A stretch of DNA of 64,000 bases. Source: Flavobacterium sp. 90. GTDB lineage: Bacteria > Bacteroidota > Bacteroidia > Flavobacteriales > Flavobacteriaceae. The notes below the pieces were generated by a model. The model did not search any database. It was not told where the DNA came from and saw only the letters and a program-made list of their open reading frames with translations. Location of the stretch: positions 5,208,001 through 5,272,000 of the forward strand of contig NZ_SMGE01000001.1 of NCBI RefSeq assembly GCF_004339525.1. Direction: 5' to 3'. Shown one piece after another: positions 1 through 64,000 of the stretch (the first letter of the stretch is position 1; every line of letters begins with the position of its first letter). Both the position numbers and the translations under genes were made by a program.

Positions 1-6
1 AAAAAA

Positions 7-208
7 CATAGCCCGTGGTTTCAACCATGGGACACGTATTATAAATCGTTGCGTTTCCATGGTTGAAACCACGGGCTATGGCTGGATTTGTTGAAACAGG
101 GAGGGTATAATACGTGTTTTTCCACGGAACACGTGTTATATATTATAAAAAATTATTGCGTTCCCATGGTTAAAACCACGGGTTATAGATGGATTTATTG
201 AAATAGGG
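7..208. repeat. Two tandem copies of a REP-like palindromic repeat
   Basis: Positions 7-30 and 57-80 form a perfect 24-bp inverted repeat around the core CCCGTGGTTTCAACCATGG, with a 26-bp spacer. A second, diverged copy follows: 164-208 matches 57-101 with a few substitutions, and both copies carry an ACACGT..TTATA segment before them. The unit is therefore about 105 bp and occurs twice in the same orientation. It lies in non-coding DNA beyond the 3' end of the histidine kinase gene. Extragenic palindromes of this kind are known in many bacteria and are sometimes moved by REP-associated tyrosine transposases; none is in the window. Confidence 0.75.
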
Positions 209-241
209 AAGATAAAATCAATGGCTTCAATTACGGAGATA

Positions 242-2230
242 TTATATTTCCTTTAAAATCTTGAATACTTCATTAATTTCATAATCTAACGCTTTTATTT
301 TTTCTATTGTTTCAGAATTAAATTGCTCTCGTTTGGCTTCTTTTTCAATAGTAGATAAATAATTACTAAGATCTTTTAGCATGAAAATATCCAGACTGGA
401 TTTCATATTGTGGCAAATTCTCATTGCTGTATTGTAATCGTTATTACGAATGGCTTTACCTAATTCTATAACTTCGTTAGGAATTTTTTCCAGAAAAAGA
501 TCAATCATGTCTTTTCTAAAATCTGCTTCACCGCTTGAAACCTCATCAATAAAAGAAAAATCGATTATTCTCTTTTGTATCGGATCAACATCTTTAGTGA
601 TGACTGTTTTTATAGCTTCTAAAAGTTGTTCCTGCTTAAAAGGTTTAGGAACGTAAGCATTCATCCCAATTTTATAACAAAGTTCCTGCTCGCCTACGAG
701 CGAGTGCGCGGTCATTGCAATAATAGGAACTTTTAAGTTCATTTCGTTTCTGATGTATTCTGTCGTTTGATAACCGTCTTTTATTGGCATCTGAAGATCC
801 ATTAATACTAAGTCATATTCATTTTTGGATAAAAGGGCGATTCCATCTTCACCATTTCCAACAATATCCAGTTTAAAGCCAAAATTTTGAATAACACTTT
901 TTACCAGTTTTTGGTTTAAAACATTGTCTTCGCAAAGCAATATTTTAAGATCTCCGTGATTACAGGCAGTTGTTGTTTCAACCGTGGTTTCAATATGATT
1001 CGTTTTCTTATAAGTAAGAATAAAGAAAAATTCTGAACCAAATCCGGGTTTACTTTTTACCTGAATTTCAGAGTTCTGCAATTCAATAAGTTGTTTTACA
1101 ATATTAAGACCAAGTCCTGTGCCGCCAAATTTTCGTGTTGTGCTTTCTTCGGCTTGTGTAAATCTTTCGAAAATGCTTTTAAGTTTAGCTTCATTAATTC
1201 CAATTCCGGTGTCTTTTACAGAGAATCTAAGCGAGTATTGATCATTAGTTTCATCAATCTTTTTTACCGAAATCGTTACTTCACCTTCTTCTGTAAATTT
1301 TAGTGCATTTCCGGCAAGGTTAACCAGTATTTGATTCAATCGTCCCTGATCGCCAATTACCATTTCCGGCATATCGGCATCTAGAAAAAGATTGAATTCG
1401 ACATTTGCTGAAACTTTTACTTTTAGTAAATCATAAACGTGTTTCAGTGTATTTTTTAAATGGAACGGTTCTTCATCGATAGTCAGGTTTCCGGATTCAA
1501 TTTTGGATAGATCCAGAATATCATTTACGATTAAAAGTAAATTCTCCTGAGCAATTTGTACACTATTAATATAATCACGTTGAATTGTATCGAGAAAAGT
1601 TTGTGCCAGAAGATCTGTAAAACCAATAATAGCATTTAAAGGCGTTCTGATTTCGTGACTCATATTAGCAAGAAAACTGTCTTTTGCGAGAACTGCACGT
1701 TCGGCAATTTTTTTCTGAGCCGCCAGGTCAATATTTTTTGTTCTTAATTCTAATTGATTGATAATGTGCTTTGCCACAATTGAAAGTGCATTTCGCTGAT
1801 TTTCATTCAACTCTTTAGAGACATGGTCGATTGCACAAATAGTTCCAATATTATAACCGTCAGGCGTTGTAAGTGGGATTCCGGCATAGAATCTCACCTT
1901 AAAACCATCAAGAACATTAGGATCGTTTTTGAATCTTTCGTTTAAAAAAGTATCGGATATTTCAACCAATTCGGATTGCATAATTGTATATCTGCAAAAA
2001 CTAATATCACGAGGGACTTCTGTTACTCCAATTCCAATTTCAGATTTAAACCATTGTCTGTTTTCATCTATAAAAGAAATATGCGCAATGGGCACACTAC
2101 AGATATAAGCAACGAGTGCTGTTGCATCATCAAAAGCATATTCAGGCAAAGTATCGAGAATATTATATCGTTTTAATGCAGCAAGTCGCTCTTTCTCGTT
2201 CTTAGGTACAGGTTGTTGTAGATTATTCAT
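242..2230 (-). CDS. Hybrid sensor histidine kinase (GAF-HisKA-HATPase-REC-Hpt)
   Basis: A 662-residue phosphorelay protein. The N-terminal 20-160 region is a GAF-like sensor domain (opening RYNILDTLPE). A HisKA domain follows, with the phospho-acceptor H192 in MSHEIRTPLN. The HATPase_c domain has an N-box near 300-310 and glycine boxes DTGIGI and GGTGLGL near 340-375. A receiver domain (about 428-545) carries D478 in VLMDLQMP, and a C-terminal Hpt domain has H607 in ICHNMKSS. No membrane segment or signal peptide is visible, so it should be a soluble kinase with an internal relay. No partner response regulator lies nearby, so its output is unknown. A possible -7 element (TACTTTTG, minus) lies at 2250-2257. 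Confidence 0.93.
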   Translation of the reverse strand: MNNLQQPVPKNEKERLAALKRYNILDTLPEYAFDDATALVAYICSVPIAHISFIDENRQWFKSEIGIGVTEVPRDISFCRYTIMQSELVEISDTFLNERFKNDPNVLDGFKVRFYAGIPLTTPDGYNIGTICAIDHVSKELNENQRNALSIVAKHIINQLELRTKNIDLAAQKKIAERAVLAKDSFLANMSHEIRTPLNAIIGFTDLLAQTFLDTIQRDYINSVQIAQENLLLIVNDILDLSKIESGNLTIDEEPFHLKNTLKHVYDLLKVKVSANVEFNLFLDADMPEMVIGDQGRLNQILVNLAGNALKFTEEGEVTISVKKIDETNDQYSLRFSVKDTGIGINEAKLKSIFERFTQAEESTTRKFGGTGLGLNIVKQLIELQNSEIQVKSKPGFGSEFFFILTYKKTNHIETTVETTTACNHGDLKILLCEDNVLNQKLVKSVIQNFGFKLDIVGNGEDGIALLSKNEYDLVLMDLQMPIKDGYQTTEYIRNEMNLKVPIIAMTAHSLVGEQELCYKIGMNAYVPKPFKQEQLLEAIKTVITKDVDPIQKRIIDFSFIDEVSSGEADFRKDMIDLFLEKIPNEVIELGKAIRNNDYNTAMRICHNMKSSLDIFMLKDLSNYLSTIEKEAKREQFNSETIEKIKALDYEINEVFKILKEI

Positions 2231-2249
2231 TCAGTCAATAGGGAAAATG

Positions 2250-2257
2250 CAAAAGTA
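2250..2257 (-). promoter_or_regulatory. Possible -7 element for the histidine kinase gene
   Basis: The minus strand reads TACTTTTG, matching TAnnTTTG, 20 bp before the kinase ATG. No clear TTG -33 element lies at the usual distance, so the assignment is tentative. Confidence 0.35.
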
Positions 2258-2521
2258 TAGAGAATGTGATATAAACATATGTTAAATATGGCTTAGAACT
2301 GATTATTTCGCTATTTTAGAGGGAAAATTATACTATTTGAAAAATAAAATAAGAATATACTTCTACAAAAATGTTTGTGAAAGTTCTCTTTAATTTTAGG
2401 AAGAAATGCGCATGTTCTAAAAATATAGTATTAATTTAACTGCTCAAATAAGATAGGAGGAGACTGTGTATTTAAAATAAGTATTGGCGTCTAATCTTAA
2501 GGATCTTAAAAATAAAATACC

Positions 2522-3016
2522 ATGGAAAATTTAAAAAAAGTGTACATAGCCGGAGGTTGTTTTTGGGGAATGGAAGACCTGTTTCGTGTGCGACCTGGAG
2601 TAAAAGATACCGAAGTTGGTTATATTGGTGGAGACAACGAAAATCCAACTTATCCAAATCATCCGGGACATGCAGAAGGAATAGAAATTACATACGATGC
2701 AAACGAAACTTCGTATAAAGAATTATTAGACTATTTTTTCAGAATGCATGATCCAACAACGATAGACAGACAAGGTAATGACAGAGGTTCAAGTTACCGA
2801 TCTGCCTTATTTATTCAGAATGAGGAGGAAAAACAAGATGCTGAAGAAGTAATTAAAATTGTTGATGATTCAGGCAAATGGCCTGGCAAAGTTGTTACAA
2901 CACTGGAACCTTATTCTAAATTTTGGACTGCCGAAGAATATCATCAGGATTATCTTGTGAAGAATCCAAACGGTTATACTTGCCATTTTGAGCGATTCGG
3001 AACTTCTTTTTTATAA
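2522..3016 (+). CDS. msrA: Peptide-methionine (S)-S-oxide reductase MsrA
   Basis: A 164-residue MsrA. It reduces the S-epimer of methionine sulfoxide in proteins using thioredoxin-type reductant. The active-site motif GGCFWG is at the N-terminus with the nucleophilic Cys at residue 13. The typical [11 protein letters not shown] and HAEGI segments follow, and a late EEYHQDYL motif completes the fold. The length is normal for a single-domain MsrA; there is no MsrB fusion and no signal peptide, so it is cytosolic. It appears monocistronic, with a strong hairpin 215 bp downstream. Thioredoxin reductase, which would support its cycle, is encoded at 62991-63938. Confidence 0.96.
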
Positions 3017-3230
3017 ATGAAATTATTTCAGAAAAAGCATATATAGACACTAGATTTGCTGGCATACTGATAATCAGGCATTTTTTTGAATTATGATTAA
3101 CCTATTAAGTACAGTAGATTATGATTGTATAATAGCTATTGGTTTATTATAAAAAATAACTCTAAGTTGAACCCACAAACAAATTAAATAAAAAAATTTG
3201 TCATGAAGATTAAAATAGACTGGATTGTAA

Positions 3231-3263
3231 TTAAAAACTCGCACCAATGGTGCGAGTTTTTAA
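3231..3263. terminator. Bidirectional terminator between msrA and the phosphatase gene
   Basis: A perfect 15-bp inverted repeat (TTAAAAACTCGCACC and its complement) around a 3-nt loop, with A-rich and T-rich flanks. It sits between convergent genes and can serve both. I see nothing else in 3017-3359. Confidence 0.85.
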
Positions 3264-3359
3264 TTAATTTCTTCTCTAATTCAGCTTAACCGGAAGAGCT
3301 TAAAAACTTTTAACTCTTGAAAAAACTAGAATTATATAAGGTTCTTTTTATACAATTAT

Positions 3360-4775
3360 TTAAAATTTATTTTCGACTTCTGCCGCCTGGAGCATTAAAT
3401 AATGCAGATCTGTGTTTTTTACAAAAGGTTTTAAAAGTTCGCTTCCCGGGCCAAACATCGCCAGTTCAACATAATCTGCAGAATGATCCATGCTGATCCA
3501 TCCAACAGAATTTATTTTTCCCTGCATTTCTGCAAAAGCTTTGTAAGGCAGTTTTTTGTAATTATACAAACCGTCTTCTTTATGTAACCCATCATAATAA
3601 CCTAAGACTGTTTTTGCATCTTCATCCGAAACAGAGTGTCCATTTGCTTTTTCTATAATTTCCTTTACTTGGGAAACTGAAGTATCTGTCTTTATTTGAT
3701 TCAAAATCCACTCATTGGTTTGGGTATAGTGCTGAATGCTGTCAAAATTATCATTGGCGTTTTTTCCATAAATTATTCCAGGATTTGCATTTCCGTGATC
3801 TGTTGTGATAATAACTAAAGTTTCTTTGTCTTTCTCTGCAAAATCTATTGCTACTTTTACTGCTTCATCAAATTCAATCTGGTCATTTATCAAACCAGCA
3901 ATGTCGTTAGCATGTGCTGCCCAATCTACTTTTCCACTTTCAATTTGCAGAACAAAACCATTTTTATGATTTTTCATTCTGTCAATAGCTTTTTGCGCCA
4001 TTTCACCCAGGCTTGGGACAGCTTTCTTTAAATTTTCATCACTATTTCTATCCACATAATAGGGAAGTCCATCATCAGCAAATACTCCCAAAATAGGTTG
4101 CGAACTTGAAGCTGCTTCCATTTCAGAGCGCGTTTTTACAACCTGATATCCTTTCGAACTAAAAGCTGCGAACATGTCTTTTTTATCTTTCCTTAATTCT
4201 GGACTGAAATAGTTTGCACCGCCACCCATCATAACATCAAAGCCAAGCTCTAAATATTGTTCGGCGATATCGTCCTGAGCATTTCTGCTTTTACTGTTAA
4301 CACAAAACCCAGCCGGAGTGGCGTGCGTTATGGGAACGGTCGTAACACAACCTGCCATTTTTCCCGCCTTTTTAAATTTTTGCCAAATAGGCAAATGTGG
4401 TTCTCCTTGCGGACTAACATTTAGTACACCATTGTCTACTCTAAAACCTCCTCCCCAAGCAGAGCTGGCTGCTGATGAATCTGTAACTATAGAACTCGCA
4501 GAGGCGGTATCCATTAAAGCTCTTGACACCTTATTGTCTTTATATAATTGTATCCAGTTGGAGCCTTTACCGGTTTTTCTGTTCAAAAATAAATCGGCCA
4601 TGTTTAATGTTCCTGTGCTCATACCGTCACTAACCAATAAAATAATATTTTTTGCTTTCTTATTTTTATTAATGGATTCTAAATCCAAAATATTAGCAGA
4701 ACCCTGTAAAGGATTCATCACTACTGCGCCAATTGTAAATAAGGAGCCATTTTTAAAGAACTTTCTTCTGTTCAT
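3360..4775 (-). CDS. Exported alkaline phosphatase, PhoA family
   Basis: A 471-residue metal-dependent phosphomonoesterase that releases phosphate from organic esters in the periplasm. The N-terminus (MNRRKFFKNG, then a hydrophobic run) is Tat-like. The first metal motif is ILLVSDGMS (D50). The nucleophile is S100 in VTDSSAAS. The later motifs ESGKVDWAAH, TTDHGN and MDHSADYVE supply the remaining zinc ligands. It is the last gene of the minus-strand phosphate locus, 125 bp beyond the glycerophosphodiesterase stop side, and both enzymes would act in sequence on glycerophosphodiesters. The gap of about 125 bp leaves room for a separate promoter. Confidence 0.93.
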   Translation of the reverse strand: MNRRKFFKNGSLFTIGAVVMNPLQGSANILDLESINKNKKAKNIILLVSDGMSTGTLNMADLFLNRKTGKGSNWIQLYKDNKVSRALMDTASASSIVTDSSAASSAWGGGFRVDNGVLNVSPQGEPHLPIWQKFKKAGKMAGCVTTVPITHATPAGFCVNSKSRNAQDDIAEQYLELGFDVMMGGGANYFSPELRKDKKDMFAAFSSKGYQVVKTRSEMEAASSSQPILGVFADDGLPYYVDRNSDENLKKAVPSLGEMAQKAIDRMKNHKNGFVLQIESGKVDWAAHANDIAGLINDQIEFDEAVKVAIDFAEKDKETLVIITTDHGNANPGIIYGKNANDNFDSIQHYTQTNEWILNQIKTDTSVSQVKEIIEKANGHSVSDEDAKTVLGYYDGLHKEDGLYNYKKLPYKAFAEMQGKINSVGWISMDHSADYVELAMFGPGSELLKPFVKNTDLHYLMLQAAEVENKF

Positions 4776-4900
4776 TATTGTGTTATTTATAAGTGTTTTT
4801 CAAAGATAATCAATAAACTAAATTAACTGTAAGAATAGCAGATTAAGCCTAACTATCCTGACTTATTGCATTTTTGCAAAAATATTTTCAATTGTCATAG

Positions 4901-5824
4901 TTATGGATGCATTTTTTTATTTTTTAAATATTCCAGTAATTCTTTTGGTCTGTCAGTTTGAATTATGTTAGCACCTTTTTTTATTATCCATCCCCAGGAT
5001 TCATCAGGTTTGCTCTCATCTACCGCAGTATCATCATCATGTCCACCGTTTAAAGATGCCCAAAGACTGTTAATCCAAACACCATAACCTTTGTTTTTCA
5101 GCATTGGTAAATCATTAATTGTTTTGATTGTATCGGTGTCAAAAACAGGCTGAAAAACAGTTTTTTTATGACTCATATAACTGTTTACAATCTCTTGAGC
5201 ATGACTGTCTGTATAGCGAATAATGGGCATTAATACTACTTCGGTATCTACTTTTCCATATTTAGATTCTACACTTTCTAAATTGGTGTTATCATCAATA
5301 TTGATAAATGTCTGATCGAACATATTATGTTTTTTGATGAGCGCTACGACCTCGCCAAAATATTCGTAACCCTTGTCTACGTCAATCAATATTTTGCCTT
5401 TTGCGGTAAGAAGCATTTCTTCAAATGTTGGAATTTGATGTAAAGTAGGTCTGCCCAAACCATTTTTAAGTTTAAATTTCTGAATTTCTTCCAAAGTATA
5501 ATCTTCCGGTTTTCCTTTGCCGTTAGTCGTACGGTCAATGGTTCTGTCATGCATTACAATTAACTGCCCATCTTTGGTTCTTTTCAAATCCAATTCCATA
5601 ATATCAACACCCATATCGATGCAATATTTTAATCCTAGTAAAGAGTTTTCCGGAGCATTTCTCCAATCGCCGCGGTGTGCAGTAACCAATATTTCTTTAT
5701 TTTTTGGATTAAACAATTGCTCTAGTTTTTGTTGTGGCAAAAGCGACTTTCCCTTTTTTTGAGCCTCTGCCTGATAACAAAAAAGAGTTGTTAGAAGAAT
5801 AAGGGCTAAATATTTATTATACAT
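4901..5824 (-). CDS. Secreted glycerophosphodiester phosphodiesterase
   Basis: A 307-residue GDPD-family TIM-barrel enzyme. It hydrolyses deacylated phospholipid headgroups to glycerol-3-phosphate and an alcohol. A signal peptide ends near residue 21 (CYQAEAQ). The catalytic motif AHRGDWRNAPENS gives H50, R51 and E59; MELDLKRTKDGQLIVMHD follows with the metal acid residues and second catalytic His. It lies 19 bp downstream of the metallo-beta-lactamase-fold gene on the same strand, so the two are probably co-transcribed within the sigma/FecR/SusCD phosphate locus. The ethanolamine- or choline-type headgroup preference cannot be read from sequence. Confidence 0.93.
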   Translation of the reverse strand: MYNKYLALILLTTLFCYQAEAQKKGKSLLPQQKLEQLFNPKNKEILVTAHRGDWRNAPENSLLGLKYCIDMGVDIMELDLKRTKDGQLIVMHDRTIDRTTNGKGKPEDYTLEEIQKFKLKNGLGRPTLHQIPTFEEMLLTAKGKILIDVDKGYEYFGEVVALIKKHNMFDQTFINIDDNTNLESVESKYGKVDTEVVLMPIIRYTDSHAQEIVNSYMSHKKTVFQPVFDTDTIKTINDLPMLKNKGYGVWINSLWASLNGGHDDDTAVDESKPDESWGWIIKKGANIIQTDRPKELLEYLKNKKMHP

Positions 5825-5843
5825 CGTATTTTTTGTTTTAAAA

Positions 5844-7118
5844 TTAATTAGAATTATAAGGTCCGAACGATTTTTTTATTTGAATCTTACCGCTTACCGT
5901 TTCAGCAATAAGAACATAAAACGAATTGCCTCCCGGTAAAACCCGAACAATTACGTGTCCAAACATACTTTTATATCCTTTGGTAAACCAATATCCTAAG
6001 GTGTGCTTGGTAACTTCTTGAATATTGGTCGCAAAAATATTTTTTTCTCCTTTATAAATATGGTCGGATAAAAGTCTGTGCATTACTTCCTGACCGGGAT
6101 GGTCGCTACACCAGGTTTGCTCTACCACAACTTGTGGTTGCAAATACGAAAGGAAATTTTCGTTGGTACCATCACGATTACCATGATGATCTAAGGTTGT
6201 TACTTCTACTTTGCCTACAGCTTTTGCCATTGGAGTTTCTGTATCAAACCATTTGGGTAAACCATAACCTTGCAATCCTGTGTTATCTCCACCGGTGAAG
6301 TAATCAAATTTTCCATAACTAAGTTTTATGGCAAGGCTCAAAGGATTTTCGTTGAATTTTCCTTTTTTAACGATGCTATCGGCTAGAATGTATTCCTGTG
6401 TTTGATTGCCAACACCGGTCCAAATGGTGCCGCTGCTCTTAACTCCGGTTATGCGAAAATTTGGGTATTTTTTTGTATTTTTCATAAGCACCAATTGATC
6501 CGAATTTCCTACACTAAGACCTTCTGCTTTCAGACCTTTTGTTTTATTTTCTGCAATGAATTTTTGATAATTAAGGAAAATACTGTTTTCTTCGGTATAA
6601 TATTTATTCAAATCAAGAGGGAAATTGTAGTTAGGAGCGCTACGGTCAATCAGTTTTTTGATGGGAACCAAATCACCAACCTGCGTAATTCCCGTAAGTT
6701 TGTATCCGCCTTGCAAAGCTGTTTTGCTATCTGGTCGAATTACTCCCATGTGATCTGTGTGAAAATGGGTAATAAGAGCATAATCAATTTGTTTAACCTG
6801 CGGATAAACCTGTTTCATATAATCAACAATCCATTCGCCTGAATTTTTACTCGAATCAGGATAGGGAGGTGTTACCGTCAAGGGCCAACTTCTGGAATCA
6901 GGTCCTGCATAATAGGTGTCGTCCATATCTCCGGCATCAACCATCATGGTTGTTCCGTCCGGTAATATAAAAAAGGTACAAACACCCCGACCAGTGTTGA
7001 TATGGTGAATATCAAGGTATCCTTCTTTCCAAAGAATGTTGGTTGTATCATTATTCTCTTGCGCTACTGCAAAAGTGTAAATGAAAAAAGTGAACAATGC
7101 TATTGATAGCTTTTTCAT
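5844..7118 (-). CDS. Exported metallo-beta-lactamase-fold hydrolase
   Basis: A secreted MBL-fold enzyme of 424 residues when started at the ATG at 7116-7118. That start gives a clean signal peptide (MKKLSIALFTFFIYTFAVAQ); the longer reading frame begins with TTG and would bury it. The metal motif THFHTDHMG is followed by further His/Asp residues (TLDHHGNRDG). The overall type resembles ComEC-like or phosphodiesterase-like MBL proteins. Its place between SusD and a glycerophosphodiesterase suggests a phosphodiester or nucleotide-derived substrate, which is inference. A hairpin at 7150-7186 separates it from susD. Confidence 0.8.
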   Translation of the reverse strand: MKKLSIALFTFFIYTFAVAQENNDTTNILWKEGYLDIHHINTGRGVCTFFILPDGTTMMVDAGDMDDTYYAGPDSRSWPLTVTPPYPDSSKNSGEWIVDYMKQVYPQVKQIDYALITHFHTDHMGVIRPDSKTALQGGYKLTGITQVGDLVPIKKLIDRSAPNYNFPLDLNKYYTEENSIFLNYQKFIAENKTKGLKAEGLSVGNSDQLVLMKNTKKYPNFRITGVKSSGTIWTGVGNQTQEYILADSIVKKGKFNENPLSLAIKLSYGKFDYFTGGDNTGLQGYGLPKWFDTETPMAKAVGKVEVTTLDHHGNRDGTNENFLSYLQPQVVVEQTWCSDHPGQEVMHRLLSDHIYKGEKNIFATNIQEVTKHTLGYWFTKGYKSMFGHVIVRVLPGGNSFYVLIAETVSGKIQIKKSFGPYNSN

Positions 7119-7149
7119 CTGTGTATGAATTAGTTTTTTATAAAAATCA

Positions 7150-7186
7150 CTATACTTCAGTATCAAATTGTAATGCTGAAGTATAG
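7150..7186. repeat. Intercistronic inverted repeat between susD and the MBL gene
   Basis: CTATACTTCAG (7150-7160) and its exact complement (7176-7186) can form an 11-bp stem with a 15-nt loop. It lies between the susD stop and the MBL-fold start. It has no T-run on either side, so a role in mRNA processing or stabilisation of the upstream susCD part is more likely than termination. Confidence 0.55.
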
Positions 7187-7203
7187 CAATTCTGGACTTA
7201 TTA

Positions 7204-8613
7204 CTATTGATAATCCTTATTTTGTGTTATGGTAGGATCAGCATCTCTTTGATTTTGCGGTATAGGCATTAAAAGGAATTGAGGAGTCACGGTCGTAGGT
7301 TTGTTTTGGGAAATAAACCAGGCGTTCATCGTACTTATTGCTTTTCCGGTTCTTAGTAAATCTAACCAACGATAACCTTCTCCTATCAATTCTAAACGCC
7401 TTTCCAGTTCAATGGCATCACGTAAATCAGCTTGTGTAAGGGCAGTTGAAGGAGCGAGTCCGGCTCTGTTTCTCACTTTGTCTAATGCTGGTTTTGCCGT
7501 TGTAAGCGTATTACCTAATTCGTTTTCAATTTCGGCTTGCATCAATAACACGTCAGCATAGCGAAGTACCACTGTATTACTTCCGCCATCAGCAGGAGGT
7601 GTTGGTGATACGGGTTTTTTCAGTTTATTATTGTACGGAGTACCAGCAGAAGAAAGCTTAACATAGTTATCTTTTCTTTTATCTCCGGCAACGTATTTGC
7701 CGTATAATTCTTTGGTAGGCAAGCTATGTCCTTTGGCACCACTTATTAGGCCTGATGGCGAAAACTGTTGAGCCATAGTGCTTCCCTCAGTATTACTGTT
7801 TATACCTGAACCAAACTGCACTGAAAAAATGAATTCACTTGCATTTTCATTTGCCAAATCAAAAAGTGTAGTTGGATCGCTAAATAGGGCGTGCGCACCA
7901 GAATTTACAACAGCATCAATTTGGATTTTTGCGTTAGCATAATCTTTTTGTACAAGATAAACCTTGCCCAACAAAGTCTGAGCCGCAGTTTTTATTACAC
8001 GTCCCTGTTGTGTTGTCAATGTAGGCAAAGTCGAAATCGCATCTGTAAGATCTTGGATTATTTGCTTATAGACATCGGCTGCCGGTTGGCGACCTTTACC
8101 AAAATATACATTTGGATCTTTGGTCTCGTCAGTTGTCAAAGGTACATCACCATAAAACTGTACCATATTAAAGTAAATTAAGGCTCTTATGAACTTCATC
8201 TCTCCAATTCTGGAGTTTTTTACAGCATCTGTTTTGTAGGATACTCCGGCTATTCTGTTCAATACTACATTACAGCGTTGTATGGTAACATAGCTGGCTT
8301 TCCAGTTATCGGCAAGCATTCCATTTGAAGGAACGGTTTTAAATTCTTCTAAATCTCCGTAAATTGCACCGTCATTTGCCGGTACTTCTTCATAAGTATT
8401 ATCAGAAGGCACTTCGCCCATGGCTGGCAAATACAAGCCATACAATCCATTTGCTTGTAATGAGGCATAGGTTGCTACTACATATTCTTCTACTTCGGTT
8501 TCGGTAGTCAAAAACTTAGCCGACTCTTTATCAGTTATAGGATGCTGATCCAGGTCACTGGTGCAGGAAACAAGAGAGACAGCACCAATTATTGCAAAAA
8601 ATATTTTTTTCAT
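7204..8613 (-). CDS. SusD/RagB-family outer-membrane nutrient-binding lipoprotein
   Basis: A 469-residue surface lipoprotein that caps its SusC partner and binds the incoming nutrient. The lipobox SLVSC places the lipidated Cys at residue 17. The N-terminal SusD-like region and the C-terminal RagB/SusD signature (ERRLELIGEGYRWLDLLRTGKA, seen in pieces; LLMPIPQNQRDADPTITQN at the end) are both present. It follows SusC by 17 bp on the same strand. The neighbouring phosphatases and phosphodiesterase suggest a phosphorus-containing ligand rather than a glycan. Confidence 0.93.
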   Translation of the reverse strand: MKKIFFAIIGAVSLVSCTSDLDQHPITDKESAKFLTTETEVEEYVVATYASLQANGLYGLYLPAMGEVPSDNTYEEVPANDGAIYGDLEEFKTVPSNGMLADNWKASYVTIQRCNVVLNRIAGVSYKTDAVKNSRIGEMKFIRALIYFNMVQFYGDVPLTTDETKDPNVYFGKGRQPAADVYKQIIQDLTDAISTLPTLTTQQGRVIKTAAQTLLGKVYLVQKDYANAKIQIDAVVNSGAHALFSDPTTLFDLANENASEFIFSVQFGSGINSNTEGSTMAQQFSPSGLISGAKGHSLPTKELYGKYVAGDKRKDNYVKLSSAGTPYNNKLKKPVSPTPPADGGSNTVVLRYADVLLMQAEIENELGNTLTTAKPALDKVRNRAGLAPSTALTQADLRDAIELERRLELIGEGYRWLDLLRTGKAISTMNAWFISQNKPTTVTPQFLLMPIPQNQRDADPTITQNKDYQ

Positions 8614-8630
8614 TGTATTCGTTTTAGTTG

Positions 8631-11600
8631 TTAAAGAGAAATATTGGTACCAAAAATAAACGTCCTGGCTACGGGATAATTGGATGTAGCTTGCCCGTTT
8701 GTTAAGGCAGAGCCTGTAGTTCCTTCTGGATTCGTTCCTCTGTATTTTGTAATGGTGAACAAATTGTTTCCGCCCACATAAATTTTCATGTTTGCTATTT
8801 TGGCTCTTTTTACTACAGATGAAGGAAGTGTATAGGCAAGTTGTATATCACGAAGCCTCAAATAATCGGCATCAAGGATATACAAATTAGATGCTTTTGT
8901 AGCTCTTCGGGCTGCCGAAAAATTTCCTAAGTTGGGTTGAGCAAAAATTCCATTCGGATTATCAATAGGATGGTATCTGTTTTCAAAATAATATTTTGTT
9001 GGCAGAGCAAATCCTTCTCCGGCTTCTCCTCTTGAAGCTAAATTTGATTCATACACTTTACGGCCCTCAACACCTGTTAATGAAAAGGATAATGAAAAGT
9101 TTTTGTAAGCAAAAGTATTGGAGAATCCATAAGTGAATTTTGGAGAATAAGTCCCCATTGGTGTCCAGTCTTTGGTGTCAATTATGCCATCTCCATTTAC
9201 ATCTTTTACAATATAATCTCCCATTTGCGTACCTGGTAATTTGGGTGTCTTTGGATCATTAAACTGCTCTTGTGTTTTATACACACCCATAACCTGATAA
9301 CCGTAAAACTCGGCTATAGGACCGCCCACTTTTGTAATAATACTACCTATATCACCAGCAATTATTTGTGTCTGACCTGGAGCCAAAGCCAATACTTCAT
9401 TTTTATTGAAAGAAATATTCGCAGCAGGATTCCATTTTACCTGACCTAAATTGATATCACTGGCAGAGATACTAAAGTCCAGACCTTTATTTAGAACTTT
9501 TCCAATATTTTGTAAGGAGCTACTAAAGCCCGATTGTTGCGGGACAGGCACATCCAGCAATAAATTAGAAGTAGTGGCATTATAATATTCGGCAGTAATG
9601 TCAATTTTTTTAAACAATTGCAAATCCAGACCTAGATTATAAGACGTATTGGTTTCCCACGAAAGGTTTAGATTTGGTGTTGTTGAAGCACTAAAACCCG
9701 AAGCAGGCGTATTGCCCCATATATAATTGTTGGCAGCATTACCACCTGTTACAATACCCAATGAGCCATAAGAACCAATTTGATTGTTGCCTGAACGTCC
9801 CCAGGTCGCTCTCAATTTTCCGAAACTAACAACATCTTGCTCAGGGAAAAATCCTTCTTTACTAAAAATCCAACCAGCTGTTACCGAAGGGAATTTTCCC
9901 CATCTGTTATCAGCTCCAAATCTGGAAGAACCATCCATTCTATAAGAGAACGAGGCAATATACTTATCTGCAAAAATATATTGCAATCTTGAAAAATAAG
10001 AGATTTGCACCCATCTGTATCTGTTAGGATTTACAGTAAAAGAACTGGCCCCGGCAATGTTATCTATATTATCATCGGCAATATTAGCTCCGGTTATGAT
10101 CGTTGAGAATGAATTTTCTTTCTGGTAACTGTAGCCTGTCAAGAGTGTAAAATCGTGCTTGTCAATTTTTTTAGAATAGGTTAAGGTATGTTCCAATAAG
10201 TAATTCGTTAATGATCCGTCAGTCTCTGAGGTAATTGCCGGCTTAGGTGCAGGTGTGCGATAAGCTCCCAGATTAGACGGGTTATAAAAATCAAACATAC
10301 TTTGTGAAAAATCTCCGCCTAAAGTAAATTTATATTTTAAGCCTTTTATTATAGCATAGTTGATAAAAGCATTTCCATAAAGTTTGAAGAAAGTACGGTT
10401 GTTTTTTACCATATTAAGATAAGCAATCGGATTTTCTACTAAGGCACCATCTTCGGGCTGATTGGCTTTTATTTGTTGACTAATAGCCAAAGTACCGTCA
10501 TCATTATACGGTTTGAAGAAAGGATACATTACTGCTATTGCACCAATTGGTTCGTCAAAACTACCATTGGCATCATAATACCGTTGTGTTGTATAAGAAG
10601 GATTAAGGCTTATGCCAAATTCAGCCCTATCAGATATTTTATTGTTCAGTTTTATACTGGCACTGTAACGTTTTAGTCCGTTTTCGACCACTAAACCTTC
10701 CTGATTAAAGGCATTGAAAGAGGTATAGTAAGATGTTTTTCCGTTGCCGCCGCTCAAAGCCACATTTATATTACTTATAGGTGCTGTACGGAATATTTCA
10801 TTCGACCAGTTTGTATCTGTTAGGCCGGTTTGGTTGTTTAAGTAAGGATCCAGATAATTTAGACGTAATTCTCTAAGCGAAGCTCCTTTTGCAACTCTGG
10901 TCGCACGGTCATCGGTTATACTTCTGTTCGCTGGATCTTTTGATATATAGCCCTGATCTCTTGCTTCAGTAAAAAAAATAGCGGCATCATGCGCATTAAC
11001 ATATTCTACTTTATCTGATCGTTGTTGAAATCCGCTGTAAGCATCTATAGTTACATTAAATATGTCGGCCTTACTTTTTTTGGTGGTGATAAGAATTACG
11101 CCATTTGCCGCTCTGGAACCGTAAATAGATGCAGATGCAGGATCTTTCAATACTTCAAGGCTTTCTATGTCATTTGGATTAATGTAATTGAAAGAAGTTC
11201 CTTCCGTTAGAGGAAAACCATCTACTACAACCAAAGGGCTGCGTCCTGCAGTCAGCGTACCAATACCTCTAATGAGGATTTGAGGATTTGAACCCGGTTG
11301 CCCGGAAGCTTCGTTAATTTGAATACCGGCAGCTTTACCGCTCAATTGCTGAGCAAAGTTGCTTCCGCTATAATTAGATAATTGCTCCGCACTCACTTTG
11401 GTCACAGAACCTGTAACAAAACGCTTTTGCTGGGTACCATAACCAACCACGACTACTTCGTTTAATTTCTCGTTGCCATCTTTTAGCCTTGCCAAAAGTG
11501 TGTTAGTACCTGCTTTTACTGTAAATGAATTTATTTGAGTAGATTGATATCCTACAGAGGAAAAAGAGAAGTTATAGATTTCTCCTAATTTTAGTGCAGA

Positions 11601-11825
11601 AGTTGTAAATAAACCTTTTTCATCAGTAATACTTGAGTCTACTATTTTATGATCATTGTTTTCAATTTGTACGGTTACTCCCGGAAGAGACTCGCCATTT
11701 TCGGATATTACTGTACCCGATACAATTGGGTTTTGCGTTTGTGCAATGGCCTGAGTGACAACAAACAGTAATAGGCAGGTAAGTAAAGGCCATTTTCTTT
11801 TTTTTGGCATAAATAATAGATTCAT
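8631..11825 (-). CDS. SusC/RagA-family TonB-dependent outer-membrane transporter
   Basis: A 1064-residue importer. A signal peptide ends near residue 29 (VTQAIAQ); a second ATG at 11810 (MPKKRKW) is an equally good start. Residues about 36-120 form the carboxypeptidase-regulatory-like domain (VSGTVISENGESLPGVTV). The TonB-box-like stretch (LNEVVVVGYG) and plug follow, with IRGIGTLTAGRSPLVVVDG typical of SusC. The beta-barrel ends at residue 1064 with the expected C-terminal hydrophobic strand. Unlike many FecR-coupled transporters, there is no STN signalling domain between the signal peptide and the regulatory-like domain, although an ECF sigma/FecR pair lies immediately upstream. Confidence 0.95.
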   Translation of the reverse strand: MNLLFMPKKRKWPLLTCLLLFVVTQAIAQTQNPIVSGTVISENGESLPGVTVQIENNDHKIVDSSITDEKGLFTTSALKLGEIYNFSFSSVGYQSTQINSFTVKAGTNTLLARLKDGNEKLNEVVVVGYGTQQKRFVTGSVTKVSAEQLSNYSGSNFAQQLSGKAAGIQINEASGQPGSNPQILIRGIGTLTAGRSPLVVVDGFPLTEGTSFNYINPNDIESLEVLKDPASASIYGSRAANGVILITTKKSKADIFNVTIDAYSGFQQRSDKVEYVNAHDAAIFFTEARDQGYISKDPANRSITDDRATRVAKGASLRELRLNYLDPYLNNQTGLTDTNWSNEIFRTAPISNINVALSGGNGKTSYYTSFNAFNQEGLVVENGLKRYSASIKLNNKISDRAEFGISLNPSYTTQRYYDANGSFDEPIGAIAVMYPFFKPYNDDGTLAISQQIKANQPEDGALVENPIAYLNMVKNNRTFFKLYGNAFINYAIIKGLKYKFTLGGDFSQSMFDFYNPSNLGAYRTPAPKPAITSETDGSLTNYLLEHTLTYSKKIDKHDFTLLTGYSYQKENSFSTIITGANIADDNIDNIAGASSFTVNPNRYRWVQISYFSRLQYIFADKYIASFSYRMDGSSRFGADNRWGKFPSVTAGWIFSKEGFFPEQDVVSFGKLRATWGRSGNNQIGSYGSLGIVTGGNAANNYIWGNTPASGFSASTTPNLNLSWETNTSYNLGLDLQLFKKIDITAEYYNATTSNLLLDVPVPQQSGFSSSLQNIGKVLNKGLDFSISASDINLGQVKWNPAANISFNKNEVLALAPGQTQIIAGDIGSIITKVGGPIAEFYGYQVMGVYKTQEQFNDPKTPKLPGTQMGDYIVKDVNGDGIIDTKDWTPMGTYSPKFTYGFSNTFAYKNFSLSFSLTGVEGRKVYESNLASRGEAGEGFALPTKYYFENRYHPIDNPNGIFAQPNLGNFSAARRATKASNLYILDADYLRLRDIQLAYTLPSSVVKRAKIANMKIYVGGNNLFTITKYRGTNPEGTTGSALTNGQATSNYPVARTFIFGTNISL

Positions 11826-11862
11826 TTTGTTTTTTTGTTTTAGGCGTTAAATTTTAATTGTT

Positions 11863-12927
11863 CTACTTTGTTATAATGAGTTTTCCTTGCTCTTCTTTTA
11901 ATTTTAATTCATTCATATTTACTATGATGGATAATACAGTGTTGAGCTTATCTGTTTGTTCAACTCTTCCTGTAAAATAAAGTCCTTCAACAGTTTCCTT
12001 GTCGTAGTCTATAGTCGTTTTGTATCTTTCACTTAGTTTCTGTAGTACCATATTAAGTGGTGTATTATTGAAATTAAGAGAGCGATTGTTTGTCACTATT
12101 TGATTCTTAGAAATAATTTTAGCCATAGTTGGCAGCGTATTTTCGTTTAATCTAAATGTGCTTATTTCGTATTTGGCACTTAGCTTATTCAAAGTCACCA
12201 ATTGTCCGGGTTTTAGATAGATATCCGGAATGTTTTTCCCCTTGCTATGTGTATCTCGCACTCTTACGTGTCCTTCAAAAAGTTTTACCTCAATTTGATT
12301 CTCCTTAGTGCTGGTTACTAAGAATTGTGTGCCCAGTGCGGTGGTAGCAAATCCCTGAGAAAATACGCTGAAAGGTCTTGCCTTATTTTTGGCAACTTTA
12401 AATATTGCTTTTCCTTTGAGGTTGATTATCCTGTCTTTTTTATTAAATTCCTGATTGTAAGAAATCGCACTTTTAGGAAATAAAACAATTGCAGATCCAT
12501 CAGGCAAACCAACATTTATGCTATGATGTTGCTTATTTTGAATTATTTTGAATTTTTGAATTACTTGCGCAATTTTGTTATCTGGTGTATTCAGGGAGTG
12601 ATAATTTATTTGAAAAAGAAATAAAGTACAAATACCAACTATAGCTGCTGCGGCCCACCAGATATATCTTGAACCAAAAGTCAATCGTTTTGGTTGACGC
12701 ATTTCCATCTCGTCAATAGATTTCAAAATGCGCTCTAAAAGTATTGCCTTGTTTTTATTGTTTTGAAGAGGGTCAGTGTCCTGCTCGTATAATTTTCTAA
12801 AATGATTTTTGACTTGATTACTTTCTTCGTCGTTTACATTTTTTAAAGCATTTTCCAATATTGTGATTTCTTCGGAACTTATAGTCCCTTTCCACAATTT
12901 TTCAATAAGTGATTGAATTTTACCCAT
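11863..12927 (-). CDS. FecR-family anti-sigma factor
   Basis: A 354-residue membrane anti-sigma factor. The cytoplasmic N-terminal part (1-85) would hold the ECF sigma factor. One membrane segment is visible at about 88-106 (IWWAAAAIVGICTLFLF). The periplasmic FecR domain (about 130-260) contains LPDGSAIVLFPKSAISY and the VKLFEGHVRV strand, and a C-terminal DUF4974-type domain (NNTPLNMVLQKLSERYKTT) ends the protein. It lies 165 bp downstream of the sigma gene and 37 bp upstream of susC. It is the expected link between outer-membrane substrate loading and transcription of the locus. Confidence 0.93.
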   Translation of the reverse strand: MGKIQSLIEKLWKGTISSEEITILENALKNVNDEESNQVKNHFRKLYEQDTDPLQNNKNKAILLERILKSIDEMEMRQPKRLTFGSRYIWWAAAAIVGICTLFLFQINYHSLNTPDNKIAQVIQKFKIIQNKQHHSINVGLPDGSAIVLFPKSAISYNQEFNKKDRIINLKGKAIFKVAKNKARPFSVFSQGFATTALGTQFLVTSTKENQIEVKLFEGHVRVRDTHSKGKNIPDIYLKPGQLVTLNKLSAKYEISTFRLNENTLPTMAKIISKNQIVTNNRSLNFNNTPLNMVLQKLSERYKTTIDYDKETVEGLYFTGRVEQTDKLNTVLSIIVNMNELKLKEEQGKLIITK

Positions 12928-13092
12928 AGTATAAATTAAATGTCTTGTCCTTAAAATAAGAAGGGGTATTTGTCATACCGCAACTATTCTAAAAACGCAC
13001 GACATCCAAAAATGGGGGGTGTAGTGTTCGTTAAGGAATTATGAACAAAAAAAGGATTAATTGTAAAATTCCAGGCTTTGCACGCAAACAGA

Positions 13093-13692
13093 CTACATAT
13101 GGAAGTATAAACCGATGATAAATAAAGATATCGCCGATTCTTTTTTGTAGGTATTTACGGTGTAGGTATGCACAAATTTTAGAGCAAGGGTAATATGCTC
13201 TTTTACCGTTTCTGAAGATATGTTCATAATTTCGGCAGCCTCTGCATAGGTTTTTCCTTGTAGTTTACAAAGTTCAAAGGCTTGTTTTTTGCGCAACGGT
13301 AACTGATTAATAGCTTCCGCTAAAATATTTTCTTTGATGTTCTCTATTTCGACTTCACTTTCAGGATCATATTCAAAATTGACATCTGCTTTCATGGATT
13401 CCAGATACTTTCTTTCTTTAATCAATTTTCTGATATGAGAAATAGACTGATTGTAACTAACAGAGAACAACCATGAAGCTACTGCGTGCTCATCGTCAAA
13501 TTTGTGTTTGTTTTCCCAAAGTTTCAAAAAAACTTCCTGCAATACATCTTCAACAACATCGGTGTGTGGGATAAGCCGTGCGATATTGTTAAATACGATT
13601 TGTTGATATTGATTATAAACAGCTACAAAAGCATCTTTATTACCGTTGGCAAAAGAAATAATAATCTCATCATTTAGCTTATTTAAAGACAT
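13093..13692 (-). CDS. ECF-type RNA polymerase sigma-70 factor
   Basis: A 199-residue ECF sigma factor of the Bacteroidota FecR-linked group. Region 2 is at about 8-75 (FVAVYNQYQQIVFNNIARLIP, then VVEDVLQEVFLKLWENK). Region 4 with its helix-turn-helix is at about 125-180 (QLPLRKKQAFELCKLQGKTYAEAAEIMNIS in part). It is the first gene of the minus-strand run and is divergent from the PhoD gene, 637 bp away. It would direct polymerase to its own operon once FecR releases it. The C-terminal tail (SAISLFIIGLYFHM) is unusually hydrophobic. Confidence 0.94.
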   Translation of the reverse strand: MSLNKLNDEIIISFANGNKDAFVAVYNQYQQIVFNNIARLIPHTDVVEDVLQEVFLKLWENKHKFDDEHAVASWLFSVSYNQSISHIRKLIKERKYLESMKADVNFEYDPESEVEIENIKENILAEAINQLPLRKKQAFELCKLQGKTYAEAAEIMNISSETVKEHITLALKFVHTYTVNTYKKESAISLFIIGLYFHM

Positions 13693-14329
13693 TTAGCTGT
13701 TTATTGTAAATAGTGAGTGTACCAATTGTAATAAATTATCATTATTAGTTTTTATTTAAACGAATAATAAATTTGATTTTATTTTGCGAAATTATACCCT
13801 CCCTAACAAACTCTTATTATGTTATTCGTTAACAAAATAATACCAAATCATTAAGTTGTTATTATAAGTGATATTTTCCCACAAGAAAGATAGCTCTTGA
13901 AATAGAATTCCTCTGAAGATTCCAAAATACTATCCAGAGTGAGTATTATTTAGGAACTACTAAAAAAATTTACAGTGCCAATATTACCTTTTAATTTATA
14001 GGTTTTGTTTTTATTTGATAATTCTTTTAAGCAAAGTTATTGTAGTGCTTTTTCAAAATCATAACCGTATCTGGAATGAAATTTTTTGATGCGGTAATTG
14101 CCGTTTGCATCTTTGTTATTAATATTCAATTGTATTCTAAAGCTTTGTATTTCTTAATCATAGACTAGTTTTGACAAAGTCTTCATTGTAAAAAAAAGCA
14201 CAAACTCCATTAAATAGATTGATAATTTATTATAGTAAATGGATTGTTAATATTAATAAAAGGTAATGTTAAAAATGCCGTAACCTGAGTTGAAAGATTA
14301 AATTGTTTTTTTGATATAAAAATTTTTTT
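13693..14329. other. Long divergent intergenic region, sigma gene to phoD
   Basis: This 637-bp AT-rich stretch separates the sigma-factor gene from the PhoD gene and must hold both promoters. I cannot point to a convincing -33/-7 pair on either strand. The one coding-like signal is the minus-strand remnant at 14037-14153. Confidence 0.5.
14037..14153 (-). pseudogene. Remnant 3' end of a lost coding sequence
   Basis: The minus strand encodes 38 open codons ending at the TAA at 14037-14039, bounded upstream by a TAA and with no Met. The product includes NINNKDANGNYRIKKFHSRY, followed by GYDFEKALQ. It reads like the end of a real globular protein rather than random AT-rich frame. I do not recognise the family. 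It points to a deletion between the sigma gene and phoD that left only the tail of a former gene. Confidence 0.4.
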
Positions 14330-16081
14330 ATGGAAAATAACAATGATTTAGGGAGAAGAAAGTTTCTTAGAAATTCTTTATTGGTTGCTGGAGGAGTTTT
14401 CATCGCTCCACTTATAGAAAGCTGTAGTAACGATGATAAAACAGATAATAGTAGCGCTCCAGATGGAATGAAAAATGAAGGGTTTGAGACAGGAGTAGCC
14501 AGTTTTGATCCTACTGAAACCGGAGTAATTATCTGGACAAGATATTCAACAGGTTTAGATGCTGAAATTACCTGGGAGTTAAGCAAGGATGCCGCCTTTT
14601 CTGAAGTAACAAGAAAGGGGCAGGCCGGAGCATCTTCGACGAATGATTTTACAATAGCGGTAGATATTCAGAACATTTCTTCCAATACAAAATATTATTA
14701 TAGATTTTATAATGCCAAAACCAAACAAGTAACTGTTACCGGAGAAACTCGTACGCTGCCTTCTAAAACAGATAGTGTAAATGATGTAAAAATGGCTGTT
14801 GTTTCCTGTTCTAATTTTCCGGCAGGACTTTTCAATGTATATGGAGCGATTGCTTCTTCAGATGCCGATGTAGTGGTTCATCTTGGGGATTATATTTACG
14901 AATATGCACCGGGACAGTACGGAACAAATCCTTTTACCAATGCATTGGGCAGAGAACATAAACCAGCCAGAGAAATTTTAAGTCTCAGCGATTACAGAGA
15001 GCGTTACAGACAATATAGAGGAGATAAAAATCTTCAGCTTCTTCATCAGAAAAAGCCTTTTATATGTGTTTGGGATGACCATGAGTTTGCTAATGACACC
15101 TATAAATCCGGTGCCGAAAACCATCAGCCATCCGAAGGAGATTTTCAAATGAGAAAAATGGCTGCTTTTCAAGCTTATAGCGAATATATTCCCCTTAAAA
15201 CAGGAAAAGATCTTAGAATTTACAGAAGTTTTAATTTCGGTACTATTCTTTCACTTTATATGATGGATACCAGAGTTATAGCAAGAGATAAGCAGATGAG
15301 TTATGCTGATTATATTGATAATGGTGGAAATTTTGACCAGACAAAATTTAGAACAGATCTTTTAAGCCCAAGCAGAAAATTAATAGGAAGCGAACAAATG
15401 ACATGGTTAGGATCACAGATCAATGCAGATACTGCTAAATGGAAAGTATTAGGTCAGCAGATTCTGATGACAAAAATGCTGATTCCTGCAGAGCTACTGC
15501 TGCTTTTGAACCAAATTTTAGCAGAAGTAGACCAATTAGGAAGTGCACAGCCAGCGACCATGCAGGCTCTTGTTAATGCAATATCAGAACTTGTCGTTAT
15601 TAAAATGAGACATAAACAAAGTGATCCTTCTTTGACTGCTCAGGAAATTGCGAGAGTTACCACAACTTTGCCATACAATCTGGATGCCTGGGATGGTTAT
15701 TTTGCAGAAAGAGAACAATTGTATGCGATACTTTCTGGAAAAAATGTTGTGGTTTTAGCCGGAGACACTCATAATGCATGGATGGGGAAACTTACCGATA
15801 TGCAGGGAAATCATCTAGGAACTGAAATAGCGTGCAGTTCTGTTTCTTCGCCAGGACTGGAAGCTTATCTTGGAATTACATCCGATCCTAAAAAGGCGAT
15901 AGAATTAGCACAAGCATTTACAGTACTGATTGATGATTTAGAATATGCAAATTTGTATAAACGAGGATATACATATCTTAAATTTACATCATCTGGTTCT
16001 GAAGCTGAATGGCGATTTGTAGATAATGTAACAACTGAGACGATCAATACTATTACAGAAAAGAAATATACGATAGCATAA
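14330..16081 (+). CDS. phoD: PhoD-family alkaline phosphatase, Tat-exported lipoprotein
   Basis: A 583-residue phosphodiesterase/alkaline phosphatase. The Tat signal GRRKFLRNSL leads into a lipobox-like IESC near residue 33. The N-terminal Fn3-like PhoD_N domain is at about 48-140. The metallophosphatase core carries VVHLGDYIYEY, WDDHEFANDTY and VVLAGDTHNAWMG, which provide the metal ligands. It is transcribed away from the minus-strand phosphate locus and adds a third exported phosphoesterase to it. Two hairpins lie downstream. Confidence 0.93.
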   Translation: MENNNDLGRRKFLRNSLLVAGGVFIAPLIESCSNDDKTDNSSAPDGMKNEGFETGVASFDPTETGVIIWTRYSTGLDAEITWELSKDAAFSEVTRKGQAGASSTNDFTIAVDIQNISSNTKYYYRFYNAKTKQVTVTGETRTLPSKTDSVNDVKMAVVSCSNFPAGLFNVYGAIASSDADVVVHLGDYIYEYAPGQYGTNPFTNALGREHKPAREILSLSDYRERYRQYRGDKNLQLLHQKKPFICVWDDHEFANDTYKSGAENHQPSEGDFQMRKMAAFQAYSEYIPLKTGKDLRIYRSFNFGTILSLYMMDTRVIARDKQMSYADYIDNGGNFDQTKFRTDLLSPSRKLIGSEQMTWLGSQINADTAKWKVLGQQILMTKMLIPAELLLLLNQILAEVDQLGSAQPATMQALVNAISELVVIKMRHKQSDPSLTAQEIARVTTTLPYNLDAWDGYFAEREQLYAILSGKNVVVLAGDTHNAWMGKLTDMQGNHLGTEIACSSVSSPGLEAYLGITSDPKKAIELAQAFTVLIDDLEYANLYKRGYTYLKFTSSGSEAEWRFVDNVTTETINTITEKKYTIA

Positions 16082-16157
16082 TATATTTATGTTTATTTGG
16101 TACTGATAGAACTTTTTCGGTACTGCAAAAAAACTTAATAAATTGCAATTATAAATT

Positions 16158-16192
16158 AAATCGGGGCAGGAGTAATCATGTTCCGATTTTTT
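16158..16192 (+). terminator. Probable terminator after phoD
   Basis: AAATCGG and CCGATTT pair across a roughly 15-nt loop and are followed by a T-run. It lies 77 bp after the PhoD stop. Confidence 0.5.
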
Positions 16193-16290
16193 ATATCATT
16201 CTTTATCAGTACTATAATGATAGTTCAGTTTTTGAAAACACTTGCCTTCAGGTCACAACCAGACAGACCGAATTTTAAAGGAATTCTAAA

Positions 16291-16331
16291 TAAAAAAAGG
16301 AAACAGCGAGTAAACGCTGTTTCCTTTTTTA
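16291..16331. terminator. Bidirectional terminator between phoD and the beta-helix gene
   Basis: AAAAAAGGAAACAGCG (16293-16308) pairs with CGCTGTTTCCTTTTTT (16315-16330) around AGTAAA. It has runs of A and T on its two sides and sits between convergent genes. Confidence 0.85.
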
Positions 16332-16357
16332 TTAGTTTTTAGAAAAACAATTCAGAT

Positions 16358-17647
16358 TTATCTGCCGCTTGAGGCTGTTATTTTTCCTAATTGAAGTCTA
16401 TAGTCAGGTCTTTTTGTATTAGATATATCAACAAAAGTTTCTTTGTTATCAGTTTGTGAGTAAACATTAAAGAATACGCTGTTTCCGTACCAGTTTTCTA
16501 AATCTGTATTGTCAGCTTTGTTTTCTGTAAAGATATTACCACTGCATTGATTAAAGAACATTTCTTCAAATCTGATTTTTTTTAGATTAGCATCATTGAT
16601 TTCAGTTTTGCTGTCTATCAACACCGCAGGATTAAAACCAGAAACTACACTTCTTTTCATTTCCAAAGATGAATTTTCAGCAACGTAAATAGCTTCTTTT
16701 ATTAAACCAGACTGAATATCGGCTTTAATATTTTCGCTATCGTTTAACATTGTTAAGTTTGTAGCTGTAACAAATGTTGCTTTTTTAGTAAAGTCAGTTT
16801 CGTTTTTCTTTTCATAGGATTTTACCTCCACACATCTGGATCCATCTTTATTGCTCGATAAATAAGATGACCTTACAGCTAATGAATTAAATAATCGGCA
16901 TTGGACTCCCTGCGTAAATTTAAAATCATCATTAATAGATTTAAAGGATACTAATTGAGAGATATTCACATCACCTCCATAAAAAGCAAATGAATCACCA
17001 CCTGAGTAACTTACCATGATATTCTCCAAAATGGTTTTATTACCCACTCCTGCAACAGTCAATCCATTAAAAGGATCCATTCCTTTAACTTTTTTACCGG
17101 CAAATTCAATTCGTACATATTTTAATACTCCTGAATTTGAAGCTTGGTTGTTCCCTCCATATATAGTAAGTGCCGGATCAAGATCCATACTGTAAGAACC
17201 AGCATTGCCAAATTTATTTATTGGAGCATCACCAAGAATTACTAAGCCACCCCAATCGCCTGCTTTTTTCATGCTTTGGTTTGAGGTAAATATAATAGGG
17301 TCTGTTTCCTGTCCTGCCGCCATGATTTGGGCTCCTTTTGTGATTACAAGAGTACCTTTTGAAACAGCATCTCCAATAATTACTGTACCAGGCTCAATAG
17401 TGAGCACTGCATTATTAGTCACATATACATTTCCTTGAAGTATATATACATTTCTTTTCAGCAGTTTTGTATTTTCAGTAATATTTCCAGCTAAAATTTG
17501 ATTAGCATCTTTAGAATCAGTCTTTTGAGGCTTAAATTCTGTCCAGTTATCCAGCCAGTTGCTGTATCCTATAATTCCTTTTTCCTGTTGTGCACTTGCG
17601 CCAGCAGCTGCAAGCAGCAGGCAAATCATTAGAGTAATTTTTTTCAT
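16358..17647 (-). CDS. Exported right-handed beta-helix protein of unknown function
   Basis: A 429-residue secreted protein. The signal peptide ends near residue 19 (AAGASAQ). The body has the alternating short hydrophobic strands and turns of a parallel beta-helix: NAVLTIEPGTVIIGD, TLVITKGAQIMAAG, GDWGGLVILGDAP, GVLKYVRIEFAGKK. No catalytic motif of a known lyase or hydrolase is apparent, and there is no C-terminal sorting domain that I recognise. It lies tail-to-tail with phoD. Similar beta-helix proteins in Bacteroidota often sit with outer-membrane uptake or phosphatase genes, so a role in the phosphate locus is possible but unproven. Confidence 0.75.
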   Translation of the reverse strand: MKKITLMICLLLAAAGASAQQEKGIIGYSNWLDNWTEFKPQKTDSKDANQILAGNITENTKLLKRNVYILQGNVYVTNNAVLTIEPGTVIIGDAVSKGTLVITKGAQIMAAGQETDPIIFTSNQSMKKAGDWGGLVILGDAPINKFGNAGSYSMDLDPALTIYGGNNQASNSGVLKYVRIEFAGKKVKGMDPFNGLTVAGVGNKTILENIMVSYSGGDSFAFYGGDVNISQLVSFKSINDDFKFTQGVQCRLFNSLAVRSSYLSSNKDGSRCVEVKSYEKKNETDFTKKATFVTATNLTMLNDSENIKADIQSGLIKEAIYVAENSSLEMKRSVVSGFNPAVLIDSKTEINDANLKKIRFEEMFFNQCSGNIFTENKADNTDLENWYGNSVFFNVYSQTDNKETFVDISNTKRPDYRLQLGKITASSGR

Positions 17648-17931
17648 AGTCTTGGGGGCTATTAGGTATTATATGTTTTTTTGACATCCAGAAAACAAAG
17701 TATATAAATTAACAACATTTTTTGCAATCTTCGGCAATTAATCTGAAAAATAATATCATTTTAAAAAATGATAAAGCAAATTGCCGTGGTGTCCATTACA
17801 AATATAGAGAAACAAGTTGAAGTCTGCGAATAGATTTACTCATATTTAACATCAGAGAGAGAAAATTTAACAGTGCAGCTAATATCGCCTTGCACAGCAA
17901 TTAAATAATAAACTTCGGAAGGTATCAGACA

Positions 17932-18130
17932 GGTACAATAATGGTACAAATAGGATAAACTATCTGCAAATGAAATTATATAAACAGAAAGAGTCCCAGT
18001 TAAAATGCCGTTTTAAAACATTTTAACTGGGATTCTTTGTTTTATTTTGTGATGTTTTGTGTGCTCTATTTTCGATGCAGAAATTAGAAGTCCAGTGTTT
18101 GCTGGTGTTAACAGATCTCGAGGTACAAAT
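17932..18130 (+). repeat. Left copy of the island-flanking direct repeat
   Basis: Block A (17932-17953) has two GGTACAA words 11 bp apart and matches 48358-48379 at 19 of 22 positions. Block B (18067-18130) contains GATGCAGAAATTA, then TGTTTGCTGG, then AGGTACAAAT; the same words in the same order occur at 48461-48525. Both blocks have the same order and orientation at the two sites, about 30.4 kb apart. Repeated GGTACAA words suggest recombinase arm or attachment sequences, which is inference. Confidence 0.6.
17990..18036. terminator. Strong hairpin, terminator-like
   Basis: AGAGTCCCAGTTAAAATG pairs with CATTTTAACTGGGATTCT (one mismatch) around an 11-nt loop. The plus strand continues with TTTGTTTTATTTT. 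No gene ends here, so it may be what remains from a deleted gene inside the left repeat. Confidence 0.6.
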
Positions 18131-18305
18131 AAAGTATTAATCTGAACAAAATAACACAAAATAACAACAAACAAACTTTTATAAATTTTTCAATTGAATG
18201 ACCGTATTTTGTCAATTTGTAGAAGTATATTTTTAAGAACACATTAACCCAGAGGTTAGTATAAAAGTATAAATTTATTTGAGAAAAATAGTTTTAATTA
18301 TATTT

Positions 18306-18331
18306 TGGTGAGGGGAGAGCAGGATTTGAAC
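18306..18331 (-). pseudogene. tRNA 3'-end-like fragment
   Basis: Read on the minus strand this begins GTTCAAATCCTGC, matching a T-loop and T-stem 3' side, and continues TCTCCCC...CACCA like an acceptor strand with CCA. The complementary 5' T-stem GCAGG is absent and no D- or anticodon arm precedes it, so it is not a functional tRNA. Two extra nucleotides lie before CCA. Fragments like this are left when mobile elements integrate into tRNA genes. Confidence 0.4.
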
Positions 18332-18367
18332 TTTAAGCTTGGAACTCGCTTATATATTAAATTGTCA

Positions 18368-18428
18368 TTTTTTATAACTATGTACGAAAGTAGTAGTAAA
18401 CTTTTTATTTCAATCTCGAAGTATTTTG
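18368..18428 (+). promoter_or_regulatory. Weak copy of the island regulatory element before the first AraC gene
   Basis: TTTTTTATAAC at 18368 resembles the TTTATTATAAT core found before other island genes. The segment exactly 53 bp later reads GTATTTTG, keeping TTTG of the -7 consensus in place but not the leading TA. It is a diverged member at best. Confidence 0.35.
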
Positions 18429-18494
18429 GTTACTATTTAAGTAAATTTACTCGGAAAGTTAATTATGGCTAAGATGAATCAAGTAGGTAAAAAT

Positions 18495-19472
18495 ATGAAA
18501 CCGGAGATAACCACTTTAAGAAAGTTCAGAGATATGATCGCTTATATGAACTTACCCGTTTTCTCTTATATTGATAACGACGATTTTGCTATTATAAAAA
18601 TTCATGATATGGGACTAAAAATGCCATATATTACACCCACCTTTAGACCGGATTTTTATACTTTAATAATTGTAAGTGAAGGAAAAGGTACCTTTATGGC
18701 AGGTGATCATGTATTTGAACTTGGTGCGCAACATGTCTTTATGAAATATCCTGATAGTTATTTGTCCAGTGGCTGGACAGAATCTCCAATAGGATATAAC
18801 ATTTCTTTCACGGAGGAGTTTTTAACTAAATACTTTCCTGATGGAATTGATGAAATTCCTGCAAAAGACAAAACAAACGCATTTAATTACGGTCTCAGCG
18901 ATGAAGATTATAAACTATTTGATGACATTTGCGCGGAAATGTATAATGAAGCTATTTCTTCTTCAAAGAATAGATATGAAATGATCGCAAATCTTCTTAT
19001 TCATTTTTTGTTATTAGTCCAACAATATCAAAATAAGATTAAATTAGAAATTCAGAATGAAAAAAATGCTCTTATCCTGGCATCATTCTTTAAAAATGTT
19101 GATCAGAATTTCAACATGCTCTTATCGGGAGATAGTTCAACAGTTCTTCGTACTAAAGAACATTCTAAATTGTTAAATGTTAATGAAACTTTTCTCTCTA
19201 AAGTAATCAGTAAAACCTCAGGCAGAACAATCAATCAATGGATAAACGACAGACTCATTGATGAAATCAGCTATTTATTAAAAAATACCCATACACCAAT
19301 TCCTGAAATTGCACAAATATTTGCTTTTACCGATCTTAAATATTTTTACACATTTTTTAAAAAGAATACTAAAACTACTCCCAGTTCAGTAAGAAATGAT
19401 TTTAATGCTTCTGATTCTGATCGCGCTCATGTGTATCGAGGTGAGGTAGTAAAAATAAGGACGAATTGGTAA
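18495..19472 (+). CDS. AraC-family transcriptional regulator, type B
   Basis: An AraC/XylS regulator of 325 residues. The N-terminal 1-180 region is a cupin-like effector domain (PTFRPDFYTLIIVSEGKGTF). The C-terminal part (about 210-310) holds the two helix-turn-helix units, with INQWINDRLIDEISYLLK and IAQIFAFTDLKYFYTFFKK. I chose the ATG at 18495 because the two related proteins (20486-21466 and 39300-40232) begin at the equivalent residue; an in-frame ATG at 18465 would add ten residues. It is convergent with the next AraC gene. Its N-terminal domain is close to the other two type-B proteins, so all three arose by duplication. Confidence 0.88.
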   Translation: MKPEITTLRKFRDMIAYMNLPVFSYIDNDDFAIIKIHDMGLKMPYITPTFRPDFYTLIIVSEGKGTFMAGDHVFELGAQHVFMKYPDSYLSSGWTESPIGYNISFTEEFLTKYFPDGIDEIPAKDKTNAFNYGLSDEDYKLFDDICAEMYNEAISSSKNRYEMIANLLIHFLLLVQQYQNKIKLEIQNEKNALILASFFKNVDQNFNMLLSGDSSTVLRTKEHSKLLNVNETFLSKVISKTSGRTINQWINDRLIDEISYLLKNTHTPIPEIAQIFAFTDLKYFYTFFKKNTKTTPSSVRNDFNASDSDRAHVYRGEVVKIRTNW

Positions 19473-19484
19473 TTCAGAAGCTGT

Positions 19485-20453
19485 CTACAATTGAAGACTT
19501 TTTTTACGGTAATTAATTGGTGATAGACCAGTATGTTTTTTAAAAAAGATACTAAAGTAAGACAAATAAGAGAATCCCAGCATATAAGCAATTTCTTTTA
19601 ATGATAAGCGAGGGTCTTCTATAAGAATTTTTGCTGCACTCAGGGTTTTTTCCGCTATTAGTTGTCCGGCTGTTTTTCCGGTTTTTTCCTTTAAAATACT
19701 GGAGAGATAATTTTCATGAAGTTGTTGCATTTCGGCATAATCTTTTATGTACAATGTTCTTTGAACTTTTCCTTTTAATAATTGGTCGTAATGGTGTTCA
19801 AGATTCTGGAAAAAATCATTCACGATATCCGGATGTTTCGTTTCTGTATTATTAATCACATAACCTTCCCAATATTCCTGCTTTATTTTTAGCAAAAATC
19901 GTGTCAATAAATTTGCGCAGATTTGATTTTTCCAAGGCGAATCATTTAAGAGTTCATCAACAATTAGCAAAAGAATTTTTTTAAGTTCCTGTTGAAATAC
20001 TTCGGAGGTTTTTAATGGTATTTGTCTTTCAAAAAGCAAAAATGGAAAGGTTTTATAAATAGATATTCCGGCATATTTGGAGATAAAATTCTCGGAAAAA
20101 ATTATTCCGTAAGACTCATTCATAACTTCCCATGTTAACTGCTGAAGCTCGCCTGGTTTATTGACAAATAACATTCCAGGTTTGACATTGAATGGCAGTT
20201 TATCTACTATAATTTTTCCGTAAGCATCCAGAACAAAACCTACTGAGAAAAATGTGGTAAAAAAGGGAGGTGTTGAAAAAGGAAGCTGGTCATTAGGATG
20301 AAGTACTTTGGAATTGACAAAGGAGAATTCAGCATCTCCTAAATGTCCATGAGACATATCGACATGATCCAGATCCACGGATGACAAATCCAATCCCATT
20401 ATTTTGGCAGTGTCATAAAAATCTGTGAATTTAATATTTTTACTGTTTTCCAT
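19485..20453 (-). CDS. AraC-family transcriptional regulator, type A
   Basis: A 322-residue AraC regulator with an N-terminal sensing domain and C-terminal double helix-turn-helix (LHENYLSSILKEKTGKTAGQ; IAYMLGFSYLSYFSIFFKKH). It shares long near-identical segments with the protein at 38337-39275, for example YAGISIYKTFPFLLFER and NLLTRFLLKIKQE. It lies 32 bp downstream of a type-B AraC gene and is probably co-transcribed with it. The same A-after-B order recurs at 38337-40232. Confidence 0.9.
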   Translation of the reverse strand: MENSKNIKFTDFYDTAKIMGLDLSSVDLDHVDMSHGHLGDAEFSFVNSKVLHPNDQLPFSTPPFFTTFFSVGFVLDAYGKIIVDKLPFNVKPGMLFVNKPGELQQLTWEVMNESYGIIFSENFISKYAGISIYKTFPFLLFERQIPLKTSEVFQQELKKILLLIVDELLNDSPWKNQICANLLTRFLLKIKQEYWEGYVINNTETKHPDIVNDFFQNLEHHYDQLLKGKVQRTLYIKDYAEMQQLHENYLSSILKEKTGKTAGQLIAEKTLSAAKILIEDPRLSLKEIAYMLGFSYLSYFSIFFKKHTGLSPINYRKKSLQL

Positions 20454-20485
20454 TTTCCTAAGATTTACGGGTACAAGTTTCTGTA

Positions 20486-21466
20486 TTATTTACTAAATGT
20501 CTGATGTTTTGTAAATGGAGGATTATAGACAACATTCTGATTTTTTTCGATGTTGTTAAAGTCTTTCCTCAATGCGCTGGGGGCATTTAAAGTCTGCGAT
20601 TTAAAATAACTGCAAAAATAATTTAGATCGTTAAAAGCAAATAATTCAGCAATCTCTTTCATTGATTTATCGGAATGTTTTAGCAGGTATTTAATCTCTT
20701 CAATTAGCTTCTCATTAATCCATTCATTGATTGTTTTTCCTGTGCAATTGCTTATTACTTTCGAAAGATAATTTTCGTTGATATTCAATAATTTGGAATG
20801 TTCTTTCGTTCGCATTAGTGAAGTGTCCTGACCCTTTATGAGTTGGCTAAAATTATTTTCCATATTTTGACGAAATGCGCTCACAGTAGTGATTTGTTTT
20901 TCGTTTTCCAATTTCAGTTTTGAATTGCCTTTCTGATGTAATTGTATTAAAAACAAAAGATTAAGAATAAGGTTTGCAATAAGTTCGTCTTTATATCTCA
21001 TTGTTGAAATCGCTATGTCGTACATCTCATGGCAAGTTTGTTCAAAATATTCCATCTTTTCAGCAGTCAGATCGCAGGAATATCCAATTTCTCCACCTAA
21101 ATCCAGAACAGTATCAATACTTGCCGGAAAATATTGCAGGAGAAAAGATTTCCGAAAACTCATAAAGCATACATTTTGAATTTTTGTCCAATAGCCGGAT
21201 GAAAATGATTCAGGTCTTGAAATTATGATTTGGTTAGAACTAAGTTCAAATTCTTTATCCCCAATAGCATAAGTACCACATCCGTCTATGATGATGAACA
21301 AATTATAAAAGTCAGGCCGAAAGGTTGGTGACTGGAAAGGTAATTTTATCCCAATTTCATGTAGTTTTATAAAACTAAAATCTTCACTATTATAAGCGGA
21401 AATCGGTAGATTCATAAAAGCCAGACATTCAGTAATTGTACTTAAAGTGGTTAATACTGGTTTCAT
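20486..21466 (-). CDS. AraC-family transcriptional regulator, type B
   Basis: A 326-residue AraC regulator. The effector domain includes PTFRPDFYNLFIIIDGCGTY. The DNA-binding part has KLLNINENYLSKVISNCTGK and IAELFAFNDLNYFCSYFKSQ. It is the first gene of a two-gene minus-strand unit. A copy of the island regulatory element with a -7-like CAATTTTG lies 55-124 bp before its start, which suggests it is controlled by one of the AraC proteins of the region, possibly itself. Confidence 0.9.
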   Translation of the reverse strand: MKPVLTTLSTITECLAFMNLPISAYNSEDFSFIKLHEIGIKLPFQSPTFRPDFYNLFIIIDGCGTYAIGDKEFELSSNQIIISRPESFSSGYWTKIQNVCFMSFRKSFLLQYFPASIDTVLDLGGEIGYSCDLTAEKMEYFEQTCHEMYDIAISTMRYKDELIANLILNLLFLIQLHQKGNSKLKLENEKQITTVSAFRQNMENNFSQLIKGQDTSLMRTKEHSKLLNINENYLSKVISNCTGKTINEWINEKLIEEIKYLLKHSDKSMKEIAELFAFNDLNYFCSYFKSQTLNAPSALRKDFNNIEKNQNVVYNPPFTKHQTFSK

Positions 21467-21520
21467 CTTAAATTACTTATATTTAGTAATGCGGCTTATG
21501 TGTACGTAGATTTGATTTTT

Positions 21521-21590
21521 CAAAATTGCATAAAAATCTAATGATATAAGTTACAAATCCTGACTAAAAATTATAATATTTAAAGATTTT
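21521..21590 (-). promoter_or_regulatory. Island regulatory element and promoter of the AraC pair at 19485-21466
   Basis: On the minus strand AAATCTTTAAATATTATAA begins the element and TATAATTTTTAGTCAGG completes it. A -7-like CAATTTTG at 21521-21528 lies 52 bp after the core start, one base short of the 53 bp found in the other copies. The segment just outside the element (CATAAAGTTAAAATC) matches the 3' end of the AraC gene at 40361, a trace of segment duplication. Confidence 0.65.
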
Positions 21591-21640
21591 AACTTTATGT
21601 ACGTTTTTCTTTACTTAGAAAAATTTAAGGGCTTATTTTT

Positions 21641-21940
21641 TTATGAATTGAAATCATTTAAGGATATAATTTTTTTAACCGAACCTGTTTTAGTAAAGAT
21701 TGATCTTCGAAGTTTTGGTTCAATATTTTTTGTTTTATGTCCTCTTCCTGTCGTGTCTTTGACCAATAGAATCGATCCGGTTTCAAAGCTTCTTTCTTCT
21801 CCAAACGAAGTTTCGATTTCTACACCTCCTCCAATAAAATAATATATTGGCGGTCGGGGGCATTATGAAAATCGTAATCGTAAGAAGGATTAACTTCTCT
21901 AAAAACAATTGATTTTACAGGTTCATCATCAGATAAAAAT
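21641..21940 (-). pseudogene. Broken small cupin-domain gene
   Basis: The minus strand encodes a cupin-like protein in two frames. The first part includes SIVFREVNPSYDYDFHNAPD and RQYII; after a frameshift near 21831-21845 the second part reads GGGVEIETSFGEERSFETG, then SILLVKDTTGRGHKTKNIEP, ending at the TAA at 21641-21643. A further stop interrupts the N-terminal portion upstream. The two parts join into one typical conserved cupin (R-Q-Y-I-I-L then G-G-V-E-I-E). The gene is therefore dead, lying between the AraC pair and the tyrosinase operon. Confidence 0.7.
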
Positions 21941-22221
21941 CAGATATCATTGTTTTTTTTTTAGATAAAAGAGAACTACTATTCATTACTTACTTAAAGG
22001 TAATCTATTATCATAAGTAGGTGATTTTAGATCGAGTTCTTACTTAATTCGTGCTTAACTTCTTTTACAAACTTACGAAAGGTTACAAAGTCTGTCATTA
22101 ACCTAGATTAAGAAAAAAAATAATCTCATACTACTTCAAGGTTTGTTTAATTATCTGTTATTCTGATAGATACAAACAGATTTTGTGGGATAATATTTTA
22201 TTAAATCTACGATTACACCTC

Positions 22222-22291
22222 AAATCTTTAATATTTATAATTTTTGATAACTTTTCTATAGAAACTGCGGTTGTGTTTCGAATTAGTTTTG
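22222..22291 (+). promoter_or_regulatory. Island regulatory element and promoter of the Dps/tyrosinase operon
   Basis: AAATCTTTAATATTTATAA followed by TTTTTGATAA matches the element shared across the region. A perfect -7 box TAGTTTTG (22284-22291) lies exactly 53 bp after the core start (22231). Translation of the first gene begins 82 bp further on. No TTG -33 box is present at the normal spacing, as expected for an activator-dependent promoter. I see nothing in the rest of 21941-22221. Confidence 0.75.
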
Positions 22292-22373
22292 CTCTAACGA
22301 AAACCAAATCTATGTTTTATGATTTTACATCAATTTTAAAATTATAAAACATAGAATTATAAAACATAAGAAA

Positions 22374-22673
22374 ATGACAAATTACGATACACTAACAGAG
22401 GCGATAACTGTAAAACAAGCAGAGGGATATACTTTTGATTTTAATCTTAGTAACTCAACATTAGACTGTAAAAAGTTAAATAGGACATTTGATGCTACTG
22501 AATTCAATGTAGATGCATTTTATCGCTTTGAAGGAGATTCTAATCCGGATGATTCGTCAATACTCTACGCGATAAGTACAGAATATGGCATAAAAGGATT
22601 ATTGGTAGATGCCTACGGAGCTTATAGTGATAATTTGAATGCAGCAATGATTCAAAAACTGAAGATGAGATAA
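22374..22673 (+). CDS. Small conserved protein of unknown function
   Basis: A 99-residue cytosolic protein with no signal peptide or membrane segment. It resembles a family of small Bacteroidota proteins that share DRFFRFEGDSDPDDSSILY-type sequence (here FYRFEGDSNPDDSSILYAIS) and have sometimes been labelled phosphoribosylpyrophosphate synthetase without evidence; I would not transfer that name. It is the first gene behind the regulatory element at 22222-22291. It begins a plus-strand run toward Dps, DoxX and tyrosinase, and may take part in stress responses. Confidence 0.75.
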   Translation: MTNYDTLTEAITVKQAEGYTFDFNLSNSTLDCKKLNRTFDATEFNVDAFYRFEGDSNPDDSSILYAISTEYGIKGLLVDAYGAYSDNLNAAMIQKLKMR

Positions 22674-22728
22674 ATAAAATATCTAAGTACCAATAATAAA
22701 AGTAAAATTGAATTTAAAAAATAAAAAT

Positions 22729-23142
22729 ATGGAAACAACAATAAAAAGATTGCATTCCGAAAATAAAATCAAGCGATATTTTGGAAGTATGGCTTTAAAC
22801 GATAAAACAGAAATAGAATTTTTATCGAATCCTATTGTAACAAACAATACTGTTTTTAGAAAAGTTATTGAAAACTATGACTATAACTTACACATCTCGG
22901 CACAGGGTCAATATGTTATACTACTGGATCGCGAAATTGAGGCTTCATCAGGCATAGAAAATGACTTTTTTTCCGGAGGCACATTTTTAATAGGAGAAAC
23001 AGTTAGAGAAGTGCAGAAAACTAAAAGCATAAAAACTCAGGTCAGCCCTTCGTTTTTGATTTATAAAACTTTAAAATCATACGCCATGCCGTTTTTAAAT
23101 TGGAAGCGTTTTATAATTGACTCAAGCATATTAGATATATAA
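22729..23142 (+). CDS. Hypothetical protein
   Basis: A 137-residue protein I do not recognise. The longer frame begins with a TTG at 22708; the ATG at 22729 follows an A-rich stretch and is the better start. There is no signal peptide. A short glycine-containing stretch near 88-95 (FFSGGTFLIGE) and a basic C-terminal third are the only visible traits. It lies 55 bp after the preceding gene and 33 bp before dps, so it is probably in the same operon. Confidence 0.6.
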   Translation: METTIKRLHSENKIKRYFGSMALNDKTEIEFLSNPIVTNNTVFRKVIENYDYNLHISAQGQYVILLDREIEASSGIENDFFSGGTFLIGETVREVQKTKSIKTQVSPSFLIYKTLKSYAMPFLNWKRFIIDSSILDI

Positions 23143-23175
23143 TATTCTTATTCATAACATTTTAAAAATAAAAAA

Positions 23176-23652
23176 ATGAACGATTTAAATGCCATAGGAT
23201 TAAATACTGTAAAAAGTAAAGAGTTAGCAAATCAATTGAATGATCTGCTTTCTAATTATTCGATATTTTATCAAAATGCGAGAGGATATCATTGGAATAT
23301 TAAAGGTGACGATTTCTTTGTATTGCATCAAAAATTTGAAGACTTATATAATAATCTCTTTTTAAAAATTGATGAAGTTGCGGAAAGAATACTAACATTA
23401 GGATTCAAACCAAACCACAATTTTACCGAATATTTTAAAACAGCATCAATTTTAGAAACAAATGAGGTAATTAATGGGCAGCATTCTGTTACTAAAGTTG
23501 TAGAATCTCTGGGAATACTTTTAGCTAAACAAAGAATAATCCTTGATTTATCTGCAACAATAGATGATACCGGGACTAATAGTTTAATGAGCGATTACAT
23601 TCGGGAACAGGAAAAAATGGTGTGGATGTATTCCGCATATATAAAAAGTTAG
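23176..23652 (+). CDS. dps: Dps-family ferritin-like DNA-protecting protein
   Basis: A 158-residue four-helix Dps. It stores iron and protects DNA by consuming hydrogen peroxide in the ferroxidase reaction. The intersubunit site is visible in YHWNIKGDDFF and FEDLYNNLFLKIDEVAERI, the classic His/Asp/Glu pattern. The length and helix pattern are normal. Its position inside the operon of a copper oxidase (tyrosinase) suggests protection against oxidants made by, or inducing, the cluster. Confidence 0.92.
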   Translation: MNDLNAIGLNTVKSKELANQLNDLLSNYSIFYQNARGYHWNIKGDDFFVLHQKFEDLYNNLFLKIDEVAERILTLGFKPNHNFTEYFKTASILETNEVINGQHSVTKVVESLGILLAKQRIILDLSATIDDTGTNSLMSDYIREQEKMVWMYSAYIKS

Positions 23653-23679
23653 GAAACAGTTTGAAGATCAGGCATGAAT

Positions 23680-23711
23680 AAATACTAATTAATATAAATA
23701 CTAATTAATAT
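23680..23711. repeat. 16-bp tandem duplication
   Basis: AAATACTAATTAATAT occurs twice without a gap between dps and the DoxX gene. It is probably replication slippage in AT-rich DNA; it may alter spacing of the translation initiation region. Confidence 0.7.
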
Positions 23712-23725
23712 AAATAAAAAATATT

Positions 23726-24169
23726 ATGAAAAATAAATTATTTGAAACAAGCGAATCCTATGCACCTTTAATTTTAAGACTTATTCTGGGTTTTGTTGTA
23801 TTGATGCACGGTATGCAAAAATTATTTGGCTTGTTTGGTGGTCTTGGTTTTTCTAAAACGATGTTATTTTTTACTGAATCAGTGGGATTACCCTGGATAA
23901 TGGGCTTTTTAATAATCACACTGGAAACTGCTGGCGCGATTGCACTTATTATTGGATTGGGAACAAGACTCATTGCCTTTTCCTATATAATGCTTCCCTT
24001 AGGGATGATATTTACTACACATCTTAAAAACGGATTTTTCATGAATTGGTTTGGAACATTAAAAGGAGAAGGTTACGAATACTTTATTCTTTGGATAGGA
24101 ATGGCTCTTGCCTTATTTATATTGGGTGGAGGCAAATACGCAATAGATAAAATTTTTATTGAAAAATAG
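23726..24169 (+). CDS. DoxX-family membrane protein
   Basis: A 147-residue protein with four predicted membrane helices (for example LILRLILGFVVLMHGMQKLF and LITLETAGAIALIIGLG). It belongs to the DoxX family, whose members include Bacillus CatD, linked to catechol and quinone stress, and mycobacterial DoxX, which works with superoxide dismutase. It ends 5 bp before the tyrosinase gene and is clearly co-transcribed with it. A role in handling quinones or redox stress at the membrane is plausible. Confidence 0.9.
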   Translation: MKNKLFETSESYAPLILRLILGFVVLMHGMQKLFGLFGGLGFSKTMLFFTESVGLPWIMGFLIITLETAGAIALIIGLGTRLIAFSYIMLPLGMIFTTHLKNGFFMNWFGTLKGEGYEYFILWIGMALALFILGGGKYAIDKIFIEK

Positions 24170-24174
24170 TAGAT

Positions 24175-25596
24175 ATGGAAAATATTGATCACAATAATAG
24201 AAGATTATTCTTGAAAAAAGTAGGAATGGCTTCCTTTGGTTTTGCAGGCTTACCGTTGCTGTCTTCATCGCTGATTGGCTGTAAAGATGACAAAACAAAT
24301 CCGGACAATGGCAGCTTTGAAAAGAAAGCATATTCAAATATCGTGGTAAGAAAAAATATTGCCGATATCGCTGTTGATGATGCAGAAATAAAGTTGTTTA
24401 AAGATGCGGTAGGAATCTTAAAAAAACGTTCGCAAATATCACCTTTGGATCCAATGGGCTGGCAGGCAAATGCCTTGTTACATACTGCTTTTTGTGCTAC
24501 AAGCATGTATTCTAATCAGGTACATTACAATTGGTATGTATGGCCATGGCATAGATTATACCTGTGGTCATTAGAGCAGAAACTTCAAAAAGCAGTATCT
24601 GAACCCAAATTGGCATTGCATTACTGGGATTGGACAAAAAGTAATTTTATACCAGAACATTACTGGGGAGATGAGAGTAATCCATTATTCAATGCTTCAA
24701 GGTTTGTAGGGCCAAATGATAAAATACCAAATGACTTCATAAATGTAGGTGCGGGCTTTAGAGCAAAAGACTATAAAACTTTTGGAGGGTATCCCGCTAT
24801 AAAAAAATATGGTGATGCACAGTTGGATGGTTTGGCAGAACAGTCTTTTCATAACAATATCCATAATTGGATTGGAGGCCAAATGGCAACTTTTGTAGAG
24901 TCTGGTTTTGAGCCCATTTTTTACGGTCATCACGGAAATTGTGATCGCATTTGGGATGCCTGGCGCACTTACAGTCCGGAGAATAAATTACCGGATAGTG
25001 AAGAATGGTTAGAAAAAAAATTATATGCAACAGACGGAAATGGACGTCCGGTAGATTTTAAAATAAAAGAGTTATTAAATACAGAAGATTTAGGGTATCG
25101 TTTTGCTGATTTAGACCTTAATCCTAATTTTTGTAATCCATATATTGAAGGAGATAAACCAAAGAGAGATGAGTCGAAAAAGGATTGCATTGCAGCCTTA
25201 AATTTAAAAACTTCAGATACAAATGCTATAATTAAGGATTTCGCAGACAAGGAGAGATCTCACGTTATACTGCACTTTGAAAGAGCTCAGCTTCCGTATC
25301 AGCCTTATTGCGCAAGAGTATTTTTTGAGTATACGATAGACGGAAAGAAGCAAAGTAAATACACCGGTACTTTTACTATTTTACCAATTTTGGATATAGA
25401 TTCAGTACTGCTGCAAAACGGAGTATTTCTTCAAATTGAAATTGAAAAGGAAATTGCTCAGGCCATAGATCAGAAAATAAAGATTGACGTGATTTTTCAA
25501 CCAGTGCCATTACCAAATAGAAATATTCCGGATGAAATTTTAAAGTTAGAAAATATTTCAATTTATAAGGATTATGAAAATAGAAGTAACCATTAG
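24175..25596 (+). CDS. Tat-exported tyrosinase-family type-3 copper oxidase
   Basis: A 473-residue enzyme expected to oxidise phenols to quinones with a binuclear copper site. The Tat motif NNRRLFLKK precedes a lipobox-like LIGC (Cys36), so it is probably a folded, exported lipoprotein. CuA ligands appear as H103 (LLHTAFCA), H118 and H126 (WPWHRLYLW). CuB ligands appear as H226 and H230 (FHNNIHNWIGG) and H252 (FYGHHGNCDRIW). The C-terminal 300-470 part is an additional domain that could shield the active site. The stop overlaps the start of the SCO copper-chaperone gene by 23 bp. Confidence 0.9.
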   Translation: MENIDHNNRRLFLKKVGMASFGFAGLPLLSSSLIGCKDDKTNPDNGSFEKKAYSNIVVRKNIADIAVDDAEIKLFKDAVGILKKRSQISPLDPMGWQANALLHTAFCATSMYSNQVHYNWYVWPWHRLYLWSLEQKLQKAVSEPKLALHYWDWTKSNFIPEHYWGDESNPLFNASRFVGPNDKIPNDFINVGAGFRAKDYKTFGGYPAIKKYGDAQLDGLAEQSFHNNIHNWIGGQMATFVESGFEPIFYGHHGNCDRIWDAWRTYSPENKLPDSEEWLEKKLYATDGNGRPVDFKIKELLNTEDLGYRFADLDLNPNFCNPYIEGDKPKRDESKKDCIAALNLKTSDTNAIIKDFADKERSHVILHFERAQLPYQPYCARVFFEYTIDGKKQSKYTGTFTILPILDIDSVLLQNGVFLQIEIEKEIAQAIDQKIKIDVIFQPVPLPNRNIPDEILKLENISIYKDYENRSNH

Positions 25597-26194
25597 AGTT
25601 TTACTCTTTGCATTGATTTTTGCAGGATGTACAAAGACTGATAAACTTCCCATTTTAGGTGAAGTATCAATTGACCCATTAACTGGAAAAAATAAATATT
25701 ATCAAGCACCGGAATTTTTATTAAAAAATCAATTTAATCAGGAAATAACGCACCATGATTTTGAAAATAAAATACAGATTGTTGATTTCTTTTTTACGAG
25801 TTGCCCTACGATTTGCCCTAAAATGACAAAACATTTAAAATTAGTAGAAAAGGCTTTTGAGAAAATAGATAAAGTTGCGATTGTTTCATACAGTATAGAT
25901 TATAAGAATGATAGTCCTGAAACGTTAAAACAATATTCAAAAAACTATAAAATAAATAATAATAAATGGACATTCTTAACTGGAGAAAGTGATGCCGTTT
26001 TTGAGCTTTCTAAAGATTATAAAGTACGGGCATTTGATGACGGTAATGTGAATCAAAGAAACATAATTCATGATGGCACATTTGTATTAGTTGATGGTAA
26101 AAGGAGAATTAGAGGTTATTACGATGGTTTAAGTGTAAAAGATACAAAACGACTGATTCTGGATATTAATAAGCTTATAAAAGAGGTAGAATAA
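25574..26194 (+). CDS. SCO1/SenC-family copper chaperone lipoprotein
   Basis: A 206-residue thioredoxin-fold protein. The lipobox FAGC places the lipidated Cys at residue 19. The copper/redox motif CPTICPK has C77 and C81, and a later conserved His lies in NIIHDGTFVLVD. SCO proteins normally deliver copper to cytochrome oxidase. Here the gene overlaps the tyrosinase gene by 23 bp, so translation is probably coupled and the likely client is the tyrosinase. Confidence 0.92.
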   Translation: MKIEVTIRVLLFALIFAGCTKTDKLPILGEVSIDPLTGKNKYYQAPEFLLKNQFNQEITHHDFENKIQIVDFFFTSCPTICPKMTKHLKLVEKAFEKIDKVAIVSYSIDYKNDSPETLKQYSKNYKINNNKWTFLTGESDAVFELSKDYKVRAFDDGNVNQRNIIHDGTFVLVDGKRRIRGYYDGLSVKDTKRLILDINKLIKEVE

Positions 26195-26211
26195 ATATAA
26201 TTTTTAAACAG

Positions 26212-27561
26212 ATGAAAAAATATTACCTAATTTTTATAGTTGTATTTGCTTCAGCTGTTTATTCACAACAAACAAATGAATTCAGATTTTTAAGGTATAA
26301 TGATGTTATCTGCATTGATAGTACAAATCAAAATTTTTATTACAAAATCAAACAAATATCGATATCTGAAAAGCCTAAGGCATTTCTTTTTTTTGGAGCT
26401 GAAAACAGGACTCAGTACCAATATTTTAAAAATGAAAATTGGGACGAAGCGACTAGAGATGATGATGGTTTTATACTTAACAGGGCACTTTTTTATGGTG
26501 ATTTAAAAATAGGGAGTTCATTTCGTTTATTTAGCCAATTACAAAGCAGTACTTCGATTAGTAGATTAGATCCTAATCCTTTAGAGGAAAATCCTTTAGA
26601 TCTGCATCAATTGTTTTTTGATGTAAGAGTAAGGAATTGTAGCCTTAGAATGGGAAGACAAGAATTATATTATGGATCTCAAAGATTGATTTCAGTTCGG
26701 GAAGGCCCCAACAGCAGGCAATCATTTGATGCTCTGAAAATAATTTATCAAAAAAACGATTTATCGGTAGATGCATTTTACAGTTATTATGTAAAAAACA
26801 GGTTTGGACATTTTAATGATAAGATTGACTCAAACACAAAACTTTTTGGATTGTATACAAGCATAAAAAGAATTAAATATTTAAACAATATAGAAGCCTA
26901 TTTTTTAAACTTTAAGAAATCAGAAAGCACATACAATACTTTTTCAGGACAAGAAAACAGAAACACAGTCGGTTCAAGAATTTGGGGGAATTATTCTAAT
27001 TGGAATTATGATATAGAAGGCGCCTATCAATTTGGGAATTTTGATACAAAAAGCATTAAAGCCTGGACATTTTCAATCAATAATTCTTTTACTTATTTGC
27101 TAAATAAAAGAATTCAGAAAATAGGTTTTAAAACCGAATATATATCAGGTGATAAAATTCAAAATGATGGTGCTATACAAACATTTAATCCTCTTTTTCC
27201 ACGAGGAGCATATTTTGGTTTAGCGGCTTTAATAGGACCTTCAAACTTGATTGACATGCATCCTTTTCTGGAATTTCAGTTAACACAAAAGTTAAATTTT
27301 TATGTCGATTATGATATGTTTTGGAGGGCTTCTAAGAACGATGCAATATATCAGCCAAATGGTACAGTATTATTCGAAAGTTCAAATGCGACTTCAAAAA
27401 AAATAGGAAATCAATTAGGAGCTTCATTTGAATATACTTTTAATAAATACCTGAATTTCACTTTGGAAGGCACATGGTTTAATAGTGGAAGTTTTATAAA
27501 GGATGTTAGTAATGGTAAAGACATTCTATTTACAGCCAGTACTTTGACTTTAATTTTATAA
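26212..27561 (+). CDS. Outer-membrane beta-barrel, alginate-export-like porin
   Basis: A 449-residue exported protein with a signal peptide ending near residue 19 (AVYSQQ). The rest has repeated amphipathic strands. The segment MGRQELYYGSQRLISVREGPNSRQSFDA (seen in pieces) is typical of the alginate_exp/AlgE-like barrel family found in Bacteroidota. It begins 17 bp after the SCO gene. It may let phenolic substrates or products cross the outer membrane; the name does not imply alginate. Confidence 0.82.
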   Translation: MKKYYLIFIVVFASAVYSQQTNEFRFLRYNDVICIDSTNQNFYYKIKQISISEKPKAFLFFGAENRTQYQYFKNENWDEATRDDDGFILNRALFYGDLKIGSSFRLFSQLQSSTSISRLDPNPLEENPLDLHQLFFDVRVRNCSLRMGRQELYYGSQRLISVREGPNSRQSFDALKIIYQKNDLSVDAFYSYYVKNRFGHFNDKIDSNTKLFGLYTSIKRIKYLNNIEAYFLNFKKSESTYNTFSGQENRNTVGSRIWGNYSNWNYDIEGAYQFGNFDTKSIKAWTFSINNSFTYLLNKRIQKIGFKTEYISGDKIQNDGAIQTFNPLFPRGAYFGLAALIGPSNLIDMHPFLEFQLTQKLNFYVDYDMFWRASKNDAIYQPNGTVLFESSNATSKKIGNQLGASFEYTFNKYLNFTLEGTWFNSGSFIKDVSNGKDILFTASTLTLIL

Positions 27562-27600
27562 ATAAATAATACAATTAATATAACTATAAATTTTTTAAAA

Positions 27601-28395
27601 ATGAAAAAATCAATTACAACAGCAGCAGTGATTTTAATGACTGCTTTCGGAACACAAATTCAGGCTAATACGGTTAGCCCAAGTACAATTGTTATAGTAC
27701 ATGGAGCATGGTCTTCAGCCAAGGATTTTAAGGATGTTGAAGCAGAACTTAAAAAGAGTGGCAATGAAGTAATAACAGTAAATTTGCCAGGGCATGGAGA
27801 CGACAAGACACCAGTTTCATCATTAACATTGCAAGGTTATGTAGATGTCGTTAAAAAAGCAATTGGAACAAGAAAAAACATTACTCTTGTAGGACATAGT
27901 TTTGGCGGTATGGTTGTTAGTGAAACTGCTGAGCAAATCCCAGGACAAATTAAAAAACTGATATACCTTTGTGCATATGTACCAAATAACGGAGAAAGCC
28001 TTTTTTCAATTTCGGCGGCAGATAAAGAAACTCATATCGGGCAATACATACAACCAGATGAAAAATCAGGTGTGGTAGGAATTGCTAAAGAAGGTATTTT
28101 AGACTTTTTTGCTGCTGATGCACCGAAAAAAACAGCTGACGGTTTAATTGCTAATTTTAAGCCAGAGCCAATGGGCCCGCTTGCAACTCCAGTTGCACTT
28201 ACACCTGCTAATTTTGGTAAAATAGATAAGGTATATATTTTTACTGAATATGATCATGCTATAGGGTTGACCTTGCAAAAAAGTATGGCAAAAACGGCTA
28301 ACATAACAAAAACGTATTCGCTACCTACAAGTCATACACCGTTTTTCTCGCAACCAGGAGTGGTGGCATCCATTTTAAGCCAGGAGGCAAAATAA
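27601..28395 (+). CDS. Exported alpha/beta hydrolase, EstC/salicylate-esterase-like
   Basis: A 264-residue serine hydrolase with a signal peptide (cleavage near QANT, residue 23). The oxyanion motif VHGAWSSAKDF is near 35. The nucleophile S100 lies in VGHSFGG, and a C-terminal His is in SHTPFFSQP. The cap-less short form resembles plant hydroxynitrile-lyase/methyl-salicylate esterase-type enzymes. It starts 39 bp after the barrel gene and ends the plus-strand cluster before a terminator. Its substrate is likely a small ester or amide. Confidence 0.9.
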   Translation: MKKSITTAAVILMTAFGTQIQANTVSPSTIVIVHGAWSSAKDFKDVEAELKKSGNEVITVNLPGHGDDKTPVSSLTLQGYVDVVKKAIGTRKNITLVGHSFGGMVVSETAEQIPGQIKKLIYLCAYVPNNGESLFSISAADKETHIGQYIQPDEKSGVVGIAKEGILDFFAADAPKKTADGLIANFKPEPMGPLATPVALTPANFGKIDKVYIFTEYDHAIGLTLQKSMAKTANITKTYSLPTSHTPFFSQPGVVASILSQEAK

Positions 28396-28443
28396 AATTA
28401 TTATAATGGAATAATATTATAGTAAGATCTTAAAGATTATTGC

Positions 28444-28492
28444 AGAAACTTCTGTTCGTCATATTTAATATGATTAACAGAAGTTTTCTTTT
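28444..28492 (+). terminator. Terminator closing the tyrosinase cluster
   Basis: AAACTTCTGTT (28446-28456) pairs with AACAGAAGTTT (28476-28486) and is followed by a T-rich run. Confidence 0.75.
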
Positions 28493-28599
28493 GTGTACTA
28501 TTTTAATCTACTGTTTTTCAATATGATTACGATATCCAATCTTAGATTTAGGTTTAAAACAAAATAAGCTTTACCAATATAAAGTGACAAAACTTTTCA

Positions 28600-28668
28600 A
28601 ATCTTAGTTTATTATAATTTTTAGTGAATTATTCACAGAAAAGCACGCTTTCATTAGGTGTAATTTTG
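28600..28668 (+). promoter_or_regulatory. Island regulatory element and promoter before the hydrolase at 28833
   Basis: AATCTTAGTTTATTATAATT then TTTAGTGAATTATTCACAGA. The -7 box TAATTTTG (28661-28668) lies exactly 53 bp after the core start at 28608. A 69-bp match to the element before the RidA gene (41490-41559) extends through the -7 box and a shared TTCAACAAGTAAA just after it. The 5' leader would be about 160 nt. Confidence 0.75.
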
Positions 28669-28832
28669 TTTCAACAAGTAAAGGAACTGGTTTTTAGTTT
28701 TTTATCAGACTTCAAATTCTATAATTAATAAGATGTGATTCTTAAACTTAAAGTGATGAAATAAACAATACTTTCTGGTTATTAAAAATCACAAAAAATA
28801 ATCGTTTTATAATCGCTAAAAAAAATAAAAGC

Positions 28833-29519
28833 ATGAAAACAATTAAAAATATAGTGCTTATGCATGGTGCATTTGCAGATGGTTCAGGATGGAGAGGTAT
28901 ATATAATATACTTAATAATAGCGGATATAATGTTACTGTAGTACATAATCCCTTAACATCACTAGAAGACGGTGTTCAGGCTGTAAATATAGCTTTAGAC
29001 AAACTAAATGAAAGCGCTGTTCTTGTAGGGCATTCATACGGTGGGGCTATAATTACAGAGGCTGGTAATCACCCAAATGTTGCGGCATTAGTTTATGTAG
29101 CAGCATTTCAGCCGGGAGACGATGAAACAGCATTACAATGGATACAAACTGCTCCGCCGGCACCTGAAAACGGAGTTTTGTCTCCGGACGAAAATGGTAT
29201 TATTTATTATGAAAAGGATAAATACCATATGGGAATATGCGCTGATCTAAGTGCAGAAGATGCCGATTTTATGTATGCTTCGCAAGGTGCCTTTTATGCT
29301 AAAGGATTTGTAACACCAATTAAAAATGCGGCTTGGAAATCAAAACCTGCATATGGCGTAATTGCAACCGAAGACAAGAGTATTCCGCCAGAAATCCAGG
29401 AAGCAATGTACAAACGTTCCAAAACAATTGCCACGTATGTTAAAGGAAGTCATGCGGTTTATATATCGCAGCCTGAATTAGTAGCAGATGTAATTATTTC
29501 AGCTTCAAGGATAGATTAA
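28833..29519 (+). CDS. Alpha/beta hydrolase, EstC-like
   Basis: A 228-residue cytosolic serine hydrolase with no signal peptide. The oxyanion segment MHGAFADGSGW is near residue 10, the nucleophile S68 lies in VGHSYGG, and the catalytic His is in GSHAVYISQPE near the end. It is related to the exported hydrolase at 27601 but lacks its signal peptide, so the two may act on the same kind of substrate on different sides of the membrane. It is the first gene behind the 28600 promoter; the amidohydrolase follows after 69 bp. Confidence 0.9.
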   Translation: MKTIKNIVLMHGAFADGSGWRGIYNILNNSGYNVTVVHNPLTSLEDGVQAVNIALDKLNESAVLVGHSYGGAIITEAGNHPNVAALVYVAAFQPGDDETALQWIQTAPPAPENGVLSPDENGIIYYEKDKYHMGICADLSAEDADFMYASQGAFYAKGFVTPIKNAAWKSKPAYGVIATEDKSIPPEIQEAMYKRSKTIATYVKGSHAVYISQPELVADVIISASRID

Positions 29520-29588
29520 TTACTTCTAAATAAAGTTCAAACAATTAAGATAGTATTCGCAATTAATAATATATAAAAAACAGTCACA

Positions 29589-31391
29589 ATGAGAAAATCT
29601 ATATTCTTAGTATTACTTATAATACTATTCATTTCTTGTCAAAAAGAAAAGAAAGAAATTGATGCTTCAACACCAGATTTAATTGTCACCAATGGCAAAA
29701 TAGCCATCATGGATAAAAACAACACGATTAGTGAAGCGATAGCAGTAAAAAAAGGGAAAGTCTTAGCATTTGGAACTAATGAAGAGATTCTAAAGCTAAA
29801 AGGGGAGCAAACAAAAGTTATCGATGCTAATGGGCGAACAATTGTTCCCGGATTGAATGATTCTCATTTGCATTTAACCAGAGGAGGACGTTTTTATAAT
29901 GCCGAATTAAGATGGGATGGTGTAACGTCCTTGAAAACAGCACTAAAAATGTTAAAAGAACAAGCCGCCAGAACTCCAAAAGGGCAATGGGTGCGAGTAG
30001 TAGGAGGTTGGAGTCCGTTTCAGTTTGAAGAAAAAAGATTTCCAACAACCGAGGAAATTAATGAAGCAACAGGAGATGTTCCAGCATTTGTATTATTTCT
30101 GTATAGCCGAGGCTGGATGAATAAAAGTGGCTTAAAAGTTCTTAAAATTGATGAAAATACTAAACCGCCAGAGGGAAGTTCATATGAAAAAGGTCCGGAT
30201 GGTAAATTGACTGGAGTTTTGTTGGCAGAACCAAATCCAACAATTCTTTATGCGGCAATAGGGGCATTGCCACCTATGAATGATGAGCAAATGCTAAATT
30301 CTACCAAACAATTTTACAGAGAATTGAATCGATATGGTATTACAAGCGGTATCGATGCCGGAGGTGGCGGACATGCGTTTCCTAAAGATTATGGTGCGAC
30401 AAAAGCACTTGCCAATCAGGGAGAAATGCCAATACGATTATCTTATTACTTATTTCCTCAAAATAAAGGAAAAGAGTTTGCAGAATTTCAAAATTGGATT
30501 GCAACAAATAAAGTAGGCAATAATGGAGAAATTCATTTGGATCATGGTTATGAATTAGAAGGAGGTGGAGAATTTCTTACGTGGAGTGCAGGTGATTTTG
30601 AAAACTTTTTGGCTCCACAACCTATGTTAGAAGACAGACCTTCGTGGAGAAGTGATATCAAAAAAGTGATTCGTTTGCATGTTGATAGTGGTTGGCCGTT
30701 TAGAATTCATGCAACCTATGGAGAAACGATTGCTAATTTGTTGGAAGTTCTTGAAGAAGTCAATAAAGAAACGAATGGAAAGTTAGCAAAACAAAGATGG
30801 TTGTTTGATCATGCAGAAACCGTTACGGAACAGCAACTAAAAAGAATTAAAGCGCTGAATGGAGGTATTGCGATTCAAGCCAGAATGGCGTATGCAGGAG
30901 AATATTTTGTTGAAAGATATGGAGCATCTAAAGCAAAATATGCACCGCCTTTAAAATTAATGATCAAAATGGGAATTCCTCTAGGGGCAGGCACCGACGG
31001 GACAAGAGTTGCCAGTTATAATCCGTGGTCTGCATTGTACTGGATGGTTTCCGGTAAAACGGTTGGAGGTTTACAACTAAGTGCTCCTGACAACTTACTT
31101 ACCCGCGAAGAAGCACTTTTATTATACACAAAAGGTAGTGCGTGGGTATCAAAAGAAGAAGCTGTAAAAGGTACTTTAGAAAAAGGAATGTTTGCCGATT
31201 TTATACTATTATCAGATGATTATTTCAGCGTACCAGAAAGTAAAATCAAAGATTTATCGGCTGTTTTAACAGTAGTAGGAGGTAATGTTGTCTTTGGTGA
31301 TAAAGAGTTTGCAAGGCTAAGTCCTGCAATAGAAAAAGCAATTCCAGATTGGTCACCGGTCAATTTTTATGGAGGATATCAAAAAAAATAA
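29589..31391 (+). CDS. Amidohydrolase lipoprotein, YtcJ/NfdA-like
   Basis: A 600-residue metal-dependent hydrolase of the amidohydrolase superfamily. The lipobox LFISC gives the lipidated Cys at residue 17. The typical opening LIVTNGKIAIMD, the PGLNDSHLHL metal motif, FRIHATYGE and the late GAGTDGTRVASYNPWSALYW are all visible. YtcJ-type enzymes hydrolyse cyclic or N-formyl amides; being a lipoprotein is unusual for the family, so it probably works on the periplasmic side. It follows the EstC-like gene on the same strand. Confidence 0.9.
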   Translation: MRKSIFLVLLIILFISCQKEKKEIDASTPDLIVTNGKIAIMDKNNTISEAIAVKKGKVLAFGTNEEILKLKGEQTKVIDANGRTIVPGLNDSHLHLTRGGRFYNAELRWDGVTSLKTALKMLKEQAARTPKGQWVRVVGGWSPFQFEEKRFPTTEEINEATGDVPAFVLFLYSRGWMNKSGLKVLKIDENTKPPEGSSYEKGPDGKLTGVLLAEPNPTILYAAIGALPPMNDEQMLNSTKQFYRELNRYGITSGIDAGGGGHAFPKDYGATKALANQGEMPIRLSYYLFPQNKGKEFAEFQNWIATNKVGNNGEIHLDHGYELEGGGEFLTWSAGDFENFLAPQPMLEDRPSWRSDIKKVIRLHVDSGWPFRIHATYGETIANLLEVLEEVNKETNGKLAKQRWLFDHAETVTEQQLKRIKALNGGIAIQARMAYAGEYFVERYGASKAKYAPPLKLMIKMGIPLGAGTDGTRVASYNPWSALYWMVSGKTVGGLQLSAPDNLLTREEALLLYTKGSAWVSKEEAVKGTLEKGMFADFILLSDDYFSVPESKIKDLSAVLTVVGGNVVFGDKEFARLSPAIEKAIPDWSPVNFYGGYQKK

Positions 31392-31415
31392 TTCCCAATA
31401 GGCTGATTAAAACAT

Positions 31416-31457
31416 TCAATCTGATATAATTTTTTGGTCAGGGAAATATTCTACAGA
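31416..31457 (+). promoter_or_regulatory. Possible partial copy of the island regulatory element
   Basis: AATCTGATATAATTTTTTGG followed by TCAGGGAAATATTCTACAGA resembles the elements at 28600 and 41490. No TAnnTTTG box lies 53 bp after the core, so it may be inactive or be used differently. Confidence 0.4.
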
Positions 31458-31486
31458 CAATTTATTAAAAACTAAAACAAATAAAA

Positions 31487-32458
31487 ATGAAGACAAAACT
31501 TATTATGTCAGTCTTAACGATTATGTTTTTAACAAGCTTTAAATCTTACGCAAAACCTTTTGTAGCGAAAAATACGATTTCAAAAATTGATATTTATAAA
31601 GCTGTTGAATACAAAACAATACTCGTTGATAGTTTGAAAATTTTTTACCGCGAAGCAGGGGAAACGTCAAAACCTACCATTATTTTATTGCATGGATTTC
31701 CGTCATCGTCGCATATGTACCGAAATCTCATTAATGAACTTGCTCATAATTATCATGTAATTGCTCCTGATTATCCTGGTTTTGGACAAAGTAGTGCTCC
31801 AACTCCTCAGCAGTATCAATACACCTTTGATAATTTATCCATTACAATAGAGCATTTTATTGATCAATTGAAAATCACGAAAACGAGTTTTTACATTCAG
31901 GATTACGGAGGACCCGTTGGTATGCGAATAGTAACAAGAAGACCTGAACTGATTCAATCACTTATAATTCAAAATTCAAATGCTTATGTTGAAGGATTAG
32001 GTGAAGTTCTAAAACCTTTAATAGCCTATGTTGAAAATCCAAATGCTGAAACTGAAAAAGCAGCACGTTTTTTTCTGACCCTTGATGCTACAAAATGGCA
32101 ATATCTAACAGGTGCTGGAGCTCCTGAAAAGATAGCACCGGATAGCTATAGTATTGATCAGTATTATTTAGACAGAAAAGGAAATGATGTTATACAGTTG
32201 GCGCTATTTCGTGATTATGGATCTAATATAGTACTGTATGAAAAATGGCACCAGTATTTTGCCAAATACAAGCCGCCTATGTTAGTTATTTGGGGCAAAA
32301 ACGATCAGTTTTTTACTGCTGCGGGAGCAAATGCCTATAAAAAAGACAACCCAAATGCTGAAATTCATTTATTAAACGGCGGTCATTTTGCATTAGAAGA
32401 ACACCACTTAAAAATCTCTAAACTGATTATAAACTTTTTGAGTAAAAAAGTTAAATAG
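31487..32458 (+). CDS. Exported alpha/beta hydrolase with Asp nucleophile
   Basis: A 323-residue enzyme of the haloalkane-dehalogenase/epoxide-hydrolase group. A signal peptide ends near residue 22 (FKSYAKP). The HGFPSSSHMYRNL oxyanion motif is followed by D139 in the nucleophile elbow YIQDYGGPVG, where esterases have Ser. WGKNDQFF supplies the acid region and GGHFALEEH the catalytic His. The sister proteins at 34579 and 42507 share the same sequence pattern. An ester or a carbon-halogen or epoxide bond could be the target. Confidence 0.9.
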   Translation: MKTKLIMSVLTIMFLTSFKSYAKPFVAKNTISKIDIYKAVEYKTILVDSLKIFYREAGETSKPTIILLHGFPSSSHMYRNLINELAHNYHVIAPDYPGFGQSSAPTPQQYQYTFDNLSITIEHFIDQLKITKTSFYIQDYGGPVGMRIVTRRPELIQSLIIQNSNAYVEGLGEVLKPLIAYVENPNAETEKAARFFLTLDATKWQYLTGAGAPEKIAPDSYSIDQYYLDRKGNDVIQLALFRDYGSNIVLYEKWHQYFAKYKPPMLVIWGKNDQFFTAAGANAYKKDNPNAEIHLLNGGHFALEEHHLKISKLIINFLSKKVK

Positions 32459-32567
32459 AAGAAAATCAGTAATAGATAATCAATTTAAAAATTGATCTAA
32501 AGTTTTAATTAAAAAGAAGTTATAAAAATCAAACAGTTAAAAAATTAACCATTAAATCTAAATCATT

Positions 32568-33257
32568 ATGAAAAATTTAATTTTAGCAGCAACAGTTGCA
32601 TTGTCTTCACTAAATGCCTTTGCACAAAAACCAAGTCCACAATTGTTAAACCCTAAAAATCATACTTTGATTTTAGTAGATCATGAAAGCCAAATGGCAT
32701 TTGCAGTGGGTAACATACCAGTTGATCAACTAAGAACTAATACTGCTCTGGTTGCAGGAGCATCTAAGATTTTTAAAGTGCCTACTGTTATTACAACGGT
32801 TGCCGAAGAGTCTTTTAGCGGACCGGTTTTTCCTGAAGTTCAGGAATTTTATCCTAAATCAAGCACTAAGTATTTTGACAGAACCTCCATGAATTTCTGG
32901 GAAGATGCTAATGCTTACAAAGAAGTAGTAAGTAAAGGAAATAAAACAATAGTAATGGGTGGTTTATGGACTTCTGTTTGTATTGTTGGACCTGCATTAT
33001 CAGCCATAAATGATGGATACACTGTTTATGTAATTACAGATGCAAGTGGAGATGTGACAGATGAAGCTCATAATCAAGCTGTGACGCGTATGGTTCAGGC
33101 CGGAGCAAGACCTATTACATCTATGCAATATTTATTAGAGTTGCAACGTGACTGGTCAAGATCAGAAACCTATACTGCCGTAACAGACTTAGTTCAAAAA
33201 TATGGTGGATCATATGGAATTGGTGTTCAATATGGCAGAGCAATGCTAAAACACTAA
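32568..33257 (+). CDS. Exported isochorismatase-like cysteine hydrolase
   Basis: A 229-residue protein of the isochorismatase/nicotinamidase superfamily with a signal peptide (cleavage near NAFAQ, residue 20), which is uncommon for this family. The catalytic triad is visible as Asp in LILVDHES, a Lys region near STKYF, and C138 in LWTSVCIVG. The substrate may be a small amide or N-carbamoyl compound. It lies 109 bp after the Asp-type hydrolase and 18 bp before a DoxX gene. Confidence 0.9.
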   Translation: MKNLILAATVALSSLNAFAQKPSPQLLNPKNHTLILVDHESQMAFAVGNIPVDQLRTNTALVAGASKIFKVPTVITTVAEESFSGPVFPEVQEFYPKSSTKYFDRTSMNFWEDANAYKEVVSKGNKTIVMGGLWTSVCIVGPALSAINDGYTVYVITDASGDVTDEAHNQAVTRMVQAGARPITSMQYLLELQRDWSRSETYTAVTDLVQKYGGSYGIGVQYGRAMLKH

Positions 33258-33275
33258 TAAAGAAAAATAGAAATA

Positions 33276-33704
33276 ATGATAAATATATATGCTCTATTCC
33301 GTTCAAATTTGGGAACCAAGTTGAATAACATTGTTTTACTTTTTTTTAGGATCGCCATTTCATGTGAACTGATTTATGCTCATGGGTTAAAAAAAATAGG
33401 TATTGGGACGGCACTAGCAGAAGTTGTCCCTAATCCTTTAGGACTTCCGGAAGCATTAAATCAAGCTTTTGCAACAACTGCAAATCTTGTCATGCCTATT
33501 TTTATTATATTCGGTTTAATGACACGTATTGCCACTTTACCTATTTTAGCGGTTACACTTACAGGTTATTTTGTACTGCATTTTAACGATCCTGCTCTAG
33601 TAAAAGATGTTCCCTTAATTTACAGTCTTTGTTTTTTATTAATTTGTTTTTTTGGTGCAGGTAGATATTCGTTAGATCATTATATCAGTATGAAAAAGGA
33701 ATAA
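33276..33704 (+). CDS. DoxX-family membrane protein
   Basis: A 142-residue protein with four predicted helices (for example VLLFFRIAISCELIYAHGLK and LVMPIFIIFGLMTRIATL). It is the second DoxX family member in the region. It starts 18 bp after the isochorismatase-like gene and ends before a strong terminator. Like the first copy it may relate to quinone or oxidative stress at the membrane. Confidence 0.87.
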   Translation: MINIYALFRSNLGTKLNNIVLLFFRIAISCELIYAHGLKKIGIGTALAEVVPNPLGLPEALNQAFATTANLVMPIFIIFGLMTRIATLPILAVTLTGYFVLHFNDPALVKDVPLIYSLCFLLICFFGAGRYSLDHYISMKKE

Positions 33705-33827
33705 AATTTTAGAGTTTTTAGGATCACGATTCCAATTTTTTAAGTAGTGATTATATTTTCTAATTAAAAATGAAAGGTTATGATGAGGCTGAAAAACTAA
33801 CAGTGTTAATAAATTAATTCGCTTTTT

Positions 33828-33861
33828 AAAATGGCAGCATTCTTTTGGATGCTGCCATTTT
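33828..33861 (+). terminator. Terminator after the second DoxX gene
   Basis: AAAATGGCAGCAT and ATGCTGCCATTTT pair around an 8-nt loop, with T-rich sequence after. Confidence 0.85.
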
Positions 33862-34011
33862 ATTTTAGACTATATCATACGGTTTAAAATTCTAAAAAAA
33901 AGCTCAAATTCAGATGATTTTTAGTAATCAAAATACCTTTTAAAAATCAGTTTTTCTGTATGATTCGACACCTTAATTCTTATTCATTTCCAGATTAAAG
34001 AAATGGTCTCC

Positions 34012-34083
34012 AAATATCTTTATTTATTATAATTTTTGGTAAGAATATAACAGAAATGCTATTGAATTCAAAGCCTAAGTTTG
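34012..34083 (+). promoter_or_regulatory. Island regulatory element and promoter before the NTF2-like gene
   Basis: AAATATCTTTATTTATTATA leads into ATTTTTGGTAAGAATATAAC. The -7 box TAAGTTTG (34076-34083) lies exactly 53 bp after the core start at 34023. It is nearly identical to the element at 42341-42411. Translation starts 30 bp after the -7 box. Confidence 0.75.
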
Positions 34084-34112
34084 TGGTATATAAATACTTA
34101 AAAATATAAATC

Positions 34113-34526
34113 ATGGTAAAGAGATACCCAATTCCGCCCTTTACATTGGAGACGGCAATTGAGAAAATTCAATTGGCAGAAGATTCCTGGAACAGTAAAG
34201 ATCCCTACAGAGTTTCGCAGGGATATACAGCTGACAGTGAATGGAGAAACCGTCATCTATTTATAAACGGCACCGAAGAAATTGTAACATTCTTAACAGG
34301 AAAATGGTCAAAAGAGCTTGACTATAAGCTTAAAAAAGAATATTGGGCACATACCGATAACCGAATAGCTGTTCGATTTGAATATGAATATCATAATGAA
34401 GAAGGGCAGTGGTTCAGGGCGTATGGAAATGAAAATTGGGAATTTAATGAAGATGGATTAATGCAAAGAAGGTTCGCTTGTATCAACGATCTGCCCATAA
34501 AAGAAAGTGACAGAAAATTTATTTAA
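34113..34526 (+). CDS. NTF2-like fold protein, DUF1348/SnoaL type
   Basis: A 137-residue protein of the DUF1348 nuclear-transport-factor-2-like family. The signature is [40 protein letters not shown] and [10 protein letters not shown]. The fold is a small cone that binds hydrophobic molecules; some members are enzymes, but no catalytic residues can be assigned here. It is the first gene behind the 34012 promoter, 52 bp before an Asp-nucleophile hydrolase. Confidence 0.85.
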
Positions 34527-34578
34527 TCAATTAAAATAGAGTTTAAAAAGTAAAAATTTAATTTAAAAACCCAGTATT

Positions 34579-35445
34579 ATGAAAACAAGTTACCACACAA
34601 GAAAAATTAATGGAGTAGAAATTTTTTACAGAGAAGCAGGTGATAAAAACAAACCAACGATAGTTTTGCTTCATGGATATCCAACATCATCTCATATGTT
34701 TCGAAATTTAATAAATGATCTATCAGATGATTTTCATTTAATCGCTCCAGATTATCCAGGATATGGCAGAAGTGAGCAGCCTCCAATTGCAGAGTTTGAT
34801 TATACATTTGAAAACATGTCGAATATTGTTAAAACTTTATTGGATGAATTGGATATAAAGAAATTCAGTCTTTATTTGATGGATTATGGAGCACCGATAG
34901 GTTTTAGAATTGCCAGTAGAAATCCGGATCAAATAGATACACTTATTATCCAGAATGGCTGTGCTTATGAGGAAGGGCTTGAAACTTTCTGGGATCCGTT
35001 TAAAGTATATTGGAAAGATATAAATAACCAGGAGGCTATAAACACATTAAGTACGTTCCACGCTCCTGATGGATTAAAATGGCAGTATACTCACGCTGTG
35101 CCAGATGTTTCTGTAATTTCACCAGACAATTGGGAGATTGATTTGAGACATTTAGAACGTCCGGAAAATGGAGATATTCAATTGGCGATGTTCTATGATT
35201 ATCAAACCAATGTGGTATTGTATCCTGAATGGCAGGAATATTTTAGAAAGTACCAGCCAGAAACCATCGTTGTTTATGGAAAAGACGATTATATTTTTCC
35301 AGGCGTAGGAGCAGAAGCTTTCAAAAAAGACCTGGAAAATTTAGAGTTCCATTTATTCAGCACGGGACATTTTGCGCTTGAAAGTTTTGGTGTTGAAATG
35401 GGCGGACTTATAAAAGATTTTCTTTTGAGAAAAACAGGAAAATAA
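34579..35445 (+). CDS. Alpha/beta hydrolase with Asp nucleophile
   Basis: A 288-residue cytosolic hydrolase of the haloalkane-dehalogenase/epoxide-hydrolase group. The oxyanion motif is HGYPTSSHMFRNL, the nucleophile D102 lies in LYLMDYGAPIG, and GHFALE holds the catalytic His. It has no signal peptide, unlike the otherwise similar protein at 31487. It is the last gene of a two-gene unit and is convergent with the TlpA-like gene. Confidence 0.9.
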   Translation: MKTSYHTRKINGVEIFYREAGDKNKPTIVLLHGYPTSSHMFRNLINDLSDDFHLIAPDYPGYGRSEQPPIAEFDYTFENMSNIVKTLLDELDIKKFSLYLMDYGAPIGFRIASRNPDQIDTLIIQNGCAYEEGLETFWDPFKVYWKDINNQEAINTLSTFHAPDGLKWQYTHAVPDVSVISPDNWEIDLRHLERPENGDIQLAMFYDYQTNVVLYPEWQEYFRKYQPETIVVYGKDDYIFPGVGAEAFKKDLENLEFHLFSTGHFALESFGVEMGGLIKDFLLRKTGK

Positions 35446-35454
35446 TTAAGTGAT

Positions 35455-35497
35455 AAAAAAAATGAAGGAGTATTTTTAACTACTCCTTCATTTTTTA
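35455..35497. terminator. Bidirectional terminator between convergent genes
   Basis: AATGAAGGAGTA (35461-35472) and TACTCCTTCATT (35481-35492) pair around 8 nt, with A- and T-runs on the two sides. Confidence 0.85.
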
Positions 35498-35526
35498 TAA
35501 TATCCATTTTAGGGTAAGTGAAATTT

Positions 35527-36600
35527 TTATGTCTTTTTGGTATTGGCAGATAAAATTTTACCTATTTCTGTTGGAGAAAGATTAATTCCTATAATAATAC
35601 CTTTTTCATCAATAAGATAGTTGTATGGAATGTTTTCTATTCCTAGACTGCTTTCGATTTTTTGATCCTGATCTAGTAGATTTATCCAATCTAACTTATC
35701 TTTTTCTATAGCAGCATTCCACTGTTTACTATTTTTATCTCTGGAAATTCCAATTATTTCAAAATTAGTACCCGAATATTGCTGTTTTAAAGCAATAAGT
35801 TCAGGACTTTTTTTTCTGCAGGGGGCACACCATGAAGCCCAAAAATCAATAAGAATAATTTTTCCATTAAATTTATTTAAATGAACCAGAGCACCATTTT
35901 GGTCTGGTAATTCAAAATCTAAGAAAGGTTTTCCAACGGCATAAGTACCTAATCTGTCAATTCCTTTTTTAAAGAATCTGAGGTCTTGATCCGTTTGTTT
36001 AGTAATATCTAAAATGGAATAAAGTGTATTTAATTCTTTTTTGCTAAGTATAGGATTTACCATCGCCAATTCAGCTAATATTGCCCCGCTAAAAGGATGA
36101 CTGCGATGTTTTTTTAAAAAGACGGTTAATTTAGAATATAGTAGCTTATTAAATTCTTTTTTTCCTGCATTCTGTTGATAAAAATTTAAATATTCTTGCT
36201 GTATTTGCGAAGAATGAGATCCTTTAATTCCGTCAATATGCATGGTTTCCACAGATTTCCCATCTTTATTAACCTTATTTGCACTAATCTGAATGTCAAT
36301 AGTATTATTCTCCAAATAAAATTGAGGAGCATTCTCTGCAGATTTTATATAAACCTGAGCACTTACTGTATCACTAACTATACCCTTAAATTCAAAATTA
36401 TTATTGGCAATCGTTACGCTGTCCTCAACATTATTATAATATAAGTACGCAAAGCTATCGGTAATATCGCCTTTTATAGTACCATGAATTTTATACATGC
36501 TCACATTGTTTTTTGAAATGTTTTGGCTGTAGAGACATGTAGTTGCAAAAATAAAAATAGATAATGCCCACTTTGCGACTTTGATCTTGGATTTAATCAT
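35527..36600 (-). CDS. TlpA-family exported thiol-disulfide oxidoreductase
   Basis: A 357-residue exported redox protein. A signal peptide ends near residue 25. An N-terminal DUF4369-like region (KIHGTIKGDITDSFAYLYY, about 36-130) precedes a helical linker. The thioredoxin-fold AhpC/TSA-TlpA domain (about 225-357) has the motif WCAPC with C258 and C261. It would reduce or isomerise disulfides in the periplasm. The nearby cysteine-containing exported enzymes are possible clients. It is followed by nothing on its own strand. Confidence 0.9.
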   Translation of the reverse strand: MIKSKIKVAKWALSIFIFATTCLYSQNISKNNVSMYKIHGTIKGDITDSFAYLYYNNVEDSVTIANNNFEFKGIVSDTVSAQVYIKSAENAPQFYLENNTIDIQISANKVNKDGKSVETMHIDGIKGSHSSQIQQEYLNFYQQNAGKKEFNKLLYSKLTVFLKKHRSHPFSGAILAELAMVNPILSKKELNTLYSILDITKQTDQDLRFFKKGIDRLGTYAVGKPFLDFELPDQNGALVHLNKFNGKIILIDFWASWCAPCRKKSPELIALKQQYSGTNFEIIGISRDKNSKQWNAAIEKDKLDWINLLDQDQKIESSLGIENIPYNYLIDEKGIIIGINLSPTEIGKILSANTKKT

Positions 36601-36700
36601 TTGTTTTTGAATTTTATGAAACGTTGAAATAAGAATGGTATTGATTTAAACTGTGTTTTTGACCTATAATTGTAGTCAAATGTGAATGATAATGATAATT

Positions 36701-37576
36701 TTACATAGTCATTGGTACTTCCATCAGAAGTATTTCAGAAGCATCCAACTGAGAAATTACTTCAAGAGAAGCTAGGTCCCAAATTCCCATTCCATCCTTT
36801 TCGTTAAGTAAAGTACCATTTACCAAAAAACTTCCTTTTATAATAAATGCATAGATACCATTACCTTTCTTTTTGATCTGGTATGTACTTGTAAATTTGT
36901 TATCGAAAATTGCCAGGTGAAACCAGGCATCCTGATAGATCCATACACCCTCATCTGTAGCATCAGGAGATAAAATTTGTTGAAACTTATTATGGCGGTC
37001 TTGTGGCTTTAAAGTAATCTGGTCGTATCTCGGAATTACACTTTTTCTATTAGGATAAAGCCATATTTGAAGAAATTTAACTGGTTTGTCCTGGTTGTTG
37101 TTAAATTCACTGTGGTAAATTCCGGTTCCTGCACTCATAACCTGAATATCCGCTTTTTTGATGATAGCCACATTATTCATACTATCCTTATGTTCAAGAT
37201 CACCTTCCAGAGGAATAGATATGATTTCCATATTATCATGAGGATGAGTGCCAAATCCTTTTGATGGGTTTACAACATCATCATTGAGTACTCTCAGGAC
37301 GCCAAAGTGCATTCTGTCCGGATTGTAATAAGAAGCAAAGCTAAAAGTCTGATGCGTATCAAGCCATCCATGATTAGAATGCCCTCTTGATTCGGCCTTG
37401 TGTAAGACGCTATTTTCTGTTACTGGAGTGTCTAGATTGGGCAGGTGATTAAAACCTACAGGGTCGAGTGGTTTTATTTCGTCAATATCATTTTTCATGA
37501 TATTTGCAACTGCTGCTGAGGCAACAAACATTCCTGTTCCTAAAAGTCCTTTTTTGATAAAATCTTTCCTGTCCAT
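36701..37576 (-). CDS. Pirin-family protein with export signal
   Basis: A 291-residue bicupin of the pirin/quercetinase-like family. Metal ligands are visible in FGTHPHDNMEIIS and GTGIYHSEFN. Most pirins are cytosolic; this one begins DRKDFIKKGLLGTGMFVASA, a twin-arginine-like signal with RK in place of RR. Some pirins open flavonol rings as dioxygenases, which fits the aromatic theme of the region, but this activity is not shown. The Crp/Fnr regulator gene lies 80 bp upstream on the same strand. Confidence 0.88.
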   Translation of the reverse strand: MDRKDFIKKGLLGTGMFVASAAVANIMKNDIDEIKPLDPVGFNHLPNLDTPVTENSVLHKAESRGHSNHGWLDTHQTFSFASYYNPDRMHFGVLRVLNDDVVNPSKGFGTHPHDNMEIISIPLEGDLEHKDSMNNVAIIKKADIQVMSAGTGIYHSEFNNNQDKPVKFLQIWLYPNRKSVIPRYDQITLKPQDRHNKFQQILSPDATDEGVWIYQDAWFHLAIFDNKFTSTYQIKKKGNGIYAFIIKGSFLVNGTLLNEKDGMGIWDLASLEVISQLDASEILLMEVPMTM

Positions 37577-37656
37577 TGTTTTTGAGTGTTTGGGTTCACC
37601 GCAAATTTCTATTATAAATGAAACCTGCGCATTGAACTAGGACAAGATTTATGTAA

Positions 37657-38238
37657 TTAGGATTTAAGTTTTCTGGTTCTAATTTTTGATAAAAATTCTG
37701 GCGAAATACCCAAATAAGAAGCAATATAATGTTGTGGCACTCGCAATGGTATAGTTGGATATACCTGCAGAAATTCATCATATTTTTGTTCTGCCGTGCA
37801 AGTGATATTGTGAAGAAGACGATTTTGAGTAACGGCTAAATGACGCTGAACCAAAATTCTGAAAGCTCTCTCAAACCTTGGCGCGCGCTCAAAAAGCTGC
37901 TCTTTGGTTTCTGGGGTAAAGATCAAAAGTTCAGAGTTCTCAATAGTTTCTATAAAAACATGGCTGGCATCTTTTTCGTAAATGCTAAATGAAATATCGC
38001 TGATCCATGAATTTTCGACTGCAAATTGCAAGATTACTTCGAATCCGTTTTCATCTATATAATATTTTCGGATACATCCACGAACCACAAATGCCTCAAA
38101 ACTGCATTTTTCACCTTTTTGAAGCATAATGGTTTTCTTTTTTATTTCTTTGAAATACAATAAAGAATCAAATATATCAAGCTCCTCCTGTGTGAAGTTC
38201 ACATATCTTGAAATGGCGGTATTAATTTGGGTAAACAT
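37657..38238 (-). CDS. Crp/Fnr-family transcriptional regulator
   Basis: A 193-residue regulator with an N-terminal cyclic-nucleotide-binding-like barrel (about 20-120) and a C-terminal helix-turn-helix (HYIASYLGISPEFLSKIRTR). No cysteine cluster for an iron-sulfur centre is present. It reads into the pirin gene and probably controls it. Bacteroidota proteins of this kind usually do not bind cAMP in the classical way. Confidence 0.9.
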   Translation of the reverse strand: MFTQINTAISRYVNFTQEELDIFDSLLYFKEIKKKTIMLQKGEKCSFEAFVVRGCIRKYYIDENGFEVILQFAVENSWISDISFSIYEKDASHVFIETIENSELLIFTPETKEQLFERAPRFERAFRILVQRHLAVTQNRLLHNITCTAEQKYDEFLQVYPTIPLRVPQHYIASYLGISPEFLSKIRTRKLKS

Positions 38239-38336
38239 TATTCCAATTTATTTTTAATTAAAATTAAAATAAAGTTTTTTAAGTTTTATTCTAATAAAGA
38301 TGTTGAGTTCGTTTATGGCGGACATTTCTACGACAA

Positions 38337-39275
38337 TTAATTTGATAAACTTTTTTTGCGGTAATCTAAAGGAGTAACACCGGTATGTTTTTTAAAGAAA
38401 ATACTAAAATAGGAAGTGTAGCTGAATCCTAACATATATCCAATTTCTTTCATAGTAAATTGAGAATCCTGAATTAAAATCTTTGCTACAAAAAGCGTTT
38501 TTTCGGAGATTAACTGACCAGCCGTTTTTCCAGTCTTCTCTTTAATAATAGTTGACAGATAGTTTTCGTGAAGTTGCTGCATCTCGGCATAATCCTTAAT
38601 ATGCAGAATTTGTTTAACTTTACCTTTTAGCAGTTGATCATAATGATACTCCAAATTTTGTGTAAAATCGTTCAAAATATCTGAATTTCGAGATTCTACA
38701 TTATGCACACTGTATCCTGCCCAGAATTCCTGTTTTATTTTAAGTAAAATTCTGGTAAGCAAATTGGCACATAATTTCTTTTTAAGAGGTGAATCTTTTT
38801 TTAATTCCTGATAAATTAATAAAATAATAGTTTTTAGCTCTTGCTGAAATTCTGCGGAGGTATGTAGCGGCAAATGTCTTTCGAACAACAAAAAAGGAAA
38901 CGTTTTATAAATAGAAATTCCGGCATATTTTTTAATAAAATCTTCTGAAAATAACAATCCATAGGTTTCGGTCACTTCTTCCCATTTTAATTCCTGTAGA
39001 TCTCCTGGTTTGTTCATAAACAACATATTGGGCTTAATATCTACAGTTAAATCTTCGTATCTCATCGAGCCATAAGAATCAATAACAATTCCAATTACAA
39101 AAAAAGTGGAACGATGCAATGTATATGTCCATGGAAGCCTTTCTTTTGGATGTAATATTTTTGAAATTATTAATGAGAAATCTTCGTCACCCACGTGTCC
39201 CTCAGAGAAATTGCTCCCCATGACTTTTACGGTATCGTAAAAATCGGGCATTTCTTTTTTATCTATTTTACTCAT
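38337..39275 (-). CDS. AraC-family transcriptional regulator, type A
   Basis: A 312-residue AraC regulator, the closest relative in the window of the protein at 19485. Shared blocks include YAGISIYKTFPFLLFER, LHENYLS, and the helix-turn-helix IGYMLGFSYTSYFSIFFKKH. It lies 24 bp downstream of a type-B AraC gene, copying the A-after-B arrangement of the left cluster. N-terminal residues differ more than the rest, consistent with changed effector specificity. Confidence 0.9.
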   Translation of the reverse strand: MSKIDKKEMPDFYDTVKVMGSNFSEGHVGDEDFSLIISKILHPKERLPWTYTLHRSTFFVIGIVIDSYGSMRYEDLTVDIKPNMLFMNKPGDLQELKWEEVTETYGLLFSEDFIKKYAGISIYKTFPFLLFERHLPLHTSAEFQQELKTIILLIYQELKKDSPLKKKLCANLLTRILLKIKQEFWAGYSVHNVESRNSDILNDFTQNLEYHYDQLLKGKVKQILHIKDYAEMQQLHENYLSTIIKEKTGKTAGQLISEKTLFVAKILIQDSQFTMKEIGYMLGFSYTSYFSIFFKKHTGVTPLDYRKKSLSN

Positions 39276-39299
39276 CTTTTTTTACTTTAAGAAGAAACA

Positions 39300-40232
39300 T
39301 TAATCAGGAAATGAGTTTTGAAATTGTTTCCTGTAAACTCCTGGAGCACATAGTGTTTGGGTCTTGAAAAAGCTGTAAAAATAATTCAAATCACTAAAAC
39401 CAAAAAGAAAAGCGATATCTTTCATCGGTTTTTCGGAATATTTTAGCAGATACTTAATTTCATCTATTAGTTTTTCGTTTATCCATTCATTTACTGTTTT
39501 TTTAGTCCCGTTCGTTATGATTTTGCATAAATAATTTTCATCTAGATTTTGTATTTGTGCATGTTCTTTAATACGCATCAGGACGGAACAGTTACCATTA
39601 ATCAATTCGTTAAAATTATTTTCCATATTTTGGCGAAAATCAATTATGATCTTATTGTTTTTTTCATTATTTTTTTTTGATATTATTTCATTTTCCTGTT
39701 CTAATTGTACTAAAAATAAAAGATTAAGTGCCATGTTTGCCATAAGCTCTTCTTTATAACATGCATCTGAAGTGGCTGCTTCATATATTTCAAGGCAAGT
39801 TTGTTCAAAATAGTTCATTGTATCTTTAGGCAGACAGCAGCAATAACCATTTTTAGCATCAAAGTCCAATATATTATTAATGCCGCCTGGAAAGTATTTT
39901 AAAATGAAAGATTTTTGGAATGTTATATTGTAAACTTTTTCCATATCTGTCCAATCAATTTTAAAGAAGGAATCGGGACAGGTTACTACCACATGATTGG
40001 GACGTAATTCAAACTTATTATCGCCTACAGTAAAACTGCCATTTGCCTTAATGACAATAGTAAAACTATAATAATCAGATCTAAAAGTTGGCGAATGGAA
40101 AGGAAATTTCAGATCCCATTCATGAACTTTTACGATCGAAAACTCATCATTGTCTATATAATCATGAAAAGTAAGATTTAAAAAATCAATCTGGTCTTTG
40201 TATTTGCTAATAGTGGTTAGTTGTGGTATCAT
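39300..40232 (-). CDS. AraC-family transcriptional regulator, type B
   Basis: A 310-residue AraC regulator related to those at 18495 and 20486 (for example PTFRSDYYSFTIVIKANGSF and IAFLFGFSDLNYFYSFFKTQ). It has an N-terminal cupin-like domain and two C-terminal helix-turn-helix units. Its promoter carries the island element with a perfect -7 box at the 53-bp spacing. The gene for a type-A AraC follows after 24 bp. Confidence 0.9.
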   Translation of the reverse strand: MIPQLTTISKYKDQIDFLNLTFHDYIDNDEFSIVKVHEWDLKFPFHSPTFRSDYYSFTIVIKANGSFTVGDNKFELRPNHVVVTCPDSFFKIDWTDMEKVYNITFQKSFILKYFPGGINNILDFDAKNGYCCCLPKDTMNYFEQTCLEIYEAATSDACYKEELMANMALNLLFLVQLEQENEIISKKNNEKNNKIIIDFRQNMENNFNELINGNCSVLMRIKEHAQIQNLDENYLCKIITNGTKKTVNEWINEKLIDEIKYLLKYSEKPMKDIAFLFGFSDLNYFYSFFKTQTLCAPGVYRKQFQNSFPD

Positions 40233-40291
40233 GGTTTGGTAAAATAAAGTTGGACAATTTTTTGAATGAGGAATTGGGAACTTTTATTTTT

Positions 40292-40361
40292 CAAAGATAT
40301 GTGATAAGAAAATTTGAATGATACTCTTATTTTGGCAATTACTTATAAAATTTAAAGATTT
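40292..40361 (-). promoter_or_regulatory. Island regulatory element and promoter of the AraC pair at 38337-40232
   Basis: On the minus strand AAATCTTTAAATTTTATAAG begins the element and the -7 box TATCTTTG (40292-40299) lies exactly 53 bp after the core start at 40352. The middle part is less conserved (GTAATTGCC where others have TTTTTAGTA). The upstream end touches the stop codon of the AraC gene at 40361. Confidence 0.65.
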
Positions 40362-41281
40362 TAACTTTTATGTAAACTTTTCCTGTAGAAAGCAGGTGTG
40401 AGTGTAGTTTGGCTTTTAAAGTAGAAGTTAAAATAACGACTGTTGGTAAATTGAAATAGGTCGGCAATTTCGGTTATTGGCATAGATGTTTCGGTTAATA
40501 ACAATTTAACTTCAAGTAGAAGTCTGCTATTTATCCATGTAGTTGGGGTTCTTCCTGTTTTAGTTTTTATTACTCTGGAAAAGTAATCTTCATTTAAAAA
40601 TTGTAAGTCTGCAAAATCTTTGGTTTTTAATTGTTTTGGTTTTTTTCCTTGTACTATTTCATTAAAGTAATTTCCCAAATCTTTATAAAAGGTATTTACT
40701 GTTGAATTACTATTATCAGTAAAAGGATGCAATGGATTCTGAAAAAGTTCTTTAATCTTAATAAGCAGAAATTCAACCATATTACCAATTAGTAACATTT
40801 TTTGCTCAGGATTACGTTGAATTTCTCTTTTAATTTGGTTTGTATTATACGTTATTGCGTCGTAGTTTTCTGGATCTGCTTTTGTATAAATTAATGACTC
40901 AGAAAGCAAAAAAGGAAATTCTTTATATATATCCGAAAAGCAATGGCTGGCAAGAAATTTTTCAGTAAAAGAGATAAAATGGGCTTCAGTTAAATGATCA
41001 AATTTATAATTACGATAATGTCCTGGACAAGTTAGAAAAATACCGGATGCTTCTAATTTTATTATCTTATCATTAAAAAGGTGTGTTGCACTACCTTTAT
41101 TAATTATCAAAATGGTAAAGAAATTGGCTTTATAATTATCAGGAACAGTAAGTAATTTATTTTTGTTCCATTTGTCAATTTCCTGAATCATAAAATCATT
41201 GCTTATTAATTCCGTTGAGGGCAGTCCAAACCAATCGCTAATCTCTTTTGGCGTTTTAAATATGGGGATTTCCTTTTTCAT
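40361..41281 (-). CDS. AraC-family transcriptional regulator, type C
   Basis: A 306-residue AraC regulator with the usual sensing and double helix-turn-helix parts (LQFLNEDYFSRVIKTKTGR; IADLFQFTNSRYFNFYFKSQ). It is more distant from the other five proteins. It is divergent from the RidA-like gene (41732). A short sequence like its 3' end also lies beside the left AraC cluster (21590-21600), so a type-C copy may once have existed there. Confidence 0.9.
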   Translation of the reverse strand: MKKEIPIFKTPKEISDWFGLPSTELISNDFMIQEIDKWNKNKLLTVPDNYKANFFTILIINKGSATHLFNDKIIKLEASGIFLTCPGHYRNYKFDHLTEAHFISFTEKFLASHCFSDIYKEFPFLLSESLIYTKADPENYDAITYNTNQIKREIQRNPEQKMLLIGNMVEFLLIKIKELFQNPLHPFTDNSNSTVNTFYKDLGNYFNEIVQGKKPKQLKTKDFADLQFLNEDYFSRVIKTKTGRTPTTWINSRLLLEVKLLLTETSMPITEIADLFQFTNSRYFNFYFKSQTTLTPAFYRKSLHKS

Positions 41282-41489
41282 TTAGTCTTTTTATATTAAA
41301 CTTCTTAAAAGCAGATAAAAATAGCACTGTATCTATTTTAACAAGTTGATTTTTTATGCAAGATGTGTTTATCACAGCTTGTTAATTGTTATTGCTTTTT
41401 TATATAAAATATTACATTTCAGTTTCTTACACAGTGCATATTTACTAAAGAAAAATAAGGATTACTAATCTAAAGCGAAAAAAATAATT

Positions 41490-41559
41490 AAATCTTAGTT
41501 TATTATAATCATTAGTAAATTATTCACAGAGAATGAAATTTTCATTCGGTATAATTTTG
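41490..41559 (+). promoter_or_regulatory. Island regulatory element and promoter before the RidA-like gene
   Basis: AAATCTTAGTTTATTATAAT then CATTAGTAAATTATTCACAG. The -7 box TAATTTTG (41552-41559) lies exactly 53 bp after the core start at 41499. It closely matches the copy at 28600-28668, and both have TTCAACAAGTAAA just after the -7 box. The leader would be about 170 nt. I see nothing else in 41282-41489. Confidence 0.75.
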
Positions 41560-41731
41560 CTTCAACAAGTAAACAAGCTCATTTTTAATCTACTGTTATA
41601 TGCTGATTCATAAGAAAAAAATCTGAGGTCTAAAATAGCCACGTATTAGTAATATTCTTTATTTGTGTTAATTGAAAATAAAAAAGGGAAAGCTGAAACC
41701 CTATTAAAGTAGGCGCAATAAAATTATCGTT

Positions 41732-42250
41732 ATGAAAACCGTATTAAAAAAATTAAGATTAATGTCAATAGGTATTACATTGGCATTTACAATTCAAAGT
41801 TGTGGTCAAAAGGAAAAGGAATTCGAAGATCAAACTAAAGATAAAGCAGTTATTGTAAATGAGAGACCGGAATATTTTTTACTTCGTCCGGAAGTTGAAA
41901 AGGCTTATGGTTATTCGCATGCAGTAAAAATAGGCAATACAATTAAAATTTCTGGAGCTGTGAGTTTTGACGATAAAGGGAAGCCTACAGCAAAAGGTGA
42001 TTTGGAGCAACAAATGAAAAATAGCTATGCCGATTTGGATAAAATATTAAAGCACTACGGTTGCACATTTGATGATGTAGTGATGGAAAATATCTTCACA
42101 ACCAACATGCCATTATTTCTTGAAGTCTCAGGATATAGAAAAGAAATCTACAAGAAAAATTTCCCAACTGGGTCTTGGCTTGGAGTAAAAGAACTGGCAT
42201 TTCCCGAATTAATGATAGAAATAGAATTGGAAGTTTATAAGGCACAATAA
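41732..42250 (+). CDS. RidA/YjgF-family lipoprotein
   Basis: A 172-residue RidA-type protein with an N-terminal lipobox-like TIQSC (Cys24). Classical RidA enzymes deaminate reactive enamines/imines in the cytosol. Here the motif that normally reads FPARS, with the catalytic Arg, is FPTGS, so that Arg is missing. The trimer core (ALDQQ-type, here GDLEQQMKNSYADLDKILKHYG) and the C-terminal IEIELEVYK are kept. It is therefore exported and probably does a different reaction. It lies behind the 41490 promoter. Confidence 0.85.
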   Translation: MKTVLKKLRLMSIGITLAFTIQSCGQKEKEFEDQTKDKAVIVNERPEYFLLRPEVEKAYGYSHAVKIGNTIKISGAVSFDDKGKPTAKGDLEQQMKNSYADLDKILKHYGCTFDDVVMENIFTTNMPLFLEVSGYRKEIYKKNFPTGSWLGVKELAFPELMIEIELEVYKAQ

Positions 42251-42340
42251 TTTTCAGAGGTTATTTTGAATTAGAAGAATACCGTTTAGTTATTTCCTGC
42301 TTTACTTATTTTTCATTTCCAGAGTTAAGAACTGTAATCC

Positions 42341-42411
42341 AATATCTTTATTTTTTATAATTTTTAGTAAGTATATAACAGAAATGCAATTGGAACCAAT
42401 GCCTAATTTTT
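42341..42411 (+). promoter_or_regulatory. Island regulatory element and promoter before the hydrolase at 42507
   Basis: AATATCTTTATTTTTTATAA then TTTTTAGTAAGTATATAACA. The -7-like box TAATTTTT (42404-42411) lies exactly 53 bp after the core start at 42351. The copy at 34012-34083 matches it through this box. Confidence 0.7.
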
Positions 42412-42506
42412 TGATATATAAATGCTTAAAGTTTATAAACGTTTCAGAAATCCACTAAGAGAATCGGGAAATAAAATGATTTCATGTATTATTAAATTTA
42501 AATGTT

Positions 42507-43388
42507 ATGGATTTTAGGAGTAAACAGACAACGAAAATAAGTTATAAGGTTATAAGCATAGATTCGATAAAAATTGCTTATCGCGAAGCCGGAGAAACTG
42601 GAAATCCTATTTTATTATTACTTCATGGATTTCCTTCCTCTTCGCATATGTTTCGAAATGTGATCTCTAAATTAGCAGAACATTTTCATGTAATTGCCCC
42701 AGATCTTCCCGCATTTGGTTTCAGTGATGTTCCTAGTTTGGAAACTTTTAGTTACACTTTCGAAAACTACGCTACTATTGTTACCCATTTCCTGGAAAAG
42801 TTAAAGATAACTAAAGCGAGTTTTTATCTTTTTGACTATGGTGCACCGATTTTAATGCGATTGCTCATCAAGCGTCCGGAAATGATAGAGATGCTTATTT
42901 TTCAAAATGGGAATATTTATACTGAAGGGGTTGGTGATGTGTTAAAAGAAGTTAATGAATTATATAAAAAGGATGATTTTGAAAGCCATAGTAAACTAAA
43001 AAGGTTTTTTGAATTTGATTATACCAAATGGGAATACACAAATGGAGCGCAGGACATTTCAAATATAGCCGCAGAAACCTATTTTTTAGATCAGTTTTTA
43101 ATGGAACGGGAGGGAGTTAAAGAGATTCAAATAGAATTAAAGCGTGATTATAAGACCAATGTTGCGCTTTATCCGCTTTGGCAGGATTTTTTAAAAAATC
43201 TGCAACCCGTTACCTTGATTGTCTGGGGCGAGAATGATGAGGTATTTAAAAAAGAAGGAGCAGAAATGCTTAGAGAAGACCTAGACAATTCAAAGCTTTT
43301 ATTTTATCCTACAGGTCATTTTGCACTTGAAGAATTTGGACATGATATCGCAGGAGAAATAATAACATATTGGTATTTAAACTTTTAA
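42507..43388 (+). CDS. Alpha/beta hydrolase with Asp nucleophile
   Basis: A 293-residue cytosolic member of the haloalkane-dehalogenase/epoxide-hydrolase group, with HGFPSSSHMFRNV, the nucleophile D110 in LYLFDYGAPIL, WGENDEVF and GHFALEEFG. It is the third such protein in the island and is most like that at 34579. It ends 5 bp before the TSUP permease gene, so the two are probably translated together. A following GAPDH and FMN protein continue the operon. Confidence 0.9.
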   Translation: MDFRSKQTTKISYKVISIDSIKIAYREAGETGNPILLLLHGFPSSSHMFRNVISKLAEHFHVIAPDLPAFGFSDVPSLETFSYTFENYATIVTHFLEKLKITKASFYLFDYGAPILMRLLIKRPEMIEMLIFQNGNIYTEGVGDVLKEVNELYKKDDFESHSKLKRFFEFDYTKWEYTNGAQDISNIAAETYFLDQFLMEREGVKEIQIELKRDYKTNVALYPLWQDFLKNLQPVTLIVWGENDEVFKKEGAEMLREDLDNSKLLFYPTGHFALEEFGHDIAGEIITYWYLNF

Positions 43389-43393
43389 CTGTT

Positions 43394-44152
43394 ATGGACG
43401 CTTATTCTGAACTTTTCTTTTTATTTTTAATGGCCCTTATTGGAGGTGCTGCGAATGTAACTATTGGCGGAGGCTGGTTTATTATTTTTCCAAGTTTGAT
43501 TTTTAGAGGCATACAACCCGTAACAGGCACTGCAACTACAACCATAATTCTTTTATCTGGTTTTCTTGTCTCATCAAAATCCGGTAAGAAAACAAGAGAA
43601 ATTTCTAATAGACATTTCAGCTATATGGTTTTAGCCTGCACTATAGGAGGAGTTACAGGAGCCTTTTTGCTCATAGCCTTTTCACATACGGTGTTTGAAA
43701 CTGTTGCCCCTTATTTATTATTATGTTCCTGGATTCTTTTTACTTTTTTTAATCGGATACAGAGTTATTTTAGTTCGGAGTTTGCAGTCAGAAAAGAGTT
43801 TAAATACTCGCACGAAAAGCTAATTCCGATTTTTTTATTAGGTATCTATGGTGGCTATTTTGGAGCAGGTATGGGAATAATCATTTTTATCTTATACAGT
43901 TTTTACGGAATCAAAAATAATGAGACTCTGGAAAGATTAGCGCTGTTTTTAGTTGGAGCCAATAATGGAATTGCGATTCTGATTTTTATTTGTTCAGGGT
44001 TAATTTATTGGCCTTTTGCACTCGTAATGATGGCGGGTTCTATTTTGGGAGGTTACTTAGGAAATATATTCAAAGAAAAAATTAATATAACAATGGTGAA
44101 AAAAAATGCAATTGTTATTGGGGCAACAGTTACCCTTTATTTCTTATTATAA
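43394..44152 (+). CDS. TauE/SafE (TSUP) family permease
   Basis: A 252-residue integral membrane protein with about eight helices. The frame could be opened earlier by a TTG at 43370 that overlaps the hydrolase stop, but the ATG at 43394 is normal. TSUP motifs are visible as GGAANVTIGGGWFIIFPSL and YGGYFGAGMGIIIFIL. TSUP permeases move sulfite, sulfonates or other small organic anions. Its position between a hydrolase and a GAPDH suggests export of a product or byproduct. Confidence 0.87.
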   Translation: MDAYSELFFLFLMALIGGAANVTIGGGWFIIFPSLIFRGIQPVTGTATTTIILLSGFLVSSKSGKKTREISNRHFSYMVLACTIGGVTGAFLLIAFSHTVFETVAPYLLLCSWILFTFFNRIQSYFSSEFAVRKEFKYSHEKLIPIFLLGIYGGYFGAGMGIIIFILYSFYGIKNNETLERLALFLVGANNGIAILIFICSGLIYWPFALVMMAGSILGGYLGNIFKEKINITMVKKNAIVIGATVTLYFLL

Positions 44153-44169
44153 ATTAAATACACTATTAT

Positions 44170-45153
44170 ATGAAAAGAATTGCAATTAATGGTTTTGGCC
44201 GTATAGGCAGAGCCGCGTTAAAAATTATTACCAATACTCCTGATCAGGAAGTGGTAGGAATTAATGATCTAATGAGTATCGAAAATGCTGTTTTTTTATT
44301 GCAAAGAGATAGTATTTACGGTAAATATGAAAAAGCGGTATCGTTTAAAGATGATACTATTTTTATTGAAGGAAAGGCAATTAAATATACAACAATTAAG
44401 GATCCGTCAGAACTTCCGTGGAAATCTCTAAGTGTTGATGTTGTAATAGAAAGTACCGGTTTTTTTACCAATAAACCCGATGCAGAAAAACATTTGAAGG
44501 CAGGGGCTAAATTTGTGGTTATTTCTGGTCCTACAAAGGATACTCCCACAATTGTGCACGGTGTGAATACAGAGGAAGGAAAAGTAGAAATTTTTTCATG
44601 TGGTAGCTGTACAACGAATAATATTGGCCCAATTATGGAAATTCTTGGACGACGTATAGGGATAAAAAAAGCAATTTTAAATACTACACATGCCTATACG
44701 GCTTCTCAAACTTTAGTTGATGCTCCCTCTAAAAGAGAACCAAGAATGGGACGTGCGGCCGGTCTTAATTCAGCACCAGCTGCGACGGGTGCAGCTGTGG
44801 CCGTTACAAAAGCATTACCCGAATTGGTTGGCAAATTTGATGGTATTGCCGTGCGTGTGCCGGTGCCAATTGGTTCAATATCTGATATTACTTTCGTAAC
44901 GCAAAGAGGAACTACAGTAGAAGAAATTAATGCGATTTTAACCGAAGAAGCGCAAACGCCCCGCTACAACAAAGTAGTTGAAGTTAGCCATGAGCAATTG
45001 GTTTCGAGCGACATAATTAAAAGCACTTTTGCTGCAACTGTAGATCTCGAAATGACAAGAGTGGTAGACGGAGATTTGGTTAAAGTTATGGCCTGGTACG
45101 ATAACGAATGGGGATTTACAAATCAAATGGTCAGACAGATTCAGGAACTTTAA
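44170..45153 (+). CDS. gap: Glyceraldehyde-3-phosphate dehydrogenase family protein, divergent
   Basis: A 327-residue protein with the NAD-binding GFGRIGR start and a GAPDH catalytic domain. The catalytic Cys is C147 in SCGSCTTNNI, where most have SNASCTTNCL. HAYTASQ replaces HSYTATQ, and the phosphate-binding SSTGAA loop reads PAATGAA. Core residues are kept, so it is probably active, but its substrate site may differ. It is unlikely to be the main glycolytic enzyme, since it sits in an island operon with a hydrolase, a permease and a flavin-binding protein. Confidence 0.9.
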   Translation: MKRIAINGFGRIGRAALKIITNTPDQEVVGINDLMSIENAVFLLQRDSIYGKYEKAVSFKDDTIFIEGKAIKYTTIKDPSELPWKSLSVDVVIESTGFFTNKPDAEKHLKAGAKFVVISGPTKDTPTIVHGVNTEEGKVEIFSCGSCTTNNIGPIMEILGRRIGIKKAILNTTHAYTASQTLVDAPSKREPRMGRAAGLNSAPAATGAAVAVTKALPELVGKFDGIAVRVPVPIGSISDITFVTQRGTTVEEINAILTEEAQTPRYNKVVEVSHEQLVSSDIIKSTFAATVDLEMTRVVDGDLVKVMAWYDNEWGFTNQMVRQIQEL

Positions 45154-45171
45154 ATATAAATATAATTTAAC

Positions 45172-45786
45172 ATGAATTATCAAGAATTAGCTTTCAGCGA
45201 TGCCATAAAAGAAATTCAAGAAAAAAAAGGAAGCCGGAACGGCTATGCCCGAATGGAAAAAATGTCCTACACCGATGGCTTGACAGAGCAAGAGATAGGA
45301 TTTATAGAAAGTCAGGACAGCTTTTACATGGCTTCTTATGGTGAAAATGAATTTCCCTACATACAGCATCGTGGCGGGCCACAGGGTTTTGTGAAAATAA
45401 TAGATGCAAATACAATCGGAATTGTTGATTTTGTTGGGAATCGCCAATATATTTCGGTCGGAAATATTTCAAAAAATCCTAAAGTAGCCATTATTATGGT
45501 TTCTTATCCGCAAAGAGCACGCTTAAAAATTTATGCAGAAGCTCAAATTTTAGCTGTTGAAGGCAACAGTGAATTATATGAAAAACTAAAACCTGAAGAT
45601 TATAAGTTTAAGCCGGAACAAATGATGGTTTTTAAAATTAAGGCTTATGATTGGAATTGCCCACAGCATATCACGCAACGATACACAGTTGCAGAAATCA
45701 AAGAAGTTTTTGATCTTCAAAACAAACGTATTAACGATCTTGAACAGCAAATTAAAGATTTAGAGGCGCTTCTTTCAAAAAAATAA
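45172..45786 (+). CDS. Pyridoxamine-phosphate-oxidase-like FMN-binding protein
   Basis: A 204-residue split-barrel flavin-binding protein of the PNPOx-like superfamily. The core includes FYMASYGENEFPYIQHRGG and GNRQYISVGNISKNPKVAII. The C-terminus (about 175-204) is a short coiled coil, with the register LQNKRINDLEQQIKDLEALL. It starts 18 bp after the GAPDH stop. Relatives bind FMN or F420 and reduce or detoxify small molecules; the specific role is unknown. Confidence 0.85.
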   Translation: MNYQELAFSDAIKEIQEKKGSRNGYARMEKMSYTDGLTEQEIGFIESQDSFYMASYGENEFPYIQHRGGPQGFVKIIDANTIGIVDFVGNRQYISVGNISKNPKVAIIMVSYPQRARLKIYAEAQILAVEGNSELYEKLKPEDYKFKPEQMMVFKIKAYDWNCPQHITQRYTVAEIKEVFDLQNKRINDLEQQIKDLEALLSKK

Positions 45787-45946
45787 AACTAAATACTAGA
45801 TTATTTTTTAATGGTATAAAACTGTTTGGGAATAAGGGATATAAAAACATGATTTTTATTTCTTAATCTAGATTAATGGATGTTGCGGATCTTCGGAAGT
45901 AAATTTGTGTAAGAAAATTAAGAACAACTTAAATACATATAGCACC

Positions 45947-46885
45947 ATGGAAAATAAAATTTTAGGCTTACACCATATTACTGCAATTGCAGGTGATGCT
46001 AAACGCAACTTTAACTTTTACGCTAATATACTTGGATTAAGATTCATCAAAAAAACAGTAAATTTTGATGATCTGGGAACCTATCATTTTTACTTTGGTG
46101 ATGAAGTAGGGAGCGCCGGAACAATCTTAACTTTTTTCCCTTGGGGAGAAGGCATTCAACAGGGCAGAAAAGGATCTGGAATGGCAACTGAAATTGGATA
46201 TTCTGTTCCAAAAGGAAGCCTTGATTTCTGGCAGAAACGTTTTGAGCAATACAATGTAATATACAATAAACCAGCTGAAAAATTCGGAGAAAAGTACCTT
46301 ACTTTTCTTGATCCAGACGGGTTAAAATTAGAGTTAATAGAGTCTAAAACAGATGATAACAGAAAACCTTGGGAAACAGATGAAGCAAAAGCAGATGTAG
46401 CTACAAAAGGCTTCCATAACATTACGCTCACTTTAAATAGCGTAAAAGCAACTGCTGCAATCTTAACAGAAATATTTGGCTACAAGTTGATTGATCAGGA
46501 TGTAAATCGTTATCGTTATGCAACAGATGCCGTAGAAAATGCCGCAATTGTTGACTTAGTAGAATTGGCTGGTGAAAAACGAGGTTTAAACGCAAATGGT
46601 ACAGTTCACCACGTTGCTTTTCGTGTAAAAAATGATGAGATTTTAATGCACTTCCGTGAAAAAATCGAAGCATACGGATTATCAATTACACCGCAGATCG
46701 ACAGACAATATTTCCATTCTTTGTATTTCAGAGAACCAGAAGGCGTTTTGTTTGAAATAGCAACAGATAATCCCGGATTTACAGTAGATGAAAGCTTAGA
46801 AGAATTGGGGCAAAATTTAAAACTTCCTCAACAGTACGAATCTCAAAGAGCTAGTATTGAAAAACATTTGGTCAAAATTAATTAA
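45947..46885 (+). CDS. Glyoxalase-fold ring-cleaving dioxygenase, MhqO/PcpA-like
   Basis: A 312-residue extradiol-type dioxygenase with two vicinal-oxygen-chelate domains. I chose the ATG at 45947 over the TTG at 45905, since MENKILGLHHITA is the normal family start. Fe(II) ligand regions are LHHITA (H9/H10), VHHVAFRV and VLFEIATD. Relatives open hydroquinone or catechol rings, and B. subtilis MhqO/CatE respond to quinones. This fits the upstream tyrosinase and DoxX genes. The proline-iminopeptidase-like gene follows after 39 bp. Confidence 0.9.
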   Translation: MENKILGLHHITAIAGDAKRNFNFYANILGLRFIKKTVNFDDLGTYHFYFGDEVGSAGTILTFFPWGEGIQQGRKGSGMATEIGYSVPKGSLDFWQKRFEQYNVIYNKPAEKFGEKYLTFLDPDGLKLELIESKTDDNRKPWETDEAKADVATKGFHNITLTLNSVKATAAILTEIFGYKLIDQDVNRYRYATDAVENAAIVDLVELAGEKRGLNANGTVHHVAFRVKNDEILMHFREKIEAYGLSITPQIDRQYFHSLYFREPEGVLFEIATDNPGFTVDESLEELGQNLKLPQQYESQRASIEKHLVKIN

Positions 46886-46924
46886 GAATTTTTAGAGAAA
46901 CATAAATAAATTTAAACATCGCCC

Positions 46925-47971
46925 ATGATCGCTTACAAGAACATTTTTTTACTAGCCTTAGTTGCATTTTTTCTAAATGCATGTAATAAAGAAAACAGTT
47001 TAGAAAATAAAAACACAACTGTAACCAATTATGTAACAGATACTACTTCGGGAATCAAAACGGGTGGCGTAAAGGTGGTACAAATTACGACACCAAAAGG
47101 TAAATTTAATGTATGGACAAAAAGAATTGGAAATAATCCAAAAATCAAGGTGCTGCTTCTTAATGGTGGTCCAGGCGCAACACATGAGTATTTTGAATGT
47201 ATGGAAAGTTTTTTGCCAGCAGAAGGTATCGAGTTTATTTATTACGATCAACTAGGAACGGGTAATTCTGATAATCCAGACGATCCTGCACTTTGGGATT
47301 TGCCACGCTTTGTAGAGGAAGTTGAGCAGGTGCGTGTGGCTTTAAAACTCAACAAGGATAACTTTTATTTATTAGGCCATTCGTGGGGAGGAATTTTAGC
47401 AGCACAATATGCGCTTAAATATCAACAAAATTTAAAAGGATTGATCATTTCAAATATGATGATGAGTGCGACAGAATATGATAAATATGCAAAAGAAGTA
47501 CTGGCGAAGCAATTAGATCCAAAAGTTTTAGCCAAAATCAGGGAAATCGAAAAAAATAAAGATTTTGAAAATCCGGAATACATGGGATTACTTGTGCCTA
47601 ATTTTTATTCGAAACATATTTTACGTTTAGATGCAAGTTTGTGGCCGGAACCCGTTAATCGTGCTTTTAGCAAAATTAACCAATCGCTGTATGTTACGAT
47701 GCAGGGACCAAGCGAATTTGGTCTTTCGGGCAAACTTGAAAAATGGGATGTTACAAAAGAGCTTCCTAATATTACAATACCAACGTTATCTATTGGCGCA
47801 AAATACGATACGATGAATCCGGAACACATGAAATGGATAGCGACACAGGTTAAAAACGGAACGTATTTGTATTGTGATAAAGGAAGTCACATGAGTATGT
47901 ATGATGACCAGCAGACCTACATGAAAGGTTTAATTAAATTTTTAAAAGATACAGATCGTAGTAAGAATTAA
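46925..47971 (+). CDS. Proline-iminopeptidase-type alpha/beta hydrolase lipoprotein
   Basis: A 348-residue exported serine hydrolase. The lipobox FLNAC puts the lipidated Cys near residue 20. The oxyanion/NGGPGATHEY motif and the nucleophile S153 in LGHSWGG mark the proline iminopeptidase family, with GSHMSMYDD near the catalytic His. It cleaves N-terminal prolines or related small amides. It is the last gene of the island's plus-strand part and is followed by a strong hairpin. Confidence 0.9.
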   Translation: MIAYKNIFLLALVAFFLNACNKENSLENKNTTVTNYVTDTTSGIKTGGVKVVQITTPKGKFNVWTKRIGNNPKIKVLLLNGGPGATHEYFECMESFLPAEGIEFIYYDQLGTGNSDNPDDPALWDLPRFVEEVEQVRVALKLNKDNFYLLGHSWGGILAAQYALKYQQNLKGLIISNMMMSATEYDKYAKEVLAKQLDPKVLAKIREIEKNKDFENPEYMGLLVPNFYSKHILRLDASLWPEPVNRAFSKINQSLYVTMQGPSEFGLSGKLEKWDVTKELPNITIPTLSIGAKYDTMNPEHMKWIATQVKNGTYLYCDKGSHMSMYDDQQTYMKGLIKFLKDTDRSKN

Positions 47972-48020
47972 ATGCTTGAATATAAATTTAAGCTTTAAGA
48001 ATTAGTTGTTCTCTAAGTGT

Positions 48021-48062
48021 AATAATAAAAGAAAGATGCTCAGGCATCTTTCTTTTATTATT
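48021..48062 (+). terminator. Terminator after the proline-iminopeptidase-like gene
   Basis: AATAATAAAAGAAAGATGC pairs with GCATCTTTCTTTTATTATT around TCAG, a near-perfect 19-bp stem. Confidence 0.85.
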
Positions 48063-48357
48063 AGAAGCAATAGGTTTTTAATACTGTAGTTAATTCTGTA
48101 TGCTGATTGTATCTCAAATATGTTTTAACTTATTTTGTATGAGAAGTTAATTTCTGGGAAAGAAAGTAACAAATCAGTGTTTACAAGACCTCACAGATAA
48201 TAGATGAAAGAGTGGTACATTTTTAAACCAAATAAAACAAAAGAAAAGCAAGTAAATGTTAATTTGACTAAATTTTGATTGTTTTTAATAATATTAAGTG
48301 GATTTAAGCATCGTTATTTGCCCCTAAAATACACATAAAAGAGATTTTTTCTTTTAT

Positions 48358-48535
48358 GGTACAATTACGGTACAAAAAGTGTCTTTTGAGGTAAAATATA
48401 TAGGATTTTTAGCTTAAGATTTAACGCAAATTTAAATAAATATGTTAAAATTATATTAATTATTTTCCGATGCAGAAATTAATATTTTAATGTTTACTGG
48501 GCTTTCCAGATTTTAAGGTACAAATGAGGTACAAA
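48358..48535 (+). repeat. Right copy of the island-flanking direct repeat
   Basis: Block A (48358-48379) and block B (48461-48525, with GATGCAGAAATTA, TGTTTACTGG and AGGTACAAAT) match the blocks at 17932-18130 in order and orientation. Here block B ends with two GGTACAAAT words 11 bp apart (GGTACAAATGAGGTACAAAT). The spacing between blocks is 112 bp, against about 143 bp on the left. Confidence 0.6.
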
Positions 48536-48745
48536 TTTTAGCAAAATATCGAAAACAAACCACATTCATTTTTTTGTTGAAACATAAAAAAAAGTTAAAG
48601 TGCAAAATAATCTATTTTAAGAAGATATTAACACTCTTGTTTGAGTAAAAGTACATAATTTAATTTTAAATAAAATTTCGTGCTAATGAAAAATTTGGAT
48701 TCAACGTAAATTTTGCAATTTCTCGAAATCGCTGATAGATGATGT

Positions 48746-49888
48746 TTATTGATCTTGGTCTTCATCAAAGATATCGTCAAATATGTCCCTGTAAGCAATG
48801 TTTGGCTTCCTGTCTTTTTGTAATTCGGGTAACCCAAAACAATAAGGTCGAATATCTATCAATATATGTCTTTTACCTTCTATTTCTTCAATTTCTACAT
48901 TTCTAATTTTTCCAAATATCATATATACAGTCCGGTTACTAGTTCTCCATTTTGCTGAGCTTGAAGTGAAAAATTTCGGATCTACTAGCCATTCTACAGA
49001 GAATGGTTTTTTTTGAATATGAAATTTCATAAACTCAGATTCGTTAGATATTGAATTTGGAAGTTTAGAACTATATAATCCACCAACATAAAAACAATAT
49101 TCACCAACGATACCTTCTTTTACTGATTTCTGTGTAAGTAAGGTATCTAAATCTTTGAAATTTAAAGTGGCAAGTACTTTTTTAAAGATCTCATAATAGT
49201 GAAATAGCAGCATTGCTGAGCCTAAAGGATTAAAAAATATTAACGGAGTAGAAGGATTATCTGCTATTTTTGAAACTTTATTTAAATTTATATTTCCATC
49301 GATTTTTATAAGTTTATCTTTTATAAGTGTTGCAGTGTAAGTTGTTTCAGGCACACCTCCAAAAAGTTCAATACAAAGCTCTAAAATCCTGGGAATATTA
49401 ATAAAATCAATTTCGAATATGTTGCCATTTCTTGACGCTTTTTCAATGTTTCTATTTTTTACTTCCTTTTCCCATGTTTCTTTTGCTTTATATATTTGAT
49501 CTTGTGTAAGTTTCAAAGTTAAGGATTTGCCAGTTTTATGTGCTAAATCGTGGTCATCAGGACATAGAACAGCTAAATTATAATATTGGTTATTTTGACT
49601 TACAGAAAACTCTTCTATATGGTGAATAATGTATGATTTTCCTTTTGTTCCTTTACAAATACAACAGGTGTAATTTGAATTTTTCAGTAATGCTTCAACT
49701 GTATTTACATCAATAGCTTTTCTAGTTATACATTCCTTAACTAATTCAACTTCAGCAACACTTAATCCATATTTTTCAACTAGATTTTTATTTGATGTCT
49801 TTTCAAAGGTTGTTTTGGGAAGACTAAGCGACTTTAGTTTTTGGGTTAAATCACTCGGGACACCATATTGAATGTATGTATTTACCAT
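48746..49888 (-). CDS. HNH endonuclease-domain protein
   Basis: A 380-residue protein. The HNH part lies at about 65-125: a CCICKGTKGKSYIIHHIEE segment with zinc-type cysteines and the double His, then CPDDHDLAHKTG. The C-terminal 160-380 region is a separate domain I do not recognise, with no membrane segments. HNH proteins act as nicking or restriction nucleases. The gene is monocistronic and follows the right island repeat. Its role in defence or mobility is a possibility, not shown. Confidence 0.8.
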   Translation of the reverse strand: MVNTYIQYGVPSDLTQKLKSLSLPKTTFEKTSNKNLVEKYGLSVAEVELVKECITRKAIDVNTVEALLKNSNYTCCICKGTKGKSYIIHHIEEFSVSQNNQYYNLAVLCPDDHDLAHKTGKSLTLKLTQDQIYKAKETWEKEVKNRNIEKASRNGNIFEIDFINIPRILELCIELFGGVPETTYTATLIKDKLIKIDGNINLNKVSKIADNPSTPLIFFNPLGSAMLLFHYYEIFKKVLATLNFKDLDTLLTQKSVKEGIVGEYCFYVGGLYSSKLPNSISNESEFMKFHIQKKPFSVEWLVDPKFFTSSSAKWRTSNRTVYMIFGKIRNVEIEEIEGKRHILIDIRPYCFGLPELQKDRKPNIAYRDIFDDIFDEDQDQ

Positions 49889-50040
49889 GTATTGTGTTTG
49901 AAATTTTTATAAAATCCCACCATAATATTGGATTTGAGACTAAATTAGCCTCTATTTTAGGATTTACCAAATCATCCGATTTAGTAGGATTCTATAGTTA
50001 ATGAAAAAATAGTTTTTTACCTAACATGTATTTCTGAGTT

Positions 50041-50889
50041 CTAAAAATACTTGCAATAACCTACTAGATGAAAATAATCTTCTTTTAATTCTTCTTCAAG
50101 AGTTAAATATTTTTTCTTTATTCTTTGAATTACAAGAAAAAAATACCCAAAAATAGCAATAACTACTATTGATAGTAGAAATATAAATAAGCCCTTAATA
50201 CTAAATATTAAAGAGTAGATTGATTCAATACTTAATTCTAATTCTGGTTCTTTACCAATTTCGATAGGCATTAAATGCAGTGGATAAATTACAGTCAGAA
50301 AAAAACCGAAAGCTAATATGTATAAGGTGTATTTAAAAGAATCTAAACCGTTTTTGACAATTAAGAAATCAGATCTTACATCTTTAAATTTATTAATCAA
50401 AGTAGAACTATCTATTTGTAATTGGTTAATTAGTTCTCTTTCCTGGCCTAACTTATCCCATATTCCATTAGGGGCTAAAATCATTGGAGATCCACGGAAC
50501 GTTCCAAGACCGGTATTTCGTGGAGAGTGATTGACTATCATTTCATTTAATTTCATTAAACATTCATCTGTTTTAAATAAATGTGATTCAAGTGAAAAAA
50601 GTAACGTCAATTTCTCGTTATCACTTAAATTTAAAAAATTACCTTCTCTAATTGCATCGACCACATCATGACTATGTTCAATATTTAAACGATCATACCA
50701 TCCAAATTTTCTAATAGAAATTCTCTTAATTATATCGTTATAATCGATTATAAGTTTTGATATTTGACTATCATAGGTCTCTTGTTTTTCATTTTCTCCT
50801 AATAGTTTTGAAATTACAAAAGCTGCTACAATTGAAATTAATCCTGCAGCAGATTGTGATAACGTAGAAAAAAAAGTATTCCAATCCAT
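50041..50889 (-). CDS. Hypothetical membrane protein
   Basis: A 282-residue protein with three likely membrane helices: near 8-29 (FSTLSQSAAGLISIVAAFVI), near 184-205 (TLYILAFGFFLTVIYPLHL) and near 234-257 (LFIFLLSIVVIAIFGYFFLV). The central 30-180 part is hydrophilic and helical. I recognise no family. It lies 152 bp upstream of the HNH gene and 155 bp after the DUF4238 gene, so each probably has its own promoter. Confidence 0.7.
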   Translation of the reverse strand: MDWNTFFSTLSQSAAGLISIVAAFVISKLLGENEKQETYDSQISKLIIDYNDIIKRISIRKFGWYDRLNIEHSHDVVDAIREGNFLNLSDNEKLTLLFSLESHLFKTDECLMKLNEMIVNHSPRNTGLGTFRGSPMILAPNGIWDKLGQERELINQLQIDSSTLINKFKDVRSDFLIVKNGLDSFKYTLYILAFGFFLTVIYPLHLMPIEIGKEPELELSIESIYSLIFSIKGLFIFLLSIVVIAIFGYFFLVIQRIKKKYLTLEEELKEDYFHLVGYCKYF

Positions 50890-51044
50890 ATTAGTAAAAT
50901 TTAATATTTTTAATTACGTAGAAAGCTTTGATCGATTGATCGAGTAGGAGCCCATATTTCAGATTATTCGCTCTAACCGAAGATATAAAATAAACAGTAA
51001 TTCAAATAGGAGATCACTAACTGAAATGGTTCTTGGCAGTATTT

Positions 51045-51902
51045 TTATTGAATTTGCATATCTGTCGGTTCATAATGATTACAAAATATTAAATATTCAT
51101 CACAATCCCGACCAACTTTTAAGCTGATTTTTTCAAATAGTTCGTAAGGGATTTTATTTACTTTATCAATGCGTAATTTCCGTAAGGGATTGTCTGTTTT
51201 TTCAGATTCAGGATGGTACATAAAAAGACAAAAATCTTTCGATAATGGGAAATAGATTTCCGTTTCTACCGGAATAAGCCAATAGTAAATTCCTTGATTA
51301 TCTAAATGAATCGGACTATCAGTTGTAATCCAGCCTTTTCCATCGCAATCTCTAATTATAACCTTTTTGAAAGTTCTAAAAACATTTAACAAGTGATTCA
51401 TCAAAGTCCCCAGCGCTAGATTTAATTGGAAATCTTTACCGAAATGATCCAGAACCAATTTGTTTTCTTCTGTATCATTTGAAAACATGGTTATTTCAGT
51501 AATTAGCTTGTCCCTAGTTTGATCATCATTTAGTAAATCATTAATATATCTTCTGAATGGATTTGTTCTGCATAGCAGATTTGCAACAAAATGATTTAGA
51601 ACATCTTTATCTTTTTCTGTTAACCTTTTTTGATTATGAAGATTTGAAATTACTGTACGATAAAAATTTTCCACTTCACTGCTCAAATTTTCAAAATGTC
51701 TTTTTATTTCAAAATCATCAATTGGTAAATCAAAAATATTAGTCTCTGCAGTAAAATTTTTAATAAGGACGTTTTCAGTTTTTTTTTCTCCCATTTTATA
51801 AACCGAAAGCCAGTAATCTTTGTCAATTTTGTATCCAAATTGTTTTAAATAAACCTGAGAAACTTTATGTTGTTGCTGATAAATAGGTTCTTCTTTCTTC
51901 AT
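51045..51902 (-). CDS. DUF4238-domain protein
   Basis: A 285-residue cytosolic protein. The start QQHKVSQVYLKQFG is the usual DUF4238 opening, a family of unknown function that sometimes lies in defence or mobile regions. Later conserved elements are FLCRTNPFR-like LLCRTNPFRRYI near 110, and GWITTDSPIHLD, which resembles a nuclease-like acidic motif. No enzyme activity can be assigned. Confidence 0.8.
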   Translation of the reverse strand: MKKEEPIYQQQHKVSQVYLKQFGYKIDKDYWLSVYKMGEKKTENVLIKNFTAETNIFDLPIDDFEIKRHFENLSSEVENFYRTVISNLHNQKRLTEKDKDVLNHFVANLLCRTNPFRRYINDLLNDDQTRDKLITEITMFSNDTEENKLVLDHFGKDFQLNLALGTLMNHLLNVFRTFKKVIIRDCDGKGWITTDSPIHLDNQGIYYWLIPVETEIYFPLSKDFCLFMYHPESEKTDNPLRKLRIDKVNKIPYELFEKISLKVGRDCDEYLIFCNHYEPTDMQIQ

Positions 51903-52005
51903 TTAAACTTTTTTGCAGTTTTGGATCTATAATGTTAGAGTTTGCTTATTACAACGCTTTTGAACTAAATTTAACTTAGTTTTCAGATTGCTTTATCATT
52001 CCATT

Positions 52006-52341
52006 TTACTTTTTCAGGACTTCAATCTGATTGTAAACAAAAATCTTTGCCGCTTCTGGCTCTCCTTTGGTTCCATACCCTTTAGGAATTCCTTTTCCAG
52101 GTTTAAATTTACCTTTTACAGCAACTTTAAATGGTAATGTTTTTCCGTCCCAAAGTTTATCTGCATCAGGGAGTTTTTTATTTTCTCTCTCTAGATATAT
52201 ATTTTCTTTTTCATCTTTTACTTTCCATTGAGCGCAAGGACATGAAATGGCAGAATATAATGCAATTATTTTTTTTTCTTTGCTATCACTACCACTGATT
52301 AAAAGTAAAATTGCTGATATGAATACTATTAGTTTTGTCAT
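52006..52341 (-). CDS. Small secreted protein of unknown function
   Basis: A 111-residue protein with a signal peptide ending near residue 18 (LLISGSDS). The mature part is short and polar, with a SCPCAQWK cysteine pair and a VKGKFKPGKGIPKGYGTKG loop. I do not recognise it. It appears monocistronic. Confidence 0.65.
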   Translation of the reverse strand: MTKLIVFISAILLLISGSDSKEKKIIALYSAISCPCAQWKVKDEKENIYLERENKKLPDADKLWDGKTLPFKVAVKGKFKPGKGIPKGYGTKGEPEAAKIFVYNQIEVLKK

Positions 52342-52628
52342 TTTTTTTAGGATTTGGTTTTAATATTCTATTTAAATTTCGTCCCTATTTGATTAATTAT
52401 AGAGTTAAGAGTATGGTAATTCTATTAACCGTAAATATAATTAATTTTGAAAAAGTTCCATTCCTGAAATATATAAACATTTTTAGAATAAGAAGTTGAT
52501 GAAAATATTTACATGTTTTATTCGTTGTAGAGTTCTCGTCTTCAATCAGTAACTTGTTGATTGCCGTTTCCGAGTTTTTAAAATATTTGATTTCAAATTC
52601 TTTCCAATTAGTTTTTTTTGAAATTAAA

Positions 52629-53519
52629 TTACTTACTGATTTTTCTTGTCAAAAGAAATACTGTTGAAATTATACAAATACTCCCTATCCAGTCAACAGG
52701 GGCAAAAGGTGTTTTTAGCCAAATAACCGATAAAATTACTGCAACAAGAGGTTCAGCAGAAGCGAGCAAGCTTGTTTTTTGTCCGCCAATCAATTTAACA
52801 GCATTTAGATAAGAATAGAAAGCTATCAATGTACCGAATATGATGATGAAAGCGACAGTAGAAAATGTATAAATATCCCATTCACCTTCTATACTCCAAG
52901 GAGCTTTTACAAAACTAAAGGCTATGCCGCCAAGAAGCATTCCCCAGCCTACAACGACAGCAGAGTTATATTTAGAGAGTAAATCTTTTGGTTGTAATGT
53001 ATAAATGGCTAAAGTTATGGCTGATGCAATACCAAAGAAAAGTGCTGTCTCTGAAATAGAAAGCGTATCTATTCTTCCATGTGTTACTAACAGAAAAGTA
53101 CCGATTACAGCTAAAAGTATTGCCATAAATTCTATTTTTTTTGGAAATCGTTTGTGTTTGAGCGCTAAGTATATTGCAATCAAAATAGGTCCTGCAAATT
53201 GTAAAACCGTTGCTGTCGCAGCATTAGAATGTTTAATTGCTGCAAAATAAGTATATTGAACACCTAGCATTCCTATAATACTGAAGATTAATAGTTGAAT
53301 TACATCTTTTTTGTTATTCCAAATCAAAAAAATATTATTTTTAGTTGCTTTTGCTATTATCAATAGACCAATTCCTGAAATAAGCAATCTTACTGTTATA
53401 AGCCATTCGACGTTTATTCCTTTTTGCTGAAATAAGAATTGTCCCAATGTTCCACCAACTCCCCATAATGTTGCAGCAAGTATCCCTAATAAAGTCCCTT
53501 TTTTTATTTTTGTTTCCAT
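52629..53519 (-). CDS. EamA/DMT-family transporter
   Basis: A 296-residue exporter with ten membrane helices in two EamA repeats (for example LLGILAATLWGVGGTLGQFL and LLASAEPLVAVILSVIWL). I start it at the ATG at 53517-53519; the frame is open further upstream from a TTG at 53552. EamA proteins export amino acids or metabolites. It is divergent from the Lrp/AsnC regulator gene by 103 bp, a typical regulator-exporter arrangement. Confidence 0.88.
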   Translation of the reverse strand: METKIKKGTLLGILAATLWGVGGTLGQFLFQQKGINVEWLITVRLLISGIGLLIIAKATKNNIFLIWNNKKDVIQLLIFSIIGMLGVQYTYFAAIKHSNAATATVLQFAGPILIAIYLALKHKRFPKKIEFMAILLAVIGTFLLVTHGRIDTLSISETALFFGIASAITLAIYTLQPKDLLSKYNSAVVVGWGMLLGGIAFSFVKAPWSIEGEWDIYTFSTVAFIIIFGTLIAFYSYLNAVKLIGGQKTSLLASAEPLVAVILSVIWLKTPFAPVDWIGSICIISTVFLLTRKISK

Positions 53520-53622
53520 CTTTAAATTATTTATTGCGCAAATTTGCATCAAAAAGTACTTGCTTTTTCCTTATATTTATACTCAAATTTGCAATTTTGT
53601 TTCACTATAATGTCTTTTAAAT

Positions 53623-54099
53623 ATGCTGGACACCTTTGATCATAAAATTTTAGAAATAATCCAAAAAAATAATCAGACACCGCAGAGAGATATTGGTGAA
53701 ACAATTGGATTATCAGCCGCAGCTGTTCAGCGTAGGATAAAGAAGTTGCGTGAACTTGGTATTATTGAAAAAGATATTGCTGTAATTGACAGAGAAAAAA
53801 TAGGTAATAATGTTACTATTCTTGTAGAAGTTTTTCTTGATAGTGAAAAAATCGAATTGGTAGATGACCTTAAAAAAAAGTTTATATCAATACCGGAAAT
53901 ACAGCAATGTTATTATGTAACAGGTGAGTCCGATTTTTTTCTTGTAATTGTTGTTCCATCAATGAATCATTATGAAATTCTTACTCGAAAGATATTTTTT
54001 GCGGACGATAATATTAAACGTTTCCGTACAATAGTAGTGATGGGAATAACGAAAAATAGCTTGGAAATTCCTTTGAATCTGCTTGTTCCACAAGGATAA
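53623..54099 (+). CDS. Lrp/AsnC-family transcriptional regulator
   Basis: A 158-residue regulator with an N-terminal winged helix (GETIGLSAAAVQRRIKKLRELG) and a C-terminal RAM/AsnC ligand-binding domain (YYVTGESDFFLVIVVPSMNHYE). Lrp-type proteins sense amino acids. It is divergent from the EamA transporter and probably controls it. Confidence 0.93.
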   Translation: MLDTFDHKILEIIQKNNQTPQRDIGETIGLSAAAVQRRIKKLRELGIIEKDIAVIDREKIGNNVTILVEVFLDSEKIELVDDLKKKFISIPEIQQCYYVTGESDFFLVIVVPSMNHYEILTRKIFFADDNIKRFRTIVVMGITKNSLEIPLNLLVPQG

Positions 54100-54122
54100 G
54101 TAAGTGATTTTGTTTTTCCTAT

Positions 54123-54344
54123 TTATACCTTCTGTACCAAATGTTTTAAGGTATAGGCATTCTTAATCAGTTCCATTTCGCTTTCAAAAATTCCTGCAAT
54201 ATCTGATTTTATTTGACGGTAATTGTCATTAATCTGTATAGCCTCATTTTTTCTTGGCGGGGAAAATAAACTACAATTTACTGAAATCCACAATTGCGAT
54301 TCTTTATTATTAATACAAAATAAGAAGCAAGGATTTATATTCAA
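54123..54344 (-). CDS. Short hypothetical open frame
   Basis: A 73-codon frame whose second half (IQINDNYRQIKSDIAGIFES) is helical and protein-like. It has no signal or known motif. It may be a real small protein, the remnant of a larger gene, or chance. It begins without a clear promoter and is convergent with the Lrp gene. Confidence 0.3.
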   Translation of the reverse strand: MNINPCFLFCINNKESQLWISVNCSLFSPPRKNEAIQINDNYRQIKSDIAGIFESEMELIKNAYTLKHLVQKV

Positions 54345-54550
54345 ATTTAGATATATTTGAGTATAAATCGAAAAATGGTTTAAGAGAAGAGTTTAAAAAC
54401 TTAAAATTATATTTAATTGAATAGCTTTTAACACTAATAGTTGATTAAAGAATATCAATTTTTAGTTTAAAATATACAGATGGGAATACATAGATAACAA
54501 TCTGCTAATAGATGAAAAGAGGATGATTAAAATGTTTGATCAATAGAATT

Positions 54551-57500
54551 ATGAAAGAGAAAGTTTTTTTTCAACTCTCTAGTTACCTTCAACTTTTGAT
54601 ATACATACTGCTATGTTTTTATACTGCTAATGTACGTGCACAAGATTTTTTATTCTCTCCAATTGAAGACAGGCAGCAACTCAATGAAGAGAAAATTCGT
54701 AGTTTTATTGAATTGCAAGATGGAAGAATTGGTGTTTTTACTGAGGGAATGTTCAATTTGTATGACGGTTCAGGTTTTAAGACAATAGAAATTGACGACG
54801 ACAATTCAGCCTCACTTATAGCCTATACAGGATTTCATCACAGTTATTTAGAAAACAATCGTATTTGGTTTAAATACAGAGGAAAAATTAGCTTGATTAA
54901 TGTCTCCAAAGAAAAGAGCGAAGCAAATCCGATTAAAGTTTTAAAATCATTAGGTTTTAAGGGCACACCAGTTAATTTATTCGTTGATGAAAAAAAAGAC
55001 ATATGGATTGTAAACGATTCAGGTAGATTACTTTGTTATGAGCAAGAATCAAAAAAAGTAATTTCTTTTTTAAACAGTATTGATTTAAAGGACGCTGCTA
55101 ATGATATACTTTACGATCTGGTTTTTCATAAAAAGAAGGTCTATTTAATTTACAAATCGGGAGTAATTCGCTGTTTTGACCGCTCATCGGCAAAAGAAAT
55201 TTACAAAGGATTCATTGCCAAAGATACTTCAGATAATTTTACGCAATGGAATCACGCAACGGCAGTAGGTGATTATTTATATGTAATAAGAGCAGGAATA
55301 AGTCAGGGGCAACTGGTTCGATACGATACTCAAACAAGACAATCTGTTGTGGTATTACAGGCCGATACGTATTGGCTAAATACTTTTGCTGCCAATAATA
55401 ATGGTGATTTTTTTATAAGCTGTAGTCAAGGTCTTTGGTATTTTAAAGCTGGAAATACTACTGGAACTTTTTATCCAGAGTTGACTTTAACGGATAATCA
55501 TAAAATAAAAACTGAAGTAAGTACTGTTTTGTTTGATCGTCAGGGTGGACTTTGGGCGGGAACATTAAATAAAGGAATTTATTATCAGCATCCAGATCGT
55601 TCTCGTTTCAAATATTTTCAAAAAAACAATTTTAACTTAAAAAGTAATGATGAATTTCAAGTAAACTGTTTTGAAGAAACTGTTGATGATAAATTACTAA
55701 TTGGCACAAATGAAGCTTTGTATATAGCTGAACTTCCTCTTAATCGAACTAAAGCTTTCAAGGTATTAGTTCCGGATTTATATTGCTATTCCCTTCATAA
55801 AGATTCTGCAGGTCAAATATGGATTTCGACCAATAAAGGTCTATATGTGTATGGGCGTGATGGTTTTATAAAACAACATACAAAACAATCTACTAGTTTT
55901 GTATACGAAACCAAACAAGGTGATATATATGTTTGTACAAACACTGGAATTTTAAAGTGGAATAAATCTTTGCGGTCTTTGGGTCTTTCGCCTTTGATTA
56001 ATTCGCCTTTGAATATATTTCAAATGACGCAATGGAATCAGAAATTGATTGGTATTTCGTCTAACGGACCTTTTATAATGAATGCAGCAGGCGATAAAAT
56101 TAGTATGCCTTTGGAAAAGGAGCATAAAAAAATGCCTATGTTCAGCCAAAAGAACCATAAATACAGTTGCCTTTTATCTGATTCTGACCAAGATTTATGG
56201 GTAGGAACTTATAACGACCTGACGATTTGGGACAATAAAAATCAGAAGTTATATGAAATAAATACAGATAAAGGTTTAGTAAATAATAGTATTAAGGCTA
56301 TAGTAGAAGATAAGGATTGTTCGTTTTGGGTTACGACTTCACGCGGTATAAGTCATATTATTAAAAAAAGAACAGCAAGCAGACTTACTTTTAGAATCGT
56401 AAATCACGATAAATACACTGGAGTTCAGGAATATCCATTTACAGATCGTGCGGCATTTATTTCTTCAAAAAATGGATTGTTTATTGGCGGAATAGATGGT
56501 ATGAATAATCTGGAAAGAAATGATGCGAGAGATAATCAATTTGTTCTTAATCCAATATTATTTAATTTCAAATTGTTTGGTAAAAATGTGACAATCGGTG
56601 AGGAAATAGATGGAAATATTGTTTTAAATAATGCGATATCATCAATAGATACTTTAAGACTGAAATATGATCAAAACTTTTTTAGTGTTGGGTTTTCGGG
56701 ACTCAATTATAAAAATCCATCACAAACATATTACAGATATAAATTGGAGCATATTGATGAAAATTGGCGCAATGAGAATTCCACATCCGGAATTGGTGAA
56801 GCTAGTTATACCAATATAACTCCCGGTCACTATATTTTTAAGGTGCAAGCCAGTTCTGATGGAATACATTGGCCAGGCAAGGATAAAAATCTTTTAATTA
56901 TCATTGAACCGCCTTTATGGAACACAACTTTTGCCAAAATACTCTATTTTATATTAATATGTATTGGGATTATTATACTTTCTAAAGCTCTTGTAAAACG
57001 TAATATTTTAATCCGCAAAAAACAGCAAGATCATGCTATAGAAAGAGCCAAGTCTGATTTTATAACCAATATCAGTCATGAATTGCGTACGCCACTCACA
57101 CTTATTATAACACCTTTAAAATCGCTGCTTGCAAAAGTAGAAGATCAGAAAATTAAAAAAGAACTCCTGCGAATAAGCTCCAATAGTGATCTTTTATTGG
57201 ATACTGTTAATCAGCTGCTTGATTTTAAAAAGATAGATACAGGCGAAGAAATATTACATCGTAACTTTTATGATAATCTTTCGTTTCTGACTGAATTGTG
57301 TATTGCTTATGTCTCAATAGCAGAGGAAAATGGAATTTCTTTTACTTGGAATATAGACCAGCAAAACGATGATTTGTATCTGGACAGGCAAAAAATTACC
57401 AGAATAATAATTAACCTGCTTTCTAATGCTTTTAAATTTACAGGTTCAGGTGGTACAATTAAATTTTCAGCCGTAATTGACTCTAAAGATAAAGTACTTA

Positions 57501-58528
57501 CAATTTTAGTTGAAGATTCTGGTATTGGAATTTCTAAAACAGAAACTGATCATATTTTTAATCGTTTTTATCAGGCAGACAATCAAAAAGGTATATCAAC
57601 TGGCAGTGGAATAGGGCTGTACATGGTAAAATATTATGCAGAAATGCATGGAGGATCAGTTAGTGTCGTAAGCAATCCAGGACAGGGAACTTGTTTTAAA
57701 GTATTATTATCAGTTCAGAAAAAAACTGAATTACCTTCTTCTGAAGTAGGAGAAGAGTCAACAAGAAAAAGTATACTTATTGTTGAAGATCACACTATTT
57801 TTAGAGGTTATTTGTTTGATGAATTGAAAAAGTATTACAATGTGATTACAGCCAATAATGGAGAAGAAGGTTTAAAGAAAGCAATAATCCACATTCCTGA
57901 TCTTATTATAACAGATATGATGATGCCCGAAATGGATGGACCACAATTAAGTCATACGGTTCGAAATACGATTGCTATAAGTCATATTCCTATTATTATG
58001 CTTACAGGAAGAGCTTCTGATGAAGCTAGATTTGAAGGTTATGAGGCTGGAGTAGATGCTTATATGGTAAAACCATTCGATATTAATTTGTTAATACTTC
58101 GAATTAATAAATTATTGGAGATTAACGAAACGAGACGAAAAACGTTCATTAAAGAAAAGGAAGTAAAAGCTGATACCTTAACAGATAATCCTATTGATCA
58201 GGAATTTTTGAAACGTGCTTTTCAATGTATTTCAGATAATTTATCCAATTCAGAGTATACTGTAGAAAAGTTCAGTGAGGATATGAATATGGATCGTACT
58301 GGTTTATATCGAAAACTTATGGCCCTTACGGATCATTCTCCCACAAATTTTATTCGTACTATCCGACTTAAAAAAGCAGCCGAATTATTATTGGATAAAA
58401 ATCTCACAATCGCAGATGTATCTGATCAGGTAGGTTTTAATAGTATTTCTTATTTTACCAAATGTTTTCATGAAGCTTTTGGTAAAACACCAAGCCAAAG
58501 CAGAGAGGGAAATGTTTCAGCAGAATAA
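54551..58528 (+). CDS. Hybrid two-component system regulator (reg_prop/Y_Y_Y-HisKA-REC-AraC HTH)
   Basis: A 1325-residue one-protein signalling system of Bacteroidota. The ATG at 54551 follows a TTG in the same frame at 54536; the signal peptide (SSYLQLLIYILLCFYTANVRAQ in pieces) supports the ATG. The periplasmic part has many reg_prop beta-propeller repeats and a Y_Y_Y domain (YRYKLEHIDENWR). After a membrane helix near 795-815 come HisKA (H843 in NISHELRTP), HATPase, a receiver with D1122 in ITDMMMPEMD and a C-terminal AraC helix-turn-helix. It precedes and probably controls the GH31 gene. Confidence 0.93.
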   Translation: MKEKVFFQLSSYLQLLIYILLCFYTANVRAQDFLFSPIEDRQQLNEEKIRSFIELQDGRIGVFTEGMFNLYDGSGFKTIEIDDDNSASLIAYTGFHHSYLENNRIWFKYRGKISLINVSKEKSEANPIKVLKSLGFKGTPVNLFVDEKKDIWIVNDSGRLLCYEQESKKVISFLNSIDLKDAANDILYDLVFHKKKVYLIYKSGVIRCFDRSSAKEIYKGFIAKDTSDNFTQWNHATAVGDYLYVIRAGISQGQLVRYDTQTRQSVVVLQADTYWLNTFAANNNGDFFISCSQGLWYFKAGNTTGTFYPELTLTDNHKIKTEVSTVLFDRQGGLWAGTLNKGIYYQHPDRSRFKYFQKNNFNLKSNDEFQVNCFEETVDDKLLIGTNEALYIAELPLNRTKAFKVLVPDLYCYSLHKDSAGQIWISTNKGLYVYGRDGFIKQHTKQSTSFVYETKQGDIYVCTNTGILKWNKSLRSLGLSPLINSPLNIFQMTQWNQKLIGISSNGPFIMNAAGDKISMPLEKEHKKMPMFSQKNHKYSCLLSDSDQDLWVGTYNDLTIWDNKNQKLYEINTDKGLVNNSIKAIVEDKDCSFWVTTSRGISHIIKKRTASRLTFRIVNHDKYTGVQEYPFTDRAAFISSKNGLFIGGIDGMNNLERNDARDNQFVLNPILFNFKLFGKNVTIGEEIDGNIVLNNAISSIDTLRLKYDQNFFSVGFSGLNYKNPSQTYYRYKLEHIDENWRNENSTSGIGEASYTNITPGHYIFKVQASSDGIHWPGKDKNLLIIIEPPLWNTTFAKILYFILICIGIIILSKALVKRNILIRKKQQDHAIERAKSDFITNISHELRTPLTLIITPLKSLLAKVEDQKIKKELLRISSNSDLLLDTVNQLLDFKKIDTGEEILHRNFYDNLSFLTELCIAYVSIAEENGISFTWNIDQQNDDLYLDRQKITRIIINLLSNAFKFTGSGGTIKFSAVIDSKDKVLTILVEDSGIGISKTETDHIFNRFYQADNQKGISTGSGIGLYMVKYYAEMHGGSVSVVSNPGQGTCFKVLLSVQKKTELPSSEVGEESTRKSILIVEDHTIFRGYLFDELKKYYNVITANNGEEGLKKAIIHIPDLIITDMMMPEMDGPQLSHTVRNTIAISHIPIIMLTGRASDEARFEGYEAGVDAYMVKPFDINLLILRINKLLEINETRRKTFIKEKEVKADTLTDNPIDQEFLKRAFQCISDNLSNSEYTVEKFSEDMNMDRTGLYRKLMALTDHSPTNFIRTIRLKKAAELLLDKNLTIADVSDQVGFNSISYFTKCFHEAFGKTPSQSREGNVSAE

Positions 58529-58681
58529 ATTAATTATTTTTTAATGTGTTGATTGTTTGTGTTTTGAAGATGTGTGCGATCTGATTTCAACATGAGTTAT
58601 AATTATTTCAACATAGTTTAAAGACTTTAAAAAGGACTAAAGTTATTTTTATCCCACTATAAACTATCTAATTTAATTGAA

Positions 58682-61123
58682 ATGAAAATTATTTACTCCT
58701 TATGTACTATGTTGCTTTTTTGCATTCATAGTAATGGGCAAAATTTCCAGAAAACCACTCAGGGAATCAAGACAACTGCAAATGGCTATAGCATAGAAAT
58801 ACAATTTTACAGTCCTTCTATTGTCAGGATTACTAAATTTCCTGTTGGAAAAAGTTTTACAAAAGAAAGTCTGTCGGTGGTTTTAAAGCCTGAAAAAACT
58901 ATTTTTAGTGTCAAAAAGATTGACAATATTATCCTTTTAAAATCAAATCAATTAACGGTTAGTGTAAATGCTGCATCAGGAAATATCGCATTTGCAGCTT
59001 CTAAAAATGAATTATTAAAAGAAAAACCTGAAGGAACAAAATTTGAACCTTTTAATGATACAGGAGTAAATACTTTTACAGTCACACAATCTTTTCTTTT
59101 AGATAAAGAGGAACCTATTTATGGTTTGGGACAACACCAAAAAGGAGATTTAAACCAAAGAAATCAAAAATATCATCTAGAGCAGGGAAATGTAGAAGAT
59201 GCTGTGACTTTTTTTCAGTCAATAAAGGGCTACGGACTTTATTGGGATAATTATTCTCCAACAGAATTTACAGATGATGTCAATGAAACTTCGTTTAAAT
59301 CAATTGTAGGAGATGGTGTTGATTATTATTTTATGTATGGAGGTAATGCAGATGGAGTAATTGGTAAAATGAGGGAACTAACCGGTAAAGTGCCAATGTT
59401 TCCGTTGTGGACGTATGGTTTCTGGCAAAGTAAAGAGCGATACAAAGGTCAGAATGAATTGGTCGATGTCGTTAAAAAATATCGAGAACTTTCGGTACCC
59501 CTTGACGGAATAATACAAGACTGGCAATATTGGGGCAACAATTACCTTTGGAATGCAATGGATTTCTTAAATCCTGAATTTTCAAATCCAAAAAAAATGG
59601 TTGACGATGTTCATAATCTTAATGCACACATGATTATTTCGATTTGGTCTTCTTTTGGTCCCCAGACAAAACCGTATAAGGAAATGGATAAAAAAGGAAT
59701 GTTATTTAATATTACAACCTGGCCGGAATCCGGTTCAGAAATATGGCCGCCAAATCTGGATTATCCTTCAGGAGTGAGCGTATATGACCCTTACAATCCG
59801 GAAGCAAGAGATATTTACTGGAAATATGCCAATCAGGGATTATTTTCTAGAGGAATTGACGGTTGGTGGATGGACTCTACAGAACCAGATCATCTTCAGA
59901 TAAAACCAGAAGATTATGATACAAAAACCTATCTGGGATCTTTTAGAAAAGTACGAAATGCGTATCCTTTAATGACCGTGGGTGGAGTTTACGATCATCA
60001 GCGTAAAACGACTTCAGATAAACGTGTGTTTATTTTAACGCGATCTGCTTTTGCGGGGCAACAGCGTTACGGAGCCAATACATGGTCTGGTGATACAGGT
60101 TCTAGCTGGGAAACCCTTCGCAATCAGATTCCTGCCGGTTTGAATTTTACCCTTACAGGGATACCACATTGGAATTCAGATATAGGCGGTTTTTTTGCAG
60201 GAGCTTATAATCAACCTTGGAATGAAGGATCAGGTGCTAAAAATCCGCTTTATCAGGAACTTTACGTACGTTGGATTCAGTTTGGTACCTTTAATGCAAT
60301 GATGCGTTCTCACGGAACAGATGTTCCAAGAGAGATTTATAATTTTGGTACAAAAGGAGAGCCCATTTATGATGCAATAGATAAATTTATAAATCTGCGT
60401 TACACACTTTTGCCGTATATTTATTCAACATCATGGGAGGTTACTGATAAAGAATCAAGTTTTATGCGTGCCTTGTTTATGGATTTTTCAGCTGATAAGA
60501 AAGGGTGGGATATTAAAGACGAGTTTATGTTTGGTAAATCAATTCTTGTAGCTCCTGTTGTCCAGGCACAATACACTCCGGAGAAAATAGTAAAAGTTAA
60601 TGAAGCAACAGGCTGGGATAAACAAGGAGATAAAAAAAATGCAGAAAAAGTAACTGTAGATTTTACAGCAGAAAAGTCAAGGAATGTCTATCTGCCAGCT
60701 GGTGCAAATTGGTACGACTTCTGGACAAATGAGAAAATTAACGGAGGTCAGGAAATTACAAGAAAAACAACTATAGACATGATTCCGATTTATGTAAAAG
60801 AAGGAGCAATTATTCCGTTTGGACCAAAAGTGCAATTTGCAACCGAGAAAAAATGGGATAACCTGGAGATAAAAGTATATCCAGGAAAAGATGGTTCTTT
60901 TGTACTTTATGAGGATGAGTTTGATAATTATAATTATGAGAAAGGATCTTATTCTGAAATTGAGTTTTTATGGAATGAAGCATCAAAAAAAATAACGATT
61001 TCAAATAGAAAAGGACAATATAATGGAATGTTAACCAACAGAAAATTTACTATCGTAATGCCTAATGGTTTGAAGAAGGTTATCAATTATAATGGTAAAA
61101 AAGTAGAAGAGAAAATGTTTTAA
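58682..61123 (+). CDS. Secreted GH31 alpha-glycosidase (alpha-xylosidase/alpha-glucosidase type)
   Basis: A 813-residue glycoside hydrolase family 31 enzyme with a signal peptide ending near residue 20 (HSNGQ). The catalytic nucleophile is D398 in DGWWMDSTEPD and the acid/base D471 in WSGDTGSSW. The N-terminal beta-sandwich, the catalytic barrel and two C-terminal beta domains follow the normal order. It is probably an alpha-xylosidase or alpha-glucosidase on oligosaccharides. It follows the hybrid regulator by 153 bp. No SusC/SusD pair lies here, so it is a minimal glycan locus. Confidence 0.92.
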   Translation: MKIIYSLCTMLLFCIHSNGQNFQKTTQGIKTTANGYSIEIQFYSPSIVRITKFPVGKSFTKESLSVVLKPEKTIFSVKKIDNIILLKSNQLTVSVNAASGNIAFAASKNELLKEKPEGTKFEPFNDTGVNTFTVTQSFLLDKEEPIYGLGQHQKGDLNQRNQKYHLEQGNVEDAVTFFQSIKGYGLYWDNYSPTEFTDDVNETSFKSIVGDGVDYYFMYGGNADGVIGKMRELTGKVPMFPLWTYGFWQSKERYKGQNELVDVVKKYRELSVPLDGIIQDWQYWGNNYLWNAMDFLNPEFSNPKKMVDDVHNLNAHMIISIWSSFGPQTKPYKEMDKKGMLFNITTWPESGSEIWPPNLDYPSGVSVYDPYNPEARDIYWKYANQGLFSRGIDGWWMDSTEPDHLQIKPEDYDTKTYLGSFRKVRNAYPLMTVGGVYDHQRKTTSDKRVFILTRSAFAGQQRYGANTWSGDTGSSWETLRNQIPAGLNFTLTGIPHWNSDIGGFFAGAYNQPWNEGSGAKNPLYQELYVRWIQFGTFNAMMRSHGTDVPREIYNFGTKGEPIYDAIDKFINLRYTLLPYIYSTSWEVTDKESSFMRALFMDFSADKKGWDIKDEFMFGKSILVAPVVQAQYTPEKIVKVNEATGWDKQGDKKNAEKVTVDFTAEKSRNVYLPAGANWYDFWTNEKINGGQEITRKTTIDMIPIYVKEGAIIPFGPKVQFATEKKWDNLEIKVYPGKDGSFVLYEDEFDNYNYEKGSYSEIEFLWNEASKKITISNRKGQYNGMLTNRKFTIVMPNGLKKVINYNGKKVEEKMF

Positions 61124-61206
61124 GAACTGTAATATGTTATAATATAATATTCACTAATTATTTCAATTCAATAAACACCCTCATTAGTTTAACTTTATTA
61201 ATAATA

Positions 61207-61238
61207 ATTCAATCAAATAGTTAACTGCTTGATTGAAT
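61207..61238. terminator. Possible weak hairpin after the GH31 gene
   Basis: ATTCAATCAA and TTGATTGAAT pair across 12 nt. It is AT-rich and has no clean T-run, so the call is uncertain. Confidence 0.3.
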
Positions 61239-61342
61239 CTTAAATATAAAAATATTTTTAGATTTTATTGACAGATTTTTGAAATTAGATTCCAAACTTT
61301 TTGAATTTGAAGTATTTCAGTTTTTAATATCTTAATATTTTA

Positions 61343-61885
61343 TTATTGTTGATTGTATTGATTATTTTTTTCAATTTCCAATAATTCTTTCCCAAATCCT
61401 TCACCGGATTTCATAAGGGCAATTGTAGAACTTTTTATAAATTCAACAAGCCCCAATCTATTTAATGCCTCTGTTAAATTATCAATTTCATTTTCTTGCC
61501 CCATAATTTCAAATACAGTATAATCCTTTTCAATTATAGTAAATCTGGCATTATATTGTTTCATTAAATGATTAATTTTTTCTTCTTTCATAATCATTTC
61601 GGTTGATACTTTATACAACGCTGCCTGAGTATATATGATTTCATGTTCTGTATTATAGTAGCATCTAAAAACATCAATAATTTTTTCTATTTGAAGCGTT
61701 AAGTTTTTTACAATTTCTAATGTTTCGTTCACTACAATGGTAAAGCGGTACATTTTGTCAATTTCGCATGATGAAATATTGAGACTTTTCAAATTAATCT
61801 TCTTCCTCAAAAACATTATGGCTATTTTATTGATGAGACCGATTTGATCTTCCGTGTAAACTGTTAATGTGTATTGCTTTTTCAT
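61343..61885 (-). CDS. ilvN: Acetolactate synthase small (regulatory) subunit IlvN-like
   Basis: A 180-residue ACT-domain protein of the IlvN type. The N-terminal ACT domain (LTVYTEDQIGLINKIAIMFL) and the second half, with EIMGQENEIDNLTEALNRLG, match the acetolactate synthase regulatory subunit, which confers valine feedback inhibition. In Bacteroidota the gene normally sits in an ilvD-ilvB-ilvN-ilvC operon; here no catalytic subunit lies next to it and it appears monocistronic. Two leader-peptide attenuators precede it. Confidence 0.85.
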   Translation of the reverse strand: MKKQYTLTVYTEDQIGLINKIAIMFLRKKINLKSLNISSCEIDKMYRFTIVVNETLEIVKNLTLQIEKIIDVFRCYYNTEHEIIYTQAALYKVSTEMIMKEEKINHLMKQYNARFTIIEKDYTVFEIMGQENEIDNLTEALNRLGLVEFIKSSTIALMKSGEGFGKELLEIEKNNQYNQQ

Positions 61886-61921
61886 TTTTGTTTAGTTTTT
61901 TAATTTCAATTTTTCAGAAAT

Positions 61922-61956
61922 AAAAAAACCTTTCTCGTTGGACTGAGAAAGGTTTT
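61922..61956 (-). terminator. Second attenuator terminator before ilvN
   Basis: On the minus strand AAAACCTTTCTC pairs with GAGAAAGGTTTT around an 8-nt loop, followed by a T-run. It lies 27 nt after the stop of the second leader peptide and 36 nt before the ilvN start. Confidence 0.85.
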
Positions 61957-61982
61957 GTATTAGACAATATAATCCTGACTCG

Positions 61983-62039
61983 TCATAAGAGACAAATAGT
62001 GATAATTGTGATAATGATAATTGTTACTGAATTTTTCAT
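61983..62039 (-). CDS. Second ilv leader peptide
   Basis: Encodes MKNSVTIIIITIITICLL, 18 residues, with eight Ile, two Leu and one Val. Runs of these codons would stall ribosomes when branched-chain amino acids are scarce. It sits between the two attenuator hairpins. Confidence 0.75.
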   Translation of the reverse strand: MKNSVTIIIITIITICLL

Positions 62040-62053
62040 GTTTGTTTTAAACG

Positions 62054-62083
62054 AAAAAACCTCCCAGTTTTTGGGAGGTTTTT
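62054..62083 (-). terminator. First attenuator terminator before ilvN
   Basis: On the minus strand AAAACCTCCC pairs with GGGAGGTTTT around a 7-nt loop, followed by TTTTCG. A GGAGG in the RNA just after the first leader (minus strand of 62116-62122) can pair with CCTCC of its left arm, giving a short possible antiterminator. Confidence 0.85.
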
Positions 62084-62126
62084 AAATTATATATAGCTTC
62101 TTAATTTATATAGCACCCCTCCATAG

Positions 62127-62180
62127 CTATCGAATGATAATAATGTTAATGATAATAGAGTTGCTAATTAAGTTTTTCAT
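62127..62180 (-). CDS. First ilv leader peptide
   Basis: Encodes MKNLISNSIIINIIIIR, 17 residues, eight of them Ile. Its stop codon lies inside ATAGCTAT, which can pair with AGCTAT further along, before the first terminator, as in classical attenuation. The start lies about 10 nt after the predicted transcription start. Confidence 0.75.
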   Translation of the reverse strand: MKNLISNSIIINIIIIR

Positions 62181-62197
62181 TTCTTTTTATTGAACGA

Positions 62198-62226
62198 CAA
62201 ATATATAGATTTTTATCATACTGCAA
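62198..62226 (-). promoter_or_regulatory. Promoter of the ilvN leader transcript
   Basis: On the minus strand TTG, an 18-bp spacer and TATATTTG fit the Bacteroidota -33/-7 consensus exactly. Transcription would begin just before the first leader ATG. The remaining 62227-62538 shows no feature I can name. Confidence 0.7.
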
Positions 62227-62538
62227 TTTTTTTTATTTAGCAGGCGATAATTTCAAATGCTGATAAAAGTTTGTATATATCGGGAAAAAGCAATTTTTCT
62301 TATTTATTAAAAGTCATCGTATAATCTCCAAATACATTATGAAATTAAGTCACAAGTTTAAATGGAAGAAACAAATGCCATCAATTTTAAGTTTGAACTG
62401 TGATTTGTAAAAATTTCAATTAGGGGATACACTTAAAAAATGGCACTATAATAATGAGGTCAGTTTTGAATTGACGAAAAGGAGAAAATTTATTTCCTAC
62501 TTCATTAAGCACGACACCGCAAAGGTATTTTTAAACTT

Positions 62539-62889
62539 ATGGATATTGAAATTTTACGATTATTACAAAATATTTTTCATTACAGCCTGCATTTTTTAGC
62601 ACCCGGACTAATTGCATTTGTTTTTTTTAAACCACACTGGAAACGTGCCTGGCTTATAATGGCTGCTACAATGTTGATCGATCTGGATCATCTGTTTGCT
62701 ACGCCGATTTTTGACCCGACCCGATGCAGCGTTGGGTTTCATCCTCTGCATTCCTACTATGCCATATGTCTTTATATTTTAATGCTGCTATTTCCAAAAA
62801 CAAGAATAATTGCTGTTGGACTGCTTTTTCATATTATAACTGACTGGCAGGATTGTTATTGGTCAAATATGATACTTCTGGCAAAATAA
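62539..62889 (+). CDS. DUF6122-type small membrane protein
   Basis: A 116-residue protein with three likely membrane helices. The motif MLIDLDHLFATPIFDPTRCSVGFHPLHSYY, seen in pieces, marks the DUF6122-type family of metal-ligand-rich membrane proteins, related to YdjM/phospholipase-like families; the conserved D/H residues suggest a metal-dependent hydrolase fold. Its role is unknown. The trxB gene follows after 101 bp. Confidence 0.8.
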   Translation: MDIEILRLLQNIFHYSLHFLAPGLIAFVFFKPHWKRAWLIMAATMLIDLDHLFATPIFDPTRCSVGFHPLHSYYAICLYILMLLFPKTRIIAVGLLFHIITDWQDCYWSNMILLAK

Positions 62890-62990
62890 TATATACAAAT
62901 AAGTGGGATAAGAAAATCTAAGTTTTTTTATTTCTAATCACATTCAATAAATTATAAACGAAAGTTAAATCTAAAAATTTAATATCATCT

Positions 62991-63938
62991 ATGTCAAATA
63001 CAATCGAAAAAATTAAATGCCTTATTATAGGTTCTGGACCGGCGGGTTATACTGCTGCAATTTATGCTGCCAGAGCAAATATGAATCCGGTTTTATATCA
63101 GGGAATGCAACCAGGTGGTCAGTTGACAACTACAAATGAAGTAGAAAATTTTCCGGGTTATGTTGATGGAGTAACGGGACCAGAGATGATGATTCAGTTA
63201 CAAGATCAGGCAAAACGTTTTGGTGCTGATATCTGTGATGGCTGGGCTACTAAGGTTGATTTTTCAGGAGATATTCATAAAGTTTGGATTAACGATACGA
63301 TCGAATTGCACTGTGAAACCGTTATTATTTCTACGGGAGCGTCAGCTAAATATTTAGGATTGCCATCAGAGCAGCATTATCTACAAATGGGTGGAGGAGT
63401 TTCTGCCTGTGCTGTTTGCGACGGATTTTTTTATCGTAACCAGGAAGTTGTAATTGTTGGAGCGGGAGATTCTGCTTGTGAAGAGGCACATTATCTATCT
63501 AAACTTTGTAAAAAAGTAACGATGTTGGTAAGAAGCGAAAAGTTCAGAGCTTCAAAAATCATGGAAGAACGCGTTCGCAAAACTGAAAATATCGAGATTT
63601 TAATGAATCACGATACTGTTGAAGTTTTAGGAGATAATAATGTGGTTCATGCTATAAAAGCATTGAATAAAACTACAGGTGAAGTTATTGAAATTCCTGC
63701 AACTGGATTTTTCGTGGCAATTGGTCACAAACCAAACACAGATATCTTTAAAGATTATATTACACTTGATGAAACGGGATATATCATCAATACTCCGGGA
63801 ACATCTAAAACAAATGTTGAAGGTGTTTTTGTAGCCGGAGATGCCGCAGATCATGTATACCGTCAGGCAATTACGGCTGCAGGTACAGGTTGTATGGCAG
63901 CACTTGATGCAGAGAGATTTCTGGCGTCTAAAGATTAG
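62991..63938 (+). CDS. trxB: Thioredoxin-disulfide reductase
   Basis: A 315-residue flavoprotein that reduces thioredoxin with NADPH. The FAD motif GSGPAGYTAAIYAARAN is at the N-terminus, the redox pair C140-x-x-C143 is in CAVCDG, the NADPH motif is GAGDSACEEA, and the C-terminal FAD site is GVFVAGDAAD. It lies near the window end; I see nothing in 63939-64000. It supports MsrA at 2522 and the exported TlpA system. Confidence 0.96.
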   Translation: MSNTIEKIKCLIIGSGPAGYTAAIYAARANMNPVLYQGMQPGGQLTTTNEVENFPGYVDGVTGPEMMIQLQDQAKRFGADICDGWATKVDFSGDIHKVWINDTIELHCETVIISTGASAKYLGLPSEQHYLQMGGGVSACAVCDGFFYRNQEVVIVGAGDSACEEAHYLSKLCKKVTMLVRSEKFRASKIMEERVRKTENIEILMNHDTVEVLGDNNVVHAIKALNKTTGEVIEIPATGFFVAIGHKPNTDIFKDYITLDETGYIINTPGTSKTNVEGVFVAGDAADHVYRQAITAAGTGCMAALDAERFLASKD

Positions 63939-64000
63939 TTTAAGACTGCTGGAAAAATTAAAGAATAGCTGCGACCAGTGTTGCATTATTTTTATTGTAA

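Follow-up and report, generated by a model that had tools for sequence, protein, structure and literature searches.

A conserved element at a fixed distance from seven promoters of a Flavobacterium island is a predicted binding site of an AraC-type activator

Introduction

To our knowledge, little is known about how activators act with the RNA polymerase of Bacteroidota. An island in the Flavobacterium sp. 90 genome, lying within a 64-kb window (the whole stretch of DNA analysed; 33% G+C), raises the question of what one DNA element does upstream of seven promoters at a nearly constant distance from the -7 box. The original prediction held that it is the site of an activator touching RNA polymerase, encoded by one of six AraC genes in the region and controlling its targets as one regulon. 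Searches of open-licence full texts brought up no paper on the motif or the regulon. The seven promoters in one genome, the sites in relatives and the candidate regulators in the same island provide a compact natural test set for asking whether an activator substitutes for the -33 contact. In addition, the motif offers a candidate regulon of approximately 30 kb for genes (tyrosinase-like, Dps-like, DoxX and many hydrolases) for which no control was found in the literature searched. The element and the candidate regulon are best read as AraC-type activation, a known kind of control.

Results

The same element of about 43 letters was present at each of the seven promoters for which it had been proposed (Table 1). 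Offsets are counted toward the -7 box from the A of ATCTT (offset 0). The block conserved in the window and in relatives extends from offset -2 to 40 and is longer than first described. The core of the promoter with its box at 40299 (minus strand) is degenerate (TATAAGTAATTGC). A separate end, ACAGAAA, occurs on the target promoters and is absent from the A-B promoters. Two weak copies proposed at 18368 and 31416 could not be upheld, as they were outside the 14 best matches listed for any of three matrices and were not kept before the same genes in the relatives inspected.

Table 1. Elements, -7 boxes and AraC-type genes of the island (window coordinates)
Feature	Position	Strand	Remarks
Element	22222..22264	+	offset -2 to 40; offset 0 = 22224; before 22374-28395 genes
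Element	28599..28641	+	offset 0 = 28601; before 28833-33704 genes
Element	34014..34056	+	offset 0 = 34016; before 34113-35445 (DUF1348, hydrolase)
Element	41490..41532	+	offset 0 = 41492; before RidA-like 41732, divergent from AraC type C
Element	42342..42384	+	offset 0 = 42344; before 42507-47971 genes
Element	21547..21589	-	offset 0 = 21587; before A1-B1 AraC operon; without ACAGA end
Element	40319..40361	-	offset 0 = 40359; degenerate core; before A2-B2 AraC operon; without ACAGA end
-7 box TAGTTTTG	22284..22291	+	offset 60
-7 box TAATTTTG	28661..28668	+	offset 60
-7 box TAAGTTTG	34076..34083	+	offset 60
-7 box TAATTTTG	41552..41559	+	offset 60
-7 box TAATTTTT	42404..42411	+	offset 60; imperfect
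-7 box CAATTTTG	21521..21528	-	offset 59; weak
-7 box TATCTTTG	40292..40299	-	offset 60
AraC type A1	20486..21466	-	candidate activator
AraC type B1	19485..20453	-	candidate partner
AraC type A2	39300..40232	-	duplicate of A1
AraC type B2	38337..39275	-	duplicate of B1
AraC type A3	18465..19472	+	unlikely binder; no element in front
AraC type C	40361..41281	-	no match in G108, where elements are present

The element is genuine rather than a chance likeness. Allowing up to three mismatches, AATCTTWRWWWWTTATAATTTTTRRT gave seven matches in the window (six of the proposed sites and a stray one at 61328) compared with a mean of 0.06 in 100 shuffles. In the whole 6.65-Mb genome, all five exact matches to ATCTTNNNNNNTTATAATTTTTRRT lie inside the island, and the single match with one mismatch lies outside it. 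With a matrix built from 16 sites of other loci and species, the seven sites ranked 1 to 7 in the window. It could be argued that the pattern reflects a functionless AT-rich likeness combined with recent promoter duplication, given the 33% G+C of the window and two near-duplicate promoter pairs (boxes at 28661/41552 and 34076/42404, alike along the promoter; those at 40299/21528 are partly alike). Because of these pairs, the seven sites are not seven independent observations and form about four sequence families. However, the four dissimilar families have the element in common, it is nearly confined to the island genome-wide, the out-of-species matrix recovers the sites, and the element outlasts scrambled downstream sequence. 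This explanation is very improbable, and we take it as refuted by the genomic confinement and the matrix, provided that the other species diverged long enough ago for the comparison to mean something.

The distance from ATCTT to the -7 box is 60 bp in six window promoters and 59 bp in one, and the box lies between 37 and 180 bp from the start codon. The constancy predicted for the core-to-box distance was found, but its figure of 53 bp (52 bp in the seventh) was not; measured from the TATAA core, it is 48 bp (47 bp in the seventh). Likewise, an exact TAnnTTTG box is present at five of the seven promoters, while those at 42404 (TAATTTTT) and 21528 (CAATTTTG) are each one letter off. TAnnTTTG is the -7 box of Flavobacterium sigma-ABfr promoters according to excerpts of PMC6847099, PMC9723704 and PMC2483708, and it is common to these and the island promoters. 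Numbering the box -12 to -5, as in excerpts of PMC6847099 and PMC9723704, places the conserved block at approximately -74 to -32, its downstream end lying where a -33 box would be. No TTG was found at -33 spacing, as had been stated: between offset 34 and the box it occurs only at 46-47, in three promoters. Of the 33 pooled promoters with TAnnTTTG at offset 60, one has a TTG beginning at offset 40 and three have one at 41. In F. johnsoniae as a whole the -33 motif is far less apparent (excerpts of PMC6847099), so a missing -33 box says little by itself. The island promoters differ from the other sigma-ABfr promoters in these excerpts by an upstream element, held at a single spacing, in the place of the -33 box.

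This phase is held across species, and flanks and leader lengths vary. Beyond the seven promoters of the window, 37 further unique phased sites were found in relatives. Of 65 sites pooled from relatives and the window, 33 have TAnnTTTG at offset 60, and none has it elsewhere between offsets 25 and 112; CAnnTTTG occurs at offset 60 in six and at 59 in three. Weak CAnnTTTG boxes sit at nine AraC promoters. The element survives where the sequence downstream of it is scrambled, and near AraC type C it stays in relatives without RidA (L043, L046, L047, L052), where the box is gone. Such an element without a box would suit an operator for a repressor of this regulon, or a site that activates or represses depending on the promoter. 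A protein bound at the end of the element, which overlaps the -33 region, could also block polymerase. However, an exact phase is unnecessary for a repressor, yet 60 bp is kept between promoters and across species; the seven promoters have no normally spaced -33 box, and the weak CAnnTTTG boxes suggest a need for help. We consider repression, at all or at some of the promoters, quite improbable.

Island-type sites were found in 9 of 398 Flavobacterium genomes, and both an A-type and a B-type AraC are present in eight of the nine. G108 combines phased elements with a diverged A-B pair (∼42-45% identity), and an old yellow enzyme and a zinc dehydrogenase are encoded near its elements. In G245, which has the element, the searches gave no match to A, B or C. 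B is present in G390, where the sole A match is A3-type, and in G201 A is matched solely by two fragments that lie in different frames. Since the whole island co-occurs, regulator and regulon are not separated by this distribution. In other genera, the A profile matched 8 of 397 family genomes besides the source, with at most 185.5 bits compared with 590-604 for the three A proteins of the window, and no phased TAnnTTTG was present at the best core match (one per locus) of these eight loci. At L172, a B-like locus, a core with two mismatches lies 1.4 kb past the B-like gene and is followed by AACCTTTG at offset 59.

All six AraC-type proteins predicted in the region scored above the Pfam HTH_18 cut-off, and the match to solved structures was confined to the DNA-binding domain. 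The A and B genes occur in pairs and were duplicated together, and the A-B operons carry the element, both in the window and in relatives. A3 (18465) was rejected as the binder: in G184, which has A3, neither a B match at 1e-40 nor an element-plus-box match was obtained. Type C was likewise rejected as a required binder, having no match in G108 despite the elements there. All 9 of the 9 A3 proteins and 14 of the 15 A proteins have a cysteine at A1 position 145, and 14 of the 16 B proteins have one at B1 position 179; no pattern of a redox-cysteine sensor is claimed from these residues.

It is rather unlikely that another regulator, such as AraC type C (40361), the Crp-family protein 37657 or one whose gene lies outside the island, binds the element. 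Type C is divergent to an element in 9 of 9 aligned sequences, this element outlives RidA in the relatives named above, and a GTGAnnnnnTCAC dyad, seen by eye in one promoter subclass (28601 and relatives), recalls Crp-type sites. However, promoters of the other classes lack this dyad, no Crp match was obtained in a search of the L041, L042, L045, L050 and L052 loci, all with elements, and G108 has phased elements and no type C match at 1e-30. Moreover, the A-B operons carry the element themselves.

The reported pattern of AraC-type sites is a 21-bp direct repeat (excerpts of PMC3870299). In the island element, a shift of 21 did not stand out from other shifts or from permuted columns, and no inverted repeat was found. 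ATAAT and AYAGA, 21 bp apart, look alike by eye only. The 3' half alone is not distinctive, as only that of 28601 exceeded the best of 30 shuffles (19.8 vs 18.2). The element might instead be a non-repeating two-part site read by an A+B heteromer, one half each; we think this unlikely, and the support cited for it is the paired duplication of A and B and the restriction of the ACAGAAA end to target promoters. If true, target and self-promoters would share one half of the site and differ in the other.

Discussion

An island-specific AraC-type activator, encoded by the tandem A-B pair (20486-19485) and its duplicate (39300-38337), probably binds the element. Counting against this assignment are the lack of a 21-bp repeat, a 3' half that is not distinctive by itself, the co-occurrence of the island as a whole, the exceptions G245, G390 and G201, and the element without a box beside type C. 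One regulon with a local AraC activator touching polymerase, as originally predicted, is nevertheless the best-supported reading: species keep the phase despite varying flanks and leaders, the block stops at the -33 position, and the element accompanies the island. The candidates are now narrowed to A-B, with evidence against the genes at 18465 and 40361. Binding, activation rather than repression, the roles of A, B or both, the transcription starts and the operon extents are what we infer from the sequence.

An A-B protein would bind from approximately -74 to -32, its downstream end at the position of a weak -33 box, and would touch sigma-ABfr RNA polymerase at a -7-only promoter in class II geometry. 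The bound protein would have to reach polymerase at a promoter without a -33 box, and therefore the spacing could not drift. Most of the island would form one regulon, and the switch would be autoregulated because the same element precedes both A-B operons.

E. coli AraC at araBAD shows the class II activation geometry of the AraC/XylS family. The island resembles this class in its fixed phase, a site of ∼40 bp that ends in the -33/-35 region, the lack of a consensus -33 box, regulators with two helix-turn-helix motifs beside their targets, and a regulator operon that itself carries the site. Unlike E. coli AraC, it has an element without a detected 21-bp direct repeat, two unlike AraC proteins per operon and promoters of the Bacteroidota TAnnTTTG type, and it is known from sequence alone. 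For the rhamnose regulons of Bacteroides, also in Bacteroidota, the inference likewise started from a conserved upstream motif adjacent to an AraC-type gene; in excerpts of PMC3870299 they are predicted to be AraC-type, with 21-bp direct repeats as motifs and sugar use as function, whereas the apparently non-repeating island element precedes hydrolase, tyrosinase, DoxX and RidA-like genes.

Judging from these target genes, we tentatively guess that the signal may be an aromatic or electrophilic compound. The quinone-stress regulon of the MarR-type repressor MhqR has targets including DoxX, glyoxalase-like proteins and hydrolases, and the old yellow enzyme and zinc dehydrogenase encoded near the G108 elements fit this comparison. 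The regulon is alike only in the kinds of target gene; the linked regulators of the island are AraC-type (HTH_18).

Position, spacing and chance expectation of the element

All seven promoters of the original prediction were found to carry the shared upstream element (offset 0, the A of ATCTT) in the window, which spans positions 5208001-5272000 of a 6.65-Mb genome on one contig. The first base of the -7 box is at offset 60 in six of them and at 59 in the seventh, and the distance from the core start to the box is 48 and 47 bp, respectively; the 53 and 52 bp claimed earlier were a constant miscount. The box is an exact TAnnTTTG in five promoters, and the start codon lies 37 to 180 bp from it. 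These promoters are not independent: two pairs are near-duplicates and a third is more loosely alike, which leaves about four families.

The expected enrichment over shuffled sequence was borne out: at up to three mismatches the core pattern matched seven times in the window (six of the predicted sites and one stray) versus 0.06 in shuffles. Genome-wide, all five exact matches to ATCTTNNNNNNTTATAATTTTTRRT fall within a 21-kb stretch of the window and the sole one-mismatch match sits elsewhere, while at up to three mismatches this sequence is uninformative (177 matches versus 158 for the reversed control). The best test against chance was an out-of-sample matrix built from 16 sites (effective number 9.0) in loci of relatives (L040-L043, L045, L046, L050, L052, L136, L143), which placed the seven window sites at ranks 1-7. 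With the element only, the five target sites scored 36.5-48.6, 21587- 28.7 and 40359- 11.4 (best of 30 shuffles, 21.1); with element plus box, the targets scored 39.2-72.1, 40359- 17.0 and 21587- 10.7 (best of 30 shuffles, 11.5). The targets are therefore far above chance, 40359- only with the box and 21587- only without it. The 3' half alone (offsets 22-40) was not distinctive, one of seven sites exceeding shuffles in a matrix scan of the window. The weak copies proposed at 18368 and 31416 were absent among the matrix hits listed and were not seen upstream of the same genes in relatives.

Element, AraC-operon and associated features by location
Feature	Location	Strand
Element start, target promoters	Window 22224, 28601, 34016, 41492, 42344	+
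Element start, AraC-operon promoters	Window 21587, 40359	-
AAAAGT at -22, AraC-operon promoters	Window 40359	-
AAAAGT at -22, AraC-operon promoters	L040-L043, L045, L049, L050, L052, L138	
AraC type A3 promoters	Window 18345-18440; L041, L045, L141	
Element without RidA and box	L043 8623-8707; L046, L047, L052 near 8700	
Window counterpart of the latter	Window 41490-41532	
G201 A2 AraC gene	L148 3528-4461	
G245 orphan element	L135 9504-9842	
G108 phased element, small gene and old yellow enzyme gene	L136 19663 to L137 1459	

Conservation in relatives

Loci were fetched by protein rather than by element: genome contigs were scanned with a profile built from three AraC proteins of type A, which returned 15 loci, one from Arenibacter and 14 from Flavobacterium, the relatives of the window. 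The same targets are preceded by elements in relatives despite rearranged gene order. Among these 15 loci, no element was found in L048 and L051, and the Arenibacter locus (L049) has a three-mismatch core before the A gene without a phased TAnnTTTG.

A pooled set of 65 unique sites, picked on offsets 0-24 at up to three mismatches, combined these loci, the window and further stretches, some of which had been selected for carrying element and box, a source of bias. TAnnTTTG occurs at offset 60 in 33 of the 65 and at no other offset within 25 to 112. CAnnTTTG was present at offset 60 in six sites and at 59 in three, all nine preceding AraC genes (eight A-B operons and a lone B-type gene in L040). 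Among the 24 three-mismatch sites, six have a phased box. When the set is restricted to the 33 sites whose core departs by no more than one letter, 26 carry TAnnTTTG at 60 and five carry CAnnTTTG at 59 or 60. The remaining two, window 42404 (TAATTTTT at offset 60) and an orphan in L043, have neither box.

Extent of the element and predicted mode of action

A weighted profile of the 33 promoters with TAnnTTTG at 60 (effective number 9.4), one of them the A-operon promoter of L043, revealed a conserved block from offset -2 to 40, comprising AAATCTT, an AT-rich stretch, TTATAATTTTTAGT and ACAGAAA at 34-40; columns -2, -1 and 34-40 had played no part in choosing the sites. AG is found at offsets 36-37 in 32 of 33 promoters, the exception being the L043 A-operon promoter, and ACAG in 22. 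Taking the -7 box at -12 to -5, as in excerpts of PMC6847099 and PMC9723704, the block would extend from about -74 to -32, with ACAGAAA at the -33 box position. By eye, the 28601+ subclass and its relatives (also L136 19663) show a GTGAnnnnnTCAC dyad in the second half of the element; its centre, offset 29, is the peak of an inverted-repeat scan, with a negative score.

Comparison of 15 AraC-operon promoters (14 from Flavobacterium, including two from the window, and one from Arenibacter; the L044 row is out of register) showed AAAAGT in 11, the Arenibacter one included, always exactly 22 bp ahead of ATCTT. The three A1-type promoters lack it, and ACAGA at offset 34 was present in none of the 15. 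A3 promoters share a separate TTTAGTAAATTTA-like stretch, and a similar one precedes type C.

The lack of a -33 box at normal spacing, as originally noted, holds in all seven window promoters. This absence is weak evidence alone, because such a motif is far less apparent in F. johnsoniae (excerpt of PMC6847099); in F. columnare it is not essential, yet required for full activity (excerpt of PMC2483708). Together with the fixed phase, the end of the block at -33 and the weak AraC-operon boxes, it is as expected for a class II activator, in which an AraC-type protein on the element would contact polymerase. A repressor site would not need an exact phase, yet the phase here is fixed. AraC-type sites with a 21-bp direct repeat have been reported (excerpt of PMC3870299); repeat scans found none in the element. 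Either a repeat is present in too degenerate a form, or the site is bound by two dissimilar proteins; the second option is worth testing because the AraC genes come as an A-B pair. Of the proposed single activator-driven regulon, what stands, judging from sequence, is an element that is real, phased and conserved and marks out an island regulon; activation is a prediction, most likely by an AraC-type protein.

Distribution of the element and candidate regulators

An element-plus-box search at up to two mismatches matched 16 of 398 Flavobacterium genomes. Nine are island-type (G000, G008, G049, G102, G108, G201, G245, G311, G390; 26 matches), and the other seven have a single two-mismatch hit each, versus 11 reversed-control hits (counted by eye). 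With five candidates per genome scored, nine genomes have A-type AraC proteins at 1e-40 (eight of the nine are island-type) and seven, all island-type, have B-type proteins of at least 64% identity. B-like proteins at 36-41% were detected in 12 more genomes, none with an element-plus-box match. Type C at 60% identity or above was found in five of nine genomes searched, with no hit in G108 or G245. G184 has A3-type hits only and no element, and G390 (81% complete, fragmented) has B, its sole A hit being A3-type. G245 has one element but lacks hits to the A, B and C types of AraC; its first target gene matched over only 63 of 99 residues and the contig ends 2.2 kb on. This orphan, beside a truncated target gene, is either a decayed island or an assembly edge. 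The A2 gene of G201 is split into two overlapping pieces in different frames; its elements look intact.

A1/A2 and B1/B2 are duplicated as pairs. The G108 A and B proteins are about 42-45% identical to those of the window (B-type, 42%), and phased elements there precede DUF1348, a hydrolase, and a small gene (about 130 residues) followed by old yellow enzyme; a looser element (box TAAATTCG) precedes a zinc dehydrogenase. Because the whole island travels together, co-occurrence does not separate regulator from regulon.

Target genes and the element beside AraC type C

Pfam families among the targets include amidohydrolase, alpha/beta hydrolases, isochorismatase-type, DoxX (33276), DUF1348, RidA-like and glyoxalase-like, with pirin in the A2-B2 stretch; the Dps-, tyrosinase- and DoxX-like (23726) labels are NCBIfam hits below curated cut-offs, and we read the 25574 product as SCO1-like. 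Operon boundaries are predicted from the gaps between genes. Taken together with G108's old yellow enzyme and dehydrogenase, these gene kinds suggest, as a guess at the island's role, the processing of aromatic or electrophilic compounds.

Four loci (L043, L046, L047, L052) have no RidA in the locus, and whole genomes G008, G049 and G102 gave no RidA hit at 1e-15. In these loci the sequence past ACAGA has diverged and the box is gone; the element beside type C is intact in L043 and three core letters off in the others. Kept without RidA or box, it seems to be retained for something else, perhaps AraC type C. An additional conserved block lies between the element and the type C gene.
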